A stretch of 64,000 bases of DNA from assembly GCF_036186745.1 (NCBI RefSeq), contig NZ_CP108086.1, forward strand, positions 1,178,001 through 1,242,000, in the 5' to 3' direction. Numbering within the stretch: the first letter of the stretch is position 1; every line of letters begins with the position of its first letter. Below, in pieces: positions 1 to 64,000 of this stretch. The notes below the pieces were generated by a model that saw nothing but the letters and a program-made list of their open reading frames with translations, was not told the origin of the DNA and did not search any database. The position numbers and the translations under genes were made by a program. Origin of the DNA: Microbispora hainanensis. Its GTDB lineage: Bacteria; Actinomycetota; Actinomycetes; Streptosporangiales; Streptosporangiaceae.

Positions 1-1136
1 ACGGGCGGATCACGCTGATCGGCGCCGAGCCGCACCGTCCCTACGAGCGGCCCCCGCTGTCCAAGGGCTATCTGATGGGCACGACCGAGCGGGCCGGCGT
101 CTTCGTCCACCCGGAAGGCTGGTACGCCGACCACGACGTCGAGCTGCGGCTCGGCGTGGCGGCGACCGGCCTCGACCGTGGCGCCCACCGCGTCGAGCTG
201 ACCGACGGCGGCGCGGTCGAATACGACAAACTGCTGCTCGCCACCGGGGCCCGCCCGCGCACGCCGCCGATCCCCGGCGCGCACGCACCCCACGTGCACT
301 ACCTGCGCACGATCGAAGACTGCGAGTCGCTCAAGGAGGTCATCGGGAGCGTTTCGCGGCTGGCGGTCATCGGGGCGGGCTGGATCGGGCTGGAGGTCAC
401 CGCGGCGGCCCGGCGGGCCGGCGTCGAGGTCACGGTGCTGGAAGTGGCCGAGCTGCCCCTGCTGCGCGTGCTCGGGCCCGAGGTCGCCCGGGTCTTCGCC
501 GGTCTGCACCGTGACCACGGTGTCGATCTGCGGCTCGGCGTCGTCGTCAGCGAGATCACACGCTCGGGCGTACGGCTGGGCGACGGCGAGGAGATCCCCG
601 CCGACGCCGTCCTCGTCGGTGTCGGCGCCGAGCCCGAGGTGCGGCTCGCCGTACAGGCCGGGCTGCCTGTGGACGACGGCGTCGTGGTGGACGCGGCCCT
701 GCGTACGGCCGACCCGGACATCGTCGCCGCCGGGGACGTCGCCAATGCCCATCACCCCTTGCTCGGCAGGCGCGTACGGGTCGAACACTGGGCCAACGCG
801 CTCAAGCAACCCAGGGTGGCCGCCGCCACCATGCTGGGCCGGGAGGCGGCCTACGAGGAGCTGCCCTACTTCTACACCGACCAGTTCGACCTCGGCATGG
901 AGTATGTCGGCCATGTCGAGCCCGGCGGCTACGACCAGGTCGTCTTCCGGGGTGACGTCGCGGGGCGGGAGTTCATCGCGTTCTGGCTCAGCGGCGATCG
1001 CGTCCTGGCCGGCATGAACGTCAACATCTGGGACGTCGTCGAGCCGATCAAGGCGTTGATCCGCACCGGAACACCCGTCACCGCCCAGGCGCTGGCCGAC
1101 CCCGGCCTGCCCCTGGACAAGCTCGTCGCGTCATAG
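1..1136 (+). CDS. FAD-dependent ferredoxin/rubredoxin-type NAD(P)H oxidoreductase, 5' partial
   Basis: The reading frame is open from base 3 and its start lies outside the window. The first visible residues (RPYERPPLSKGYL) belong to the FAD-binding fold of class I pyridine-nucleotide disulfide-type reductases. The NAD-binding glycine loop VIGAGWIGLEV follows in the middle, and the second FAD motif (DPDIVAAGDVA) and a C-terminal reductase domain close the protein. This family passes electrons from NAD(P)H to ferredoxins serving P450s or Rieske oxygenases. A homologous enzyme lies at 9425-10672, so this copy may serve another oxygenase outside the window. It converges on cysN. Function class is firm; the partner is unknown. 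Confidence 0.85.
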   Translation, partial: GRITLIGAEPHRPYERPPLSKGYLMGTTERAGVFVHPEGWYADHDVELRLGVAATGLDRGAHRVELTDGGAVEYDKLLLATGARPRTPPIPGAHAPHVHYLRTIEDCESLKEVIGSVSRLAVIGAGWIGLEVTAAARRAGVEVTVLEVAELPLLRVLGPEVARVFAGLHRDHGVDLRLGVVVSEITRSGVRLGDGEEIPADAVLVGVGAEPEVRLAVQAGLPVDDGVVVDAALRTADPDIVAAGDVANAHHPLLGRRVRVEHWANALKQPRVAAATMLGREAAYEELPYFYTDQFDLGMEYVGHVEPGGYDQVVFRGDVAGREFIAFWLSGDRVLAGMNVNIWDVVEPIKALIRTGTPVTAQALADPGLPLDKLVAS

Positions 1137-1164
1137 TCCCGCCGGGCCGGCCCGTACGTAAAAG

Positions 1165-1345
1165 GCCCGAGGGCGGGCACGGGCACCTCGATGAACCCGG
1201 AAGCGCCGCCGTGTGCCTCGCCCTCGCATGGCCGGTGCGCCTCACCCTCGCCGGAGCGTTCACCTCGCCCCTCGCGCGGCCCGAGGGCGGGCACGGGCCA
1301 GCGCCACCCGGACGAACCGGAGCACTGCCGTGTGCTCGCCCTCGC
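1165..1345. repeat. Imperfect direct repeat in the gap between the reductase and cysN
   Basis: The 334-base gap 1137-1470 holds no convincing gene. Two related segments, 1165-1227 and 1279-1345, both begin with GCCCGAGGGCGGGCACGGGC and both end in a GTGTG(C)CTCGCCCTCGC-like stretch, offset by 114 bp. Further degenerate CTCGCCCTCG units continue to about 1435. No terminator with a T-run is visible. Confidence 0.6.
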
Positions 1346-1470
1346 AGACCACGTCCTCGCCCTCAAAAGCCGTGCGCCTCGCTCTCGCGGACCGTGCACC
1401 TCGGCGCATAAGCCGCGTGCCTCGCCCTCGGAAGCCGTCCGAGCCGGACCTCTCCTGGGAAGCGGCGGCG

Positions 1471-2733
1471 TCAGCGTGCGTCGACGATCATCCCGGCGCC
1501 GACGGTGCCGTTGGTGGCCTCGTCGATCAGGATGAAGCCGCCGGTGAGGCGGTTGCGCGCGTAGTCGTCCACGAACAACGGCTGGGTCGTCCGCAGCGAC
1601 ACCCGGCCGATCTCGTTCAGGCTGAGAGCGGTGGCCGACTCGTCCCGGTGCAGGGTGTTGACGTCGAGCCGGTAGTGCAGGTCGCGCACGAGGGCCCGGG
1701 CCGTACGGGTGGTGTGCTTGATGATCAGCTTGGAGCGCGGCTGGAGCTTCAGGCCGTCGGCCATCCAGCAGATCATCGCGTCGATCTCCTGGGCGACCTG
1801 CGGCTGGTTGTTCGGCCGGCAGATCATGTCGCCGCGGGAGATGTCGATGTCGTCGCCGAGCCGCAGCGTGACCGACATCGGCGCGAACGCCTCCTCCACC
1901 GGGCCGTCGAAGGTGTCGATCCCGGTGATCGTCGTGGTCAGGCCGGACGGCAGGTGCAGCACCTCGTCACCCGGCTTGAGCACGCCGCCCGCGACCTGCC
2001 CGGCGTATCCCCGGTAGTCGTGCAGCTCCTGGCTGGTCGCGCTGTGCGGGCGGATGACGTACTGCACGGGGAAGCGCACGTCGACCAGGTTGCGGTCGGA
2101 GGCGATGTGCACGTTCTCCAGGTGGTGCAGCAGCGAGGAGCCCTCGTACCACGGCATGTTCTCCGAGCGGGAGACCACGTTGTCGCCGTGCAGCGCCGAG
2201 ATCGGGATGAACGTGAGGTCGGACGCGTTCAGCTTGCTCGCGAACGCGGTGAACTCCTCGCGGATCTCCTCGAACCGGGCCTCGGAGTAGTCGACGAGGT
2301 CCATCTTGTTGACCGCGAGCACCAGGTGGGGCACCCGCAGCAGCGTGGTCAGGAAGGCGTGCCGCCGCGACTGCTCCAGCACGCCCTTGCGCGCGTCGAT
2401 CAGGATGATCGCCAGGTCGGCCGTGGAGGCGCCGGTGACCATGTTCCGGGTGTACTGGATGTGCCCGGGAGTGTCGGCGATGATGAACTTCCGCTTGGGC
2501 GTGGCGAAGTAGCGGTAGGCCACGTCGATCGTGATGCCCTGCTCGCGCTCGGCCCGCAGGCCGTCGGTGAGCAGCGACAGGTCGGTGTATTCCGTGCCCC
2601 GGTCGCGGGAGGTGCGCTCGACCGCTTCGAGCTGGTCCTCGAAGATCGCCTTGGAGTCGAACAGCAGCCGCCCGATCAGCGTCGACTTGCCGTCGTCGAC
2701 ACTGCCCGCCGTCGCGAACCGAAGGATGTCCAT
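1471..2733 (-). CDS. cysN: Sulfate adenylyltransferase subunit 1 (GTPase)
   Basis: CysN is the regulatory GTPase subunit of ATP sulfurylase, which makes adenosine 5'-phosphosulfate from ATP and sulfate. At 420 residues it has the P-loop GSVDDGKST (about 10-18), DTPGH, and NKMD for guanine recognition, followed by elongation-factor-like beta-barrel domains. The length fits a stand-alone CysN without a fused APS kinase (CysC). Its ATG overlaps the cysD stop by one base (TGATG), so the two subunits are translationally coupled. It is the last gene of the sugar transferase-cysQ-cysD-cysN operon. Confidence 0.95.
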   Translation of the reverse strand: MDILRFATAGSVDDGKSTLIGRLLFDSKAIFEDQLEAVERTSRDRGTEYTDLSLLTDGLRAEREQGITIDVAYRYFATPKRKFIIADTPGHIQYTRNMVTGASTADLAIILIDARKGVLEQSRRHAFLTTLLRVPHLVLAVNKMDLVDYSEARFEEIREEFTAFASKLNASDLTFIPISALHGDNVVSRSENMPWYEGSSLLHHLENVHIASDRNLVDVRFPVQYVIRPHSATSQELHDYRGYAGQVAGGVLKPGDEVLHLPSGLTTTITGIDTFDGPVEEAFAPMSVTLRLGDDIDISRGDMICRPNNQPQVAQEIDAMICWMADGLKLQPRSKLIIKHTTRTARALVRDLHYRLDVNTLHRDESATALSLNEIGRVSLRTTQPLFVDDYARNRLTGGFILIDEATNGTVGAGMIVDAR

Positions 2734-3647
2734 CAGAAGTAGCCTTCCTTCTTGCGATCTTCCATGGCGGCCTCGGAGGCCCGGTCGTCGGCGCGGGTCG
2801 CGCCGCGCTCGGTGATCCGGGTGGCGGCGATCTCGTCGATGATCTGGTCGATCGTGGTGGCGGTCGAGGCGACCGCGCCGGTGCAGGTCATGTCGCCGAC
2901 CGTGCGGTAGCGGACGACGGCATCGAACGTGGGCTCGTCGTCGCCCCGCTGGACCACCTCGGAGTCGGCCAGCAGCATGCCGTCACGCTCGAAGACCGTC
3001 CGGGTGTGGGAGAAGTAGATCGACGGGATCTCGATGCCCTCACGCCGGATGTAGTGCCACACGTCGAGCTCGGTCCAGTTCGACAGCGGGAACACGCGGA
3101 TGTGCTCACCCCTGCTGATCTTGGTGTTGTAGAGGTTCCACAGCTCGGGGCGCTGGTTCTTCGGATCCCACTGGCCGAACTCGTCGCGGAAGGAGAACAC
3201 CCGCTCCTTGGCCCGTGCCTTCTCCTCGTCGCGCCGGGCTCCGCCGAACACCGCGTCGAACTGGTGCTCCTCGATCGCGTCCAGCAGCGTCGTGGTCTGC
3301 AGCCGGTTGCGGGAGGCCCGCCGCCCGGTCTGCTCCACCACGCGCCCGGCGTCGATCGACGCCTGGACCGAGGCGACCACCAGGCGCGCGCCCAGCTCGG
3401 CGACGCGCCGGTCACGGAACTCGATGACCTCGGGGAAGTTGTGCCCGGTGTCCACGTGCATCAGAGGAAACGGGATCGGCGCCGGCCAGAAGGCCTTCTC
3501 GGCGACCCGCAGCATGACAATGGAGTCCTTGCCGCCGGAGAAGAGCAGACAGGGGCGCTCGAACTCGGCCGCGACCTCACGCATGATGTGGATCGCCTCG
3601 GCCTCGAGCACGTCGAGCTGTGACGTGGTGTAGTCACGCTGAAGCAT
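2733..3647 (-). CDS. cysD: Sulfate adenylyltransferase subunit 2
   Basis: CysD is the catalytic PP-loop ATPase subunit that adenylates sulfate. The 304-residue protein carries the PP-loop SGGKDS at about 37-42 and ends with the conserved tail RITERGATRADDR...RKKEGYF. It starts 12 bp after the cysQ stop and runs into cysN with a one-base overlap, so all three are expected on one message. No cysC, cysH or sulfite reductase gene is in the window, so the fate of the activated sulfate cannot be read here. Confidence 0.95.
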   Translation of the reverse strand: MLQRDYTTSQLDVLEAEAIHIMREVAAEFERPCLLFSGGKDSIVMLRVAEKAFWPAPIPFPLMHVDTGHNFPEVIEFRDRRVAELGARLVVASVQASIDAGRVVEQTGRRASRNRLQTTTLLDAIEEHQFDAVFGGARRDEEKARAKERVFSFRDEFGQWDPKNQRPELWNLYNTKISRGEHIRVFPLSNWTELDVWHYIRREGIEIPSIYFSHTRTVFERDGMLLADSEVVQRGDDEPTFDAVVRYRTVGDMTCTGAVASTATTIDQIIDEIAATRITERGATRADDRASEAAMEDRKKEGYF

Positions 3648-3659
3648 TGGGGACTTCCT

Positions 3660-4433
3660 TCACGGAGTCTGGCGATGCAGGTCACGGATTCCGGCGAGCA
3701 ACGTTGGCGCCAGATCCGGTAGGGAGACCAGGATATCCGGCAGGTACGGGTCCTCCTGGTTGTAGGTCAGGGGTGAGCCGTCGATCCGGCTCGCATGGGC
3801 CCCCGCCGCGACCGCCACCGCGACCGGGGCGGCCGAGTCCCACTCGTACTGTCCCCCCGCGTGCACATACGCCTCGACCTCACCGGTGAGGACCGCGGCG
3901 ATCTTGGCACCGGCCGAGCCGATGGGGACGAGCTCCCCGCCGAGGCGGGCGGCCAGCTCGCGGACGAACTCGGGCGGCCGGGTGCGGCTGACCGCGATGC
4001 GGAACGGCTCACGCACCTTCTCGGGCAGCTCGGGCGGCGCCGCGGTCGTGAGCGTACGTCCCTGGGCGGGCAGGGCGACGGCCCCGGCCACGAGAGCGCC
4101 GCGCTGCCAGAGCGCCACATGGACGGCCCAGTCGGTGCGGCCCTGCTCGGAGAACTCACGGGTGCCGTCGAGAGGATCGACGATCCAGACGCGCTCGGCC
4201 GACAGCCGCCGGGGGTCCATCCGCTCCTCGCGGGTCGCCTCCTCCGACAGCACGGCGTCGTCCGGCCGCAGCCGCCTGAGCGCGTCCATGAGAAACTCGT
4301 GGGACGCGCGGTCTCCCGCGTCCTTCAGCGCCCGGCCGTCGTCGAACCCGAGACGGGCGCGCAGCCCCAGGAGCCGCTCCCCCGCCTCCGTCGCCAGCTC
4401 ACCGGCGAGGGTGTGGTCGTCCCGCATCGTCAT
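3660..4433 (-). CDS. cysQ: 3'(2'),5'-bisphosphate nucleotidase CysQ / inositol monophosphatase family
   Basis: This protein of 257 residues belongs to the Mg-dependent, Li-sensitive phosphatase family. Metal ligands are visible: the Glu pair at about 64-65, DPLDGT at 86-91, and the C-terminal WDSAAP. Placement directly before cysD fits hydrolysis of 3'-phosphoadenosine 5'-phosphate, the by-product of PAPS use, as known for CysQ. It begins 3 bp after the upstream sugar transferase stop. An inositol phosphatase role cannot be excluded from sequence, but the operon argues for CysQ. Confidence 0.85.
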   Translation of the reverse strand: MTMRDDHTLAGELATEAGERLLGLRARLGFDDGRALKDAGDRASHEFLMDALRRLRPDDAVLSEEATREERMDPRRLSAERVWIVDPLDGTREFSEQGRTDWAVHVALWQRGALVAGAVALPAQGRTLTTAAPPELPEKVREPFRIAVSRTRPPEFVRELAARLGGELVPIGSAGAKIAAVLTGEVEAYVHAGGQYEWDSAAPVAVAVAAGAHASRIDGSPLTYNQEDPYLPDILVSLPDLAPTLLAGIRDLHRQTP

Positions 4434-4436
4434 TCC

Positions 4437-5921
4437 TCAGTACGCTCCCGCCCCGCGTGCGACCGCAGACCACGTCTTCCATAAGATCTGCAGATCCAGC
4501 ATGAGAGACCAGTTCTCGACATAACGTAGGTCCAACCGTACCGATTCCTCCCAAGAGAGGTCGGACCGGCCGTTGACCTGCCAGAGCCCGGTCAGCCCGG
4601 GCCGCACCACGAGCCTGCGGCGCACGTCGTCGCCATAGCGCGCGACCTCCTCGGGCAGCGGCGGACGTGGCCCGACGAGCGACATGTCGCCCCGCAGCAC
4701 GTTGATGAGCTGCGGTAACTCGTCGACGGAGTAACGCCGCAGCGCGGCGCCGAGCGGGGTCACCCGCGGGTCCCTGCGTACCTTGAACAGCACGCCGTCG
4801 GCGTCGCTGACCAGCTCGATCTTGCGGGCCTCCGCGTCGCGCCACATGGTGCGGAACTTGAGGATCGTGAACTCCACGCCGTCCCTGCCGACCCGCCGCT
4901 GGCGGAACAGGGCAGGCCCCGGGCTGGTCACCCGTACGGCCACGGCGACGGCGGCCAGGAGCGGGGCGAGCAGCACCAGCGCGACGGCGGCGACCAGCCG
5001 GTCGAAAACGCCCTTGACCAGCCGGCGTCCTCCCGCCAGCTCGGGATGCTCCACATGCAGCAGCGGGAGCCCGGCGACGGGGCGGATCGCGATGCGCGGA
5101 CCGGCCACCTCCATCAGCGCGGGCGCCACCACCAGATCGGTGCGCGTCCGCTCCAGCCGCCAGGCCAGCCGGCGCAGCGCCGTGCCGTCCAGCTCCGGGC
5201 AGGCGAGCACCGCCACCGTGTCGGCCCGGACCTGCTCGACCACGAGCGGCACGTCGGTGAAGTCGCCCAGCACCGGCACGTCGGCGACATGGCCGGAGGC
5301 GCGGGTGGGCACGCAGGCGGCCACCACCTCCATGCCGTGGTAGCGCTCCCTGCGGAAGGTCTCGACCAGCTCGGCGATCGCCGTCCGGTGGCCCACCGCC
5401 ACGACCCTGCGCATGCAGCCCTCACCTCTGGCCCGCCTGCGGTGCAGCCGCTGCCGCAGGCCGTACCTCGCCGCGAGGGTGAGCACGGTCGTGAGCGGCA
5501 GCGCGATCAGCACGTATCCGCGGGCGAGCCCGGTCTTCGACGCGTACGCCACGATCGCGACCCCCGCGATCAGCGTGAACCCGGCCCGCGCGACCCGGCG
5601 GAACTCCTCGGCCCCCACGCCGATCAGACGCGGCTCGTACGCCCGGCTCAGCACGAGAGTCATCGCCCAGACGGCGGGCAGCGCGGCACTCACCATCACA
5701 TAGGGCATCACGTACGGAGTAACCTCGCCGAACCGGATCACCACGGCGGTGACCCCAGCGAGAAGGGCCCCCACGATGTCGCAGACGGCCGCGGTGAGCC
5801 GATATCGCACGGCCCACGCGGGCGGCCGCGGCATCGGATGGGCGGGCGCGTCCCGGGACATGCCGACGGCGAGCGCGGTCGTATCGCCGTCCAGCACTGT
5901 CGCCCCCCGCAATCCTGCCAC
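4437..5921 (-). CDS. Polyprenyl-phosphate sugar-1-phosphate transferase (WbaP/EpsL type)
   Basis: This 494-residue protein has four N-terminal membrane segments, a cytosolic CoA-binding-like middle, a further hydrophobic helix, and the C-terminal bacterial sugar transferase domain (about 310-494) with SPGP, KFRTM and DELPQL(I)NVLRGDMSLVGPRP motifs. Such enzymes move a sugar phosphate from a nucleotide sugar to undecaprenyl phosphate and start exopolysaccharide or glycan assembly. It leads an operon with cysQ, cysD and cysN, which is an unusual pairing. An internal Met at 5861 is an alternative start. Confidence 0.85.
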   Translation of the reverse strand: MAGLRGATVLDGDTTALAVGMSRDAPAHPMPRPPAWAVRYRLTAAVCDIVGALLAGVTAVVIRFGEVTPYVMPYVMVSAALPAVWAMTLVLSRAYEPRLIGVGAEEFRRVARAGFTLIAGVAIVAYASKTGLARGYVLIALPLTTVLTLAARYGLRQRLHRRRARGEGCMRRVVAVGHRTAIAELVETFRRERYHGMEVVAACVPTRASGHVADVPVLGDFTDVPLVVEQVRADTVAVLACPELDGTALRRLAWRLERTRTDLVVAPALMEVAGPRIAIRPVAGLPLLHVEHPELAGGRRLVKGVFDRLVAAVALVLLAPLLAAVAVAVRVTSPGPALFRQRRVGRDGVEFTILKFRTMWRDAEARKIELVSDADGVLFKVRRDPRVTPLGAALRRYSVDELPQLINVLRGDMSLVGPRPPLPEEVARYGDDVRRRLVVRPGLTGLWQVNGRSDLSWEESVRLDLRYVENWSLMLDLQILWKTWSAVARGAGAY

Positions 5922-5975
5922 TACCGACGGTGATGGAATGCTAGCGGCCTCACCCCGGCGTCTCAGGGAGATTCG

Positions 5976-6614
5976 TTGAAAGCCGAAACGTACATATCGG
6001 TCGATGTCGAGGCGGACGGCCCCATTCCGGGGCCGTACTCGATGGTCAGCTTCGGCATGACCGTGGCCGGGCGGATGACCGGGCGGCGGTTCGAGCGGAC
6101 CGACCCTGAGGCGCTGACGTTCTACGCCGAGTTACGGCCGATCAGCGACGACCACGTGGCGGAGGCGCTGGCGGTGAGCGGCCTCGACCGGGAGACGCTG
6201 CTGCGCGAGGGACGCGACCCGGCCGAGGCGATGACCGAGGCGGCGGCCTGGGTGGCCGAGGTGTGCGGCGACGACCTGCCGGTGCTCGCGGCCTTCCCGC
6301 TGTCGTACGACTGGATGTGGATGTACTGGTACTTCCTCCGCTTCACCGGACAGTCGCCTTTCGGCCACTCTCGGTGCATCGACATCAAGACGCTGTACGC
6401 CGCCAAAGCCGTGGTGCCGGTCGCCTGGGCGACCAAGCGTCAGATGCCGCGCGAGGTGCGTTCGCGGCGCCCGCACACGCACAACGCCCTGGATGACGCG
6501 ATCGAGCAGGCGGAGCTGCTGCAGAACCTCATGGAGTGGCCGGGCTCGGCGCACCGCGAGGCCGGCGACGGGGCCGTTTCGCGGGGTCTCAGCGGGGCGG
6601 CTTCGCCGGATTGA
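5976..6614 (+). CDS. DEDDh-type 3'-5' exonuclease (RNase T / DnaQ-like)
   Basis: This 212-residue protein begins with SVDVEADGP (Asp10 and Glu12 as the first metal ligands), has an Asp in SYDWMW, and ends its domain with HNALDDA, giving the DEDDh set of acidic residues and general-base His. The family digests single-stranded DNA or RNA 3' ends. The TTG start is supported by AGGGAG six bases upstream. The last 26 bp overlap the convergent pth gene. It is divergent from the sugar transferase across a 54-bp gap. The physiological substrate is not evident. Confidence 0.75.
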
Positions 6615-7200
6615 GATCGGCGGCGTGGAAGCGGTTCTGCGTCGCCTCGAGACCGGCGGTCATCAGCGACTCCACCATGTCGGCCGCCCGGTCCACGAGG
6701 AACGGCAGGTCCTTCCGCTCGGCCGTGGCGAAGTCGCGCAGCACGAACGTCGCCGGGTCCATGCGGCCCGGCGGGCGGCCGATGCCGAACCTGATCCGGG
6801 GATAGTCGCGCGTGCCGAGCGCCTTCGTGATCGACTTCAGGCCGTTGTGGCCGTTGTCGCCGCCGCCGATCTTCGCGCGCAGCGCGCCGTACGGGATGTC
6901 CAGCTCGTCGTGGATCACGATCACCCGGTCGGGGGTGACCTTGTAGAAGTCGGCCAGCGCCTTCACCGGGCCGCCCGACAGGTTCATGAACGACAGCGGC
7001 TTGGCCAGCACGACCGGTAGCCCGGCCAGACGGCCCTCGACCACCTCGGCCCGCGACCGGTGCGCCTTGAACCGGCCGCCCATCCGGGCCGCCAGCTCGT
7101 CGAGCACCATGAAGCCCGCGTTGTGCCGGTTTCCGGCGTACTCCGGCCCGGGGTTGCCCAGGCCGACCACCAGCCACCGCTGCGCGGACGTGTCGGACAT
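6589..7200 (-). CDS. pth: Peptidyl-tRNA hydrolase
   Basis: Pth releases peptidyl-tRNA stuck after ribosome drop-off. The 203-residue protein shows the family signatures: [20 protein letters not shown] with the catalytic His, [18 protein letters not shown] and [10 protein letters not shown]. The frame is open 126 bp further upstream, but the start at 7200 is preceded by GGAGGA at proper spacing, and the upstream extension is only repetitive sequence. It follows rplY on the same strand, a common actinomycete order. Confidence 0.95.
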
Positions 7201-7224
7201 CGCTGTCTCCTCCGCTGTCTGCCT

Positions 7225-7320
7225 TGCTGTCTGCCTCGCCGCCGGCTCCGCTGTCGGCTCCACCAGCCGACTCCGCCAGCCGGCTCCACCAGCCGGCTCC
7301 ACCAGCCGGCTCCACCGCCG
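7225..7320. repeat. Short-period repeat upstream of pth
   Basis: Irregular units of about 13 bp resembling CCACCAGCCGGCT fill this stretch between pth and the rplY hairpin. The leftward reading gives a Pro/Ala/Gly/Arg-rich peptide with no known domain, so it is treated as non-coding. Confidence 0.6.
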
Positions 7321-7331
7321 ACTCACATGGA

Positions 7332-7364
7332 AGAGTCCTCCACAGACATTCTGTGGAGGACTCT
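7332..7364 (-). terminator. Perfect hairpin after rplY
   Basis: AGAGTCCTCCACAG and its exact complement are separated by ACATT (14-bp stem, 5-nt loop), 15 bp past the rplY stop. No T-run follows on the minus strand, so it may attenuate or stabilise rather than terminate fully. Confidence 0.6.
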
Positions 7365-7378
7365 CTCACGAACGGGTC

Positions 7379-7975
7379 CTACTCGGCGGCCTCGGCGCTC
7401 TCGCCCTCGGCGGCCTCGCCCTCCTCCGGCAGCGCGGCCGTCGGGGCCGCGATCACGTGCAGCACCAGCGCCTCGGGGTCACCGGCGAGCGTCGTGCCGC
7501 TCGGCAGCTTCAGGTCGCCCGCGTGCACGGTGTAGCCGGCGTCCTGGCCGTTCACGTCCACCTCGACGCCGGTCGGGATGTGGGTCGCCTCGGCCTCGAC
7601 CGAGATCGTGTTCAGCGGCTGCTCGACGATCGCGCTGCCGACCGGCTCGCCGACGACGGTGACCGGGATCTCGACGGTGACCTTCTCGCCGCGCTTGACC
7701 AGCAGCAGGTCGACGTGCTCGAGGAAGCCCTTGATCGGGTCGCGCTGGACGCCCTTGGGCAGCGCGATCTCGTCCACGCCCTCGCCCTGCAGGCGGATGA
7801 GCACGTTCGGCGTGCGCAGCGCGAGCAGCAGCTCGTGGCCGGGAAGGGTCAGGTGCTTGGGCTCGGTGCCGTGGCCGTAGAGGACGGCGGGGACCTTGTT
7901 CGCCCGGCGGATCTTGCGGGCGGCGCCCTTGCCGAACTCGTTACGGAGCTCGGCGGCGATGCGTACTTCGGACAC
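7379..7975 (-). CDS. rplY: 50S ribosomal protein L25 / general stress protein Ctc
   Basis: This 198-residue protein has an N-terminal 5S rRNA-binding L25 domain (EVRIAAELRNEFGKGAARKIRR...VPAVLYG) and a C-terminal TL5/Ctc beta domain with an acidic Ala/Glu-rich tail, the usual actinobacterial form. A longer open frame exists, but GTG at 7975 has AGGAGA upstream and begins at the conserved SEVRI. Adjacent pth is its usual partner. Confidence 0.95.
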   Translation of the reverse strand: MSEVRIAAELRNEFGKGAARKIRRANKVPAVLYGHGTEPKHLTLPGHELLLALRTPNVLIRLQGEGVDEIALPKGVQRDPIKGFLEHVDLLLVKRGEKVTVEIPVTVVGEPVGSAIVEQPLNTISVEAEATHIPTGVEVDVNGQDAGYTVHAGDLKLPSGTTLAGDPEALVLHVIAAPTAALPEEGEAAEGESAEAAE

Positions 7976-8110
7976 GGCACATCTCCTAGGGATGACTCGA
8001 ATCGGGATTGGCGCGCTCCCCCTCACCCGCCCTAGCGGAAGGCGTTACGAGCGCAACCCCAGTAGCCTACCGTTCGCCGCGCCGGCCACGCGCCATCGGC
8101 GCTCCGCCCG

Positions 8111-8869
8111 TCACTCGCCGGTGAACTTCGGCTCCCGCCCCTCCCGTACCGCGGCGAAGCCCTCGCGCAGGTCTCGCGTGCCGAACATGAGCTGGTAGCC
8201 GCGGCGCTCCAGCGCGATCCCGGCCTCGAAGGACGTGTCGAGACCGAGGCGGACGACCTCCTTGATCTGCCGCACGGCCAGGCGGGGGCGGGAGGCGATC
8301 AGCGCGGCCAGCTCCACGGCCCGGTCGATGGCGTTGCCCTCGACCACCTCGGAGACGTAGCCGAGCCGGTACGCGTCGGCGGCGGTCATGGGCGTGCCGG
8401 TGAGGAGGGCGTACAGCGCGTTCTGCCGGCCGATGACGCGGGGCAGCCGCTGCGTCGCGCCGCCGCCGGGGACCAGGCCGATGGTGACCTCGGTCTGGGC
8501 GAAGCGGGCGTTCTGCGAGGCGATGACGAAGTCGCACTGGAGGATGAACTCGTTGCCGCCGCCGAACGCGTCCCCGTTCACGGCGGCGATCACGGGCTTT
8601 CCGCTGTACCAGAACGCCTGGTGGGTGTAGGCGCGGATCGCGCCCACCACATCGCGTCCGGCCTGCTCGTTCAGGTCGGCGCCGACGGCGAAGACGGTGT
8701 CGCCGCCGGTCAGGACGATCGCGCCGATGTCGTCGTCCTGGTTGAGGGTCTCGACGGCCTCGGCGAGCAGCACGCGTATCTCGGTGTTGAGCGCGTTGCG
8801 CACCTCCGGCCGGTTGAGCCGGATGACCGCGACGCCGTCGCGGGGCTTTTCGATCTCGACAACTGCCAT
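8111..8869 (-). CDS. Enoyl-CoA hydratase/isomerase family protein
   Basis: This crotonase-fold protein of 252 residues has the oxyanion-hole region (VGADLNE), GGGNEFIL with the first catalytic Glu and FAQTEVTIGLVPGGGATQRL with the second, so it is likely a true hydratase of 2-enoyl-CoA esters. It starts 28 bp after the small unknown gene that ends the Rieske cluster and is likely co-transcribed with it, suggesting that a product of the pathway is handled as a CoA thioester. The exact substrate cannot be told. Confidence 0.85.
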   Translation of the reverse strand: MAVVEIEKPRDGVAVIRLNRPEVRNALNTEIRVLLAEAVETLNQDDDIGAIVLTGGDTVFAVGADLNEQAGRDVVGAIRAYTHQAFWYSGKPVIAAVNGDAFGGGNEFILQCDFVIASQNARFAQTEVTIGLVPGGGATQRLPRVIGRQNALYALLTGTPMTAADAYRLGYVSEVVEGNAIDRAVELAALIASRPRLAVRQIKEVVRLGLDTSFEAGIALERRGYQLMFGTRDLREGFAAVREGREPKFTGE

Positions 8870-8897
8870 GGCGGATGCCGGCCTTTCTGCGGGGAGG

Positions 8898-9428
8898 TCA
8901 GTGGTGGGACTCGAAGGTCTCCATGTTCGGGTTGTCCTTGAGCTTTCCGAAGATCTCGGATCCGTCGTTGATCCAGTACGGCGGAGGCCCGGGGGTGCTC
9001 GTCGCCTTGTCGAAGTCGGCGACGCCGATGAAGCAGACCATGAACCAGATCAGTTCCGCCGCGAACATCTCCGGGTGCTGCCGCGGGTGGCGTCCGCCGA
9101 CGCGACGGGACCACTTGGTCATGGCCTTGCCGAGGTCGATCCGGAAGCCGAGGGTGACGTCCGGCACGTCGGTGTCGTGGAAGGCCACCAGCAGCAGGTC
9201 CCTGTCGTCCTCCACCGCGTACGTCACCTCTTCGAAGGTGAACTCGGGCCAGAACGGCCGGTCGTGGAGGTACTCGTCCTCGGTCGGCGCGCCCGGGGAG
9301 CGGCGGTTGGTGCGGTAGCGGGCGCTCAGCAGCGACCACATGTGGTCCCGGATCACCTTGGCCAGCGCCGGGTCCCGCTCGTCGTCGTGCGCGTATGTCG
9401 TGCCGTCTGCGGCCAGGTCGCCGTTCAC
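8898..9428 (-). CDS. Uncharacterised protein in the Rieske oxygenase operon
   Basis: I do not recognise this family. The 176-residue product is soluble and rich in aromatic and acidic residues (for example RPFWPEFTFEEV, AAELIWFMVCFIGVADFDK), with no signal peptide. It begins with a GTG that overlaps the upstream reductase stop (GTGA), a strong sign of translational coupling and a role with the oxygenase system. It could be a small accessory subunit or a substrate-binding protein; it does not resemble the usual NTF2-like beta subunit of ring-hydroxylating dioxygenases. Confidence 0.7.
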   Translation of the reverse strand: MNGDLAADGTTYAHDDERDPALAKVIRDHMWSLLSARYRTNRRSPGAPTEDEYLHDRPFWPEFTFEEVTYAVEDDRDLLLVAFHDTDVPDVTLGFRIDLGKAMTKWSRRVGGRHPRQHPEMFAAELIWFMVCFIGVADFDKATSTPGPPPYWINDGSEIFGKLKDNPNMETFESHH

Positions 9429-10672
9429 CCTGCGTACGCCCCCTGAATCGTGGTTGCTTCGGACTGGATGCGCGCCTTCATGCGCATCACCGCGCGCGGC
9501 GCGTTCACTCCGGCGGCGGCGACGACGCGGCCCTCGCGGAAGTAGGTCACGAACGGGTACCCGTCCGCGCCGATCCGCTCGACGCTGACCTCGTCGTGCC
9601 CGCGCGCGTGGCCGACCATCTGGTACTTCAGGCCGTACTGGTCCGACCAGAAGTACGGCACCTCCGCGAACGGCGCGGGCTCGCGGCCCTCCAGCCCGGC
9701 CCACCAGCTCTCGACGGCGTGCCGCGCCTGCGCCGACGCGTTGCTCCAGTGCTCGACCCGCATCCGCCGCCCGAACACGGGGTGCCTCCAGTTGGCGATG
9801 TCCCCGGCCGCGAAGACGTTCGGCCGCGCGGTCCGCAGGGCCTCGTCGCAGCCGAGGCCGTCGGAGACGTCGAGCCCGGAGCCGTGCAGCCATTCGCAGG
9901 CCGTGACCGCGCCGAGCCCGAGCACGACCAGGTCGGCGCAGGTCTGCCCGCCGTCGTCGAAGGTCAGGACGACCGGGCCGTCCGGCTCGGTCGCCGACAG
10001 GCCGGTGACGGTCGTCAGCAGCCGGGTCGTCACGCCGTTGGCGTGGTGCCGGTCCAGGCAGAACCGTCCCAGGTCCTCGCCGAACACCGTGTCCATGGGC
10101 AGCCGCCCCTGCACGACCAGCTCGACCGGCAGCCCGCAGGACCGCAGCGACGCGGCGATCTCGTTGCCGACGAGACCGGCGCCGACGACCACCGTCCGGG
10201 GCCGGCCGGGCAGCCGCTCCTTGATCCGTTCGGCGTCGGCGAGCGTGCGCAGGCAGTGGACGTTGGGCAGCCCGGCGAACGCCTCCGGCAGGCGGGCGCG
10301 CGTCCCCGTGCAGACGAACAGGGCGTCGAAGGGGATCCACTCGCCGTCGGAGGGTTCTGCCGGAGCCTCGTGCGTGGGCGTGACCAGCACCCGGTCGTCG
10401 TCGGGGTCCAGCCGCGCGCACACCGCGTGGTCCACGACGCGCAGCCGCAGGCCGTGCGTGTCGAGGCCGGGCAGCCGGATGTCGTCGCGGGTGACCTTGC
10501 CCTGGATGAGTTCCTTGGACAGGGCGGGCCGGGAGTAGGGAGCGGTGCCCTCGGGCCCGCGTACCCAGACGACGTCGCCGGCGAAGCCATGCCGGGCGAG
10601 TTCGGCGACCACCCTGTGGCCGGCGAGGGACCCGCCGGCCACGACGACGGTCTGCGAGGTGGTGGCGACCAC
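9425..10672 (-). CDS. FAD-dependent ferredoxin reductase of the Rieske system
   Basis: This 415-residue NAD(P)H:ferredoxin reductase has an N-terminal FAD motif (VVVAGGSLAGHRV), a central NAD motif (VVVGAGLVGNEIA), a second FAD motif (RPNVFAAGDIANW) and a C-terminal reductase domain. It should pass electrons to the ferredoxin encoded just upstream. GTG at 10672 is chosen because GAGGAA lies just upstream within the end of the ferredoxin gene, five bases from its stop. The open frame continues far upstream but that is a shadow of the Rieske gene. Confidence 0.9.
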   Translation of the reverse strand: MVATTSQTVVVAGGSLAGHRVVAELARHGFAGDVVWVRGPEGTAPYSRPALSKELIQGKVTRDDIRLPGLDTHGLRLRVVDHAVCARLDPDDDRVLVTPTHEAPAEPSDGEWIPFDALFVCTGTRARLPEAFAGLPNVHCLRTLADAERIKERLPGRPRTVVVGAGLVGNEIAASLRSCGLPVELVVQGRLPMDTVFGEDLGRFCLDRHHANGVTTRLLTTVTGLSATEPDGPVVLTFDDGGQTCADLVVLGLGAVTACEWLHGSGLDVSDGLGCDEALRTARPNVFAAGDIANWRHPVFGRRMRVEHWSNASAQARHAVESWWAGLEGREPAPFAEVPYFWSDQYGLKYQMVGHARGHDEVSVERIGADGYPFVTYFREGRVVAAAGVNAPRAVMRMKARIQSEATTIQGAYAG

Positions 10673-10677
10673 GGCCG

Positions 10678-10872
10678 CTATTCCTCCAGGCTCAGCGCGA
10701 GGACCGGGCAGGAGGTGATCGACTGCCGGACCTGGGCCTGGATGACCGGGTCGTCGGGGATCTCGTCGACGATGTGGAGGTTCAGGTCGTCGTCGACGTC
10801 GAAGACGTCGGGGGCGATGCCCATGCACACGCCGTTTCCGTCGCACAGGGTGCGGTCGACAGTGACTTTCAT
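10678..10872 (-). CDS. [3Fe-4S]-type ferredoxin
   Basis: This 64-residue acidic ferredoxin has Cys10, Cys16 and Cys55 (followed by Pro) as cluster ligands. The position where a [4Fe-4S] ferredoxin would have its second Cys (residue 13) is Asn, which predicts a [3Fe-4S] cluster, as in ferredoxins serving P450s and some Rieske oxygenases. It sits between the oxygenase and reductase genes (33-bp and 5-bp gaps), completing a three-component electron chain. Confidence 0.9.
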   Translation of the reverse strand: MKVTVDRTLCDGNGVCMGIAPDVFDVDDDLNLHIVDEIPDDPVIQAQVRQSITSCPVLALSLEE

Positions 10873-10905
10873 GTGGATCTCCTTGAGGGCGGGAAGATGT
10901 CGCGT

Positions 10906-12123
10906 TCAGTTGGCCGCCGCGGGCTCGGTCACGCCGTCGACCAGGTTCACGTAGTCCTTGTAGCGCTTGAGCAGCCACCGGTTGAACTGGAGAAGCGACT
11001 CCTCCTGGAAGGAGTAGCGGCCGGGACGGCGGAAGCGGGAGCGCATGCCCTTCTGGAGCGACAGATCGGAGCTGGCGTCCTGCTGGTGGAACAGGACCAG
11101 GCCGTCCTGGGCGATCTTGTAGAGCTGCTCGAAGCGGGGGTGCCGGGTGGACTCCTCGGGGTACAGGTGACCGATGCGCAGGTTCATGTGGTCCGGCCCC
11201 GCGGGCAAGACGAGGTAGTAGAACAGACCCTCGGGAACCGCCCCGAATCCCAGGTTCGGGGGGACCGAGGCGAAGATGACCTGGTTGCGCTCCTTCTCGC
11301 CGAGCGTCGGGATGATCGGGAGCAGGGCCTTGGTGGTCGCGTTGAAGCCGGCGTCCGGGTGGTAGAAGCCGGTCGGGTGGTAGACCGCGCCCTCGTCGGG
11401 GTCGAGGTCCACGAAGCTGGTGAGCCTGACGTGCGCGAAGTCGTGCAGCATGCCGTGGAGGTAGGCGCTGTGGTAGGGCTCGATGCCGTTTTCGAGCTGC
11501 GCCTTCCAGTTCCAGTTGTTGCCGCGCAGCTCCGCGACGGGCATGCTCACCATCTCGTCGATGTGGTAGTTCTCCAGCTCCTTGGTGAGCTTGGTGAGCG
11601 TGGGCGCGAGCGGCTTCGCGTTCGGGTCGAGATTGGTGAAGACGAAGCCGTTCCAGATCTCGACCCGGTGCGAGGGCAGGTACGCCTCCGCCTTCAGGTT
11701 CTTCAGGCCGACGGTGTCGTTCATGGACGGCGCCGCGATGAGGGAGCCGTCCAGCCCGTACGTCCAGGCGTGGAAGGGGCAGCGGAAGAGCCTGCCGGTG
11801 TTCCCCGACCCCTCGCACACCAGGTGGGCCCGGTGTGCGCAGACCGGGGTGAGGACCCGAATCTCCATGTCCTTGCCGCGGACCATCATCAGGGGCTCGT
11901 CGCCCATGTCGATGCGCACGAAGTCACCCGGCTTCGGGATCTCGTCGACGCGGCCGAGGCACAGCCACTGGCGCATGAAGATCGCCTCTTGCTCGAAGGC
12001 GTAGAACTCCGGATCGACGTAGCACTCGCGAGGGAGGTTCCAGCCGGTGGCCATGTCCCGGGAGCCCTCTTCGATGACCTTGAGGATGCGCCGGATGTTC
12101 TCGGAGACGGGTGCAAGACCCAT
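10906..12123 (-). CDS. Rieske non-haem iron oxygenase, alpha subunit
   Basis: This 405-residue protein has an N-terminal Rieske [2Fe-2S] domain with Cys95-x-His97 and Cys115-x2-His118, and a C-terminal catalytic domain with His218 and His223 (IEPYHSAYLHG) as mononuclear iron ligands. Such enzymes hydroxylate rings, N- or O-demethylate, or oxidise quaternary amines. No beta subunit is encoded, so a homotrimer is likely. ATG at 12123 follows AAGGAG. The NCS2 permease upstream suggests a nucleobase-like substrate; that is inference. Confidence 0.9.
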   Translation of the reverse strand: MGLAPVSENIRRILKVIEEGSRDMATGWNLPRECYVDPEFYAFEQEAIFMRQWLCLGRVDEIPKPGDFVRIDMGDEPLMMVRGKDMEIRVLTPVCAHRAHLVCEGSGNTGRLFRCPFHAWTYGLDGSLIAAPSMNDTVGLKNLKAEAYLPSHRVEIWNGFVFTNLDPNAKPLAPTLTKLTKELENYHIDEMVSMPVAELRGNNWNWKAQLENGIEPYHSAYLHGMLHDFAHVRLTSFVDLDPDEGAVYHPTGFYHPDAGFNATTKALLPIIPTLGEKERNQVIFASVPPNLGFGAVPEGLFYYLVLPAGPDHMNLRIGHLYPEESTRHPRFEQLYKIAQDGLVLFHQQDASSDLSLQKGMRSRFRRPGRYSFQEESLLQFNRWLLKRYKDYVNLVDGVTEPAAAN

Positions 12124-12167
12124 GGTTCGGATGCTCCTTACGTGTGATGTGTCGCGGCGGGCGCGAA

Positions 12168-13586
12168 TCAGGCCGTGCCGTCCGCCGCCGTGGCGGCGGT
12201 CCCGGGCGCCTCGGCGGCCCCGGGGGCCTCGGGGGCCTGTGGAACGGGCGTGCCCGCTCGGACCAGCAGGTGGTTGAAGAGCAGGTTGAGCAGGAAGGCC
12301 GCCAGCACCGTGACCGTGACGGCGCTGCCGAGGATGAACTGCGTGTCCTGGTTGAAGTTCTGGTAGATACCCGGCACCGCCACCGGCAGCATCCCCAGGC
12401 CGAGGGAGACGGCGACGATGAGCAGGTTCTGGTTCCCGGTGAAGTCGACTCTCTGCAGCATCTGGATGCCGACGGCCCCCGTCATGGCGAACATGACCAG
12501 GCCGGCGCCGCCGATGACGGGTCCCGGCAGGCTGGCGACGACCTCGCCGAGCTTGGGGATGGCACCCATGATCATCAGCAGCACGCCGGTGACGGTGATG
12601 ACGTACCGGCTGCTGACCTTCGTCAGGCTGATCAGTCCCACGTTCTGGCCGAACGTGGAGTCGGGCACCGAGTTCATGAACCCGGCCAGTACGGCGGACA
12701 GGCCGTCGGTGGCCAGTCCCCGGGCCATGTCCTTGTCGGTGACGCGCTTGCCGACCGCGTCGCCGATGGCCAGCACGCACGCGGTCATCTCGCAGAAGAC
12801 CACCACCATGGCGACGCACATCGCGAGGATCGGCACGAGCCGGAACTCCGGCGCGCCGAAGTGCAGCGGCGTCGAGAAGCCGAACCACTTGGCGCCGGCC
12901 ACGGAGGAGAAGTCGGTGATGCCCATGATCGCCGCGATCACCGTGCCGATCGCCAGGCCGAACAGCACCGAGATGTTCCGGAGGAACCCGGTGAACAGGC
13001 GGTTGGCCAGCACGATGATCACGACGACGGCGAAGGCCAGGAGGATGTACCGCACGCTCGCGTAGTCCGGCGACTGCGGGTCGGACCCGGTGATCAGGTC
13101 GGCGCTGACCTTGACCAGCGAGAGCCCGATGATCGTGATCACGCAGCCCGTGACCAGCGTCGGGAAGAACCGCAGCACCTTGGAGAACGGCCGGGCGATC
13201 AGTATTCCGAAGACGCCTGCCGCGATCATCGAGCCGTACATGGTCGGCATGCCGTACTCGGAGCCGACGAGCATCATCGGGGTGAGGAAGGTGAAGGAGG
13301 CTCCCGCGACCACCGGCATGCGGATGCCGAAGAAGCGGGTGAGGCCGACGCTCTGGATGACGGTGGCGATGCCCGCCACGAGCAGATCGGCATTGACGAT
13401 CAGTGCGATGGTGTGCGTCTCAAGTTTGAGCACCGTGCCGAGCACGAGCGGAACCGCGACGCAGCCCGCATACATGATCAACATGTGCTGCAGGCCGAAG
13501 AAGAAGAGTCGGGGCGCAGGAAGGACTTCGTCCACCGGATGGCGGTCGGAAGCCGTTGATTTGGGTGCACGGGTGGAAGGTGACAC
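12168..13586 (-). CDS. NCS2 family nucleobase:cation symporter (xanthine/uracil permease)
   Basis: This 472-residue membrane protein has many hydrophobic segments and the NCS2 signature FGQNVGLISLTK. The family imports uracil, xanthine, urate or related heterocycles with protons. GTG at 13586 is preferred over an upstream Met because AGGAG lies just upstream and the residues before it are non-conserved. It heads the leftward operon that continues into the Rieske genes, with a long leader (13587-13767). The C-terminus is Ala/Pro rich. The substrate cannot be assigned within the family. Confidence 0.9.
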   Translation of the reverse strand: MSPSTRAPKSTASDRHPVDEVLPAPRLFFFGLQHMLIMYAGCVAVPLVLGTVLKLETHTIALIVNADLLVAGIATVIQSVGLTRFFGIRMPVVAGASFTFLTPMMLVGSEYGMPTMYGSMIAAGVFGILIARPFSKVLRFFPTLVTGCVITIIGLSLVKVSADLITGSDPQSPDYASVRYILLAFAVVVIIVLANRLFTGFLRNISVLFGLAIGTVIAAIMGITDFSSVAGAKWFGFSTPLHFGAPEFRLVPILAMCVAMVVVFCEMTACVLAIGDAVGKRVTDKDMARGLATDGLSAVLAGFMNSVPDSTFGQNVGLISLTKVSSRYVITVTGVLLMIMGAIPKLGEVVASLPGPVIGGAGLVMFAMTGAVGIQMLQRVDFTGNQNLLIVAVSLGLGMLPVAVPGIYQNFNQDTQFILGSAVTVTVLAAFLLNLLFNHLLVRAGTPVPQAPEAPGAAEAPGTAATAADGTA

Positions 13587-13767
13587 GGCGGTCTCCTGGC
13601 ACTGAGTGAACGCCCCCTGGTCCCTCCGCCGGCGTTGACGAGCCAAGGTTCGGAGCTATGGGCAGGCGTGCGACGCCCCTGGGCGAGCAGGGTCGTCTGA
13701 GATCCGACGGAGCCGGTTTCCCCCATCGGGAACGGTCACGGTGGGTATCCGGTGCGCCGGTACCAGG

Positions 13768-13796
13768 AGGGTAAGGCGGCCCAAAAGGGGTGTCAA
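13768..13796 (-). promoter_or_regulatory. Candidate sigma-70-type promoter of the permease-Rieske operon
   Basis: On the minus strand TTGACA (13796-13791) and TACCCT (13773-13768) are 17 bp apart. The leader would be about 180 nt long; it contains G-rich and C-rich stretches that could fold, but I recognise no known riboswitch. Confidence 0.5.
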
Positions 13797-13836
13797 TGAC
13801 CAGTTTTCACTTGTTTTCAGTCGCAGAGGGTGCTTA

Positions 13837-13856
13837 GGATCCTGTATACAGTATCC
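13837..13856. promoter_or_regulatory. Palindromic operator in the divergent intergenic region
   Basis: GGATCCTGTATACAGTATCC is palindromic except for one mismatched pair and extends outward as AGGAT/ATCCT. It overlaps a candidate -10 (TAGGAT, 13835-13840, 18 bp after TTGTTT) of the rightward operon and lies 40 bp upstream of the leftward -35. TGTATACA-type sites are typical of GntR/FadR-subfamily regulators, and one is encoded two genes downstream. Confidence 0.65.
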
Positions 13857-13884
13857 TCAATGACCCCCTCTGAGCGGAGGCATC

Positions 13885-14631
13885 GTGCGGCCGACCGCCC
13901 GGCGAATAGGCATGATCACCCCGTCGTCCAACACCGTCGTCGAACCGATGACCGGCGCGCTGCTCGCCGGCCGGGACGACGTCTCGGTCCACTTCACCCG
14001 ACTGCGGGTCACGAGCATCAGCCTCGACGCCGCCGACACCCGTCAGTTCGCCCCCGAATCGTTCGTCGACGCGGCCCGCCTCCTCGGCGACGCGCGTGTC
14101 GACGTCGTCGCCTGGAACGGCACCTCCGGCTCCTGGCTCGGCCCGGGCGGGGACGAGCGGCTGTGCCGCGAGATGGAACAAGCCGCCGGCGCCCCCGCCA
14201 CGACCTCGACGCTGGCCGTCCTCGCCGCCCTGCGCGCCTTGGCGGCCCGGCGCACCGGTCTGCTCACGCCGTACACGCGGGACGTCGGCGACGCCATCGC
14301 CGCGCACTACGCCGATCACGGCTTCCCCGTGCACGCGGCCCGCCACTTCGGCCGCACCACCAACTACGACTTCGCCCTGCTCGGGGACGCCGAGCTGGAC
14401 GAGGCCTTCGACGCGCTCGTCACGGCGGGCTGCGACGCGGTCGCCGTGGTATGCACCAACCTGCGCGCCGCACACCTGGCCGCCCGGTGGGAACACCGCA
14501 GTGGCGTCCCGGTCATCGACAGCGTCGCCGCGACGCTGTGGCAGGCCCTCGCCCTGGCCGGGGACGCGAGACCGATCACCGGGTACGGGCGCTTACTGGC
14601 CCACCCGCCCGCAGTCCAGACGCAGAGATGA
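13885..14631 (+). CDS. Arylmalonate decarboxylase / maleate isomerase-like protein (Asp/Glu racemase fold)
   Basis: This 248-residue protein starts with [16 protein letters not shown] as in maleate isomerases and has [12 protein letters not shown] and GYGRLL segments. Two-cysteine members carry a Cys before TSGS; here it is Gly79 ([10 protein letters not shown]), while the second Cys is kept (Cys190 in VVCTNLRA). One Gly and one Cys is the arrangement of arylmalonate decarboxylase, a cofactor-free decarboxylase of disubstituted malonates. Racemase activity is therefore unlikely. The GTG start follows GGAGG. The stop overlaps the next ATG (ATGA), so it is coupled to the CE4 hydrolase gene. Confidence 0.75.
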
Positions 14632-14639
14632 GGAAGACC

Positions 14640-15587
14640 ATGGCCAAGGACATCAAGATCCTTATCGGAGTCGACGTCGACGCGGTCGCCGGCTGGCTCG
14701 GCTCGTACGGCGGCGAGGACTCGCCCAACGACATCCAGCGCGGGGTGTTCGCCGGCGAGGTGGGCACCCCCCGGCTGCTCCAGCTCTTCGAGCGGTACGG
14801 CCTGCGCACGACCTGGTTCATCCCGGGCCACTCCATCGAGACCTTCCCCGAGCAGATGGCGGCCGTCGCCGAGGCGGGGCACGAGATCGGAGCGCACGGC
14901 TACTCGCACGAGAACCCCATCGACATGTCACCGGAGCAGGAGCGGGACGTGCTCGGCCGCTGCGTCGAGCTCATCCAGGGCCTGTGGGGGCGTCCGCCGC
15001 GCGGCTACGTGGCGCCGTGGTGGGAGATGAGCCGCCACACCGCGGCCCTGCTGAAGGAGTTCGGCTTCTCCTACGACCACTCGCAGAACTACAACGACTT
15101 CCATCCCTTCTACGCCCGCGTCGGCGACGAGTGGACGAAGATCGACTACAGCCGCCGGGCCGAGGACTGGATGAAGCCCCTCACCCACGGCGCCGAGGTC
15201 GACCTCGTGGAGTTCTGCGGCAACTGGTACGTCGACGACCTGCCGCCGATGATGTTCGTCAAGAAGTCCCCCAACAGCCACGGCTTCGTCAGCCCGCACG
15301 ATGTGGAACGGCTGTGGCGCGACCAGTTCGAGTGGGTCTACCGCGAGTTCGACTACGCGGTCTTCCCCATGACCCTGCACCCCGACGTGTCCGGCCGGCC
15401 GCAGGTCCTGCTGATGCTCGAGCGGCTCTTCGACAGCTGGCTCGGCCTGCCCGGCGTCGAGTTCACCACGTTCGACGCGGCGGCCGACGACTTCCGGCGG
15501 CGTTATCCTTTCGACGGCGCCGAGCGGCCCGCGCCGGTCGGCACCGGTCCGGGACCGAGGCGGAAGACCGGGGAGACGGCCCTGTGA
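14640..15587 (+). CDS. CE4 polysaccharide deacetylase-fold hydrolase (HpPgdA / cyclic imidase-like)
   Basis: This 315-residue NodB-fold protein has no signal peptide. Metal ligands are visible as Asp14 (GVDVDA), His86 and His90 ([10 protein letters not shown]), and [11 protein letters not shown] lines the active site. Lack of export and this subtype point away from cell-wall deacetylation and towards cytosolic imidase- or allantoinase-like hydrolysis, which fits an amidase- and permease-containing cluster. An alternative ATG at 14628 overlaps the previous stop; 14640 is preferred since GAGGAAG precedes it. It overlaps the GntR gene by 4 bp (GTGA). Confidence 0.8.
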
Positions 15588-16279
15588 GCAGGCAGGCGGA
15601 CGCGCCGGGTGCGTTCGACATCGACGCCGACTACAAGCCGCTCCGGGACCGCGTACGCGACGAGCTGCGCCAGCGCATCATCGACGACGTCTACCCCGCG
15701 GGAACGCGACTGGTCGAGACCGAGATCGCCGCCCAGCTCGGGGTCTCCCGGCTGCCGGTGCGGGAGGCGATCCGGGCCCTGGAGAGCGAGGGCTTCGTCA
15801 AGACGGTCCCCCGGCGGGGCGCGGTCGTCGTGGAGCTGTCGGAGCAGGACGTCGAGGAGCTGTTCGACGTGCGCGAGTCGCTGGAGGTCCTGGCCAGCCG
15901 GCAGGCCGCGACGCGGGCCACCAAGGCCGAGCTGCGCCGCGTCCGGAGCATCCTGACCCGGGCGCGCAAGGCGCTCGACGCCGGAGACCGCATCGCCCTC
16001 GGCAAGGCCAACGAGGCCTTCCACGACGAGATACTCAAGCTGTCCCACAACACCCTGCTGCAGTCCCTGCTGGAGCCCCTGCAGGGGCGCCTGCACTGGC
16101 TGCTGCGGCAGACGGGCGACCCATACGACCTGTTCGAGGAGCATTCGGCGTGGTTCGAGGCGATCGCCTCGGGCTCGGCCGACCTCGCCGCCGAACGCGC
16201 CCGCGAGCACGCCCGGCTGAACCGGGAGATCGTGCGCAAGCTCCTGGCCGAACGGCAGCGCCAGACGCCTTCGGCGTAA
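15584..16279 (+). CDS. GntR family transcriptional regulator, FCD subgroup
   Basis: This 231-residue regulator has an N-terminal winged helix-turn-helix (about 20-85; [20 protein letters not shown]) and an all-helical FCD ligand domain (about 95-220) with conserved His and Asp positions that often bind a metal and a carboxylate effector. It lies inside the operon with a 4-bp overlap to the gene before it. The palindrome at 13837-13856 is its likely operator, giving repression relieved by a pathway acid. Confidence 0.85.
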
Positions 16280-16402
16280 CACCACGACCCGGACGCGACC
16301 GCCCGGCGCGAGCACACCGCCCCCCATCCGGGTCGCTCCCCGTTCATCGCGCGGCCACGTCGTCGCCGCGCCTTCCTCCCCCTCCCGCTCAGGAGTACCA
16401 CC

Positions 16403-17761
16403 ATGTCCAATGCCACCCCGCCGTCCGGCGCCACCCTGCCGTCCGGCGCCACCCTGCCGTCCGGCGCCACCCCGCCGTCCGGCGCCGCCCCGGCGTCCGA
16501 CCCCACGCAGGCGACCCTCGACGCCCTGAACGGCACCGAGGTCCGTCTGCGCCGCGTCTGCAAGGCGCGGGACGCCACCGACCGGGTCGGGCCCCGGCGT
16601 TTCCTGCACGCCGGGCCGCCGATCGACCTGGCCGACGTCACCGGGCCCATGCGCGGCGCGATCATCGCGGGCCTGCTGCTGGAGAAGGAGGCCGCGACCG
16701 TCGCCGAGGCCGAGGCGATCATCGACGCCGGCGAGGTGACCATCAGCCCCTGTCACGACGCCAACGCCGTCGGGGCGATGGCCGGGGTCGTCACGCCGAG
16801 CACGCCCGTCGTGGTCGCCGAGGCCACGGGCGGCATCACGACGTTCTCCCCCCTGAACGAGGGGATCGGCGGCGCGATGCGCTACGGGTCGTACGACGAG
16901 GGGACGCTCTCGCGGCTGCGGTGGCTCGGCGACGTGCTCGCCCCCGCCCTCGACGAGGCCGTGCGGCGCAGCGACCCCCTCGACCTGATCGCCCTGGTGG
17001 CCGAGGGGCTGCGACGCGGCGACGACTGCCACAACCGGCTGGTCGCGACCAGCGCGGCCCTGCTCGCGGCGCTCACCCCCGGCCTGCTGCGCGCCCCCCT
17101 GGACCGTACGGACGCCGCGGACGTCGTCGCGTTCATCTCGGGCAACGGGCACTTCGCGCTGCCCTTCGCGATCTCGGCGGCCAAGGCGGTGACGGTCGCC
17201 GCCGGGGGGATCCCGGGCAGTCCGATCGTGACGGCCATGGCGAGCAACGGGCGGGAGTTCGGCATCCGCGTCAGCGGGCTCGGCGACCGCTGGTTCACCG
17301 TGCCCGCGCCGATCGGCGACCCGGTTCTGCTGGACGGGGCGACCATCGACGACGTCAACCCGACCATGGGCGACTCGATGATCGCCGAGACGGCCGGCTT
17401 CGGCGCGTTCGCGATGACCGCCGCGCCGGCGATCATGTCCTTCGTCGGCGGCGACATGGCCCGCGCCATGGAGATCACCCGGAGCATGCGGACCGTCTGC
17501 GCCGGCACGAGCCGGCGTTTCCTCATCCCCGGTGAGGACTTCCGGGGGACGCCGCTCGGCATCGACGTGCACCGGGTGCGCGCGACCGGCGTCGAACCCG
17601 TCATCAACAACGGCCTCGCGCACCGGGAGCCCGGACGCGGCCGGGTCGGAGCCGGGATCACTCCCATCCCGGTGGAGCCCTTCGCGGCGGCGAGCCGGGC
17701 GCTGGAGGAGGCCGGCTTCGCGCCGTCCGGCGTGGCCGGGGAACCGGAGACGCGCGCGTGA
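16403..17761 (+). CDS. DUF1116 protein (AllG/YlbE-like carbamoyltransferase component)
   Basis: This 452-residue protein carries the DUF1116 hallmarks: ISPCHDANAVGAMAGV, EATGG...NEGIGGAMRYGSY, CHNRL, and an NGHFALPFAISAAK segment. In E. coli the DUF1116 protein YlbE (AllG) acts with FdrA (AllF) and AllH in oxamate carbamoyl transfer at the end of allantoin use; neither partner is in this window. The N-terminus has four near-copies of a Pro-Ser-Gly-Ala-Thr unit from a 15-bp repeat, likely a disordered extension. The 123-bp gap before it is the longest in the operon. Its last four bases overlap the amidase start. Confidence 0.8.
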   Translation: MSNATPPSGATLPSGATLPSGATPPSGAAPASDPTQATLDALNGTEVRLRRVCKARDATDRVGPRRFLHAGPPIDLADVTGPMRGAIIAGLLLEKEAATVAEAEAIIDAGEVTISPCHDANAVGAMAGVVTPSTPVVVAEATGGITTFSPLNEGIGGAMRYGSYDEGTLSRLRWLGDVLAPALDEAVRRSDPLDLIALVAEGLRRGDDCHNRLVATSAALLAALTPGLLRAPLDRTDAADVVAFISGNGHFALPFAISAAKAVTVAAGGIPGSPIVTAMASNGREFGIRVSGLGDRWFTVPAPIGDPVLLDGATIDDVNPTMGDSMIAETAGFGAFAMTAAPAIMSFVGGDMARAMEITRSMRTVCAGTSRRFLIPGEDFRGTPLGIDVHRVRATGVEPVINNGLAHREPGRGRVGAGITPIPVEPFAAASRALEEAGFAPSGVAGEPETRA

Positions 17762-19323
17762 GCGGCATGAGCATCCCCTCCTTCAGCCCCGCGGACCTCG
17801 CCGCCGTCGCCGCCAGATGGAGGCTCGACCCCGGCCTGGTGGCACGGCTCGGCCCGGCCGTCGACCGCATGCGCGAGGTCTACCTGCGGGTCCGCGATCT
17901 GGCGACCGAGGGACAGCCCCCCGAGCCGCCGCCCGTCCCCGTCACCCGGGTCTCCCGGGGGCCCGGCAACCCGTACGGCGCCTGGCTCTACACCGTGGAC
18001 GAACCCGGACCTCCGGGGAGCGGACCGCTCGCCGGGCGGACGGTGACCGTCAAGGAGTCGATCGCGGTGCGCGGGGTGCCGATGACGCTGGGCAGCCGCC
18101 TCATGGCCGGTTTCGTGCCCGCGTCCGACTCGGTGGTGGTCGGCAGGGCGCGGGCGGCCGGGGCGGTGATCCTCGGCACGTCCGTCTGCGAGGACCTGTG
18201 CTACTCCGGGTCGAGCTTCACCAGCGCGCACGGACCCGTCGGGAACCCCTGGGACCCGCGCCGCTCCGCCGGCGGCTCCTCCAGCGGCGCCGCCGTCCTG
18301 GTGGCGACCGGGCAGGCCGACTACGGCATCGGCACCGATCACGGCGGCTCGGTCCGCAACCCCGCCGCCTGGTCCGGCGTGTTCGGCCTCAAGCCCACCT
18401 ACGGCGTGATCGACTACGACGGCGCCATGCCGACCGAGCGCACGCTGGACCACATCGGCGTGCTCACCCGGACCGCCGCCGACCTGATCCCCTTCCTCGA
18501 GGCGACCGCGACGCCGCGCCCGGACGGGGACGGCGAGCCGTACGCCGCTGGGTACGCCCGGGAGGTTGCCGGGCTGCGCGCCGGGCTGCTCGCCGAGGGA
18601 TTCGGGTGGCCGGGCCGATCCGATCCCCGGGTCGACGGCCTGGTGCGGGAGTCCGGCCTGGCGCTGGAACGGCTCGGACTGACCGTGTCCGAGGTGTCGG
18701 TGCCGCTGCACCGGTTCGGGCGGGACATCCACCTGCCCATCTCCATCGAGGGCGGTCTCACCACGGTCTTCGAGTCCCGTCTCCAGGGCAACAACCACTT
18801 CGGGCCTTACCACCCGAACTTCGGGGAGGCGTTCGGCGAGGCCCTGACCCGGCGCCCCGAGGACATCCCGGTCGGCGGGGTGCTGGCCCTCGTCGGAGCC
18901 ACGCTGCTGCGGGACGCCACCCACGGCAAGGTCATGGCCTACGCGCAGCGCCTGCGGCGGCGGCTGCGCGAGCAGATCGACGACGCGCTGCGCGAGGTCG
19001 ATCTCCTCGTCCTGCCGACCGTCCCGATGCCGCCGCATCTCCTCCCGGCCGACCCGCGCACGGCCGTGATCGACACCGAGATGCCCTTCGAGATGCACGA
19101 CAACAACTGCGTGTTCAACCTGACCGGGCACCCGGCGCTCAGCGTCCCCTGCGGGTTCGTGGACGGGCTGCCGGTCGGCATGCTCCTCGTCGGGCGTCCC
19201 GGCGCGGACGCGCGCCTGGTCCGCGTGGCCGCCGAGTTCGAAGAGCACGTCTTCCGCTGCCCACCGCCCCCGGCGCGGCACGAGACCGCGGGCGACGACC
19301 TCACCACCACAAGGAGCCGATGA
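17758..19323 (+). CDS. Amidase signature family hydrolase
   Basis: This 521-residue amidase shows the Ser-cisSer-Lys triad: Lys99 (TVTVKES), cis-Ser174 (SAGGSSSGAAV) and nucleophile Ser198 (GTDHGGSVR), at the usual family spacings. It hydrolyses a C-N amide bond; in ureide and s-triazine pathways relatives such as AtzE, AtzF and allophanate hydrolase do this on small linear nitrogen compounds. GTG at 17758 overlaps the DUF1116 stop (GTGA). No biotin or C-terminal allophanate domain is present, so it is a bare amidase. Confidence 0.88.
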   Translation: MSGMSIPSFSPADLAAVAARWRLDPGLVARLGPAVDRMREVYLRVRDLATEGQPPEPPPVPVTRVSRGPGNPYGAWLYTVDEPGPPGSGPLAGRTVTVKESIAVRGVPMTLGSRLMAGFVPASDSVVVGRARAAGAVILGTSVCEDLCYSGSSFTSAHGPVGNPWDPRRSAGGSSSGAAVLVATGQADYGIGTDHGGSVRNPAAWSGVFGLKPTYGVIDYDGAMPTERTLDHIGVLTRTAADLIPFLEATATPRPDGDGEPYAAGYAREVAGLRAGLLAEGFGWPGRSDPRVDGLVRESGLALERLGLTVSEVSVPLHRFGRDIHLPISIEGGLTTVFESRLQGNNHFGPYHPNFGEAFGEALTRRPEDIPVGGVLALVGATLLRDATHGKVMAYAQRLRRRLREQIDDALREVDLLVLPTVPMPPHLLPADPRTAVIDTEMPFEMHDNNCVFNLTGHPALSVPCGFVDGLPVGMLLVGRPGADARLVRVAAEFEEHVFRCPPPPARHETAGDDLTTTRSR

Positions 19324-19730
19324 TGACCGAGCAGGCGCTGAACGTCTTCGGCGAGCCGCTGGAGCCCTGCGGCTTCGACCCGATCACCGGATACCGGCGC
19401 GACGGCTACTGCTACACCGGACCCGACAACCCCAAGGGGCACACGGTCTGCGCGATCGTGGACGAGCGCTTCATCGCGTTCCAGGCGACGGTCGACAACG
19501 ACATCGCGACGCCGCGGCCGGACCTAGCCTTCCCCGGGCTCAAGCCGGGCGACCACTGGTGTGTCATCGCCTCCAAGTGGTACGAGGCGTACCTGGCCGG
19601 CTGCGCCTGCCCGGTGAACCTCGCCGCGACCAACATCCGGGCCCTGGAGGTGGTCCCCCGCGAGGCGCTGATGGAGTACGGGGTGGACCCGCGTCCCGGC
19701 CGGGACGACGGCCGGGACGCCGAGCGGTGA
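19323..19730 (+). CDS. DUF2237 family protein
   Basis: This 135-residue protein is strongly recognisable as DUF2237: NVFGEPLEPCGFDPITGYRR, a Tyr/Cys-rich DGYCYTGPDN, GLKPGDHWC, and a C-terminal PREALMEYG. No biochemical role is established for the family. AAGGAG ends six bases before ATG 19323, which decides this start over the adjacent ATG 19320. It is overlapped by both neighbours, so it is a core member of the operon. Confidence 0.85.
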   Translation: MTEQALNVFGEPLEPCGFDPITGYRRDGYCYTGPDNPKGHTVCAIVDERFIAFQATVDNDIATPRPDLAFPGLKPGDHWCVIASKWYEAYLAGCACPVNLAATNIRALEVVPREALMEYGVDPRPGRDDGRDAER

Positions 19731-20989
19731 GCCGCTGGGGCGCCCTGCGTGCCTACACCTCCCTGCCCGCCGCCACCGGTCGCCGGTTCCTGGTGGTGAC
19801 GCTGGTCGGCCGCATACCCGCGACCATGGGACAGCTCGGCGCGCTGCTGCTGGTCGGCGGGGCGACGCAGTCGCTCACGCTCGGCGGCGCCACGGCCGCG
19901 GCCTTCGCCGTGGGGCAGGCGGCGGGCGGTCCCGTCGTCGGGCGGGCCGCGGACCGGTACGGGCACCGGCCCGCCGGACTGGCCGCGGCCCTGTCGCACA
20001 CGGCGGCCCTCGTGCTGCTGGTGGTGTGCGTCGGGGCGGGCGCTCCCGCGTGGGCGTCGCTGACGTCCTCGGCGATCGCAGGGTTCTCGGTGCCGCAGGT
20101 GGGCCCGCTGTCCCGGGCCCGCTGGACGGCGCTGGCCCACCGCGGCCGGCTGTCGGCCGACCGCCTTCCCACCGCGATGAGCTTCGAGGGGACCGGCGAC
20201 GAGATCGCGTTCGTCCTCGGCCCGGCGCTGGTGGGCGTGATCGCGACGGCGGCCTCGCCCCGGACGGCCGTGCTCGTGGCGGCCGGGCTCACGGTCACGA
20301 CGTGCGTGGCGTTCGCCCTGCACGGCACGGCCACCCTGGTCGGCGGGGGCCGCGGAGGGAGCGCGGCCGCCGGGGCCCGGGTGCCGCCGGTCCCCGTGCT
20401 CCTGCTCGCCGTGGCGCTGACCGGGCTCGGCTGCTACTTCGGCTCGACCCAGGCCGGGGTCGCCTGGCGGGCGGAGGCCGCCGGCGCCGGCGGCGCGGCC
20501 GGGCTGATCTACGCGGTCCTCGGGCTGAGCAGCGCCCTCGCCGGGGTGCTCGTCCCGATGCTGCCCGCGTCCCTGTCGCTCGTCCGCCGGCTCTGGGCCG
20601 GTTTCGTCCTCCTGGGCGTCCTCAGCCTGCCCCTCGCGATCATCGGGGGTTCGAACGCCGGCGATCTGTGGGTGCTGGCCCTGCTGATCGCGTTCCCCGG
20701 CGTCACCATCGCGCCGATCCTCGTCACCGCGTACACGCTGGCCGAGATGGCGGTGCCGGTGGAGCGGATCTCCTGGGTCATGACCCTGCTCACCTCCTCC
20801 GTCGTCGTCGGCTATGCGATCGGCGCGCTGGTGTCGGGCTCCCTCGCCGACCGGTACGGCCCGGCGGCGCCTTTCCTGATCGCGCTCGCCGCGTCCGGCG
20901 TCGGCGCCGCGGCCGGCACGCTCGGGCGGCGTCGTCTGGCGGCGCTCCGCCCCGGCACGGCCGCCGCCGGCGGGGCGCACGCGCGCTGA
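19727..20989 (+). CDS. Major facilitator superfamily transporter
   Basis: This 420-residue membrane protein has about twelve hydrophobic segments and the MFS loop motif GRAADRYGHRPAG between segments 2 and 3, with a related LADRYGPAAPF in the second half. Its GTG overlaps the DUF2237 stop. As the final gene of the catabolic operon it may import a second substrate or export a waste product; no substrate-specific motif is visible. Confidence 0.85.
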   Translation: MSRWGALRAYTSLPAATGRRFLVVTLVGRIPATMGQLGALLLVGGATQSLTLGGATAAAFAVGQAAGGPVVGRAADRYGHRPAGLAAALSHTAALVLLVVCVGAGAPAWASLTSSAIAGFSVPQVGPLSRARWTALAHRGRLSADRLPTAMSFEGTGDEIAFVLGPALVGVIATAASPRTAVLVAAGLTVTTCVAFALHGTATLVGGGRGGSAAAGARVPPVPVLLLAVALTGLGCYFGSTQAGVAWRAEAAGAGGAAGLIYAVLGLSSALAGVLVPMLPASLSLVRRLWAGFVLLGVLSLPLAIIGGSNAGDLWVLALLIAFPGVTIAPILVTAYTLAEMAVPVERISWVMTLLTSSVVVGYAIGALVSGSLADRYGPAAPFLIALAASGVGAAAGTLGRRRLAALRPGTAAAGGAHAR

Positions 20990-21087
20990 GGGCCCCGCCC
21001 GCCACCCTCCCGAGTCCGCGGATCGCCGTCCGCTCACCGGGCGGCGGCCGCGCCTGGCCACGATGGTGGGCGGCGCTCCGGCGGATC

Positions 21088-21093
21088 TATACT
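21088..21093 (+). promoter_or_regulatory. -10 element of the trpS transcript
   Basis: TATACT ends 7 bp before the GTG of the Trp leader peptide, the spacing expected if that GTG is the first base of the transcript (leaderless). A matching -35 is weak (TGGTGG at 21064-21069). Confidence 0.6.
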
Positions 21094-21100
21094 TGGCGGC

Positions 21101-21142
21101 GTGATTCGCACGCTGTGTCAGGGCTGGTGGCGCTCCACGTAG
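21101..21142 (+). CDS. Tryptophan leader peptide
   Basis: A 13-codon frame GTG...TAG encodes M-I-R-T-L-C-Q-G-W-W-R-S-T. Two adjacent Trp codons at 21125-21130 lie just before the first hairpin, as in classical ribosome-mediated attenuators. It is probably translated without a leader. Its job is to report charged tRNA-Trp levels to the downstream trpS gene. Confidence 0.85.
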   Translation: MIRTLCQGWWRST

Positions 21143-21196
21143 GAGCGGCCATCTCACACGCGTACGACCGGGCCGTTCGGATGGACGGCCCTTTTT
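21132..21196 (+). promoter_or_regulatory. Trp-responsive transcription attenuator of trpS
   Basis: Three alternative pairings are visible. The protector hairpin is GCTCC 21132-21136 with GGAGC 21142-21146. The terminator is GGGCCGT 21170-21176 with ACGGCCC 21185-21191, followed by TTTTT 21192-21196. The antiterminator pairs GAGCGGCC 21143-21150 with GGCCGTTC 21171-21178 (seven Watson-Crick pairs and one G-U). A ribosome stalled on the Trp codons would cover the first arm of the protector and free the antiterminator. The same logic is established for the auxiliary trpRS1 gene of Streptomyces. Confidence 0.88.
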
Positions 21197-21256
21197 CGTG
21201 CTCCCTGGACGAGGGGTCGCCGTCGGGACGGCGGACCACCTGCCAAGGGAGAGACC

Positions 21257-22336
21257 ATGACCACGATCATCGACGCCGCCCCGGACGACGACGAGCTCGG
21301 CGTGCCGGCCGCCCGGCGCCGCAGCGCCGAGCTGGAAAGACAGATCCACGAACGGCCGGGACGGTTCCGCGTGCTGACCGGTGACCGCCCGACCGGCCGG
21401 CTGCACCTGGGGCACTACTTCGGCACCCTGCACAACCGCGTCCGCCTCCAGAACCTGGGCGTGGACGTGATGGTGCTCGTCGCCGACTATCAGGTCCTGA
21501 CCGACCGCGACGTCGCCGACCGGCTGGCCGAGCACGTGGAGGACCTCGTGCTCGACTACCTGGCCGTGGGCATCGACCCGGGCCGGGCCACGATCTTCAC
21601 GCACAGCGCGGTCCCCGCCCTGAACCAGCTTCTGCTGCCGTTCCTCAGCCTGGTGTCGGTCGCGGAGCTGGGCCGCAACCCCACGGTCAAGGACGAGATC
21701 GCGCACTCGCGCCAGTCGGCGGTCAGCGGGCTGATGTTCACCTATCCGGTGCACCAGGCCGCCGACATCCTGTTCTGCAAGGCCGGTCTCGTGCCCGTCG
21801 GCCAGGACCAGCTTCCCCATCTGGAGGTCGCCCGCACGATCGCGCGCCGCTTCAACAGCCGCTATGGTCCGGTGTTCCCCGAGCCGGAGGCGCTGCTGTC
21901 CGCCGCTCCGCTGCTGCTCGGCACCGACGGCGGCAAGATGAGCAAGAGCCGGGGCAACGCCATCGCCCTGGCCGCGACCGCCGACGAGACCGCCCGGATG
22001 ATCCGCGGCGCCAAGACCGACGCGGACCGCCGCATCACGTACGACCCGGTGGCCCGGCCCGAGGTCTCCAGCCTGGTGCTCCTGGCCGCGCTGTGCCTGG
22101 AGCGCGACCCGCACGAGGTGGCCGGGGAGATCGGCGGCCGGGGAGCGGCCGCGTTGAAGGCCGTCGTCACCGACGCGGTCAACGACTACTTCGCGCCGAT
22201 CCGGGCGCGGCGCGCCGAGCTGGCCCGGGACCGCGCCCACGTCCGCCGGGTGCTGCGCGACGGCAACGAATGGGCGAACGCCATCGCCGACGACACCCTG
22301 AAGGAGGTGCGGGAGGCGATGAAGGCTCTCTACTGA
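21257..22336 (+). CDS. trpS: Tryptophanyl-tRNA synthetase
   Basis: This 359-residue class I synthetase has the HIGH-type motif GRLHLGHYFG and GGKMSKSRGN. It charges tRNA-Trp. An N-terminal extension of about 30 residues precedes the catalytic core. AGGGAGA precedes the ATG. Control by a Trp attenuator is the behaviour of the auxiliary, indolmycin-tolerant TrpRS of some actinomycetes; whether the genome has a second trpS cannot be seen here, so calling it auxiliary is inference. Confidence 0.95.
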   Translation: MTTIIDAAPDDDELGVPAARRRSAELERQIHERPGRFRVLTGDRPTGRLHLGHYFGTLHNRVRLQNLGVDVMVLVADYQVLTDRDVADRLAEHVEDLVLDYLAVGIDPGRATIFTHSAVPALNQLLLPFLSLVSVAELGRNPTVKDEIAHSRQSAVSGLMFTYPVHQAADILFCKAGLVPVGQDQLPHLEVARTIARRFNSRYGPVFPEPEALLSAAPLLLGTDGGKMSKSRGNAIALAATADETARMIRGAKTDADRRITYDPVARPEVSSLVLLAALCLERDPHEVAGEIGGRGAAALKAVVTDAVNDYFAPIRARRAELARDRAHVRRVLRDGNEWANAIADDTLKEVREAMKALY

Positions 22337-22416
22337 AGGGAAAACCCGCCGCCTGAGGGACGCGTCGCCCACGGGCACGCGTTACTCAAGGGCACGTGTC
22401 GCGTGAAGGGGCGTGC

Positions 22417-22457
22417 GCGGGCTCCCGGACGGCCGGTCGGCCGGTCCGGGAGCCCGC
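22417..22457 (-). terminator. Long GC hairpin after prs
   Basis: GCGGGCTCCCGGAC (22417-22430) and its exact complement (22444-22457) frame a 13-nt loop that can itself pair GGCC with GGCC. It starts five bases after the prs stop on the minus strand. No T-run follows. It may also serve trpS in the other direction. Confidence 0.7.
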
Positions 22458-22462
22458 ACCGC

Positions 22463-23440
22463 TCAGCTGTCGCCTTCGAAGAGGCTGGTGACGGAGCCGT
22501 CGGTGAAGACCTCGGTGATGGCCCGGGCGAGCAGCGGGGCGATCGACAGGACCGTGAGGCTGTCGAACCTCTTCTCCTCCGGGATGGGCAGCGTGTTGGT
22601 CACGACCACCTCGGAGATGCGGGAGTTCTTGAGCCGGTCGACTGCCGGGTCGGAGAAGATCGCGTGCGTGGCGGCCACGATGACGTCGGTCGCGCCGTGC
22701 TCATACAGGGCGTCGGCCGCCTTGCAGATCGAGCCGCCCGTGTCGATCATGTCGTCGATCAGCACGCAGGTCCGGCCGCGCACCTTGCCGACCACCTCGT
22801 GCACCTTCACCTGGTTGGCCACGTCGAGGTCGCGCCGCTTGTGGATGAACGCCACCGGCGTGCCCAGCGTGTCGGACCAGCGCTCCGCCAGCCGTACGCG
22901 GCCGGTGTCGGGCGAGACGATCGTGGTCGTCGCCGGGTCGACCTTGCCGCGCAGGTAGTTGATCAGGACCGGCAGGGCGAACAGGTGGTCCACCGGGCCG
23001 TCGAAGAAGCCCTGGATCTGGGAGGTGTGCAGGTCGATGGACATCATGCGGTCGGCGCCGGCCTGCTTGAACAGGTCGGCCATCAGCCTGGCGGTGATCG
23101 GCTCGCGCCCGCGGCCCTTCTTGTCCTGGCGGCTGTAGCCGTAGAACGGCATGATCACGGTGATCCGCTTGGCGGAGGCCCGCTTGAGGGCGTCCACCAT
23201 GATCAGCTGCTCCATGATCCACTGGTTGATCGGCGCCGTGTGGCTCTGCATGACGAAGGCGTCGCAGCCGCGCACGGACTCCAGGTAGCGCACGTAGATC
23301 TCGCCGTTGGCGAAGTCACGCAGCGCCGTCGGCGTGACCTCGACGCCGAGGGCCTGCGCCACCTCCTCGGCCAGCTCGGGGTGGGACCGGCCGGAGAAGA
23401 ACATCAGGTTCCGCTCGCCGGTCGTCTTCTTGCCGCTCAT
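22463..23440 (-). CDS. prs: Ribose-phosphate pyrophosphokinase
   Basis: This 325-residue enzyme makes PRPP from ribose 5-phosphate and ATP. Family motifs are visible: FANGEIYVRY, the flexible-loop region FYGYSRQDKKGRGREPI, the SIDLHTSQIQGFFD substrate segment, and the PRPP loop VLIDDMIDTGGS. Length and features match class I enzymes. It lies downstream of glmU on the same strand with a 262-bp gap, a standard actinobacterial order. Confidence 0.97.
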   Translation of the reverse strand: MSGKKTTGERNLMFFSGRSHPELAEEVAQALGVEVTPTALRDFANGEIYVRYLESVRGCDAFVMQSHTAPINQWIMEQLIMVDALKRASAKRITVIMPFYGYSRQDKKGRGREPITARLMADLFKQAGADRMMSIDLHTSQIQGFFDGPVDHLFALPVLINYLRGKVDPATTTIVSPDTGRVRLAERWSDTLGTPVAFIHKRRDLDVANQVKVHEVVGKVRGRTCVLIDDMIDTGGSICKAADALYEHGATDVIVAATHAIFSDPAVDRLKNSRISEVVVTNTLPIPEEKRFDSLTVLSIAPLLARAITEVFTDGSVTSLFEGDS

Positions 23441-23702
23441 GCCGCGCTCCTCGCGTGTCGAGCCTGTTCGCCGTACCGGGCATGGTGCTGGGGCCGGGCC
23501 GCGCGTAACGCCGTCCCCCCGTCTCGCCCGGGGGCCGCGAACCCCTTCGCCCGGTCGATGTGGTCGGTCACGGTGTCCTCCTGGCCTGGCCCTTCGGCGC
23601 TACGCGGCCGAAACCGCGCCTCGTACCCTTTTCCTGTCCCCGTACGGCCCGCGGAGTGGCGGGCCGCAGGTGGTCCTTTATCGACGGCGCAGTTCACCGG
23701 CT

Positions 23703-25172
23703 CTAGTCACCGGCGGGGTCTCTGCCGTTCGCCGCGGCCACGTCGCCGGCTTCGGTCGCCCGCCGGGCCGCCTCCGCGGACCGGGTGCCGGCGCGGCGGC
23801 GCTCCACCCAGCCCTCGATGTTGCGCTGCTTGCCCCGGGCGACCGCCATCGCCCCCGGCGGCACGTCCGACGTGATCACCGATCCGGCGGCCGTGTAGGC
23901 GCCGTCCCCGATCGTGACCGGGGCGACGAGCATGTTGTCGCTGCCCACACGCACGTGATCGCCCACGACCGTGTGGTGCTTGGCGACGCCGTCGTAGTTG
24001 ACGAAGACGCAGGCGGCGCCGATGTTCGAGCCGACCCCGATCGTCGCGTCGCCGACGTACGTGAGGTGGGGGACCTTGGAGCCCTCGCCGATCCGCGCGT
24101 TCTTGGTCTCGACGAACGCGCCGATCTTGCCCTTGGCGCCGAGCACGGTGCCGGGGCGCAGGTAGGAGAAGGGGCCCACGACGGCGCCGGGGCCGATCTC
24201 CGCACCGTCGGAGACGGTGTTGCGTACGACGGCCTCCTCGCCGACGACCGTGTCGGTCAGTGTGGTGCCCGGCCCGACCTCGGCTCCCGCCCCGATCCTC
24301 GTGGCGCCCTTGAGCTGGGTGCCGGGGTGGATCACGGCGTCGGGCTCCATCTCGACCCCCGCGTCGATCCACGTGCTCGCCGGATCGACGACGGTCACGC
24401 CGGCGCGCATGTGCGCCTGGAGGATGCGGTCGTTGAGCACGCGCCGGACGAAGGCGAGCTGGACGCGGTCGTTGACACCCTCGACCTCGGCGTGGTCGGC
24501 GGCCACGTGCGCGCCCACCCGGTGGCCGTCCTCGCGGAGGATGGCCAGCACGTCGGTCAGATATTCCTCGCCCTGGGCGTTGGCGGCGCCGATCCGCCTC
24601 AGGCCGTCGGCCAGCAACGCGCCGTCGAAGGCGTACACGCCGGAGTTCATCTCGGCGATCGCGCGCTGCTCGGGGGTCGCGTCCTTCTCCTCGACGATCT
24701 CCAGCACCGCGCCGCTCTCGTCGCGCACGATCCGGCCGTAGCCGGTCGGGTCGGGGACGACGGCGGTCAGCACCGTGACGGCGTTGCCGTCGGCGGCGTG
24801 CCGTTCCAGCAGGGCAGTCAGGGTCTCGGTGCGCAGCAGGGGCGTGTCACCGTACGTCACCAGGACGGTGCCGTCGAACGGGCCCTCGGCTTCGAGCGCG
24901 GTGCGCACGGCGTGGCCGGTGCCGTTCTGCTTCTCCTGGACGACCGTGCGGGCGTCGGCGGCGGTCGTCGCGAGATGGGCGCCGACCTGCTCACGCGCAT
25001 GCCCGATGACCACGATCAGCCGCTCGGGCGACAGGCCGCGCGCAGCGGCCAGCATGTGGTCGACCAGCGCTCGGCCACAGACCTCGTGGAGGACTTTTGG
25101 GGTTTTCGACTTCATCCGGGTGCCCTCGCCGGCGGCGAGGACGATCACGGCTGCCGGGCGCGGCACACTCAC
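23703..25172 (-). CDS. glmU: Bifunctional UDP-N-acetylglucosamine pyrophosphorylase / glucosamine-1-phosphate N-acetyltransferase
   Basis: This 489-residue protein makes UDP-GlcNAc for the cell wall. The N-terminal uridylyltransferase half starts with [24 protein letters not shown], and the C-terminal half is a left-handed beta helix of hexapeptide repeats ending in the acetyltransferase site. A tail rich in Ala and Arg extends past the usual end, as in other actinomycetes. It lies downstream of tRNA-Gln on the same strand. The start is the Met at the pyrophosphorylase domain. Confidence 0.97.
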
Positions 25173-25353
25173 GGATTGAGGCTCCCTCGGCGTCGCGGCT
25201 CACTACGGATCGTGACTGTATGGATTGAGGGCGGCTTCCCACGCGTCCAATACCCAGGAACCGCACGGTCACCCGCTCGACAAGGTGAGCTTACCTGCCG
25301 TACCCCAGGAGGGAACCAGCCCCCCTGGGGCTCCGACAGCCGGACGAAACAGG

Positions 25354-25424
25354 CTCCCGGGGGAGGATTCGAACCTCCGTTGACAGAACCAAAATCTGTA
25401 GTCTTGCCCCTAGACGACCCGGGA
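25354..25424 (-). tRNA. tRNA-Gln (anticodon TTG)
   Basis: Read on the minus strand, TCCCGGG and CCCGGGA form the 7-bp acceptor stem, GTCT/AGAC the D stem, ACAGA/TCTGT the anticodon stem around loop TTTTGGT (anticodon TTG), and GGAGG/CCTCC the T stem around TTCGAAT. The discriminator base is G. CCA is not encoded. The size is 71 nt. Confidence 0.95.
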
Positions 25425-25970
25425 TGGGCGCGAAGTGCCGTTTTGTCGGATCCCGGCGCCCGCCGGAATCCGACACTCAGGATACAGAGCAGTCCCCCCG
25501 GCGCGCTCCCCCAAAATCCAGCGCGAGGAAAACCCCGGCCGAGGCCGCGGAACCCCCGGGCATCCAGCGACAAGCAGGCCGCACTCAGGTGCGGCCAGGC
25601 CGATCGGGGGTCACGCCTCCCGCCCCGCCAGGTCCGGGCGCGGGCCATGCCACGCCCCTCGATCGGACCGGCCGCATACCTAGAACGCGCTCTCGATCGG
25701 CTTGGCGACCTGCTCCTCGACGGTCCGCCTCGCCGCCGCGGCCCGGCAGCGGCACCGCGTCGCCCCGTCCGGCAGGACCGCGCATGATGCCGAGCACGAC
25801 GGCCGGGGATGTTATCGAGAGGGCATAGCGGGCAGATCGCCGTGGACGCCGCGGCATCGGCGACGCGGCCGGATGTGAGCACGAGGCACTACCAGATGGC
25901 CGACCGTTGACGCAAGACGTGGATTCGCCACCAGTTGCGGCCCGGAGCGTCACCTTCCACACATTCGCTC
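25425..25970. other. Long gap upstream of the desaturase; no gene seen
   Basis: Open frames here on both strands are low-complexity or antisense to nothing recognisable, and none has a good start signal. The first part may hold the tRNA-Gln promoter (leftward). Confidence 0.5.
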
Positions 25971-26014
25971 TTAGGGATTCCTAACTTACGATGGCGTAGG
26001 TTACGGTTCCGTAG
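25971..26014. promoter_or_regulatory. Candidate operator array of the desaturase gene
   Basis: TTAGGGATTCCTAA (25971-25984, arms TTAGG/CCTAA) is followed by two tandem 14-bp sites, TTACGATGGCGTAG (25986-25999) and TTACGGTTCCGTAG (26001-26014), which fit TTACGnTnnCGTAG with a 15-bp period. Paired overlapping palindromes are typical of TetR-family dimers binding in tandem. They lie 34 bp before the desaturase ATG. Confidence 0.6.
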
Positions 26015-26047
26015 CCAGACATTCTTCCCCATCTCGTGAGGTAGCCC

Positions 26048-26986
26048 ATGACCGTCCTGACCGAACGTCCCTCACCACAGCCGAAGCCGGAGTTCGAGCC
26101 GGAAGGCAAGAGCAAAGCCGATCTGGTCGTCTTCGGACTCGTCGTCGGCCTTCCGATCCTCGCGGTCATCGCCGCCGTGCCGTTCGCCTGGGGATGGGGC
26201 CTGGGCTGGACCGATGTCGCGATCGCCGCCGCCTTCTACATCGTGTCCGGCTTGGGGGTCACGGTCGGGTTCCACCGCTATTTCACCCACGGCTCGTTCA
26301 AGGCCAACCGGCCTTTGAAGATCGCGCTCGGGATCGCCGGCAGCCTGTCGCTTGAGATGTCGGTGGTGGACTGGGTAGCCGCCCACCGTAAGCACCACAA
26401 GTTCTCCGACAAGGAGGGCGACCCGCACTCGCCGTGGCGGTTCGGGCCCGGCTTCAAGTCGATGTGCAAGGGCCTGCTGTACGCGCACGTGGGCTGGCTC
26501 TTCGAGGTCGAGCGCGTCAACCGCGCCAAGTACGCCCCGGACCTGCTCAAGGACCCGGACATCATGAAGCTGCACCGGTGGTTCCCGACGTTGGCGATCA
26601 CCTCCCTGCTGCTCCCGCCGGTCCTTGGCGGCCTCATCACCTGGTCGTGGCAGGGCGCGCTCACCGCGTTCTTCTGGGGCACGCTGATCCGGATCGGGCT
26701 GCTGCACCACGTGACCTGGTCGATCAACTCCATCTGCCACGTGTTCGGCGAGGAGGTGTTCGAGTCGCGCGACAAGTCCCGCAACGTGTGGTGGCTGGCC
26801 ATCCCGTCGTTCGGCGAGTCGTGGCACAACCTGCACCACTCCGACCCCACCTGCGCCCGGCACGGCGCGCTGAAGGGCCAGATCGACCTCAGCGCGGGCC
26901 TGATCCGCTGGTTCGAGAAGGCCGGATGGGCCTACGACGTGCGCTGGCCGACCCCCGAGCGGCTGGCGGCGAAGCGCATTGCCTGA
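26048..26986 (+). CDS. Membrane fatty-acyl-CoA/lipid desaturase
   Basis: This 312-residue di-iron desaturase has the three histidine boxes HRYFTH, HRKHH and HNLHH and four main membrane segments between and before them. It should introduce a cis double bond (delta-9 type) into acyl chains and so set membrane fluidity. No fused cytochrome b5 or reductase domain is present. The tandem operator upstream and the TetR gene downstream suggest control by that regulator. Confidence 0.92.
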   Translation: MTVLTERPSPQPKPEFEPEGKSKADLVVFGLVVGLPILAVIAAVPFAWGWGLGWTDVAIAAAFYIVSGLGVTVGFHRYFTHGSFKANRPLKIALGIAGSLSLEMSVVDWVAAHRKHHKFSDKEGDPHSPWRFGPGFKSMCKGLLYAHVGWLFEVERVNRAKYAPDLLKDPDIMKLHRWFPTLAITSLLLPPVLGGLITWSWQGALTAFFWGTLIRIGLLHHVTWSINSICHVFGEEVFESRDKSRNVWWLAIPSFGESWHNLHHSDPTCARHGALKGQIDLSAGLIRWFEKAGWAYDVRWPTPERLAAKRIA

Positions 26987-27007
26987 CGACTCAGTCAGCG
27001 GTGACGG

Positions 27008-27038
27008 CAGGGCCGCTCCGCGTAACGCGGCGGCCCTG
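27008..27038 (+). terminator. Hairpin terminator after the desaturase
   Basis: CAGGGCCGC (27008-27016) pairs with GCGGCCCTG (27030-27038); the interior can pair further (CGCG/CGCG). It lies 21 bp past the stop, without a clear T-run. Confidence 0.65.
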
Positions 27039-27129
27039 TCCCTCACACCGACGTCCCCCGCATCCGCACCCTCTTCTCCGGCGGCGCAGGCCACACCCGC
27101 CCTCCCGGCACCCGCCCGGCAGGCCCCTG

Positions 27130-27220
27130 CCCGTTCGACGTCGGCCCGTTCAACGTCGGCCCGTTCAACGTCGGCCCGTTCGGCATCTGCCCGTCAGGCA
27201 CCGGCCCGTTCGGCATCGGC
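27130..27220. repeat. 15-bp tandem repeat upstream of the tetR gene
   Basis: Four copies of a CCCGTTCAACGTCGG-like unit, each offset by 15 bp, then decaying copies. In the tetR frame it would read as Ser/Ala/Arg/Thr repeats. It may be a disordered N-terminal extension of the regulator or non-coding. Confidence 0.7.
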
Positions 27221-27338
27221 CGCCGCCGGCACTCGTACGGCCTCCGCCTCCGCGGTGGTCGTACCGGCGCGTCCGGCCACTTCCACCAAACAATCGCGAA
27301 CCGGTCCGAACCGAGTTCGAGCCGCCGCACCCGCCATG

Positions 27339-28355
27339 ATGGAACCCGTGAGCGAGTCCTCCCGATCCCGAAGACGCATGACCGGCGCGGAACGGCGCGA
27401 GCAGCTGATCCAGGTCGGCCGTGCCCTGTTCGCGGACAAGGGCTTCGACGGCACCTCGGTCGAGGAGATCGCGGCCAGCGCCAAGGTGTCCAAGCCCGTG
27501 GTGTACGAGCACTTCGGCGGCAAGGAGGGCATCTACGCCGTCGTCATCGACCGGGAGATGCAGCGCCTGCTCAGCCTGGTCACCCAGGCCCTGTCGGCCT
27601 CGCATGCCCGCATCAAGCTGGAGCGCGCCGCACTCGCCCTCCTCCAGTACATCGAGGAGAGCAGCGAGGGATTCCGCATCCTGGTCCGCGACTCCCACGC
27701 CGCCTCGGGCACGGGCACCTTCGCCAGCCTGATCAGCGACATCGCCAGCCAGGTGGAGGACGTGCTGGCGGACGAGTTCAAGGAGCGCGGCTACGACCCC
27801 AAGCTCGCGCCGATGTACGCCCAGATGCTCGTGGGGATGACCGCCCTCACCGGGCAGTGGTGGCTCGAAGTGCGCAAGCCGCGCCGCGAGGAGGTCGCCG
27901 CTCACCTGGTGAACCTGTCCTGGAACGGCCTGACCGGCCTCGACGCCAATCCCATGCTCACCGCCGCGACGCGCGGCCTGGTCCTGTCCCCCTCCGCGGA
28001 GACCCGTACGGCGAGACCCGCCGAGCGCGAGTCGAAGGAGCAGGAAAAGCTCCGCCGCGAGCAGGAGAAGGCACGCGAACGCGAACAGCGCGAACGCGCC
28101 AAGCAACTCGAACGCCAGCAGCGCGAGCTGGAGAAGGCCAAGGAACGCGAACAGCGCGAACGGGCCAAGGAACTCGAACGGCAATTGAAGGAGCAGGAAA
28201 AGCTCCGCCGCGAGCAGGAGAAAGCGCGCGAACGCGAACAGCGCGAACGCGCCAAGCAACTCGAACGCCGCCAGCGCGAGCTGGAGAAGGCCAAGGAACG
28301 CGAACAGCGCGAACGGGCCAAGGAACTCGAACGGCAGCAGCACGGCGAGAGCTGA
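27339..28355 (+). CDS. TetR family regulator with a long coiled-coil tail
   Basis: The first 60 or so residues form a TetR DNA-binding domain (RREQLIQVGRALFADKGFDGTSVEEIA, KPVVYEHFGGKEGIYAVV) followed by a helical ligand domain to about residue 215. The protein then carries a tail of about 108 residues made almost only of Glu, Lys, Arg, Gln, Leu and Ala, predicted to be a continuous charged helix. The start is uncertain: the frame is open back to 26979; 27339 or GTG 27348 sit just before the conserved domain. The desaturase gene next door is the likely target. Confidence 0.8.
   Translation: MEPVSESSRSRRRMTGAERREQLIQVGRALFADKGFDGTSVEEIAASAKVSKPVVYEHFGGKEGIYAVVIDREMQRLLSLVTQALSASHARIKLERAALALLQYIEESSEGFRILVRDSHAASGTGTFASLISDIASQVEDVLADEFKERGYDPKLAPMYAQMLVGMTALTGQWWLEVRKPRREEVAAHLVNLSWNGLTGLDANPMLTAATRGLVLSPSAETRTARPAERESKEQEKLRREQEKAREREQRERAKQLERQQRELEKAKEREQRERAKELERQLKEQEKLRREQEKAREREQRERAKQLERRQRELEKAKEREQRERAKELERQQHGES
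28035..28340 (+). repeat. Tandem 153-bp duplication inside the tetR coiled-coil tail
   Basis: Units 28035-28187 and 28188-28340 encode near-identical 51-residue helices that begin KEQEKLRREQEK. The exact multiple of three keeps the frame. Each unit itself contains two related halves (EREQRERAK), so the tail grew by repeated duplication. Confidence 0.9.
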
Positions 28356-28356
28356 C

Positions 28357-28383
28357 CGCCCGCCGGCGGCTCGCCGGCGGGCG
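28357..28383 (+). terminator. Hairpin terminator after tetR
   Basis: CGCCCGCCGGCG and its exact complement flank a GCT loop (12-bp stem), beginning two bases after the tetR stop. No T-run. Confidence 0.7.
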
Positions 28384-28412
28384 CCGCTACAGCGCGAAAA
28401 GCCGCTCAGCAC

Positions 28413-28526
28413 GGTCCGGCGACCCGCTCAGGGTGATCCCGCAACCCGCTCGGGGGAGGTCCGGCGACCCGCTCAGGGTGATCCCGCAACCCGCTCGGGG
28501 GAGGTCCGGCGACCCGCTCAGGGTGA
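28413..28526. repeat. 45-bp tandem repeat, about 2.5 copies
   Basis: Units start at 28413, 28458 and 28503 with GGTCCGGCGACCCGCTCAGG; each also contains an internal ACCCGCTC echo. The spacing is too regular and too short for CRISPR spacers. The rest of the tetR-ppk gap down to the PHO box holds no gene. Confidence 0.85.
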
Positions 28527-28643
28527 TCTGCGATGCCGTGGGAGCGCGGCTCGCGGGCGGTCCCCGCCGACGAGAGAGGCACGCCGGCATCACGCGGGAG
28601 GCGGAGGGCGCGCGCGGGGAAGCGCGTGCGACGCACAGGCAGC

Positions 28644-28709
28644 GCGCGGGAGGCCCTGCCCTGGAAGCGCGAGAGCGCGCGGGAGGCCCTGCCCTGGAAG
28701 CGCGAGAGC
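28644..28709. repeat. 33-bp tandem repeat, two copies
   Basis: Units start at 28644 and 28677 with GCGCGGGAGGCCCTGCCCTG, followed by decayed GCGC-rich copies to about 28760. Confidence 0.8.
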
Positions 28710-28857
28710 GCGCGGGACGCACAGGAAGCGCGTGGGACGCACAGACAGCGCACGCGGGGAGCGCGCGGCGGTCGCCGGTGACGGGTGAAGCGTGGAGATC
28801 GGGAAGAGCGCGGTCTGACAGAGTGGCCTGACAGAGCGGTCTGACGCTTTCGTTGCG

Positions 28858-28895
28858 GTTCAGTTAACGTTCTGTTCAACGAGTTGGGGCATATT
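28858..28895 (+). promoter_or_regulatory. PHO box and leaderless promoter of ppk
   Basis: Two 11-nt direct repeats, GTTCAGTTAAC and GTTCTGTTCAA (28858-28879), match the PhoP direct-repeat pattern known in Streptomyces. CATATT (28890-28895) ends 7 bp before the ppk ATG, so the message is probably leaderless. The PHO box covers the -35 region, as expected for PhoP activation under phosphate limitation. Confidence 0.7.
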
Positions 28896-28902
28896 TCGTT
28901 AT

Positions 28903-30999
28903 ATGTCCGCCCAAAGCTCCCCCGCCCGCGAGCCGGAGGAGGCCGACCTCCCCGCGCAGACGCCGCTGCCCAACGATCGGTTCCTCAACCGTGAAGAGAG
29001 CTGGCTCCAGTTCAACGAACGCGTCCTGGAGCTGGCGGAGGACTCCTCGGTGCCGCTGCTCGAACGCGTCAGGTTCCTCGCCATCTTCGCGAGCAACCTG
29101 GACGAGTTCTTCCGCGTACGGGTGGCCGGGCTCAGACGGCGGATGGCCACCGGCCTGCTGCTGCGGACGACGGGCGGGCTGAAGCCGAGCGAGGCGCTGT
29201 CGCGGATAGCGACGGTCGCCGACGACCTGGCGCGCAGGCACGCGGCGGTCTTCCACGAGCTCATCTGCCCGGAGCTCGCCGAGCAGGGCATCGCGATCGT
29301 CCGCTGGGAAGACCTCGCACGGGACGAGCGGACGGCGCTGCGCAAGCTCTTCCGTGAGCGGATCCGGCCGGTCCTGACGCCGCTGGCCGTCGATCCCGCC
29401 CACCCGTTCCCGTACATCTCGGGTCTTTCGCTGAATCTGGCCGTGACCGTGCGGAACCCGGAGAACGGCCACACGGTGTTCGCGCGGGTGAAGGTCCCCT
29501 CGCAGCTCCCCCGGTTCGTGACCGCCTCGCCGAACCGGTTCGTCCCGCTTGAGGACGTGATCGCTGCCCACCTGGGCGAGCTGTTCAAGGGCATGCAGAT
29601 CGTGCAGCACCATGTCTTCCGGGTGACCAGGAACGAGGACCTGGAGGTCGACGAGGACGTCACCGAGAACCTCATGAAGGCGCTGGAGCGGGAGCTGCTG
29701 CGCCGCCGGTTCGGGCCGCCCGTACGGCTGGAGGTCGAGGACACCATCACCCCGCAGGTGCTGGAACTGCTCGTGGACGAGCTCGGCGTGTCCGACAACG
29801 AGATCTACCGGCTGCCCGGGCCGCTCGACTTGACCGGGCTGCACGCCATCGCCGACCTCGACCGCCCGGAGCTGCACTACCGGCCGTTCGTCCCGGCGGA
29901 GGCGATCAGCGCCGAGGACGACCTGTTCACCGTGCTGCGCGAGCGCGACATCCTCGTCCATCACCCGTACGACTCGTTCGCGACCAGCGTGCAGCGGTTC
30001 GTGGAGGAGGCGGCGGCAGATCCGGACGTGCTGGCGATCAAGCAGACCCTCTATCGCACCAGCGGCGACTCGCCCATCGTGGACGCGCTGATCGACGCGG
30101 CCGAGGCGGGCAAGCAGGTCGTGGTCGTGGTGGAGATCAAGGCGAGGTTCGACGAGCACGCGAACATCTCCTGGGCGCGCAAGCTGGAGACGGCCGGGTG
30201 CCACGTGGTCTACGGCGTGCTCGGCCTCAAGACGCACTGCAAGCTGGCCATGGTCGTCCGCCAGGAGGCGGGCGGCGAGCTGCGGCGCTACTGCCACATC
30301 GGCACCGGCAACTACAACCCCAAGACGGCCCGGCAGTATGAGGACTTCGGCCTGCTGACGGCGGATCCGCAGGTGGGCGAGGACGTCACCGACCTGTTCA
30401 TCCACCTGACCGGATACTCCCGCCAGTCGGAGTATCGCCGGCTGCTGGTCGCGCCCAACTCGCTGCGCCAGGGCCTGCTCGCCCGGATCGAGCAGGAGAT
30501 CGCCCATCGCACCGCGGGCCGCCCGGCCCGGATCCGGATCAAGACGAACTCGATCGTGGACGAGCCGATCATCGACGCGTTGTATCGCGCCTCGCAGGCG
30601 GGGGTGCCGGTGGACCTGTGGGTCCGTGGCATCTGCACCCTGCGTCCCGGTGTGCCCGGCCTGTCGGAGAACATCCGCGTACGCAGCGTGCTCGGCCGTT
30701 TCCTCGAACACTCACGGATCTACGAGTTCGGCGGGGGGCGGCGGCCGGAGATCTGGATCGGCAGCGCCGACCTGATGCGCCGCAACCTCGACCGGCGGGT
30801 CGAGGCGCTGGTCAAGGTCGCCAGCCCGCAGCAGCGCCGGTATCTGTCCGATCTGCTCGACCTGGCGTTCCGCGACACCACCACGGCCTGGACGCTGCAC
30901 TCCGACGGCAAGTGGCTGCGTCACCGGGGCGAGGTCGATCTCCAGCACCATCTGATCGCCGGACGGCGCTGGCGGACCGTGGACGACGTGGCGGACTGA
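28903..30999 (+). CDS. ppk: Polyphosphate kinase 1
   Basis: This 698-residue enzyme reversibly makes inorganic polyphosphate from ATP. The four-domain PPK1 layout is visible: N domain opening with [21 protein letters not shown] domain, and the C1 and C2 domains with [24 protein letters not shown] carrying the autophosphorylated His, and a late [25 protein letters not shown] box precedes it. mutT1 follows after 31 bp and a CYTH-CHAD gene converges on that, making a polyphosphate neighbourhood. Confidence 0.96.
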
Positions 31000-31030
31000 C
31001 GGATCGACGGCCGGGGGCGGGGTCGGTGAC

Positions 31031-31933
31031 ATGGCCATGGGCATGATCAGGGCGGCCGGGGCCGTCGTCTGGCGGGGTGACGAGGACGACCCGGAGGTCG
31101 CTCTCGTGCACCGCCCGGCGTACGGCGACTGGAGCCTCCCCAAGGGGAAGCTCAAGCGCGGCGAGCACGTGATCGCCGGGGCCCTGCGCGAGGTGCGGGA
31201 GGAGACCGGCCTGGAGGTCGTGCTCGGCCGTGCGCTGCCGCCCGTGCACTACATGCACGGCGACCGGCTCAAGCGGGTGGACTACTGGCTCGCCCATGCT
31301 CTCGACGACCGGGTCGCGGCCGACGGCGACGAGGTCGATGAGGTGGTGTGGCTGCCGATCGAGGAGGCGCAGCGGCGCCTGACCCACAGGTGGGACCGCG
31401 GCCTGCTGCGCGCCGCCGGTGCCGCTCCCCTGCCGACCACGCCGCTGATCCTCGTGCGGCACGCGCTGGCGGGCTCCCGGCAGGAGTGGAAGGGCGACGA
31501 CGACCTGCGGCCACTGGACGAGCGCGGGCGCGCTCAGGCCGAGGTGCTGGCCACGGTGCTGGGGGGCTACCGTCCGGCCGTGCTGGTCAGCTCGCACAGC
31601 AGGCGCTGCACGCAGACGCTCATGCCGTACGCCGAGCGGCACGGGCTGGAGGTGCGGGAGGAGACGGCGCTGTCGGAGAGCGGATACGACCCCCGCAAGG
31701 CGGAACGGCTGATGCGCGAGCTGCTGGCCGCGCCCGAGGCGGCGGTGGTGTGCAGCCACGGCAAGGTCCTGCCCGAGCTGCTGGGCATGGCGGGCCAGGC
31801 GCTGCGCGGCGTGCGGACCGCCGATCACACTCTCCCCAAGGGCGGCTTCGCCGTCCTCCACCGCGCCATGCACCCGGGCGCCACCGACCCCGGCCCCGCC
31901 CGCGTTGTCAGCCTGGAGCGTTATACGACCTGA
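31031..31933 (+). CDS. mutT1: Nudix hydrolase fused to a histidine phosphatase (MutT1 type)
   Basis: The N-terminal Nudix domain (about 1-130) has the Nudix box GEHVIAGALREVREETG; the C-terminal domain (about 140-300) begins with LVRHALAG, the phosphohistidine motif of SixA-like phosphatases. Mycobacterial MutT1 has this same fusion and removes 8-oxo-GTP/dGTP and diadenosine polyphosphates. It starts 31 bp after ppk on the same strand. An alternative Met lies four codons downstream. Confidence 0.9.
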   Translation: MAMGMIRAAGAVVWRGDEDDPEVALVHRPAYGDWSLPKGKLKRGEHVIAGALREVREETGLEVVLGRALPPVHYMHGDRLKRVDYWLAHALDDRVAADGDEVDEVVWLPIEEAQRRLTHRWDRGLLRAAGAAPLPTTPLILVRHALAGSRQEWKGDDDLRPLDERGRAQAEVLATVLGGYRPAVLVSSHSRRCTQTLMPYAERHGLEVREETALSESGYDPRKAERLMRELLAAPEAAVVCSHGKVLPELLGMAGQALRGVRTADHTLPKGGFAVLHRAMHPGATDPGPARVVSLERYTT

Positions 31934-31937
31934 ACCC

Positions 31938-33494
31938 TCAGGCGAGGCGGGACCAGACGACGGGGAACTCATCGTGGGCCCGGGCCGCCTCGGCGCTCTC
32001 GATGCCCACGAGCACGCCGTAGGTGAAAGTGTCCTCCCCGGCCCGGCGGGCCCTTTCCGCCTCCTCCAGCAGCACGCCCTGGGCGACGACACCGTCCTGG
32101 TGCCGTCCGAGCACCTCCTGCACCTCCTTGGCGCGCTCGGCCGCGCCGGACATGCCGGCGGCCTCCGCCGTATATCTGGCGCGCTTGGCGGCCTTGCGCA
32201 CGTCGTGCATGGCCGCCTCCCGCTCCGCGCCCTCCTCCATGCGCCGCGCCGCTTCGTAGGCGTCGGTCACCCGCCGCCAGTTCCTGTCCACGATCTTCGG
32301 CAGCGCCTTGTCCGCGTTCTTGGCCGCCGCGGCCGTCAGCGGCGGGTCGGCGGCCAGCGCGTCGAGGGCGTCGAGCAGCGCGAAATAACGGCTCTCGCTG
32401 AGCACGCCCCGGATCCGCTCGTACGCCTCGTGTTCCCTGGCCTGCAGGTCGTCGCCCAGCCTGCGGCGCGCGTCGGCGGTGACGAAGCGGGGATCGAGGC
32501 CGTCGAGCCGGCCGGCGAAGCGCGCCCTGATGACCTCCAGGTCACGCGCCTCGCCGAGCACCTCGCCGAGCCACCTGAGCTCCTCCTGGAGATCCTCGGT
32601 GCCGGCGACGATCCGTTTGAACGCCTTGAGCGCGCTGCGCAGGCGGCGGCCGGCGACCCTGGCCTTGTGGACGGCGTCCTCCTCGGCCAGCCGCACGTGC
32701 GGGTCCTGCGCGATCAGCGCGTCGGCGTGGGCGCGGAGGTAGGCGACGACGACCTCGCCGACCGAACCGGGCTCGGGCCGGATCCTCGGCGGCGGCGCGG
32801 GGATGCGGTCTCCCAGGACGCGGGCGAGTTTGCTCGCGCTGTCCGCGGGAGTGGCGCCGGCCTTGCGCAGCCGCTTGGCGACCTTCTCAAGGAGGCCGCG
32901 ATCGCCCTCCTTGAGCTCGGCCTCGACCTCGCGCCAGCGCCGCACCACCGGCTCGTCCCCGAGCACGGTGCCCTTCACGCGGTCGTCGGCGATCTCCACA
33001 AGGACCGTGCTCTCCGTGCCACCCGTGCCACCCGTGCCCCCGGTGCCACCCGCGCCGCCTGTGCCGTCCGCGCTGCCCTCGCCGCCCATGCTGCCCGAGC
33101 CGCCTGCGCCACCGGGGCCGAGCAGCCGGGTGATGCTGCGGCGGGTCTCCAGCCGGGCCACCGGCGCGAGCGGGGCGCCCCGCGTGTACGCGAGGACGAG
33201 GCTCGCCAGCTCGGCGGGCACCACCTTGGCGCTGCGGGTGAGCGGCCGGGTGATCTCCTGGCGGGCTCCCTTGGCCTTGGGCAGCTTGAGGTGCCAGCCC
33301 TCGTCGTCCCCGCCGCGCCGCCTGCGCAGAGTGACGCCGCGAGCCGCCAGCCGCAGATCGGGGGTGTCGAAATAGACCGCGGTCAGGCGGTGGGAGAGCG
33401 GCTCGGACACCCCCTCGCACCCCGGCACGCCGCTGAGGTCGGGCAGGGCGAAACCCTCCGGAACGTCGAACTTGTCCTCGATCTCCAACGCCAC
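31938..33494 (-). CDS. CYTH and CHAD domain protein (polyphosphate-related)
   Basis: This 518-residue protein starts VALEIEDKFDVPEG, where the ExExK-type signature of the CYTH triphosphate tunnel is altered but its basic strands (TLRRRR, WHLKLP) are kept. A C-terminal CHAD domain (about 240-518) holds many conserved His and Arg in helices (VHKARVAGRRLRSALKAF). CHAD domains bind polyphosphate, so its place beside ppk is telling. A Gly/Thr/Ser-rich insert of about 35 residues breaks the CYTH domain. GTG at 33494 follows GGGGGG; the upstream Met is not favoured. It converges on mutT1 with a 4-bp gap. Confidence 0.88.
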   Translation of the reverse strand: MALEIEDKFDVPEGFALPDLSGVPGCEGVSEPLSHRLTAVYFDTPDLRLAARGVTLRRRRGGDDEGWHLKLPKAKGARQEITRPLTRSAKVVPAELASLVLAYTRGAPLAPVARLETRRSITRLLGPGGAGGSGSMGGEGSADGTGGAGGTGGTGGTGGTESTVLVEIADDRVKGTVLGDEPVVRRWREVEAELKEGDRGLLEKVAKRLRKAGATPADSASKLARVLGDRIPAPPPRIRPEPGSVGEVVVAYLRAHADALIAQDPHVRLAEEDAVHKARVAGRRLRSALKAFKRIVAGTEDLQEELRWLGEVLGEARDLEVIRARFAGRLDGLDPRFVTADARRRLGDDLQAREHEAYERIRGVLSESRYFALLDALDALAADPPLTAAAAKNADKALPKIVDRNWRRVTDAYEAARRMEEGAEREAAMHDVRKAAKRARYTAEAAGMSGAAERAKEVQEVLGRHQDGVVAQGVLLEEAERARRAGEDTFTYGVLVGIESAEAARAHDEFPVVWSRLA

Positions 33495-33630
33495 CGTTCC
33501 CCCCGAATGCCCCGGTTTACGGTCATATGCCCCCCAAGGTGAACAGTACGTTCCGCTCACCACGGGCGCGCCGGCTCCACGCATTCATGGCCGCGGCGCG
33601 GTCAACCGGCCCGTTCGGGCGCGCGCCCAC

Positions 33631-34389
33631 TCACAGATGCGCGACGACGAAGATCCGCCGGAACGGGAACAGCGTGCCGTACGGCCTGGGGGGATAGACG
33701 GCGCGCAGGCCGCGGGCGCAGTCGGCGAGGAAGTCGGCGTGGCGCTCGGGCGGCAGCCGGTCGAGCATGGGCCGCAGGGCGGTGCCCTTGATCCAGTTCA
33801 GCACGGCGTCCTCCCCCGGCAGCACGTGGATGTAGGTCGTCTCCCACGCGTCCACCGTGAAGCCGAGATCGGCGAGCAGGTCCACGTAGTCGGCCGGCTC
33901 CCGGACCGGCGCGTCCCGCGGCACGTCGCCCAGCTCCTCCCGCCAGGTCGTACGGCACAGCTCGCGCACGACGGCGTGACTCGGCGCGTCGAAGTTGCCG
34001 GGCACCTGGAAGGCGAGCCAGCCGTCCTCGGTCAGGTGACTCCTCCACCGGCGCAGCAGGTCGGGGTGTTCCGGCACCCACTGCAGGAGCGCGTTCGAGA
34101 CGATCACGTCGACCGGGCGGGGCGGCTGCCACTCCCGGACGTCGACAACCTCGAACGTCGGCCCGGGCGGCGCCTTGGCGATCATCGCGGGCGAGGAGTC
34201 GACGCCGTGCACCCGAGCGCCGGGCCATCGGTCGCACAGGGTCGCGGTGAGCTCCCCGGTGCCGCAGCCGAGATCGACCACATACTCGGGCGACTTGGCG
34301 CCCACCCGGGCCACGAGCTCGTGGAAGGGGCGGCCGCGCTCGGCCGCGTACCGCTCGTAGACCACCGGATCCCAGATGTCCGCACCCAT
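33631..34389 (-). CDS. tam: Trans-aconitate 2-methyltransferase-like SAM methyltransferase
   Basis: This 252-residue class I methyltransferase has the SAM loop VVDLGCGTGELT, an acidic ribose-binding HGVDSS, and the Tam-like segments VSNALLQWVPEH and VPGNFDAPSH. Tam methylates trans-aconitate, an inhibitor of aconitase. ATG 34389 has GGAGGT upstream and is preferred to the Met five codons earlier. It is divergent from a marR gene with shared operators, the arrangement described for tamR-tam in Streptomyces. Confidence 0.85.
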   Translation of the reverse strand: MGADIWDPVVYERYAAERGRPFHELVARVGAKSPEYVVDLGCGTGELTATLCDRWPGARVHGVDSSPAMIAKAPPGPTFEVVDVREWQPPRPVDVIVSNALLQWVPEHPDLLRRWRSHLTEDGWLAFQVPGNFDAPSHAVVRELCRTTWREELGDVPRDAPVREPADYVDLLADLGFTVDAWETTYIHVLPGEDAVLNWIKGTALRPMLDRLPPERHADFLADCARGLRAVYPPRPYGTLFPFRRIFVVAHL

Positions 34390-34404
34390 GCCACGCACCT
34401 CCAT

Positions 34405-34458
34405 TATCTTGACGTCGAGATAAATCGATATCGCGGGAGATATCTCGATGTCAAGAGA
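34405..34458. promoter_or_regulatory. Two MarR-type operators between tam and marR
   Basis: TATCTTGACGTCGAGATA (34405-34422) is an 18-bp palindrome with one mismatched pair; TATCTCGATGTCAAGAGA (34441-34458) is a second, weaker copy 36 bp away. The second covers TTGACA (34454-34449), a -35 for tam (with TATCGA 18 bp on), and abuts TAGACT (34462-34467), the -10 of marR, so one regulator would close both promoters. Confidence 0.75.
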
Positions 34459-34473
34459 AGCTAGACTCGGCCC

Positions 34474-34998
34474 ATGACCTTCTCGAGGCCCGTCGAGGAC
34501 GAAGTGGACCGGCTGGTCGCGGCCTGGAGACAGGAGCGCCCGGACCTGGACGTGACGCCTCTCGAAGTGCTGAGCCGGGTCTCCCGGCTGAGCCGGCACC
34601 TGGAACGCGAGCGCCGCGCGGCCTTCGCGTCGCACGACATGGAGTCGTGGGAGTTCGACGTGCTGACGGCCCTGCGCCGTGCGGGGGAACCGTACGAGCT
34701 GAGCCCGGGCGCACTGCTTCGCGCCACCCTGGTGACCTCCGGCACGATGACCAACCGCATCGACAGGCTGGCCGCCGGAGGGCTCGTCACCCGGCGCCCG
34801 GACCCGGAGGACCGGCGCGGCGTGCTGGTGCGGCTGACCCCCGCCGGGATGCACCGTGTGGACGCGGCCTTCGCCGACCTGCTGCGCCGCGAACGCGAAC
34901 TCCTCGCAGGTCTCGACCAGCACGAACAGAAGGCACTCGCCGCCCTGCTGCGCACGCTTCTGATCCCCTTCGACACCTCCGACGCGTCCGCCCACTGA
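34474..34998 (+). CDS. MarR family transcriptional regulator (TamR-like)
   Basis: This 174-residue regulator has an N-terminal dimerisation helix with an unusual lead (EDEVDRLVAAWRQERPDL), a winged helix-turn-helix (about 75-135) with TSGTMTNRIDRLAAGGLVTRRPDPEDRRGVLVRLT, and C-terminal dimer helices. This long N-terminal helix is typical of PecS/TamR-like MarR proteins. TAGACT ends six bases before the ATG and no ribosome binding site is visible, so it is probably leaderless. It likely represses itself and tam. Confidence 0.88.
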   Translation: MTFSRPVEDEVDRLVAAWRQERPDLDVTPLEVLSRVSRLSRHLERERRAAFASHDMESWEFDVLTALRRAGEPYELSPGALLRATLVTSGTMTNRIDRLAAGGLVTRRPDPEDRRGVLVRLTPAGMHRVDAAFADLLRRERELLAGLDQHEQKALAALLRTLLIPFDTSDASAH

Positions 34999-35209
34999 TC
35001 CGGCGGAGCCGTCGCCACCCCCGGCCCGGCCGTCCGATGGAGGCGGAAGCCGGCCGGACCCCGGGGGGTTGACACCGACAAACGTTCCCGTCCGAGCTAG
35101 AACATGCCTTCTTTGACGTTTGTCGCTTTTGGCGCTTTTGGCGGCACCTCGAACGCACGCCAGCCCGCTATTGACTCATGTCCAACCGGCATCGATATGA
35201 GCATATCCA

Positions 35210-35289
35210 TGTGATTTACGTCACACACCTTCCTTGGATCGGTCCAGCACCGGGCGAGGCCCGAGGCGACCGAAAGGTCTGTGATCAGC
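35210..35289 (+). promoter_or_regulatory. CRP-type site plus TGATCAGC box upstream of P1
   Basis: TGTGATTTACGTCACA (35210-35225) is a full TGTGA-N6-TCACA palindrome; TGATCAGC follows at 35282. The pair is spaced 72 bp start to start. The rest of the 471-base gap after marR holds no gene. Confidence 0.8.
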
Positions 35290-35394
35290 GGAGACGGGGT
35301 CCGCGCCGCCATGACGACGCGGCCACCACGCCGGAGCGGAGACTCTGCGGGCGCGGAGAGGAAACCCGAAATTCCTGGTTTCAGAGGGTTTCTC

Positions 35395-35469
35395 GTTATA
35401 ACTTCCGACCGTTCCTTCACTGACGTATGGGGCGCGAGTGACGCCTCACGACAGACCAGGGAGATCCTC
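35395..35469 (+). promoter_or_regulatory. P1 leader: TATAAC box and conserved hairpin
   Basis: GTTATAACTTCC (from 35395) resembles a -10. ACTGACG precedes a hairpin GGGGCG/CGCCTC (35429-35447, loop CGAGTGA) and ACGACAGACCAGGGAG follows with the ribosome binding site. No complement of the binding site is present in this copy. Confidence 0.65.
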
Positions 35470-37179
35470 TTGAAACGCACTCTCGCTCTGGGCGGGGTCG
35501 CGGCCGGCCTGCTGGCCTCCGCGGCGATAGCCGCCCCGGCTCACGCCGACTCCATCCCGTCCGTCAACCTCGCCAAGACCAACCTCGCCGCGAAGGAAGT
35601 CGCGGCGTTCTGGTTCGGTCAGGCGCGGGCCAACCTGATCAACGCCACGCCGTACGGCGTGGAGACCAAGATCTCGGCCAAGCACGTGTCGACCGGCGGA
35701 GCCTCCGCCGACACCAAGGCCGGCGTTGTCGGGTCGAGCGGCGACCAGAAGGCCGCCAGCGGCAGCCTCAAGAACGTGAACCTGCCGAAGACCACCGGCA
35801 AGGTGTTCTTCATCGGCGCCGACGGCAGGCCGCACTGGTGCTCGGCGACCGCCGTGCAGTCGCAGTACAAGAACCTGGTGGCGACCGCGGGTCACTGCGT
35901 GTACGACACCAAGTCCAACGCCACGACTCTGGACAAGTGGGTCTTCATCCCCGGCTACTACGAGGGCAAGACCCCCTGGGGCATCTACGTCGGTAAGACC
36001 GCTTACACGCACTACGACTACAGCGTGTACGAGGACGGCGACCGCGACTACGCGTTCGTCACGGTCTACAACGGCGTCCAGGTCACGGACGTGCGCTACG
36101 ACAAGCACGACGACCACCGCGGCAAGGGCCACAGCGGCCGCTACGACCACGACGGCAAGCACCGCGGCGGACGTGACCACGGCAAGAGCGATTGGCGTGT
36201 GGCGCCCGTCTCCGTCCGGCAGTTCCAGGCCCTGAACAGGGGCAAGGACCTCACCGGCAACGGCCCCTGGGCCAAGGGCACCGGCGTCCAGACCCACGAG
36301 ATCGGCGAGTTCGCCTACCACAGCCACGCGGACTCGTACGTCAGCCGTGACGGCAAGACCCTCTACTTCCGCAAGAAGGTCTGGGACCGCGACGACTACA
36401 AGGGTCCGAAGAGCGACGACAAGCAGCTCACGCCGAAGGCCGCGCCCAGCGGCGAGAACAACCGCTTGGCGCCTCCCACGCCTCCCAAGCCCCCCACGCC
36501 TCCGAAGCCCCCCACGCCCCCGGAGCCGCCCAAGCCGCCCAAGCCGCAGCCGACCGTCACGGTCACAGCGACCGCGACCGCCACGGTCACGGCGACAGCG
36601 ACCGTCACCGCGACCGCGACCGTCACCGCGACTCCCACCTACAAGCCGACGGCCAAGCCCACCTTCCGCCCGAAGTACAAGTACTACGCGCGGACGTTCT
36701 GGGCGCAGACCCGCGTCGACCACCGGCCGCACGGCACCCTGAAGATCACGCTGAAGGACGTCGGCAGCCTCGGCTCCAACGTCGGTGGTCAGGGCCTGGC
36801 CTACAACCAGAAGATCGGCACCTCGATCTTCATGTTCGGCTACCCGAGCGGGTCGCACCCGGACGGCAACTACGCCTTCACCGGCAAGACCCAGAAGTGG
36901 GCCTACGGCAAGACCTTCAAGGCGAGCTCCGCGGCCATCAAGGGCGAGGAACTCGTGGGGGTCAAGTCCTCCTTCACGGGCGAGGGCGCCATCGGCTCGT
37001 CCTGGCTCTACCGCTACAGCAACGCCAAGCGGCTCGGTTACCTGAACGGTGTGACCATCGGTGTCGCCGACACCGACGGCAACGGCCGCATCGACACCAG
37101 CATCTCGCCGTACTTCGACGGTGAGACGCTCGGCGTCTACAAGGCCGCCGCGGCCAACTGGTCCGGCAAGATCGTCTGA
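35470..37179 (+). CDS. P1: secreted trypsin-fold protein lacking the catalytic Ser, longest insert
   Basis: This 569-residue pre-protein has a Sec signal peptide ending AHA-D at about 27. The first half keeps Cys124 and Cys143 (a likely disulfide) and catalytic His142 (ATAGHC) and Asp193 (DRDYAFV). The Ser region reads GEGAIGSSW with Ile508 in place of the nucleophile, so no serine-protease activity is expected. Between Asp and Ser sits a 220-residue insert (204-423): His/Asp/Gly-rich, then NLTGNGPW, then Pro-Lys-Thr repeats, then about 30 residues of alternating Thr, Val and Ala. The TTG start is fixed by GGGAG and the signal peptide. A ligand-binding or decoy role is inference. Confidence 0.88.
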   Translation: MKRTLALGGVAAGLLASAAIAAPAHADSIPSVNLAKTNLAAKEVAAFWFGQARANLINATPYGVETKISAKHVSTGGASADTKAGVVGSSGDQKAASGSLKNVNLPKTTGKVFFIGADGRPHWCSATAVQSQYKNLVATAGHCVYDTKSNATTLDKWVFIPGYYEGKTPWGIYVGKTAYTHYDYSVYEDGDRDYAFVTVYNGVQVTDVRYDKHDDHRGKGHSGRYDHDGKHRGGRDHGKSDWRVAPVSVRQFQALNRGKDLTGNGPWAKGTGVQTHEIGEFAYHSHADSYVSRDGKTLYFRKKVWDRDDYKGPKSDDKQLTPKAAPSGENNRLAPPTPPKPPTPPKPPTPPEPPKPPKPQPTVTVTATATATVTATATVTATATVTATPTYKPTAKPTFRPKYKYYARTFWAQTRVDHRPHGTLKITLKDVGSLGSNVGGQGLAYNQKIGTSIFMFGYPSGSHPDGNYAFTGKTQKWAYGKTFKASSAAIKGEELVGVKSSFTGEGAIGSSWLYRYSNAKRLGYLNGVTIGVADTDGNGRIDTSISPYFDGETLGVYKAAAANWSGKIV

Positions 37180-37203
37180 GTCTCCGACTCCTGACGTCCA
37201 GGA

Positions 37204-37232
37204 GGGCCCGGCTGTTCGCAGCCGGGCCCTTT
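37204..37232 (+). terminator. P1 terminator
   Basis: GGGCCCGGC/GCCGGGCCC stem (37204-37229) with an 8-nt loop, then TTT. Confidence 0.9.
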
Positions 37233-38400
37233 CCTTTTGTCTGCCGCCTCTCGCCAGCCGGCTCGCGCCGGTCGCCTCACGCCCGTTGCCGTGTGCCTGG
37301 CGCCTTGTGCCTGGTCAGGGCAGCCCCTCCCCGATGGGTGACGAGCGCGGGCGGCCGCCCTGTTCGCACCGCCACGCCGGCCGCCCGTACGGCCTCTCAG
37401 GCCCGTTCCCGGCCTCCCCGGCTTGATCGACCATGTCGGAGTTCGACGGACTTTCCCCGCACAGCGGCATTAGGGAATCCGCTTCCTCGGGCCCATGACC
37501 CCTTCGCGACTTCGTCGGCACGACCCCGGAGAAAAGCACACGAACAAAGGACGGCCGGGCCACGAGGAGTCAAAAATGATCAGGACAATGATCACTGACA
37601 GACTGGTAAATCGCAATGAGGAAATCATCTGCGGCAGACCACCAAGAAAGCGAGCGGAAAGCTACTCGCACCTGCTTCCACTAAGCCTCGCCGCCAACTT
37701 ACCAAGAGCACAGCATCGCGGGCATGAAAGCCTTCGAGCGGCTCTCGCATCCGCGGTCTCGCGCCGATTCCGAGGGGCACGGCAAGCCGTCACAGACAGC
37801 TCTCCCAGACGAGCCGAACGCCGACAAAACATCGATCTACCTGTGCGAATGCCACCGACCCACCGGCCTCCGAGCACGAACGACGCCCCCGCTTCGCCCT
37901 CTCGGCGACGGGCGTTCAATCACCGCCGGAATCGCGCCCGCAAACTGTGCGATGACAGTGATACTCCGCCCGGAAAACCCACTCTGCCATTCAGAGAATG
38001 CGCATCGCGAGCCGTACGGCGTTCCCGAGAAAGCTCCAGCCGAGCCCTGAACGGCTCGATTCGGCGGCTTAGAGTGCCCAGTGGATATCGGTCATCCGAT
38101 TAGCTGGCTTACCGGATGGTAACCCCCTCGGCGAGAGTTCCCAGGAAACCTTCAGGAAGGCCATCGCCGCACCGCGGCGGCCACCTCTCGGCAGCCTTCC
38201 GGCGCAGGGGAACCGGAGCCGGCCAAGGCCCGCTCCAGCGGTCCAGGGAGGGCCGCGTCGCGGCCATCCAGGGATCTACGTGCTCCTTCGCACATCTCCT
38301 TGATCATCAAGTCGCACCCCCGGCCGGCCACACGGACCACGGTCCAGGCGAACGGGCACACTCTGACGCAATTTCCCGGCCATCCGGTTTCACTCAAACC
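37233..38400. other. 1.2-kb gap between P1 and P2, no recognisable gene
   Basis: From about 37530 to 38050 the sequence is visibly less GC-rich than its surroundings and holds overlapping open frames (for example from ATG 37576) without known motifs or the local codon bias. It may be a decayed gene or foreign remnant; I cannot name it. Confidence 0.4.
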
Positions 38401-38479
38401 TGTGATTTACGTCACATCGAGCCGTGACCGACCTGGCGCGGAACGTGACCGTAATCCTTCCACACAGCCCGCGATCAGC
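38401..38479 (+). promoter_or_regulatory. CRP-type site plus CGATCAGC box upstream of P2
   Basis: TGTGATTTACGTCACA at 38401-38416; the second box is CGATCAGC at 38472 (one mismatch to TGATCAGC), 71 bp start to start. Confidence 0.8.
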
Positions 38480-38575
38480 TCGTTTTCAGCTTCCGTTCAG
38501 GAAGCGACTGAAGGCACGAAGTTGGAGGCAATGCGCGAAGCGATCAATTCCACTTACGTCACTCCAATTGGTCCT

Positions 38576-38648
38576 ATAGCTTTCTCCTCGTTCCTCACTG
38601 ACGGATGGGGCGCAAGTGACGCCTCACGACAGACCAGGAGAAAGTTAT
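38576..38648 (+). promoter_or_regulatory. P2 leader: anti-RBS complement and conserved hairpin
   Basis: ATAGCTTTCTCCT (38576-38588) is complementary to AGGAGAAAGTTAT (38636-38648), which contains the ribosome binding site and the first two bases of the ATG: 12 Watson-Crick pairs and one G-U. In between lies the GGGGCG/CGCCTC hairpin (38607-38625). The first strand overlaps a possible -10 (CTATAGC), so whether it is transcribed is open. Confidence 0.65.
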
Positions 38649-40224
38649 GAAGCGCACTCTCGCTCTGGGCGGGGTCGCGGCCGGCCTGCTGGCCTCCGCG
38701 GCGATCGCCGCCCCGGCTCACGCCGACTCGGTTCCGGCCGTGAACCTGGCCAACACGAACTTCGCGGCTCAGCAGGTCGCGGCGTTCTGGTACGGCCAGG
38801 CCAAGGCCAACCTGATCAACGCCACCCCGTACACGGTGGAGACCACGGTCCCCACCAAGCACGTGTCGACCGGCGGGGCCTCCGCCGACACCAAGGCCGG
38901 CGTTGTCGGGTCGAGCGGCGACCAGAAGGCCGCCACCGGCAGCCTCAAGAACGTGAACCTGCCGAAGACCACCGGCAAGGTGTTCTTCATCGGCGCCGAC
39001 GGCAAGCCGCACTGGTGCTCGGCCACCTCGGTTCAGTCGCAGTACAAGAACCTGGTGGCGACCGCGGGTCACTGCGTCTACGACACCAAGTCCAACGCCG
39101 CCACCCTGGACAAGTGGGTCTTCATCCCCGGCTACTACGAGGGCAAGACCCCCTGGGGCATCTACGTCGGTAAGACCGCTTACACGCACTACGACTACAG
39201 CGTGTACGAGGACGGCGACCGCGACTACGCGTTCGTCACGGTCTACAACGGTGTGGTTCCCACCGAGGGTGGCACCAGCGGCGGCAAGTACGAGTCGCGC
39301 GTCTACCACAACAAGTGGGACGCCTACCGTGCGAAGCGGAAGCTGCAGGCCGACAAGACCACGGGCTACTCCAAGCTCGAGGTCGTCGAGGTCAACAAGC
39401 TCTCGCGGTTCGGCAAGGAGACGGCGGTCAGCGTCGCCGACTTCCAGGCCTGGAACAAGGGCAGGAACCTGACGGGCAACGGCCCCTGGACCCCGGGCAC
39501 CAGCGCGTCCGAGGCCAAGGAGATCTCCAAGAACGAGTACCGTTCCTGGAAGGACTCCTACGTCAGCAAGGACGGGAAGACCCTGTACTGGCGGACGAAG
39601 GTCCAGGCTCCGGCCGCCGCCGCGTCCGCGAGCCCGAGCCCCAGCGCCAGCGCGCAGGCCCAGGGCAACAAGTGGCAGGGCAACAACTGGGGGCACCGCG
39701 ACCAGGGCCACTTCGAGTACAAGTACTTCAGCCGGACCTTCACCGCGAAGGTCATCACGGGCTACAAGGTCGTCGGCCTGAAGCTCTCGATCGGTCTGAA
39801 GGACGTCGGCACCCTCGGGTCCAACGTCGGTGGTCAGGGTCTGGCCTACAACCAGAAGATCGGCACGGGCATCTTCGAGTTCGGTTACCCGAGCGGGTCG
39901 CACCCGGACGGCAACTACGCCTTCTCCGGCAAGACCCAGAAGTGGGCCTACGGCAAGACCTTCAAGGCCTCCGCGCCGTCCCTGAAGGCCGAGGAGCTGG
40001 TGGGCATCAAGTCCTCCTTCACCGGCGAGGGCTCCATCGGTTCCGCGTGGCTGTACCGCTACAGCAACGCCAAGCGGCTCGGCTACCTCAACGGTGTGAC
40101 CATCGCGGTCTCCGACACCGACGGCAACAACCGCATCGACACCAACGTCTCCCCGTACTTCGACGGTGAGACCCTGGGCGTCTACAAGGCCGCTGCCGCC
40201 AACTGGTCCGGCAAGATCGTCTGA
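38647..40224 (+). CDS. P2: secreted trypsin-fold protein lacking the catalytic Ser
   Basis: This 525-residue pre-protein has the same Sec signal and an N-terminal half nearly identical to P1, P3 and P4. His (ATAGHC) and Asp (DRDYAFV) are kept; residue 464 is Ile (GEGSIGSAW). The insert includes VADFQAWNKGRNLTGNGPW, a Lys/Tyr-rich SYVSKDGKTLYWR, an Ala/Ser/Pro stretch and Gln/Asn/Gly/His-rich sequence. ATG start with AGGAG. The 3' end and terminator match P3 and P4 almost base for base, a sign of recent duplication or gene conversion. Confidence 0.88.
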   Translation: MKRTLALGGVAAGLLASAAIAAPAHADSVPAVNLANTNFAAQQVAAFWYGQAKANLINATPYTVETTVPTKHVSTGGASADTKAGVVGSSGDQKAATGSLKNVNLPKTTGKVFFIGADGKPHWCSATSVQSQYKNLVATAGHCVYDTKSNAATLDKWVFIPGYYEGKTPWGIYVGKTAYTHYDYSVYEDGDRDYAFVTVYNGVVPTEGGTSGGKYESRVYHNKWDAYRAKRKLQADKTTGYSKLEVVEVNKLSRFGKETAVSVADFQAWNKGRNLTGNGPWTPGTSASEAKEISKNEYRSWKDSYVSKDGKTLYWRTKVQAPAAAASASPSPSASAQAQGNKWQGNNWGHRDQGHFEYKYFSRTFTAKVITGYKVVGLKLSIGLKDVGTLGSNVGGQGLAYNQKIGTGIFEFGYPSGSHPDGNYAFSGKTQKWAYGKTFKASAPSLKAEELVGIKSSFTGEGSIGSAWLYRYSNAKRLGYLNGVTIAVSDTDGNNRIDTNVSPYFDGETLGVYKAAAANWSGKIV

Positions 40225-40252
40225 TCAACCCCCCAGTAACGCAGAGTCAAGG

Positions 40253-40282
40253 AAAGGGCCCGGCCTCCAGCCGGGCCCTTTT
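40253..40282 (+). terminator. P2 terminator
   Basis: GGGCCCGGC/GCCGGGCCC (40256-40278), loop CTCCA, flanked by AAA and TTTT. Near-identical in P3 and P4. Confidence 0.92.
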
Positions 40283-40575
40283 CCATTGCCCCAAAACAGT
40301 CCGGCCGCCCAGAAACAGTCCGGCGCATTGCGCCCTCGCGGAGAGTCTTGATCAGCCGACCACCGAGCCGTCTCCCCTCACGTCGTCGGCAACGGCGCCG
40401 CGCTTGCCGGGAAACGACGGGGCGCGGGCTCGCCTCCTTCGACCTCTTGACTAACGGTCCCGAATATGCCGTTCGTCCCATTCATCGGCCTACGCCCGGA
40501 TGGCCGGCGGCCTCCGCTCCGCCATGAGCGAGGCCGCTTTGACGGGTCGCTCGATGTGTTGGTTTCGTTCCAAAG

Positions 40576-40655
40576 TGTGATTTGCATCACAGCGATCATT
40601 GAATCGGTCCAACGAAGCAGGTATCGGACACCGCCCCACACCCGCGATGATCAGC
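40576..40655 (+). promoter_or_regulatory. CRP-type site plus TGATCAGC box upstream of P3
   Basis: TGTGATTTGCATCACA at 40576-40591 (GCA in the spacer instead of ACR); TGATCAGC at 40648, 72 bp start to start. Otherwise the 598-base gap holds no gene. Confidence 0.8.
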
Positions 40656-40750
40656 CAAAACGTCCTTCGCACATGATCCAGATCGGCGCCGTGAGGCACA
40701 CTCCCCCGGAGCACGGTCACGAAGCCACTTACGTCACCCCATTTCCTCCT

Positions 40751-40822
40751 ATAACTTTCTCCTCGTTCCTCACTGACGGATGGGGCGCAGGTGACGCCCC
40801 ACGACAGACCAGGAGAATTCCA
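40751..40822 (+). promoter_or_regulatory. P3 leader: partial anti-RBS and hairpin with compensatory change
   Basis: TTCTCCT (40757-40763) pairs with AGGAGAA (40811-40817). The hairpin is GGGGCG/CGCCCC (40782-40800): the 3' arm has CCCC where P1, P2, P4 and P5 have CCTC, turning a G-U pair into G-C. Confidence 0.6.
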
Positions 40823-42124
40823 ATGAAGCGCACTCTCGCTCTGGGCGGGATCGCGGCCGGCCTGCTGGCCTCCGCGGCGATCGCTGCCCCGGCTCACGCC
40901 GACTCGGTTCCGGCCGTGAACCTGGCCAACACCAACCTCGCGGCTCAGCAGGTCGCGGCGTTCTGGTACGGCCAGGCCAAGGCCAACCTCGTCAACGCCA
41001 CCCCGTACACGGTGGAGACCACGGTCCCCACCAAGCACGTGTCGACCGGCGGGGCCTCCGCCGACACCAAGGCCGGCGTTGTCGGGTCGAGCGGCGACCA
41101 GAAGGCCGCCACCGGCAGCCTCAAGAACGTGAACCTGCCGAAGACCACCGGCAAGGTGTTCTTCATCGGCGCGGACCACAAGCCGCACTGGTGCTCGGCC
41201 ACCTCGGTTCAGTCGCAGTACAAGAACCTGGTGGCGACCGCGGGTCACTGCGTCTACGACACCAAGTCCAACGCGACCACCCTGGACAAGTGGGTCTTCA
41301 TCCCCGGCTACTACGAGGGCAAGACCCCCTGGGGCATCTACGTCGGTAAGACCGCTTACACGCACTACGACTACAGCGTGTACGAGGACGGCGACCGCGA
41401 CTACGCGTTCGTCACGGTCTACAACGGCGTTCTGCCCACCGAGGGTGGCACCAGCGGCGGCAAGTACGAGTCGGAGACCTACAAGTTCAAGTGGCAGGCC
41501 GACCGGGCGCTGAAGAAGCTCCAGGCCGACAAGACCACGGCGCTGTCGAAGCTCGCGGTCGTGCCGGTCTACGAGGGCGGCAACAAGCCCGCTGGCAACT
41601 TCGGCTGGAGGAAGGGCAACCACCCGACGCCGTCCCCGTCGCAGACCCCGAAGATCATCGGCTACAAGGTCGTCGGCGTGAAGCTGTCGATCGGCCTCAA
41701 GGACGTCGGCTCGCTGGGCTCGAACGTGGGCGGTCAGGGTCTGGCCTACAACCAGAAGATCGGCACGGCCGTCTTCGAGTTCGGTTACCCGAGCGGGTCG
41801 CACCCGGACGGCAACTACGCCTTCTCGGGCAAGACCCAGAAGTGGGCCTACGGCAAGACCTTCAAGGCGGCTGCGCCGTCCCTGAAGGCCGAGGAGCTGG
41901 TGGGCATCAAGTCCTCCTTCACCGGCGAGGGCTCCATCGGTTCGTCCTGGCTCTACCGCTACAGCAACGCCAAGCGGCTCGGCTACCTCAACGGTGTGAC
42001 CATCGCGGTCTCCGACACCGACGGCAACGGCCGGATCGACACCAACGTCTCCCCGTACTTCGACGGTGAGACCCTGGGCGTCTACAAGGCCGCTGCTGCC
42101 AACTGGTCCGGCAAGATCGTCTGA
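40823..42124 (+). CDS. P3: secreted trypsin-fold protein lacking the catalytic Ser, short insert
   Basis: This 433-residue pre-protein is the shortest of the array. Signal peptide, His and Asp are as in P2, with Ile372 at the Ser position (GEGSIGSSW). The variable region lacks the NLTGNGPW module and is a short Lys/Gln segment (ADKTTALSKLAVVPVYEGG), a Gly/Asn/Arg turn and a Pro/Ser stretch. P2 and P3 agree closely on both sides of the insert, so the insert changes while the fold is held. Confidence 0.88.
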   Translation: MKRTLALGGIAAGLLASAAIAAPAHADSVPAVNLANTNLAAQQVAAFWYGQAKANLVNATPYTVETTVPTKHVSTGGASADTKAGVVGSSGDQKAATGSLKNVNLPKTTGKVFFIGADHKPHWCSATSVQSQYKNLVATAGHCVYDTKSNATTLDKWVFIPGYYEGKTPWGIYVGKTAYTHYDYSVYEDGDRDYAFVTVYNGVLPTEGGTSGGKYESETYKFKWQADRALKKLQADKTTALSKLAVVPVYEGGNKPAGNFGWRKGNHPTPSPSQTPKIIGYKVVGVKLSIGLKDVGSLGSNVGGQGLAYNQKIGTAVFEFGYPSGSHPDGNYAFSGKTQKWAYGKTFKAAAPSLKAEELVGIKSSFTGEGSIGSSWLYRYSNAKRLGYLNGVTIAVSDTDGNGRIDTNVSPYFDGETLGVYKAAAANWSGKIV

Positions 42125-42152
42125 TCAACCCCCCAGTAACGCAGAGTCAAGG

Positions 42153-42182
42153 AAAGGGCCCGGCTTCCAGCCGGGCCCTTTT
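42153..42182 (+). terminator. P3 terminator
   Basis: GGGCCCGGC/GCCGGGCCC (42156-42178), loop TTCCA, then TTTT. Confidence 0.92.
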
Positions 42183-42389
42183 CCATTGCCCGAAGCTACC
42201 CGATGCCCTGTCGGGATATCGCCCGAATAGAGCCACAGGCGAAAACAATCACCATTCGACCTGCTGCCTCACGAATGGTGCTGTTTTTCCGATTTCCCTA
42301 GGCCTGCGCCGAGACGGCCGGCGGTCGCCGTTCGGCCCCCGTCACGGCCCCCTGACGTGATCAGGCACCTCCCCGGTTTCATCCAATGA

Positions 42390-42469
42390 TGTGATTTACA
42401 TCACACAGGCCGTTATATCGGTCCAACGCGGAGCGTGACGGAAAGGCCCGAGGCGCGCTCATGATCAGC
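42390..42469 (+). promoter_or_regulatory. CRP-type site plus TGATCAGC box upstream of P4
   Basis: TGTGATTTACATCACA at 42390-42405; TGATCAGC at 42462, 72 bp start to start. The gap otherwise holds no gene. Confidence 0.82.
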
Positions 42470-42566
42470 CAAAACGATCCGTCCCTCACACAGTTATGCC
42501 GCGCGCGTGCGCCTCTCCCCGCAAAAGCCTTGTCGCAAACCCTCTTACGCCACCGCATTTCCTCCT

Positions 42567-42639
42567 ATAACTTTCTCCTCGTTCCTCACTGACGGATGGG
42601 GCGCAGGTGACGCCTCACGACAGACCAGGAGAAAGTTAT
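42567..42639 (+). promoter_or_regulatory. P4 leader: perfect 13-nt anti-RBS complement and hairpin
   Basis: ATAACTTTCTCCT (42567-42579) is the exact complement of AGGAGAAAGTTAT (42627-42639), which spans the ribosome binding site and AT of the start codon. The GGGGCG/CGCCTC hairpin (42598-42616) would form the inner part of one extended structure. Confidence 0.7.
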
Positions 42640-44119
42640 GAAGCGCACTCTCGCTCTGGGCGGGGTCGCGGCCGGCCTGCTGGCCTCCGCGGCGATCGCT
42701 GCCCCGGCTCACGCCGACTCGGTTCCGGCCGTGAACCTGGCCAACACCAACCTCGCCGCTCAGCAGGTCGCGGCGTTCTGGTACGGCCAGGCCAAGGCCA
42801 ACCTGATCAACGCCACCCCGTACACGGTGGAGACCACGGTCGCCACCAAGCACGTCACCACGGGTGGCGCGTCCGCCGACACCAAGGCCGGCGTTGTCGG
42901 GTCGAGCGGCGACCAGAAGGCCGCCACCGGCAGCCTCAAGAACGTGAACCTGCCGAAGACCACCGGCAAGGTGTTCTTCATCGGCGCGGACCACAAGCCG
43001 CACTGGTGCTCGGCCACCTCGGTTCAGTCGCAGTACAAGAACCTGGTGGCGACCGCGGGTCACTGCGTCTACGACACCAAGTCCAACGCGACCACCCTGG
43101 ACAAGTGGGTCTTCATCCCCGGCTACTACGAGGGCAAGACCCCCTGGGGCATCTACGTCGGTAAGACCGCTTACACGCACTACGACTACAGCGTGTACGA
43201 GGACGGCGACCGCGACTACGCGTTCGTCACGGTCTACAACGGCGTTCTGCCCACCGAGGGTGGCACCAGCGCCGGCAAGTACGAGTCGCAGACCTACCGC
43301 ACCAAGTGGCAGGCCGAAGCGGCGCTGAAGAAGCTCCAGGCCGACAAGACCACGGTTGCGTCGAAGCTGAAGGTCGAAGAGGTCAAGGAGCTCTCGCGGT
43401 TCGGCAAGGAGACGGCGATCAGCGTCGCCGACTTCCAGAACTACAACAAGGGCGCGAACCTGACGGGCAACGGCCCCTGGGCTCCCTTCACGTCCGTCAA
43501 GACCGATTCGATCAAGCCGAGCGAGTACAAGTTCTGGAACAAGGACTCGTACGTCAGCCAGGACGGGACGACTCTGTACTACCGGGTCCCCAAGCCGGGT
43601 AAGCGGAACGAGTTCGACTTCTTCAAGCGGACCTTCTCGGCGAAGATCCTCACCACCTACAAGGTCGTGGGCTTCAAGTTCGCGATCGGTCTGAAGGACG
43701 TCGGCACCCTCGGGTCCAACGTCGGTGGTCAGGGTCTGGCCTACAACCAGAAGATCGGCACGGGCATCTTCGAGTTCGGTTACCCGAGCGGGTCGCACCC
43801 GGACGGCAACTACGCCTTCTCCGGCAAGACCCAGAAGTGGGCCTACGGCAAGACCTTCAAGGCCTCCGCGCCGTCCCTGAAGGCCGAGGAGCTGGTGGGC
43901 ATCAAGTCCTCCTTCACCGGCGAGGGCTCCATCGGTTCCGCGTGGCTGTACCGCTACAGCAACGCCAAGCGGCTCGGCTACCTCAACGGTGTGACCATCG
44001 CGGTCTCCGACACCGACGGCAACAACCGCATCGACACCAACGTCTCCCCGTACTTCGACGGTGAGACCCTGGGCGTCTACAAGGCCGCTGCCGCCAACTG
44101 GTCCGGCAAGATCGTCTGA
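42638..44119 (+). CDS. P4: secreted trypsin-fold protein lacking the catalytic Ser
   Basis: This 493-residue pre-protein keeps His and Asp and has Ile432 at the Ser position (GEGSIGSAW). The insert has the module LSRFGKETAISVADFQNYNKGANLTGNGPW in variant form, then SYVSQDGTTLYYR, but no Pro/Ser stretch. From the SIGLKDVGTLGSN-equivalent segment onward, P4 is almost base-identical to P2, through the terminator. Confidence 0.88.
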   Translation: MKRTLALGGVAAGLLASAAIAAPAHADSVPAVNLANTNLAAQQVAAFWYGQAKANLINATPYTVETTVATKHVTTGGASADTKAGVVGSSGDQKAATGSLKNVNLPKTTGKVFFIGADHKPHWCSATSVQSQYKNLVATAGHCVYDTKSNATTLDKWVFIPGYYEGKTPWGIYVGKTAYTHYDYSVYEDGDRDYAFVTVYNGVLPTEGGTSAGKYESQTYRTKWQAEAALKKLQADKTTVASKLKVEEVKELSRFGKETAISVADFQNYNKGANLTGNGPWAPFTSVKTDSIKPSEYKFWNKDSYVSQDGTTLYYRVPKPGKRNEFDFFKRTFSAKILTTYKVVGFKFAIGLKDVGTLGSNVGGQGLAYNQKIGTGIFEFGYPSGSHPDGNYAFSGKTQKWAYGKTFKASAPSLKAEELVGIKSSFTGEGSIGSAWLYRYSNAKRLGYLNGVTIAVSDTDGNNRIDTNVSPYFDGETLGVYKAAAANWSGKIV

Positions 44120-44147
44120 TCAACCCCCCAGTAACGCAGAGTCAAGG

Positions 44148-44177
44148 AAAGGGCCCGGCCTCCAGCCGGGCCCTTTT
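44148..44177 (+). terminator. P4 terminator
   Basis: GGGCCCGGC/GCCGGGCCC (44151-44173), loop CTCCA, then TTTT. Confidence 0.92.
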
Positions 44178-44234
44178 CCATTGCCCGAAACCGACCACAC
44201 CCGCGCTTCAAGCACGGCGGTCACACCATCCATC

Positions 44235-44440
44235 TCACGGCCGATCCCAGAGCCGCACTCAGGGCGAATCCCAGAACCGAGCCCAACGCCGAGCCCGGGC
44301 CGATTCCCGGAGTCGAGCCCATAGCCGATCTCAAGACGGATCCCCGCGCGGATTTCACGGCCGGTCTCTGAGCCGAGCCACAGGGCCGAGCTCACAAGGC
44401 CGAGCTTAGAGCCGATCCCGCAAGTCGATCTCAGAGCCGT
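44235..44440. repeat. Degenerate short repeats in the P4-P5 gap
   Basis: Many irregular copies of a GAGCCGATCYCA-like unit (12-18 bp). The rest of this 970-base gap down to the CRP site at 44838 shows only low-complexity open frames and no gene I would call. Confidence 0.55.
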
Positions 44441-44837
44441 CCGCTCCGGCCCGTCTCCTTCTCCTCGCCCTCGCCCGCCGTCTCGCCGCAGCGGGCATCC
44501 CACGCCCCGCCGGGCCCTTCGGTGAGCGCCTGGAGCACAGACGCCGCACTCCCTGCGCTCCGAGCGCCATCCGGATCCCCTGCGCCCACGATGCTCGCGA
44601 TGCTCGTGCCCGGGCCGCCGGCCGCCGGATGAACGTGTGACGGGCCGGCTCGCCGTACACGCCGCAGATCGCTCCCAGACGGACGGGAACCACTCGGAAC
44701 CCCTATCCCGCCAGATCGCCCACGGACCGCCGTTTGGGCCCTTATTGGGCACCCGGAACGGGCGGCTGAGCGCATGGACACGGTCCGCCGAGGGCCCTTT
44801 TGACGTAGTACCCCCTCTCTCGGTTTCATCCGATCAG

Positions 44838-44918
44838 TGTGATTTACATCACATAAGCCCCCATCTGAGAGCCGACACTCGGTACGGCAACAGACGTCCG
44901 ACACCACTCGTGATCAGC
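44838..44918 (+). promoter_or_regulatory. CRP-type site plus TGATCAGC box upstream of P5
   Basis: TGTGATTTACATCACA at 44838-44853; TGATCAGC at 44911, 73 bp start to start. Confidence 0.82.
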
Positions 44919-45018
44919 GCAGATGCCGCACAGACCCCTCAACCACCCCGAAGTTCGCGGGTCCGGAGGGGGTGGGCGGACGCGGTGGTTCCACTTACAC
45001 CACACCAACTTCTCCTAT

Positions 45019-45091
45019 AACTTTCTGACCGTTCCTTTACTGACGTATGGGGCGCAGGAGTCGCCTCACGACAGACCAGGGAGAGAAAGTT
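45019..45091 (+). promoter_or_regulatory. P5 leader: partial anti-start complement and hairpin
   Basis: AACTTTCT (45019-45026) pairs with AGAAAGTT (45084-45091), including two bases of the TTG start. Hairpin GGGGCG/CGCCTC at 45049-45067. Confidence 0.6.
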
Positions 45092-46406
45092 GAAGCGCAC
45101 CCTCGCACTCGGTGGTGTCGCGGCCGGCCTGCTGGCCTCCGCCGCCATCGCCGCCCCGGCTCACGCCGACTCCATCCCGAGCGTGAACCTGGCCAACACC
45201 AACCTCGCCGCTCAGCAGGTCGCCCAGTACTGGTACGCCCAGGCCAAGGCCAACCTCGTCAACGCCACGCCGTACACGGTGGAGACCACGGTCGCCGCCA
45301 AGCACGTGACGACCGGCGGGGCTTCCGCTGACACCAAGGCCGGTGTCGTCGGCTCCAGCGGCGACCAGAAGGCTTCCACCGGCACGTCGAAGAACGTGAA
45401 CCTGCCGAAGACCACCGGCAAGGTGTTCTTCACCGGCGCCGACGGCAAGCCGCACTGGTGCTCCGCGACCGCCCTGCAGTCGACCTACAAGAACGTTGTG
45501 GCGACCGCGGGTCACTGCGTCTACGACACCAAGTCGAACAAGACGACGCTGGACAACTGGGTCTTCGTCCCCGGCTACTACGAGGGCAAGACCCCCTGGG
45601 GCATCTACGTCGGTAAGACCGCTTACACGCACTACGACTACAGCGTGTACGAGGACGGCGACCGCGACTACGCGTTCGTCACGGTCTACAACGGCGTCAT
45701 CCCCACCGAGAACGGCACCAGCGGCGGCGGCGTCTCGAAGTTCTTCAAGAACAAGAAGGACGCCGAGGACTACAAGGCCAAGCTCGCGGCCGACAAGACC
45801 ACCGGTTGGTCGAAGCTCGCGGTCGTGCCGGTCTTCGGCAAGTCCGCCGGCAAGGACAACGACCACAGCTGGAAGAACGGCGACAACCGCGGTAACGACC
45901 GTGGCCGTGGCCACGACCAGGGCCCGGGCCGCAACATCATCGGCTACAAGGTCACCGGCGTGAAGCTGTCGATCGGCCTCAAGGACGTCGGCACCCTCGG
46001 TGCCAACGTCGGTGGTCAGGGCCTGGCCTACAACCAGAAGGTCGGCACGGCCGTCTTCGAGTTCGGTTACCCGAGCGGGTCGCACCCGGACGGCAACTAC
46101 GCCTTCACCGGCAAGACCCAGAAGTGGGCCTACGGCAAGACCTTCAAGGCGAGCGCTCCCTCGATGAAGGCCGAGGAGCTCGTCGGCATCAAGTCCTCCT
46201 TCACCGGTGAGGGCGCCATCGGTTCGTCCTGGCTGTACCGCTACAGCAGCGCGAAGCGGCTCGGCTACCTCAACGGTGTGACCATCGCGGTCTCCGACAC
46301 CGACGGCAACGGCCGGATCGACACCAGCGTTTCCCCGTACTTCGACGGTGAGACCCTGGGCGTCTACAAGGCCGCCGCCGCCAACTGGTCGGGCAAGATC
46401 GTCTGA
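45090..46406 (+). CDS. P5: secreted trypsin-fold protein lacking the catalytic Ser
   Basis: This 438-residue pre-protein starts with TTG. His and Asp are as in the others; Ile377 sits at the Ser position (GEGAIGSSW). The insert lacks the NLTGNGPW module and is a Lys-rich segment plus Asp/Asn/Gly/Arg/His-rich sequence (NDRGRGHDQGPG). Two Tyr/Ala changes (QYWYAQAK) mark the N-terminal region as more diverged than P2-P4. Confidence 0.88.
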   Translation: MKRTLALGGVAAGLLASAAIAAPAHADSIPSVNLANTNLAAQQVAQYWYAQAKANLVNATPYTVETTVAAKHVTTGGASADTKAGVVGSSGDQKASTGTSKNVNLPKTTGKVFFTGADGKPHWCSATALQSTYKNVVATAGHCVYDTKSNKTTLDNWVFVPGYYEGKTPWGIYVGKTAYTHYDYSVYEDGDRDYAFVTVYNGVIPTENGTSGGGVSKFFKNKKDAEDYKAKLAADKTTGWSKLAVVPVFGKSAGKDNDHSWKNGDNRGNDRGRGHDQGPGRNIIGYKVTGVKLSIGLKDVGTLGANVGGQGLAYNQKVGTAVFEFGYPSGSHPDGNYAFTGKTQKWAYGKTFKASAPSMKAEELVGIKSSFTGEGAIGSSWLYRYSSAKRLGYLNGVTIAVSDTDGNGRIDTSVSPYFDGETLGVYKAAAANWSGKIV

Positions 46407-46431
46407 TCTTCCCCCGGTCAATGATGTGAGA

Positions 46432-46462
46432 AAAGGGCCCGGCCTCCAGCCGGGTCCTTTTT
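46432..46462 (+). terminator. P5 terminator
   Basis: GGGCCCGGC/GCCGGGTCC (46435-46457; one G-U pair), loop CTCCA, then TTTTT. The following gap to the P6 leader shows no gene and no CRP-type site. Confidence 0.9.
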
Positions 46463-46871
46463 CTTACGCATTTCGCCGGACCGCCGAGAAGGCGCCGGGA
46501 AGAAGACTCCGTGAAGACACCACTGAAGACACCGGGAAGACGGTGAGAAGACGCCGGGGAAAACGAACGGCGTCGGCTATTAACCGTCCCCCTCGCCCTT
46601 CCCGGGACCGCCCGGCCACCGCCGCGACGGCGGCATCCGGTTCCGGCGCCGCCAGGTCCTCTCCCTCCGTACGGCCAGGGAGGAGTCCGTCCCGTCAGTG
46701 CCCGGACGCGGCCGGCCCGTACGACCTCACGACACCCGGGAAGCCCGCTCCCGCCACGGCGAATTTCACCGGGAAAGACCCCGCAGCGCCCGCGAGCAAT
46801 GGCATTCACATTGAAGATCACGATCAAGATCACGAGGTGATACCCATTGCTTCACCTCTCTTACGCCCTCA

Positions 46872-46952
46872 GCTACCAATCCGGTAGTTTTTGCGCATCC
46901 TTTACTGACGCATGAGGCGAAGCCGCGCCTCACGACAGACCATGGAGAGCAC
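46872..46952 (+). promoter_or_regulatory. P6 leader: conserved hairpin with paired base changes
   Basis: TGAGGCG/CGCCTCA (46913-46919 and 46926-46932, loop AAGCCG) replaces GGGGCG/CGCCTC: the change makes full Watson-Crick pairs. ACTGACG and ACGACAGACC flank it as in the others. A CTACC/GGTAG repeat (46872-46887) lies upstream. No anti-RBS complement. Confidence 0.65.
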
Positions 46953-48275
46953 TTGAAGCGCACCCTCACGTTCGGCGGCGTCGCGGCCGGCCTGCTGGCC
47001 ACCGCCCTCGTCGCCTCCCCCGCGCACGCCGACCACTTCAAGCCCAAGGCCAAGCCGCTGGCCGAGACCAACTTCGCCGCCAAGCAGGTCGCCGCCTTCT
47101 GGCTGGGCGAGAAGATGGCGAACCTGGTCAACGCCACGCCGTACGGCACGGAGACCAAGGTCGCCGCCAAGCACGTCTCGACGATGCCCAAGGGAACGGC
47201 CGACACGAAGCCCGGTGTCGTCTCGTCCAGCAGCGACAAGAAGGCCACGAGCACGTCGAAGAACGTCAACCTGCCCCGCACCACGGGCAAGGTGTTCTTC
47301 ATCGGCTCGGACAACAAGCCGCACTGGTGCACCGCGACCGCCCTGCAGTCGCTGCACAAGAACCTGGTGGCCACGGCCGGTCACTGTGTCTACGACACGG
47401 TGAAGGACAAGGACCTGATGGACAAGTGGGTCTTCGTCCCGGGTTACTACAACGGCAAGACGCCGTACGGCATCTACGTCGGCAAGATCGCGTACACCCA
47501 CTTCGACTTCACCACCTACGGTGACGGCGACTTCGACTACGCGTTCGTCGCGGTCTACAACGGTGTCGTCCCCACGGACGGCGGCACCAGCGGCGGCAAG
47601 TACGAGTCCCGGCTCTACCGGACCAAGTGGGACGCCTACAAGGCCAAGGACCAGCTGGCGAAGGACAAGACCACGGCTTACTCGAGCCTCAAGGTCGTGC
47701 CCGTCTACACGGACCAGAAGCCGGGCGTCAAGTCGGCGAGCCCCTCCCCGTCGCCCTCGCCGTCCGCCTCGGCTTCCCCCTCGTCCACGCAGAGCAAGAA
47801 GTACCTCGTGGGCTACAAGGTCGTCGGCCTGAAGCTGACGATCGGCCTCAAGGACGTCGGCAAGCTGGGCGACAACGTCGGCGGCCAGGGCCTGGCCTAC
47901 AACCAGAAGGTCGGCCAGCCGACCTTCGTGTTCGGCTACCCGAGCGGCTCTCACCCGGACGGCAACTACGCCTTCACCGGCAAGACCCTCAAGTACAGCT
48001 ACGGCAAGACCTTCCCCGCCACGGCTCCGGCCCTGAAGGGTGAGGCGCTGCAGGGCATCAAGTCGTCGTTCACCGGCGAGGGCGCCTCCGGTTCCGCCTG
48101 GCTGTACAAGTACAACAACGCGACGCGGTTCGGTTACCTGAACGGCGTCACGATCGGTGTCTCCGACACCGATGGCAACGACCGCTACGACACCAGCGTT
48201 TCGCCGTACTTCGACGGTGAGACCCTGGCCGTCTACAAGGCCGCTGCCGCCACCCCCTCCTCCAACATCGTCTGA
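46953..48275 (+). CDS. P6: secreted trypsin-like serine protease with complete triad
   Basis: This 440-residue pre-protein is the only array member with Ser at the nucleophile position: GEGASGSAW, Ser379 (codon 48087-48089). His is in ATAGHC and Asp in DFDYAFV. It is thus the one likely active protease, resembling bacterial S1 enzymes with a GxSGS motif. The signal peptide ends AHA-D. The insert is short: Lys-rich, then an alternating Ser/Pro and Ser/Ala stretch. Protein and DNA differ more from the others than they do from each other, and its upstream region lacks the CRP-type and TGATCAGC boxes. TTG start with GGAGAG. Confidence 0.9.
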   Translation: MKRTLTFGGVAAGLLATALVASPAHADHFKPKAKPLAETNFAAKQVAAFWLGEKMANLVNATPYGTETKVAAKHVSTMPKGTADTKPGVVSSSSDKKATSTSKNVNLPRTTGKVFFIGSDNKPHWCTATALQSLHKNLVATAGHCVYDTVKDKDLMDKWVFVPGYYNGKTPYGIYVGKIAYTHFDFTTYGDGDFDYAFVAVYNGVVPTDGGTSGGKYESRLYRTKWDAYKAKDQLAKDKTTAYSSLKVVPVYTDQKPGVKSASPSPSPSPSASASPSSTQSKKYLVGYKVVGLKLTIGLKDVGKLGDNVGGQGLAYNQKVGQPTFVFGYPSGSHPDGNYAFTGKTLKYSYGKTFPATAPALKGEALQGIKSSFTGEGASGSAWLYKYNNATRFGYLNGVTIGVSDTDGNDRYDTSVSPYFDGETLAVYKAAAATPSSNIV

Positions 48276-48303
48276 TGCCTTCTTGATTGAGGCTCAGCTG
48301 AGC

Positions 48304-48333
48304 AAGGGCCCGGCCGCCTGCGGCCGGGCCCTT
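48304..48333 (+). terminator. P6 terminator
   Basis: AAGGGCCCGGCCG pairs with CGGCCGGGCCCTT (13-bp stem) around a CCTG loop. Confidence 0.9.
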
Positions 48334-48513
48334 CTCCTTTTGTGCCGGTATCTCCCGCGAACGCTCTCCACGCTCCCCGCCGCCACGACGCCCTCACGAC
48401 GCCTCAGACGCGTCTTCCCGCCGTCCGCGGCGACCGGGCCCTCGGCCGCCGGAGCGACGCCGCATGAGGCGGATCAGACGTGATCACCGGGCCACACGGT
48501 TCCATCTCACGAA

Positions 48514-48594
48514 TGTGATTTACGTCACATTTTCCGCGTTTGTGATCAGCGACACAGATCGCGCACACCCCCGCGAAATCAGCATCTCATCAGC
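48514..48594 (+). promoter_or_regulatory. CRP-type site plus second boxes upstream of P7
   Basis: TGTGATTTACGTCACA at 48514-48529. A TCATCAGC (one mismatch) lies at 48587, 73 bp start to start as in the other copies; an extra perfect TGATCAGC lies at 48543. Confidence 0.8.
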
Positions 48595-48688
48595 GCAAAC
48601 ACAGGAACCTTTCAGGTTCGGCTCCGACCTCCATCAATGCGGGTGCGCCTCCGGGGCAGGTTTCGGCCCTACTTTCCGCCTGCCTCCT

Positions 48689-48764
48689 TCGATAGCTTGC
48701 TTACCGTCCCTTTACTGACGTGTGGGCCTGTTTTGTGCCCCCGACAGACCGAGGAGTACAACCC
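48689..48764 (+). promoter_or_regulatory. P7 leader: diverged hairpin
   Basis: GATAGCTT (about 48691) stands where others have TATAACTT; ACTGACG precedes GGGC/GCCC (48724-48727 and 48737-48740), a shorter stem; CCGACAGACCGAGGAG follows. Confidence 0.5.
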
Positions 48765-50219
48765 TTGAAGCGCACCCTCACTCTCAGCGGCATCGCGGTC
48801 GGCCTGCTGGCCTCCGCCGTCGTCGCCACCCCCGCGCACGCGGACTCCGTTCCGCACGACACCCTGGCCAGCAGCAACTTCGCCGCCAAGCAGGTCGCCG
48901 CCTTCTGGTTCGGCGAGCGTATGGCCAACCTCCGCAACGCCAAGCCGTACAACGTGGAGACGCGGGTCTCCGCCAAGCACGTCTCGACCGGCGGGGCCTC
49001 CGCGGACAGCAAGCCCGGCGTCGTCGGCTCCAGCGGCGACAAGAAGGCGACCAGCAGCACGAAGAACGTGAACCTGCCGAAGACCACCGGCAAGGTGTTC
49101 TTCATCGGCGCGGACAAGAAGCCGCACTGGTGCACGGCGACCGCCGTGCAGTCGCGTTACAAGAACCTGGTGGCGACCGCCGGCCATTGCGTGTACGACA
49201 CCAAGAGCAACAAGGCGACCCTGGACAAGTGGGTCTTCGTGCCCGGTTACTACCAGGGCAAGACCCCGTGGGGCATCTACGTGGGCAAGACCGCGTACAC
49301 CCACTACGACTTCGACGTCTACGAGGACGGCGACCGCGACTACGCGTTCGTGACCGTCTACAACGGCGTCCTGCCCACCAGCGGTTCCAGCAAGAGCTAC
49401 GCCCGCACCTACGAGACCTCCCGCGAGGCCAAGCGGGCCAAGGCCAAGCTCGACCGCGACAACGCCTACTCCCACCTTCGACTGCGGCCCGTGGTCGACA
49501 CCCGCCATGTGGTCAAGGAGGGCACCCGCGACTCGCAGAAGGTCTACGTCAAGCGGGACGACTGGAAGAAGCTCAACCCCGAGGGCACCCCGGCCGACGG
49601 TCCCTTCAAGGAGGGCACCGGCGTCACGGACAAGGAATACCGCTTCAAGCCGCGTGGCTGGGAAGAGGGCAAGCAGTCCCGCGACGGCAAGGCGTTCTAC
49701 CTGAAGAAGGGCGACAAGTACGTCGTCCGCACCTACTGGATCAACTACGACGTCGACTACCGCCTGACCGGCCGGATCCTCTCCATCGGCCTTAAGGACG
49801 TCGGCACCCTCGGCTCCAACGTCGGCGGCCAGGGCCTGGCGTACAACCAGAAGATCGGCGCCGGCACGTTCGTGTTCGGCTACCCGAGCGGCTCGCACCC
49901 GGACGGCAACCACGCCTTCTCCGGCAACACGCTCAAGTGGTCGTACGGCAAGACCTTCAAGGCCAGCTCCCCCACCATCAACGCGCAGGAGCTCATCGGC
50001 ATCAAGTCGTCGTTCACCGGCGAGGGCGCGCTCGGCTCGGCGTGGCTGTACCGCTACAGCAGCAAGAAGCGGCTCGGCTACCTCAACGGCGTGACCATCG
50101 GCGTCGCCGACCGCGACGGCAACCGGCGCTACGACACCAGCGTCTCCCCGTACTTCGACGGTGAGACGTACGGCGTGTACAAGGTCGCCGCGAACAACTG
50201 GTCGGGCAAGATCGTCTGA
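48765..50219 (+). CDS. P7: secreted trypsin-fold protein lacking the catalytic Ser (Leu)
   Basis: This 484-residue pre-protein has Leu423 at the Ser position (GEGALGSAW), the only Leu in the set. His and Asp are kept. Its insert is a different module shared only with P8: VVKEGTRDSQKVYVKRDDWKK, PADGPFKEGTGV, then EEGKQSRDGKAFYLKKGDKY. It starts with TTG. P7 and P8 face each other across abcF and ispE. Confidence 0.88.
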   Translation: MKRTLTLSGIAVGLLASAVVATPAHADSVPHDTLASSNFAAKQVAAFWFGERMANLRNAKPYNVETRVSAKHVSTGGASADSKPGVVGSSGDKKATSSTKNVNLPKTTGKVFFIGADKKPHWCTATAVQSRYKNLVATAGHCVYDTKSNKATLDKWVFVPGYYQGKTPWGIYVGKTAYTHYDFDVYEDGDRDYAFVTVYNGVLPTSGSSKSYARTYETSREAKRAKAKLDRDNAYSHLRLRPVVDTRHVVKEGTRDSQKVYVKRDDWKKLNPEGTPADGPFKEGTGVTDKEYRFKPRGWEEGKQSRDGKAFYLKKGDKYVVRTYWINYDVDYRLTGRILSIGLKDVGTLGSNVGGQGLAYNQKIGAGTFVFGYPSGSHPDGNHAFSGNTLKWSYGKTFKASSPTINAQELIGIKSSFTGEGALGSAWLYRYSSKKRLGYLNGVTIGVADRDGNRRYDTSVSPYFDGETYGVYKVAANNWSGKIV

Positions 50220-50238
50220 TCTGCCACCGCGCACGCGA

Positions 50239-50265
50239 AGGGGCCCGGCATCCCGCCGGGCCCCT
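50239..50265 (+). terminator. P7 terminator
   Basis: AGGGGCCCGGC/GCCGGGCCCCT, loop ATCCC, then TT. It is the exact inverse copy of the P8 terminator. Confidence 0.92.
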
Positions 50266-50357
50266 TTCCGTTCTCCGCCTCGCCGGTGGCGGGTTTCTCC
50301 GCCTCGCCGATGGGTTGATCACATCTCCGGTTGCCGAGATCGCGACCGGCCGGCGGC

Positions 50358-52166
50358 CTACTGCCCTTCGAGGCGCTCCGCCAACGCCATCCACTCGATC
50401 TCGGCCGCCTCCTTCTGCGCGGCGATCTCCCGCAGCTCGGCGTCGAGCCTGCCCAGGCGTTCGAAGTCGCTCGCCGCCTCGGCCATCTCGGCGTGCAGCT
50501 TCGCCTCACGCTCGCCGAACTTGTCGATCTGCCGTTCCAGCCGGTTGAGCTCCTTCTGCAGCTCCCGCAACTCCTTGGCGGACAGCCCGCCCGACGGCGC
50601 CGGCTGCTCGTCGCGGGCGGCCCGCTCGGGAGCGCCCGTGGCGGCGGCCGCCCGGGCCGACAACGCGGCGCCCGCAGCGCGGCGTTCCAGGTATTCGTCC
50701 ACGCCGCCGGGCAGCATCGACAGCCTGCCGTCCCCCAGGAGCGCGACGCAGCGGTCCGCCACCCGCTCCAGGAAGTAGCGGTCGTGGCTCACCACCACCA
50801 GCGTGCCGGGCCAGCCGTCGAGGAGGTCCTCCAATTCGGTGAGCGTCTCGATGTCGAGGTCGTTGGTCGGCTCGTCGAGCAGCAGCACGTTGGGCTCGTT
50901 CATGATGAGCCGGAGGAGCTGCAGCCGCCGCCGCTCGCCGCCCGACAGGTCGCCGACGACCTTCCACTGGGCCTCGCCCCGGAAACCGAGGCGTTCGAGC
51001 AGCTGGGAGGCCGACCACTCCTTCTTGCCCACCTGGACGTACTTGCGGATCTCCTCGACCGTCTCCAGCACCCGCCGCGTGGGGTCCAGCTCGGCGAGCT
51101 CCTGCGACAGGTGGGCGAGCCGCACGGTCTTGCCGCGCACGATGCGGCCGGAGTCGGCCTCGACCGTGCCGGACAGCAGGCGCAGCACCGACGACTTGCC
51201 CGAGCCGTTCACGCCGATCAGGCCGATCCTGTCGCCCGGGCCGAACTGGTACGTGCAGTGGTCGAGCACCAGGGGCCCCGCGCCGGGGCCGCCCGCGTGG
51301 AGCGTCACGTCCTCCAGGTCCACAACGGTCTTGCCGAGCCGCGCCGAGGCGAAGCTCAGCAGCTCGACTGTCTCCCGCGGCGGCGGCTCGTTCGCGATCA
51401 GCGCCTCGGCGGCGTTGATGCGGAACTTGGGCTTGGAAGTCCGGGCCGGCGGGCCGCGCCGCAGCCAGGCGATCTCCTTGCGCATGAGGTTCTGCCGGCG
51501 CTCCTCGGCGGCCTGCGCGATCCGCGCCCGCTCGGCCTTGGCCAGCACGTACGCCGCGTAGCCGCCCTCGTATCGCTCGACCGAGCCGTCGACGACCTCC
51601 CACGTGCGGGTGGAGACGGCGTCGAGGAACCACCGGTCGTGGGTGACGACGAGCAGCGCCGACTTGCGCTGGACGAGATGCCCGGCCAGCCAGGCGATGG
51701 CCTCGATGTCGAGGTGGTTCGTGGGCTCGTCGAGGATCAGCAGGTCGTGCTCCTCGACCAGCAGCCGCGCCAGTGCCGTACGGCGGCGCTCCCCGCCCGA
51801 CAGCGCGCCCGCGGGGGCCGCGAGGTCGATGTCGGCGAGCAGGTTGGCGAGGATCTCCCTGATCGCGGCGTCGCCGGCCCACTCGTGCTCGGCCCGGCCG
51901 GCCAGGACGATGTCCTTCACGGCGGCGTCCGGGTCGAACTGGTCGCGCTGGGCGAGCGCGCCGACGCGCAGCCCGCGCGTGTGGGTGACCCGCCCGCTGT
52001 CGGGCTTCAGCGTTCCGGCGATGATCGAGATGAGCGTGGTCTTGCCGCCGCCGTTGCGGCCGACGACGCCGATCCGGTCGCCTTCCTCCAGCCCGAGAGA
52101 GACGTCGGCGAGCAGGGGCTTGGGCCCGAAGGCGTGGGAGACGGACTCCAGATTGACCAGATTCAT
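50358..52166 (-). CDS. ABC-F family ATPase (Uup-like, with C-terminal coiled coil)
   Basis: This 602-residue protein has two ABC cassettes without membrane segments: Walker A GRNGGGKTT and GVNGSGKSS, signatures LSGGERRRTALA and LSGGERRRLQLL, Walker B DEPTNHLD and DEPTNDLD, joined by the ABC-F linker and ended by an antiparallel coiled coil (about 520-600) as in Uup. ABC-F proteins act on ribosomes; some give resistance to ribosome-binding antibiotics. The place beside ispE and rsmA is the conserved housekeeping one, so a translation role is more likely than resistance. The next upstream gene ispE ends 12 bp before it. Confidence 0.93.
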   Translation of the reverse strand: MNLVNLESVSHAFGPKPLLADVSLGLEEGDRIGVVGRNGGGKTTLISIIAGTLKPDSGRVTHTRGLRVGALAQRDQFDPDAAVKDIVLAGRAEHEWAGDAAIREILANLLADIDLAAPAGALSGGERRRTALARLLVEEHDLLILDEPTNHLDIEAIAWLAGHLVQRKSALLVVTHDRWFLDAVSTRTWEVVDGSVERYEGGYAAYVLAKAERARIAQAAEERRQNLMRKEIAWLRRGPPARTSKPKFRINAAEALIANEPPPRETVELLSFASARLGKTVVDLEDVTLHAGGPGAGPLVLDHCTYQFGPGDRIGLIGVNGSGKSSVLRLLSGTVEADSGRIVRGKTVRLAHLSQELAELDPTRRVLETVEEIRKYVQVGKKEWSASQLLERLGFRGEAQWKVVGDLSGGERRRLQLLRLIMNEPNVLLLDEPTNDLDIETLTELEDLLDGWPGTLVVVSHDRYFLERVADRCVALLGDGRLSMLPGGVDEYLERRAAGAALSARAAAATGAPERAARDEQPAPSGGLSAKELRELQKELNRLERQIDKFGEREAKLHAEMAEAASDFERLGRLDAELREIAAQKEAAEIEWMALAERLEGQ

Positions 52167-52178
52167 CGCCCGTAAAGC

Positions 52179-53105
52179 TTATCCGGCCACGGTGGCCCCG
52201 GGGACGGGCCCGTGGGCGGTGACGACGGACCTGCAGCCGTCCACGTCCTTGAGCAGGGCGGCCAGCTCGTGCGCGTGCTCGGCCGACTCGGCCAGGAAGG
52301 CGCAGGTGGGGCCGGATCCGGAGACGATCGCGCCGAGCGCGCCGTGCGTGCGGCCGGCGGCGAGCGTGTCCGCGAGCGAGGGACGCAGCGCAAGCGCGGC
52401 GGGCTGCAGGTCGTTGCACAACGCCTGCCCGAGCGCCCTCGCGTCGCCCTCGCGCAGCGCGGCGAGCAGGGCCTCGCTCACCGCGGGCGTGGGCGCGGCC
52501 ACTCCCGCCTCCTCGCGCAGCCGGTCGCACTCGCCGTACACCCGGGGCGTGGACAGGCCGCCGTCGGCGAGGGCGAAGACCCAGTGGAAGACCCCGGCTG
52601 TCTCCAGCGGGGCGAGCCGCTCGCCGCGTCCGGTGCCCACGGCGGTGTCGCCGAGCAGCGCGAACGGCACGTCGCTGCCGATGTCGGCGGCGATCTCCAT
52701 CAGGTCTTCGACGGGCAGGCCGAGGCCCCACAGGTCGTTGCAGGCGACCAGCGCCGCGGCGGCGTCGGCGCTTCCGCCGGCCATGCCGCCCGCCACGGGG
52801 ATCGACTTGCGGATCAGCAGATCGGCCCGGTAGGAACGGCCCGCGCGGTCGGCCAGCGCCCTGGCGGCCCGTACGGCGAGGTTGTCGTCGCTCACCGGGA
52901 CCTCTCCCGTGAGGTCGCCCTCGACCCTGACCCTGAGCGGGGCGGCGGAGGGATCCGCGTCGAGCGGCTCGGCGGCGGTGACCTCGTCGAACAGCGAGAC
53001 CGCGTGGAAGACGTTCACCAGGTCGTGATAGCCGTCCTCGCGCAGCGGCCCGACCGCGAGCTGGAGATTGACCTTCGCCGGCACGCGCACCGTGATCGCG
53101 CTCAT
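52179..53105 (-). CDS. ispE: 4-diphosphocytidyl-2-C-methyl-D-erythritol kinase
   Basis: IspE phosphorylates CDP-methylerythritol in the non-mevalonate isoprenoid pathway. The 308-residue GHMP kinase has VRVPAKVNLQLAVGPLREDGYHDL at the start, the ATP loop IPVAGGMAGGSADAAAAL and GAIVSGSGPTCAF near the end. The Met at 53105 begins at the conserved domain; a frame extension to 53141 is not favoured. In most actinomycetes it follows rsmA directly; here P8 and a gene scar intervene. Confidence 0.95.
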   Translation of the reverse strand: MSAITVRVPAKVNLQLAVGPLREDGYHDLVNVFHAVSLFDEVTAAEPLDADPSAAPLRVRVEGDLTGEVPVSDDNLAVRAARALADRAGRSYRADLLIRKSIPVAGGMAGGSADAAAALVACNDLWGLGLPVEDLMEIAADIGSDVPFALLGDTAVGTGRGERLAPLETAGVFHWVFALADGGLSTPRVYGECDRLREEAGVAAPTPAVSEALLAALREGDARALGQALCNDLQPAALALRPSLADTLAAGRTHGALGAIVSGSGPTCAFLAESAEHAHELAALLKDVDGCRSVVTAHGPVPGATVAG

Positions 53106-53218
53106 CGCCCGCCCTACCGCCTCACGTCGCCATGCCTGCACTGCCTGGACATGGGACCGAAGCTTAGCGTCACCCGCACCCCCCGAGATCCGCCGGCGGA
53201 TGCGGTCCGGACAGCGGA

Positions 53219-53247
53219 AAGGGGCCCGGCGGGATGCCGGGCCCCTT
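53219..53247 (-). terminator. P8 terminator
   Basis: AGGGGCCCGGC and its complement around GGGAT; the inverse copy of the P7 terminator at 50239-50265. It also lies upstream of ispE on the same strand, so ispE needs its own promoter or read-through. Confidence 0.92.
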
Positions 53248-53266
53248 CGCGTGCAGCGGTGACCGA

Positions 53267-54724
53267 TCAGACGATCTTGCCGGACCAGTTCTTCGCGGCG
53301 GTCTTGTAGACGGCCAGGGTCTCACCGTCGAAGTACGGCGAAACGCTGGTGTCGATGCGCTTGTTGCCGTCGGTGTCGGAGACCGCGATGGTCACACCGT
53401 TCAGGTAACCAAGCCGCTTGGCGCTGCTGTAGCGGTAGAGCCAGGACGAGCCGATGGCGCCCTCACCGGTGAAGGAGGACTTGATGCCGATCAGCTCCTC
53501 GGCCTTCATCGACGGCGCGGCCGCCTTGAAGGTCTTGCCGTACGACCACTTGAGGGTCTTGCCGGAGAAGGCGTGGTTGCCGTCCGGGTGCGAGCCGCTC
53601 GGGTAGCCGAACACGAACGTGCCGCTGCCGATCTTCTGGTTGTACGCCAGGCCCTGGCCGCCCACGTTGGAGCCCAGGGTGCCGACGTCCTTCAGACCGA
53701 TCGACAGAGCCCGGCCGGTCAGGCGGTAGTCGACGTCGTAGTTGATCCAGTAGGTGCGGACGACGTACTTGTCGCCCTTCTTCAGGTAGAACGCCTTGCC
53801 GTCACGGGACTGCTTGCCCTCTTCCCAGCCACGCGGCTTGAAGCGGTACTCCTTGTCCGTGACGCCGGTGCCCTCCTTGAAGGGACCGTCGGCCGGGGTG
53901 CCCTCGGGGTTGAGCTTCTTCCAGTCGTCCCGCTTGACGTAGACCTTCTGCGAGTCGCGGGTGCCCTCCTTGACCACATGGGCGGTGTCGACCACGGGCT
54001 GGATGGTCACGTGCGAGTAGGCCTTGTCGCGGTCGAGCTTGGCCTTGGCCCGCTGAGCCTCACGGAGGGTCTCGTAGGTCCGGTTGTAGCTCTTGCCCGA
54101 GGCGCTGGTGGGCAGGACGCCGTTGTAGACGGTCACGAACGCGTAGTCGCGGTCGCCGTCCTCGTAGACGTCGAAGTCGTAGTGGGTGTACGCGGTCTTG
54201 CCCACGTAGATGCCCCACGGCGTCTTGCCGTTGTAGTAACCCGGGACGAAGACCCACTTGTCCAGGGTCGCCTTGTTGCTCTTGGTGTCGTACACGCAAT
54301 GGCCGGCGGTCGCCACCAGGTTCTTGTACTGGCTCTGCACGGAGGTCGCCGAGCACCAGTGCGGCTTCTTGTCCGCGCCGATGAAGAACACCTTGCCGGT
54401 GGTCTTCGGCAGGTTCACGTTCTTCGACGTGCCGGAGGAGGCCTTCTTGTCACCGCTGGAGCCGACCACGCCGGCCTTGGTGTCGGCGGAGGCGCCGCCA
54501 GTGGACACGTGCTTGGTGGGGACCGTGGTCTCCACCGCGTACGGCGTCGCGTTGACCAGGTTGGCCTTGTTCTGGCCGTACCAGAACGCGGCGACCTGCT
54601 GGGCGGCGAAGTTCGTGCTGGCCAGGGTGTCGTGCGGAACGGAGTCCGCGTGGGCGGGGGTGGCGACGGCCGCAGAGGCCAGCAGGCCGACCGCGATGCC
54701 GCCGAGGGTGAGGGTGCGCTTCAA
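53267..54724 (-). CDS. P8: secreted trypsin-fold protein lacking the catalytic Ser, inverted copy
   Basis: This 485-residue pre-protein is the only leftward copy. His and Asp are kept; residue 424 is Ile (GEGAIGSSW). It is a mosaic: the N-terminal part (FWYGQNKANLVNATPY, ETTVPTKHVSTGGAS) is like P2-P4, while the insert and following 60 residues are almost identical to P7. TTG at 54724 with GGGAG is chosen; the open frame to 55024 is only the leader. It sits inside the otherwise conserved rsmA-ispE interval. Confidence 0.88.
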   Translation of the reverse strand: MKRTLTLGGIAVGLLASAAVATPAHADSVPHDTLASTNFAAQQVAAFWYGQNKANLVNATPYAVETTVPTKHVSTGGASADTKAGVVGSSGDKKASSGTSKNVNLPKTTGKVFFIGADKKPHWCSATSVQSQYKNLVATAGHCVYDTKSNKATLDKWVFVPGYYNGKTPWGIYVGKTAYTHYDFDVYEDGDRDYAFVTVYNGVLPTSASGKSYNRTYETLREAQRAKAKLDRDKAYSHVTIQPVVDTAHVVKEGTRDSQKVYVKRDDWKKLNPEGTPADGPFKEGTGVTDKEYRFKPRGWEEGKQSRDGKAFYLKKGDKYVVRTYWINYDVDYRLTGRALSIGLKDVGTLGSNVGGQGLAYNQKIGSGTFVFGYPSGSHPDGNHAFSGKTLKWSYGKTFKAAAPSMKAEELIGIKSSFTGEGAIGSSWLYRYSSAKRLGYLNGVTIAVSDTDGNKRIDTSVSPYFDGETLAVYKTAAKNWSGKIV

Positions 54725-54795
54725 CTTACTACTCCCTGGTCTGATCGTCGGGCGCCATTGCGCCCCATCCGTCAGTAAAGGACGGCTAAAAGCTA
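54725..54795 (-). promoter_or_regulatory. P8 leader: conserved hairpin
   Basis: On the minus strand TTTACTGACGGAT precedes GGGCGC/GCGCCC (54765-54750, loop AATG), a shifted but fully paired version of the array hairpin, then CGATCAGACCAGGGAG. GATAGCTTTT upstream matches the -10-like box. Confidence 0.65.
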
Positions 54796-54904
54796 TCTGA
54801 GGATTTGCTGTCAGTGACCGCCCTAGTGGTTTTCGGTCTGAGCCACCCGTCAAGATCTCGACCGTCGCCGCCGCCCGCACCCTCTCGGCGGCCGTCACGT
54901 TTTC

Positions 54905-54985
54905 GCTGATCACACGGGCCGCCGTCGCCGCCTTGTCACGAATTGTCACTGATCGACACATGTGCTCGGTGTGATGTAAATCACA
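54905..54985 (-). promoter_or_regulatory. CRP-type site plus TGATCAGC box upstream of P8
   Basis: On the minus strand TGTGATTTACATCACA (54985-54970) is followed by TGATCAGC (54912-54905), 73 bp start to start, the same geometry as in the rightward copies. Confidence 0.82.
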
Positions 54986-55034
54986 CTTCTTCGATGGAAC
55001 GGATCTCCCGTCGATCACGTCCAAATTGGCCCGA

Positions 55035-55250
55035 TCAACGGGGTCGCCGCCACCGCCAGTTCAGCTCGCCCGGCTCCGGAGCCGGGCCGGGGAAAGCACC
55101 CCCATCGACCCCCTCTTCGGCGGCTCTCGCGATACCGGCCAGCGCCATCGCCAGGAAGCGCCGCCGCAGCTCGCGCGTGCGTTCGGGGTCGGGCACGCGT
55201 ACGGCGGCGCACCCCTCCAGCACAAGGCCGAAGTCGTCGGCGACCAGGTC
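55035..55250 (-). pseudogene. C-terminal remnant of a TetR-like regulator
   Basis: The minus strand reads DLVADDFGLVLEGCAAV...RRRFLAMALAGIARAA...FPGPAPEPGELNWRWR and a stop, like the last 70 residues of TetR-family proteins. The DNA-binding domain is absent: the frame upstream becomes unrelated sequence near 55250. Low-confidence family call. Confidence 0.4.
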
Positions 55251-55592
55251 GCGGCGCTGGACGACTCGGCCCGCGCCTGGGCGACGGTGGACGACGACGC
55301 CGAGCAGGTGCCGGTGCCGCTCCCCCAGGGCCCCATGCCTGCGTGGCTCGCGGCCGGCGCGTGCGCGCTCGACGCGGCGGTGCACGCCTGGGACATCGCC
55401 GTGGCCACCGGGCGGCCCTCGCCGCTCACCCCAGAGATGGCCGTGCCCTTGATGGAGGTCGCCACCCGGATCGTCGAACCCCTCCGGGCCTACGGCGCGT
55501 ACGCTCCCGCCATCGAAACCGGCGACGATGCCCGCGACGATGCCGGCGCGGTGGCCGCGCTGCTGGCCTACCTCGGCCGCCGGCCGATCTGA
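55233..55592 (+). pseudogene. C-terminal remnant of a TIGR03086-family (DinB/mycothiol-dependent-like) protein
   Basis: From about 55236 the plus strand reads GDQVAALDDSARAWATVDD...PQGPMPAWLAAGACALDAAVHAWDIAVATGR and AYLGRRP to a stop, the C-terminal two-thirds of TIGR03086 metal-binding proteins. The N-terminal helix with the first metal His is missing; an ATG at 55026 would give only unrelated residues. It abuts the divergent tetR remnant, so one deletion probably removed both 5' ends. Confidence 0.5.
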
Positions 55593-55609
55593 ACCGGTTC
55601 CAACCGGTT

Positions 55610-56464
55610 CTAGGTCGCCGCCGCGGCCCGCTGCTCGGCGATGCGGGCGAAGTCCTCGATCTTCAGTTGCTCTCCGCGGGCCGAGGGGTCGATCCCCGCT
55701 CCGAGCAGGGCCTTCTCGGCGGCGGCCGCCGTACCGGCCCAGGAGGCGAGCGCGGCCCGCAGCGTCTTGCGGCGCTGCGCGAACGCCGCGTCGACGGCGG
55801 CGAACACCTCCCGCCGGGTCGCCGTCGTCACCGGCGGCTCCCGCCGTACGAGCGAGACCAGGCCGGAGTCGACGTTCGGCGCGGGCCAGAAGACGTTGCG
55901 CCCGACCGGGCCGACCCGGCGCACCTCCGCATACCAGGCGGCCTTCACCGAGGGAACGCCGTAGATGCGCGACCCCGGCGTCGCGGCGAGCCGGTCGGCG
56001 ACCTCCGACTGCACCATCACCAGCCCGCGCCGCAGCGACGGCAGCACCTCCAGCAGGTGCAGCACGACCGGCACTGACACGTTGTAGGGCAGGTTCGCGA
56101 CCAGCGCGGTCGGCTCGGTGCCGAGCTCGACCGGCCCGACCTTGAGGGCGTCGGCGTGCACCACCTTCAGCCGGCCGGCCACCTCGGGGGCCCGCTCGGC
56201 GACCGTCAGCGGCAACTGCTCCGCCAGCACCGGGTCGATCTCCACGGCGACGACCTCGGCGACCTCCGGGAGCAGGGCGAGGGTGAGCGAGCCGAGGCCC
56301 GGCCCGACCTCGATCGCCACGTCGTGCGGCTCGACGCCGGCGAGCCGGACGATCCGGCGGACGGTGCCGCCGTCGATCACGAAGTTCTGCCCCAGCTTCT
56401 TCGTCGGCCGGATGTTCAGCTTCTCCGCGAGTGCGCGCACTTCGACCGGCCCGAGCAGACTCAT
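55610..56464 (-). CDS. rsmA: 16S rRNA (adenine1518/1519-N6) dimethyltransferase
   Basis: RsmA/KsgA dimethylates two adenines near the 3' end of 16S rRNA. The 284-residue protein has [18 protein letters not shown], the SAM loop [13 protein letters not shown] and the catalytic [10 protein letters not shown]. It starts with ATG 19 bp after tatD. Loss of this enzyme gives kasugamycin resistance in other bacteria. Confidence 0.95.
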
Positions 56465-56483
56465 GCCTCCAGTGTCTCCCGCG

Positions 56484-57341
56484 CTACCAGGCGCCGAAGA
56501 CGGTCTCGCCGTTGGCCGTGATCCGGGCGGCGAGGTCGGCGAGGTCCATGCCCTTGACCTCGGCGAGGCAGCGGAGCGTCAGCGGGATCAGGTAGGGCGC
56601 GTTGGGCTTGCCCCGGTGCGGCGTCGGCGGCAGGTAGGGCGCGTCGGTCTCGACCAGGATCAGCTCGGGCGGCGCCACCGCCGCCGCCTCGCGCAGATAT
56701 CCGGCGTTCTTGTACGTCACCGGGCCGGAGAACGACATGAAATAACCGGCGTCCACACACCGCTTGGCCATCTCGGCGTCGCCCGAGAAGCTGTGGAAGA
56801 CGACCACGTCGGGCGCGCCCTGGTCGGCGAGCACGGCGAGCACGTCGTCGTGCGCGTCGCGGTCGTGGATCACCAGGGCCCTGCCGGTCCGCTTGGCGAT
56901 CTCGATGTGCGCGCGGAAGCTCGCGTGCTGGTCGTCCTTCGACGCCCAGTCGCGGAAGTAGTCGAGGCCGGTCTCCCCGACCGCCCGCACGTCCGGCCGC
57001 CGCGCGAGGTCCTCGATCTCGGCGAGGACCTCGGGCGTGGCGGCGTGCGCCTCGTTGGGGTGGATGGCCACGGCCGCGTAGACGTCCCGGTGCCGACCCG
57101 CCACCTCGGCGTTCCACCGGGAGGACGGCAGGTCGTATCCGACCGTCACCAGCCGCGTCACGCCGACCGACTTCGCCTCGGCGAGGATCGACTCGACGCT
57201 CGCCCCGGCGGCCTGGGCCGCCAGCGCGACCGGGTCACCCGAGGACGCCTGCCGGTTGCCGACCATGATGTCCAGGTGGCAGTGGCTGTCGAAGACCTCA
57301 CCCGGCAGCGCCTCGGGCGGCGCGGGACGCTCACGCGACAT
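56484..57341 (-). CDS. tatD: TatD family metal-dependent DNase
   Basis: This 285-residue TIM-barrel hydrolase has all ligand motifs: DSHCHLD, the bridging Glu in [23 protein letters not shown] and VETDAPYL. The family acts as 3'-5' exonucleases in DNA repair and breakdown. ATG 57341 lies 2 bp after the metG stop, so it is coupled to metG; the longer frame is a metG shadow. No rpf gene, often found next in actinomycetes, is present. Confidence 0.93.
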
Positions 57342-57343
57342 GG

Positions 57344-58930
57344 TCAGGCGTTCTCCAGCCTCGGGAAGAGGATCTCGCCCTTGACGACCTGCGCCCCGGC
57401 GGGCAGCTTGCCCCAGGTGGCGACATCGGCGATCCGCTGGTCGGCGAGCGCGCCGAGGTGCGGCTCCGCCCCGAGGGACGCCCACAGCTTCTCGCTGGTG
57501 GCGGGCATGACCGGGTTGAGCAGCACCGCTATCGCGCGCAGCGACTCGGCCGCCGTGTAGAGGATCGTGGCGAGCCGCGCCTGGCCCTCGGGCGAGGCGT
57601 CCTTGGCGACCTTCCACGGCGCCTGGTCGCTCAGGTAGCCGTTGACCTGCTTGACGAAGTCGAAGATCGCGCCGATGCCGCCCGCGAAGTCGAGGTTGTC
57701 GCCGATCGCGGTGTCCGCCTGGGCCACCGCCGCGGCCAGGCCGTCCGCGATCGCCTGCTCGGCCGGGCCCGTGTCCTTCGCCTCCGGCAGCACGCCGTCG
57801 AAGTACTTGCCGATCATCGCGGCGACCCGGGACGCCAGGTTGCCGAAGTCGTTGGCGAGCTCGGAGGTGTAGCGCGCGGAGAAGTCCTCCCAGGAGAACG
57901 AGCCGTCCTGGCCGAACGGGATCGCCCGCAGGAAGTAGTAGCGGTAGGCGTCCACGCCGAAGTGGCTCGTCAGGTCACGCGGCGAGATGCCGGTGAGGTT
58001 GGACTTGCTCATCTTCTCGCCGCCGACCAGGAGCCAGCCGTTGGCGAAGATCTTGCGCGGCAGCGGCAGGTTGTTGGCCATCAACATGGCCGGCCAGATC
58101 GCCGCGTGGAACCGCAGGATGTCCTTGCCGACCAGATGGACGTTCGCCGGCCAGGTGTCGTCGAACTTCGCCTGGTCGGAGCCGTAGCCGACGGCCGTGG
58201 CGTAGTTGAGCAGCGCGTCGATCCACACGTAGATGACGTGCTTGGGGTCCCAGGGAATCGGGACGCCCCAGTCGAAGGTCGAGCGCGAGATCGACAGGTC
58301 CTGCAGGCCCTGCTTCACCAGCTGCACGATCTCGTTGCGCGCCGAGGCGGGCTGGATGAAGTCGGGGTTCTGCTCGTAGTGCTCCAGCAGGCGCGGGCCG
58401 TACGCGGAGAGCCGGAAGAAGTAGTTCTCCTCCTTCAGCCACTCGACCGGGCGCTTGTGGATCGGGCACAGGTCGCCCTCCAGCAGGTCGCCGGGCGACT
58501 TGTACTCCTCGCACCCGACGCAGTAGGGGCCCTCGTATTCGCCCTTGTAGATCTCGCCCTTGTCGTACAGGTCCTGCACGAACTCCTGCACGCGGTCGGT
58601 GTGGCGCGGCTCGGTGGTGCGGATGAAGTCGTCGTTGGCGATCTGGAGGTGCTCCCAGAGCGGCTTCCAGGCGTCCTCGACGAGCTTGTCGCACCACTCC
58701 TGCGGCGAGACGCCGTTCGCCTCGGCCGTGCGCATGATCTTCTGACCGTGCTCGTCCGTGCCCGTGAGGTACCACACCTTCTCGCCGCGCTGGCGGTGCC
58801 AGCGGGTGAGCACGTCGCCCGCGACGGTCGTGTAGGCGTGGCCCAGGTGCGGGGCGTCGTTGACGTAGTAGATCGGCGTCGTCACGTAGAACGCCGACTC
58901 CCCGGATGCAGTCGTTCCTGTAGCCGCCAT
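57344..58930 (-). CDS. metG: Methionyl-tRNA synthetase
   Basis: This 528-residue class I synthetase has YVNDAPHLGHAYT (HIGH), KMSKSN, a zinc-binding loop CVGCEEYKS...CPIHKRP and the anticodon-binding helical domain. No C-terminal tRNA-binding (OB-fold) domain is present. It heads the metG-tatD-rsmA operon. The downstream neighbour of metG on the other side is a glycosyltransferase on the same strand, 193 bp away. Confidence 0.96.
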   Translation of the reverse strand: MAATGTTASGESAFYVTTPIYYVNDAPHLGHAYTTVAGDVLTRWHRQRGEKVWYLTGTDEHGQKIMRTAEANGVSPQEWCDKLVEDAWKPLWEHLQIANDDFIRTTEPRHTDRVQEFVQDLYDKGEIYKGEYEGPYCVGCEEYKSPGDLLEGDLCPIHKRPVEWLKEENYFFRLSAYGPRLLEHYEQNPDFIQPASARNEIVQLVKQGLQDLSISRSTFDWGVPIPWDPKHVIYVWIDALLNYATAVGYGSDQAKFDDTWPANVHLVGKDILRFHAAIWPAMLMANNLPLPRKIFANGWLLVGGEKMSKSNLTGISPRDLTSHFGVDAYRYYFLRAIPFGQDGSFSWEDFSARYTSELANDFGNLASRVAAMIGKYFDGVLPEAKDTGPAEQAIADGLAAAVAQADTAIGDNLDFAGGIGAIFDFVKQVNGYLSDQAPWKVAKDASPEGQARLATILYTAAESLRAIAVLLNPVMPATSEKLWASLGAEPHLGALADQRIADVATWGKLPAGAQVVKGEILFPRLENA

Positions 58931-59123
58931 GTGCGAATCCTATCGGCCCCGGAGAGATGACTCCCCGGGTTGAACCGCCGTACGCCGCGCCCGGACGCGG
59001 GGCGAGCGCCACGCGCGCCGCGGAGACCTCGTCAGCGCGGGACGCGCGCCACGGAGGCCCTGTCAGCGCGGCGCGCGCGCCGCGGGCACGGTCGGCGCGG
59101 ACACCGTGCCGGCGCGGCGCGTG

Positions 59124-60365
59124 TCAGGCCACGGACTCGCGGTCGGCCACGGTCTCGGCCTCGCGGCTGACGGCCTCGGCGGCCTCCTCGGCCGCGGACG
59201 CCGCGATGTCGACCGGGTTCTCCCGCGTACGGCGGATGCCGAGGATGCTGATGAACAGCGACGCGAAGATCGTCTGGAAGCTCATGATGAACGCGGTCGC
59301 CGACGGCACGACGAGGCGCAGCGACTCGGCCGGGATCAGCTCGCCGAAGCCCTTGCCGCCCCAGTGGGCGAGCGAGGCCACCAGGCCCGCGAGACCGGCC
59401 ACGGCCAGCGCGCCACCCGCGAGCAGGCCCTTCTCCAGCGTGACGACGTCGACCAGCCTGCGGATGCGCCGGTCCTCGGGGAGGAAGCCCTCCTCGGCCG
59501 CGTACACCTTGGTGAACAGCGCGAACAGGACGGCCTGGAAGCCGATGACCACCATCGCGGACGCGCCGACCAGCGTGTCGACGTCGAAGGCGAGCTTGCC
59601 GATGTAGACCGGGCCGAACGAGAGCACGGCCCCGGCGACCAGGCCGAGGCTCATCAGCACCAGGCCCGGGATGAAGAACAGCCAGCGCGGGCTGTACAGC
59701 ATCAGGAAGCGCAGGTGGCGCCAGCCGTCCCGCCAGGAGCGCAGGTGCGGCGGGCGGGAGCGGCCGTCGGGCGACAGGGTGGTGGGCACCTCGCGGACGT
59801 CGAGCCCCTGCAGCGTGGCCTTCACCACCATCTCGGAGGCGAACTCCATGCCCCCGGTCTGGAGCCCCAGCCGCAGGATCGAGTCGCGGCGGAAGCCGCG
59901 CAGCCCGCAGTGGAAGTCGCCGATCTCGCTGGGGAAGAACAGCCGGCCGATGAACGACAGGACCGGGTTGCCCAGGTAACGGTGGAGCGGGGGCATGGCC
60001 CCCGGAGCGATGCCGCCGCGGAACCGGTTGCCCATGACCAGCTCGGCGCCGTCCCGGAGCTGCTCGACGAAGGGCATCAGGTTCGTGAAGTCGTAGGAGT
60101 CGTCGGCGTCGCCCATGATGACGTACTTGCCGCGGGCGGCACGGATGCCGCCGATCAGGGCGTTGCCGTAACCCTTCTCGTCAATATGGACAACCCGGGC
60201 GCCCGCGTCGCGGGCAAGCTGTTGGGAGCCGTCCGTACTGCCGTTGTCGGCGATGACCACCTCGCCGTCTATTCCGTTCTCGCGCATGCAGGTGAGAGCC
60301 TTGCGAACACAGATCTCAACGGTCTCGGCCTCATTGAGGCATGGCATGACAACGGTAAGTTCCAC
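59124..60365 (-). CDS. Family 2 glycosyltransferase with C-terminal membrane domain
   Basis: The 413-residue protein has an N-terminal GT-A domain (about 1-230) resembling polyprenyl-phosphate mannosyl/glucosyltransferases: VVMPCLNEAETVE, ADNGSTDGSQ, MGDADDSYD, GNRF, DFHCGLRGF. Four membrane segments follow (about 235-385) and a Glu/Ala-rich tail. It probably loads a sugar on a lipid carrier that a GT-C enzyme uses; two GT-C-like genes lie nearby (60752 and 63435). Its target glycan is unknown. Confidence 0.85.
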   Translation of the reverse strand: MELTVVMPCLNEAETVEICVRKALTCMRENGIDGEVVIADNGSTDGSQQLARDAGARVVHIDEKGYGNALIGGIRAARGKYVIMGDADDSYDFTNLMPFVEQLRDGAELVMGNRFRGGIAPGAMPPLHRYLGNPVLSFIGRLFFPSEIGDFHCGLRGFRRDSILRLGLQTGGMEFASEMVVKATLQGLDVREVPTTLSPDGRSRPPHLRSWRDGWRHLRFLMLYSPRWLFFIPGLVLMSLGLVAGAVLSFGPVYIGKLAFDVDTLVGASAMVVIGFQAVLFALFTKVYAAEEGFLPEDRRIRRLVDVVTLEKGLLAGGALAVAGLAGLVASLAHWGGKGFGELIPAESLRLVVPSATAFIMSFQTIFASLFISILGIRRTRENPVDIAASAAEEAAEAVSREAETVADRESVA

Positions 60366-60461
60366 GTCGCAACTCCTCGCATATGACGGCAGGACACCAA
60401 TGATGCCCGCTTCCCCGTAGCGCCCGAGTCAAGTCCGTGAAACGGCTGGCATTCTGTAACC

Positions 60462-60752
60462 GTGACTCCACCCACCGCTGGGGCGGCGGGCTCCCCGCGT
60501 CGCCGGCCAAGCGGCGTCGCAGAGGACGAGCCCGGCCCGGAGAATTCTCAGCGCGCCGGCCACGTCGGCGTGCAGGGTATGCCCACAGGTGACGGGCCGG
60601 AACTCCGCCCGGGTGGCGGGGCTCCCGGTGGCGCGGTTCTCCCGCGCCGCACGCCCGTGGGCGTTCCATGGAAGGCACCGGCGACATTCGAGGGGAGGAA
60701 GCGCGGACTCATCCGCCGGTTGGAGCAGGCGGTCGAATCCGCGCGACTGTGA
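60462..60752 (+). CDS. Small Pro/Gly/Arg-rich protein of unknown function, coupled to the next gene
   Basis: A 96-residue frame starts with GTG 60462 and ends with TGA overlapping the following ATG by one base (TGATG), which is why I list it. It is Pro/Gly/Arg-rich at first and ends with a plausible amphipathic helix (GRKRGLIRRLEQAVESARL). No known family; it may be a leader that couples translation to the membrane protein, or not a gene. Confidence 0.35.
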   Translation: MTPPTAGAAGSPRRRPSGVAEDEPGPENSQRAGHVGVQGMPTGDGPELRPGGGAPGGAVLPRRTPVGVPWKAPATFEGRKRGLIRRLEQAVESARL

Positions 60753-62302
60753 TGGTCGCGATCGCGGATCCCCCGTCGGTGGACGTCTCTCCGGCCGGGG
60801 GCTGGGGCCGTCCGCTCGCCCTGCTGCGCCGGCACAGGGTCTTCGCGGTGACGCTCGGCGTCGCCTTCGTGCTGCGGGTCATCACGATGCTGGGCTTCGG
60901 CCCGGCCATGTGGTTCAACGACTCCTACGACTACGTGTCGGTGGCGCTGCGCCCGCGTCCGCACCCGATCCGCCCGGACGGGTACAGCTTCTGGCTGCTG
61001 CTGCTCAAGCCGTTCCACAGTTTCTCGCTCGTGGTGTTGACCCAGCACCTCATGGGGCTGACGGCGGCGTTCCTTATCTATGCGCTGCTGACCAGAAGAT
61101 TTGGGATGCCAGGTTGGGGGGCGACGCTGGCCGCAGTCCCCGTGATGTTCGACGCCTACCAGATCCAGCTCGAACAGCTGATCATGTCGGACACCATGTT
61201 CATCCTGCTCGTCGTGGGCGTGGTGACGCTCGTGCTGTGGCGGGAACGGATGACCTGGCGGAGCGGGGCCGTGGTCGGGCTGCTGCTCGCGCTGACGGCG
61301 CTGACCCGGAGCATCGGCCTGCCCATCCTCGCCCTGGTCGTGGGCTATCTGGTGATCAAGCGGGCGGGCTGGAAGCCGATCGTCGCCATGGTCGTCGCGT
61401 GCGCGCTGCCCGTGGTGGGCTACATGGGCTGGTTCAAGGCGGTCAACGGCCAGTTCGCGATGACCAACAGCGACGGGGTGATCCTCTACATGAGGACGTC
61501 GCTGTTCGCCGACTGCCACAAGATGGACATCGACGAGCGCCGCGAGCTTGAGCTGGCGCTGCTGTGCATCAACATCCCGCCCAAGGACCGCGGGCTGTCC
61601 GCCCAGGCGTACCTGTGGTGGGACGACCAGAACCAGCTCCACGTCTTCGGCTCGGGGATGAAGTTCACCCCCGAGATCAACGCGAACGCGAGCGCCTTCG
61701 CGAAGAAGGCGATCCTGGCGCAGCCGGGCGACTATCTGGCCGCGGTGGCCAAGGACTTCTTCCGCGCCTTCCAGTGGGGCCGTCCGCGGTTCCCCGACGC
61801 CAAGACCTTCCTGCAGTACGAGTTCGACAACGAGTACACCCGCAAGCTGCCCAAGTGGAGCTCCTACCACAGCACCACGGACAAGGACGCCGAGGCGTAC
61901 GAGAACGGCCCGGCCGCGACACACGTGGTCTCACCGTGGTCGGACATCATGATCGGCTACCAGAAGGTCGTACGGCTGCCGGGCCTCGTGCTGGGCCTGG
62001 TGCTGCTGTTCGGCCTGTACGGCGTGTTGCGGCGCTGGCGCGACCTCGGCGGGCCCGAGCTGCTGCCCTGGCTGGGAGCGGTGGGGCTGATCCTGGCCCC
62101 GGCGGCGACGGCCGAGTTCGACTACCGCTATCTGCTGCCCGCCGTGCCGCTCGCCTGCCTCGCCGCCGGCATCACCGCCGCCGGCCTGCTGGGCCGCCCC
62201 TCGCCGCGGCTGTCGTCCCTGCGCCCCTGGTCCCTGCGGCCGCTGCCACTGCGCTCGTCCTCGCTGCGCCCGTGGTCGCGGCGCGGCTCCTCGCTCCGTT
62301 GA
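60752..62302 (+). CDS. GT-C-like multi-pass membrane protein
   Basis: This 516-residue protein has about nine to eleven membrane segments. The first loop has WFNDSYDYVSVA, where acidic residues sit as in GT-C glycosyltransferases (GT39/GT83/ArnT-like), and a large outside loop (about 240-400) separates the two membrane blocks. The C-terminus is a Ser/Arg/Pro/Leu repeat tail. It would use lipid-linked sugars, perhaps made by the divergent GT2 enzyme. ATG 60668 is an in-frame alternative, but the TGATG overlap favours 60752. Confidence 0.7.
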   Translation: MVAIADPPSVDVSPAGGWGRPLALLRRHRVFAVTLGVAFVLRVITMLGFGPAMWFNDSYDYVSVALRPRPHPIRPDGYSFWLLLLKPFHSFSLVVLTQHLMGLTAAFLIYALLTRRFGMPGWGATLAAVPVMFDAYQIQLEQLIMSDTMFILLVVGVVTLVLWRERMTWRSGAVVGLLLALTALTRSIGLPILALVVGYLVIKRAGWKPIVAMVVACALPVVGYMGWFKAVNGQFAMTNSDGVILYMRTSLFADCHKMDIDERRELELALLCINIPPKDRGLSAQAYLWWDDQNQLHVFGSGMKFTPEINANASAFAKKAILAQPGDYLAAVAKDFFRAFQWGRPRFPDAKTFLQYEFDNEYTRKLPKWSSYHSTTDKDAEAYENGPAATHVVSPWSDIMIGYQKVVRLPGLVLGLVLLFGLYGVLRRWRDLGGPELLPWLGAVGLILAPAATAEFDYRYLLPAVPLACLAAGITAAGLLGRPSPRLSSLRPWSLRPLPLRSSSLRPWSRRGSSLR

Positions 62303-62507
62303 CACGGCGCCCGGCCCCCTGAGCAGGGGCCGGGCGCTTCCGGTGTCAGGCGTTCCGCCGGTGGTTGCGGGCGGTTCCCGGTGTCAGCGTGCTGGCGCCT
62401 CCCCCGTCCACCCCGCCGAACAGAGCGTTCTCGCCCGAAGAACACCACGTCGGGCTTGAGCCCGCGGCGTTCGGCCGGTGGTTACGGACGGCCGGTGTTC
62501 TCGCTGG

Positions 62508-63329
62508 TCAGGCGTTATGGACGGCGTTGTAGAGGTCGCGCTTGGGGACGCCGGCCGACTTGGCCACCTCGGCGATGGCCTGCTTGCGCGGCACGCCCGC
62601 GCCCTCGCGCCTGGCCACCTCCTCGACCAGTTCCTCGATGACCGGCGCGGCCTCCTCGGCGGTGCGCCCGGCCACCACCAGCGTGATCTCGCCCCTGACC
62701 TCGCCCGCGGCCCATTCGGCCAGCTCGCCGAGGCCGCCGCGGCGTACCTCCTCGTAGGTCTTGGTGAGCTCCCGGCAGACGGCGGCGGGCCGCTGCGCGC
62801 CGAAGGCCTCCGCCATCGCCTCAAGGGTCGCGTGCAGGCGGTGCGGCGCCTCGAAGAACACCATCGTGCGCTCCTCGGCCGCCAGCGCCGCCAGCCGCCT
62901 GGCCCGCTCCCCCGGCTTGCGCGGCGGGAACCCCTCGAAGCAGAACCGGTCGCTCGGCAGGCCGGAGACGGCGAGGGCGGTCGTCACCGCAGACGGGCCC
63001 GGCAGCGCCGTCACGGGCAGGCCCGCCTCGACCGCGAGGCGGGTGAGCCGATAGCCGGGGTCGGAGACGCCCGGCATCCCCGCGTCGGTGATCACGACGA
63101 CGGTGCGGCCCTCGCGCAGCGCCTCCAGCAGCTCGGCGGCCCGCGCGCTCTCGTTGGCGTCGTAGTAGGACACCACCCGGCCACCGATGGCGATGTCCAG
63201 GTCGGCCGCGAGCCGCCGCAGCCGGCGGGTGTCCTCCGCGGCGATCACGTCGGCCGCGGCGAGCACCTCGCGCAGCCGTGGGGACGCGTCTTTGGGCTGG
63301 CCGATCGGGGCTCCGGCGAGAACGAGCAC
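62508..63329 (-). CDS. rsmI: 16S rRNA (cytidine1402-2'-O)-methyltransferase
   Basis: This 273-residue SAM-dependent enzyme of the tetrapyrrole-methylase fold shows GAPIGQPKDASPRLREVLAAADVIAAEDTRR, DAGMPGVSDPGYRL, LPGPSAVTTAL and FEGFPPRK. It starts with GTG. It is divergent from the protein O-mannosyltransferase gene with a 105-bp gap, the usual actinobacterial arrangement. Confidence 0.95.
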   Translation of the reverse strand: MLVLAGAPIGQPKDASPRLREVLAAADVIAAEDTRRLRRLAADLDIAIGGRVVSYYDANESARAAELLEALREGRTVVVITDAGMPGVSDPGYRLTRLAVEAGLPVTALPGPSAVTTALAVSGLPSDRFCFEGFPPRKPGERARRLAALAAEERTMVFFEAPHRLHATLEAMAEAFGAQRPAAVCRELTKTYEEVRRGGLGELAEWAAGEVRGEITLVVAGRTAEEAAPVIEELVEEVARREGAGVPRKQAIAEVAKSAGVPKRDLYNAVHNA

Positions 63330-63422
63330 CCGTCCACCCTATGGGGACATGAAACATTCATCGACGAACGGCCAGATACTCCAATCCACCCGCGAGCCGT
63401 GTCCTCAACGGGGACTCACCAG

Positions 63423-63428
63423 TAATCT
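63423..63428 (+). promoter_or_regulatory. -10 element of the mannosyltransferase gene
   Basis: TAATCT ends six bases before the GTG start and no ribosome binding site is visible, so a leaderless message is likely. Confidence 0.5.
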
Positions 63429-63434
63429 GTCGGC

Positions 63435-64000
63435 GTGGCCGTGACCGACTATTCCCACAAGGCGTTCGAGCAGCCGGAAGAGGGACCACAGGACGACGCT
63501 CCCTCGGTTTCCCTGCGCGACCGGCTCGTGCCGCCCATGCCCGGCAGCGCCATGTGGGGCTGGCTCGGCCCCATCCTGGTCGCCCTCTTCGGCGGATTCC
63601 TGCGGTTCTACCGCCTGGGCACGCCGCACGCCGTCGTCTTCGACGAGACCTACTACGCCAAGGACGCCTTCGCCACCATCAAATACGGTGTCGAACGGCA
63701 GTTCGTCGACGGCGCGGACAAGCTCCTGCTCGCCGGCAACGAGAACATCTTCAAGCACTGCGGCTCGGTGAGCGAGTGCGCCTCCTACGTGGTGCACCCG
63801 CCGGTCGGCAAGTGGCTGATCGGCGTCGGCGAACTGATCTTCGGAGCGAACCCGCTCGGCTGGCGCTTCACCGCCGCGCTGCTCGGCACGCTGTCCATCC
63901 TGATCCTCGCCCGCACGGCCCGCAGGATGACCCGCTCGACGCTGCTCGGCTGCGCGGCCGGTCTGCTGCTGTCGCTCGACGCCCTCCACTTCGTGCTGTC
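63435..64000 (+). CDS. pmt: Protein O-mannosyltransferase (PMT, GT39), 3' partial
   Basis: The frame runs off the window end with 188 residues visible. It has a short acidic N-terminal segment, a membrane helix, then FRLGTPHAVVFDETYYAKDA: the Asp-Glu pair of PMT enzymes in the first outside loop, and SYVVHPPVGKWLIGVGE, also typical. Actinobacterial Pmt moves mannose from polyprenyl-phosphate-mannose to Ser/Thr of secreted proteins during Sec export. The Thr/Ser/Pro-rich inserts of P1-P6 are plausible acceptors. Confidence 0.92.
   Translation, partial: MAVTDYSHKAFEQPEEGPQDDAPSVSLRDRLVPPMPGSAMWGWLGPILVALFGGFLRFYRLGTPHAVVFDETYYAKDAFATIKYGVERQFVDGADKLLLAGNENIFKHCGSVSECASYVVHPPVGKWLIGVGELIFGANPLGWRFTAALLGTLSILILARTARRMTRSTLLGCAAGLLLSLDALHFVL

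What the first reader, a model, noticed from the sequence alone, without database searches (positions are those of the whole stretch)
35470..54724. An array of eight secreted trypsin-fold paralogs in which seven lost the catalytic serine
Seen: P1-P5 and P8 have Ile, and P7 has Leu, exactly where P6 has Ser in the GxSGS motif (codons at 36991, 40036, 41936, 43931, 46218, 50031, 53455; P6 Ser at 48087). His (ATAGHC) and Asp (DYAFV) are kept in all. Known: the nucleophile is essential in S1 proteases, and expanded families of inactive protease homologs serve as decoys, inhibitors or adaptors in mites and insects. Inference: these are abundant secreted pseudoproteases that bind substrates, inhibitors or phage/host factors, possibly around the one active member P6.
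Basis: partly seen in the sequence, partly recalled or inferred. Interest (0 to 1): 0.88.

Follow-up and report, generated by a model that had tools for sequence, protein, structure and literature searches.

The report
Pseudoprotease array, one serine regained
A Microbispora genome carries eight neighbouring genes for predicted secreted trypsin-like proteins; seven have isoleucine or leucine where the cutting serine should be, as nearly all of their closest listed relatives do, and the eighth has most likely regained its serine, which would make it a rare dead enzyme lineage that re-armed.

Summary
The interpretation changes. The serine was not lost locally: of the 120 closest homologs listed, 116 have Ile or Leu and only the four of the P6 type have Ser. 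P6 sits inside the Ile/Leu clade. Both barrel halves place it with Leu genes, one-loss retention is rejected (p-AU 0.0029), and irreversible loss needs 17 losses against 4-6 changes. Serine was most likely regained.

Three features were missed. (1) A region inserted between the barrels varies fast (dN/dS about 0.8-1.6 in 7 of 11 pairs; barrels 0-0.55), while barrels are partly homogenised by conversion. (2) All seven Ile/Leu genes carry an exact TGTGA-N6-TCACA (CRP-type) palindrome 246-261 bp upstream, 7 of only 21 in the genome; P6 and its Leu relatives lack it. (3) Relatives elsewhere have Asp, Ala, Val or Met at the site.

Likely reading: a CRP-family regulon of secreted pseudoproteases whose barrels present variable binding inserts, with P6 a re-armed, decoupled member. 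Activity, binding and regulation are untested.

The parts
35470..37179 (+). P1, pseudoprotease paralog, 569 aa, Ile (ATC at 36991)
38647..40224 (+). P2, pseudoprotease paralog, 525 aa, Ile (ATC at 40036)
40823..42124 (+). P3, pseudoprotease paralog, 433 aa, Ile (ATC at 41936)
42638..44119 (+). P4, pseudoprotease paralog, 493 aa, Ile (ATC at 43931)
45090..46406 (+). P5, pseudoprotease paralog, 438 aa, Ile (ATC at 46218)
46953..48275 (+). P6, the one member with Ser (TCC at 48087), 440 aa; likely regained serine
48765..50219 (+). P7, pseudoprotease paralog, 484 aa, Leu (CTC at 50031)
53267..54721 (-). P8, pseudoprotease paralog, 484 aa, Ile (ATC at 53455)
43265..43687 (+). Inserted domain of P4 (residues 210-350), between the barrels; 10-residue block pLDDT 88-97 for residues 211-350; no Pfam match over cut-off, no PDB sequence match below E 0.86
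35210..35225 (.). Exact TGTGA-N6-TCACA palindrome upstream of P1
38401..38416 (.). Exact palindrome upstream of P2
40576..40591 (.). Exact palindrome upstream of P3
42390..42405 (.). Exact palindrome upstream of P4
44838..44853 (.). Exact palindrome upstream of P5
48514..48529 (.). Exact palindrome upstream of P7 (a one-mismatch match follows at 48541-48556)
54970..54985 (.). Exact palindrome upstream of P8 (minus-strand gene)
50358..52166 (-). ABC ATPase of ABC-F type between P7 and P8 (landmark; not part of the family)
52179..53141 (-). GHMP kinase, IspE-like (landmark; not part of the family; the IspE label is recalled)

Best explanation
The array encodes eight predicted secreted trypsin-fold proteins, seven of which lack the catalytic serine and are therefore likely non-cutting, and they probably act as conserved two-barrel scaffolds that would each present a different, fast-varying inserted region for binding an outside partner. 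Shown: Ile or Leu at the nucleophile in seven; the same state in 116 of the 120 homologs listed; strongly conserved barrels; a fast-changing region between them (distance from the Asp strand to FGYP 44-315 residues in 73 non-Ser rows, 41-48 in Q1 and TGGSSGGPW Ser types); and an exact CRP-type palindrome at a near-fixed distance upstream of all seven. Inferred: a CRP-family regulator switches them on together, probably under carbon limitation, and the inserts bind extracellular partners (protease inhibitors, substrates or competitor proteins are the candidates). P6 lies inside the serine-less clade. Its lineage likely left the palindrome-bearing set first, because its Leu relatives lack the site too, and then regained serine, probably through Leu codons, in an ancestor of the Microbispora species that carry it; this would restore a full His-Asp-Ser triad. 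Whether P6 cuts anything is untested.
For: Triad survey of the 120 listed homologs: H/D/I 62, H/D/L 31, H/N/I 10, H/N/L 10, H/D/S 4, S/D/L 2, Q/D/I 1. Tree of 97 rows, nucleophile column masked: 7 Ser rows of the P6 type in a 14-row clade with 7 Leu rows (100/100), inside a 38-row clade (100/100). One loss with Ser kept in P6: dlnL 75.6, p-AU 0.0029. Irreversible loss: 17 losses on the best tree, 14-21 over 300 of 1000 bootstrap trees, against 4 changes; 2dlnL 48. With Ser genes of other genera added (122 rows): P6 type in a 15-row clade with 8 Leu rows (100/100), 17 losses against 6 changes. Each barrel half alone recovers the 14-row clade (93 of 97 rows each; SH-aLRT 99). Gene order around the P6 slot is shared with species that have Leu. 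Insert dN/dS 0.77-1.60 in 7 of 11 pairs, 0.14-0.57 in the other 4; barrels 0-0.55, one undefined. Identical runs of 437 bp (P2/P4) and 400 bp (P3/P4). Palindromes: 7 exact in the window, each upstream of a non-Ser gene; 78 of 91 subfamily genes exact and 4 more with one mismatch; 21 in the whole genome.
Against: No activity, binding, expression or regulator data. The barrels are poorly modelled (mean pLDDT 55 and 59), so Ile at the nucleophile was placed by alignment, not by a trusted model. The core Ser clade as the earliest branch is not rejected (p-AU 0.445), so the direction of change deeper in the tree is open. Ser-to-Leu loss is shown to happen (core gene in G000 and G005), which weakens counting arguments. 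A short conversion tract is not excluded: the core Ser gene of G007 differs from P6 at only two of the nine codons around the site. P6 has Ile at the Ser214-equivalent (numbering recalled) and Tyr at an otherwise conserved Trp, so it may still be inactive. Ser genes are not always triad-complete: two keep Ser with Asn for Asp (L125, L127) and one has lost both others (L120). Site and serine state are not testable together on the tree: 6 supported independent pairs, median sign-test p 1. The dN/dS values are crude pairwise estimates, and 4 of 11 pairs do not show the pattern.
Confidence: 0.6

Rival explanations
1. P6 kept the ancestral serine and its relatives lost it again and again; loss of Ser is simply frequent.
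For: One clear independent loss is seen: the core gene has Ser (TCG or TCC) in 13 rows and Leu (CTG) in the G000/G005 pair. Relatives outside the genus have Asp, Ala, Val or Met.
Against: Needs 17 losses on the best tree (14-21 over 300 bootstrap trees) against 4 changes; 2dlnL 48; 17 against 6 with other genera's Ser genes added; forbidding gain costs 24 steps against 14; one-loss topology rejected; both halves nest P6 among Leu rows.
Confidence: 0.15
2. The seven are decoys or sponges that mimic proteases, so that inhibitors or attackers bind them instead of the triad-complete paralogs (P6 and the Q1/Q3 types), or they assist those paralogs.
For: Triad-complete paralogs exist in the same genome. 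MamO, an inactive trypsin-fold protein, activates its active partner and binds metal (PMC4794232: abstract and one section read).
Against: The fast-changing part is the insert, not the barrels that an inhibitor would be expected to read; no inhibitor genes were sought.
Confidence: 0.25
3. The Ile/Leu proteins are still enzymes with an unusual nucleophile, since His and Asp are kept in most.
For: His and Asp are both kept in 93 of 116 non-Ser homologs; a Ser two places on (GS) is invariant in the window alignment.
Against: Asp became Asn in 20 of 116 and His changed in 3 of 116; six Herbidospora genes have all three changed; the Ser two places on is also present in P6 beside its nucleophile, so it need not be a replacement.
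Confidence: 0.07
4. The copies are decaying duplicates kept by chance and homogenised by gene conversion.
For: Identical runs of 437 and 400 bp suggest recent conversion.
Against: No stops inside; whole-gene dN/dS 0.15-0.62 in the nine between-genome pairs that involve a window gene, 0.04-0.75 over all 25 pairs; a palindrome kept (at most one mismatch) upstream of 82 of 91 genes.
Confidence: 0.03

Closest known systems
AL20 alkaline serine protease (3cp7) and Anisep (3wy8), S1-type bacterial proteases
   Same: Best sequence and fold matches for the family and for an own-genome relative
   Different: Anisep has Ser in the aligned motif and both chains are short (216-219 residues); here seven of eight lack Ser and carry a large insert between the barrels
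MamO (magnetotactic bacteria)
   Same: Bacterial trypsin-fold pseudoprotease; degenerate triads arose repeatedly in that group (PMC4794232, abstract and one section)
   Different: No array with a fast-varying insert and no serine regain described in the parts read
Scabies mite inactivated protease paralogs (SMIPPs)
   Different: Eukaryotic; nothing here shows common descent beyond the general fold
Chp/Pat-1 proteins of Clavibacter
   Same: Secreted S1-like family in another actinobacterium (PMC11290698, passages)
   Different: The passages report that disrupting the triad abolishes function there; not compared by sequence here

Membership tests
S1 trypsin-fold peptidases (AL20/Anisep-like) | Sequence and fold match to a solved member | tested here: met
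S1 trypsin-fold peptidases (AL20/Anisep-like) | Complete His-Asp-Ser triad, P6 | tested here: met
   H144, D195, S379 by alignment
S1 trypsin-fold peptidases (AL20/Anisep-like) | Complete His-Asp-Ser triad, P1-P5, P7, P8 | tested here: not met
   Ile or Leu at the Ser column
Pfam Trypsin PF00089 | Score over the curated cut-off | tested here: not met
   P6 and P7 15 bits against 20.6; six others no match at E up to 1; none of the 10 genome-wide matches lies in the window
Pseudoproteases | Nucleophile replaced by a non-nucleophile | tested here: met
   Seven of eight
Pseudoproteases | No peptidase activity | not testable with these tools
   Needs purified protein
CRP-family regulon | TGTGA-N6-TCACA palindrome upstream | tested here: met
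   7 of 8 genes, exact; P6 lacks it
CRP-family regulon | Binding by a CRP-family protein | not testable with these tools
   The genome has 7 cNMP-binding domain matches over cut-off; none was linked to these sites
MamO-type metal-binding pseudoprotease | Surface di-histidine metal site | not tested
   No reliable barrel model

The most novel reading that the evidence does not exclude
A pseudoenzyme came back to life: a lineage of serine-less trypsin-fold proteins, running as a CRP-controlled array of variable binding proteins, lost its palindrome in one gene slot, regained the catalytic serine through Leu codons, and is a working protease again in four sampled Microbispora genomes while related slots in five sister genomes still hold Leu.
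Probability: 0.45. Interest if true: 0.85.

Novelty: new variant of a known kind. Interest (0 to 1): 0.68.

Why it matters
Loss of a catalytic residue is usually treated as one-way. This slot gives close relatives with Leu and with Ser in sister species of one soil genus, so whether a dead enzyme can re-arm becomes directly testable with natural proteins. It also shows that many proteins named 'trypsin-like serine peptidase' in public databases lack the serine, and it points to a CRP-type regulon whose members seem built to vary one inserted region on a fixed scaffold.

Tried and rejected
Local loss of serine in this array: rejected, because the state is subfamily-wide. Gene conversion of a Ser codon from the core gene into P6: over 108 bases around the codon P6 differs from the Leu relatives at 18-20, from four own paralogs at 20-29 and from nine core Ser genes at 23-33, so a long tract is unlikely; a tract of a few codons is not excluded (the G007 core gene differs at only two of nine codons there). 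Leu as the sole gateway between Ser and Ile: only weakly supported (forbidding S-I costs 15 steps, S-L 17, free 14). Ser214-equivalent Ile as a mark of the Ile/Leu clade: 103 of 105 non-Ser rows and 7 of 7 P6-type rows have Ile, core, Q1, TGGSSGGPW and L034 rows Ser, but Q3 Ser genes (9 of 9) and one Sphaerimonospora Ser gene (L185) also have Ile and other genera's Ser genes Ala or Thr, so it is weak support. Palindrome absence as a correlate of serine: counts look strong (non-Ser with site 125, without 13; Ser with 16, without 48), but independent pairs are too few (median p 1), and core Ser genes do carry it.

Trees: a quick tree of 141 rows put the long-branch Q3 group in an unlikely place, so I rebuilt with 97 rows. 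The 141 rows were 107 of the 123 genus rows and 34 of the 120 listed proteins. Dropped from 141 to 97: 17 long-branch, outgroup or far-type rows and 27 near-identical rows, named in the script. The AU tests did not hold the Ser genes of other genera; a 122-row tree with some of them kept P6's place. In one search, two L034 rows, L109, rows with under 290 bases upstream and duplicates were dropped. Support labels were read after rerooting.

Insert: no Pfam match over cut-off, no PDB sequence match below E 0.86; the whole-family profile touched a ParB-domain nuclease at E 0.081 there, taken as chance; a search for stand-alone relatives found 4 hits, three of them partial Microbispora records. 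The structural list tests the insert poorly. Literature: no regained pseudoenzyme nucleophile found in three searches, listings only; no paper on this family in the listings apart from PMC4709908 (passages).
Full report
Observation. The window lies at 1178001-1242000 of an 8.80 Mb genome whose closest listed homologs are mostly from Microbispora. His and Asp are kept in 8 of 8. Pfam does not recognise the family over cut-off (eight proteins) and NCBIfam gave nothing for P2 and P6. The column is the nucleophile: it is Ser in all Q1, Q3, TGGSSGGPW and core Ser rows, and a family profile aligns its Ile with the Ser of Anisep. The closest solved relatives are AL20 and Anisep.

The serine was not lost here. 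A search gave 1157 homologs, of which 120 were listed; 73 have Ile, 43 Leu and 4 Ser, the four being P6 itself and three Microbispora proteins of its type. Asp is Asn in 20 and His is changed in 3 of the 116 non-Ser ones, and in none of these 4 Ser ones. In 15 genomes of the genus (regions), 131 genes were read: Ser 50, Ile 48, Leu 33. Ile is always ATC; Leu is CTC 27 or CTG 6; Ser is AGC 19, TCC 18 or TCG 13. Beyond the genus, 80 of 277 matching loci were kept. Those from Microtetraspora, Acrocarpospora, Herbidospora, Sphaerimonospora and Planotetraspora are mostly Ile or Leu, with one Val, one Met and a few Ser; six Nonomuraea genes have Asp (3) or Ala (3). Ser of codon type TCN in this motif occurs in 34 of 341 genomes of the family and 7 of 68 genera (AGY was not searched). 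Some of those Ser genes have lost other triad residues (L120, L125, L127).

P6 most likely regained its serine. With the nucleophile masked, a careful tree of 97 rows puts 7 Ser rows (P6 and its type) with 7 Leu rows at 100/100, inside a 38-row clade at 100/100 whose other rows are all Ile or Leu. Holding the 74 non-Ser rows together, as one loss would require, costs 75.6 log units (p-AU 0.0029). If serine could only be lost, 17 losses are needed on the best tree (14-21 over 300 of 1000 bootstrap trees), against 4 changes; 2dlnL is 48 under either rooting tried, with Ser assumed at the root. A 122-row tree with Ser genes from other genera and Nonomuraea as outgroup keeps P6 with 8 Leu rows (15 rows, 100/100) and gives 17 losses against 6 changes. 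Trees from each barrel half alone recover the same 14-row clade with SH-aLRT 99, which speaks against a conversion artefact on the scale of a barrel. DNA around the codon is nearest to the Leu relatives, though the margin over some paralogs is small (18-20 differences in 108 bases; own paralogs 20-29, core Ser genes 23-33). Gene order agrees: in G002 the order is P5, P6, P7, P8 types as in the window, and in G003 and G009 a Leu gene of the P6 type sits next to a P7 relative. What remains open is the deeper root: the core Ser clade as the first branch is not rejected (p-AU 0.445). One independent loss is clear: the core gene at 805.7-806.9 kb is Leu (CTG) in this genome and in G005 and Ser in 13 other rows.

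Anatomy. Between the Asp strand and the second barrel lies an insert. The distance from the Asp strand to FGYP is 44-315 residues (median 189) in 73 non-Ser rows, 127-182 in 4 P6 rows, 77-94 in 13 core Ser rows, 66 in 7 Q3 rows, 48 in 14 Q1 rows and 41-42 in 3 TGGSSGGPW rows (rows without the anchor words were skipped). In the P4 model this domain has high confidence (10-residue block means 88-97 for residues 211-350) while the barrels do not. Among 11 pairs, insert dN/dS is 0.77-1.60 in 7 and 0.14-0.57 in 4 (P7/P8, P1/L079, P6/L078, P7/L093); barrels are 0-0.55, one undefined for lack of differences (simple pairwise method). P2 and P4 share an identical run of 437 bp over the second barrel, P3 and P4 one of 400 bp over the first; P6 shares at most 52 bp with any paralog. 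So barrels are partly homogenised while inserts diverge, and P6 seems to stand outside that exchange. No significant relative of the insert outside the genus was found.

Regulation. Seven exact TGTGA-N6-TCACA palindromes occur in the window, each 246-261 bp upstream of one of the seven non-Ser genes; with one mismatch allowed there are 8 matches against 0.64 expected (alignment). The whole genome holds 21 exact sites, 7 here and one (805426) before the core gene. Across the genus, 78 of 91 subfamily genes with at least 300 bases upstream have an exact site and 4 more one mismatch. The 9 without are four P6 Ser genes, four of their Leu relatives and one divergent gene; the fifth Leu relative had only 198 bases to look at. 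None of 30 Ser genes of the other types has one within one mismatch, though their starts were partly guessed. Beyond the genus 86 of 109 subfamily genes read (some of them the same genes) have a site with at most one mismatch. Hence the site was probably lost in the P6 slot before the serine changed. The consensus is that given for E. coli CRP in PMC5327559 (one passage). The genome has 7 cNMP-binding domain matches over cut-off.

Expression hint. In Microbispora ATCC-PTA-5024, ETK32012.1 and ETK32013.1, unknown proteins modelled as alkaline serine proteases, were over-represented at the stage when glucose was dropping (PMC4709908, passages). Two family members from that strain are in my list (P0048, P0066). 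That the accessions are the same proteins is a guess, not a result; it would fit CRP-type control and AL20 as the model template.

Mechanism and limits. The most economical account is a secreted, non-cutting two-barrel scaffold with a variable binding insert, made together under CRP-family control, plus one decoupled member that re-armed. Secretion rests on the signal-like N-terminus alone. Binding, regulation and P6 activity are inferred. MamO is the nearest bacterial precedent I read for a trypsin-fold pseudoprotease with a non-catalytic job. I found no report of a regained nucleophile in a pseudoenzyme in three searches, which cover open-licence papers only.

Noticed in passing
L033 2242-6609 (genome 804-808.6 kb): Second cluster of three relatives: Ser (AGC), Leu (CTG), Ser (TCG); the Leu gene has a TGTGA-N6-TCACA site upstream and its relatives in most other Microbispora genomes have Ser.
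   Followed up: yes
L034 (genome 4.484 Mb): A pair of more distant relatives with Ser on the minus strand.
   Followed up: partly
L194, L201-L204, L207: Nonomuraea relatives have Asp or Ala at the nucleophile; four of the six (three Ala, one Asp) carry the exact palindrome about 290 bp upstream.
   Followed up: partly
L120: A relative that keeps Ser but has Gln for His and Ser for Asp, the reverse kind of triad loss.
   Followed up: no
L176, L178-L180, L182, L183: Herbidospora members with all three triad positions changed (Gln, Asn, Ile), yet with an exact palindrome about 128 bp upstream of the assumed start.
   Followed up: no
L185: A Sphaerimonospora Ser gene (TCG) with Ile at the Ser214-equivalent and a one-mismatch palindrome; it could be a further kept or regained serine.
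   Followed up: partly
window, between palindrome and start of P1-P5, P7, P8: A second shared element near ATCAGC; degenerate in P6 (alignment).
   Followed up: no
genome-wide: Thirteen other exact TGTGA-N6-TCACA sites whose genes were not examined.
   Followed up: no
window 31938-33584 (-) and 28903-30999 (+): CYTH-CHAD protein close to a polyphosphate kinase gene left of the array.
   Followed up: no
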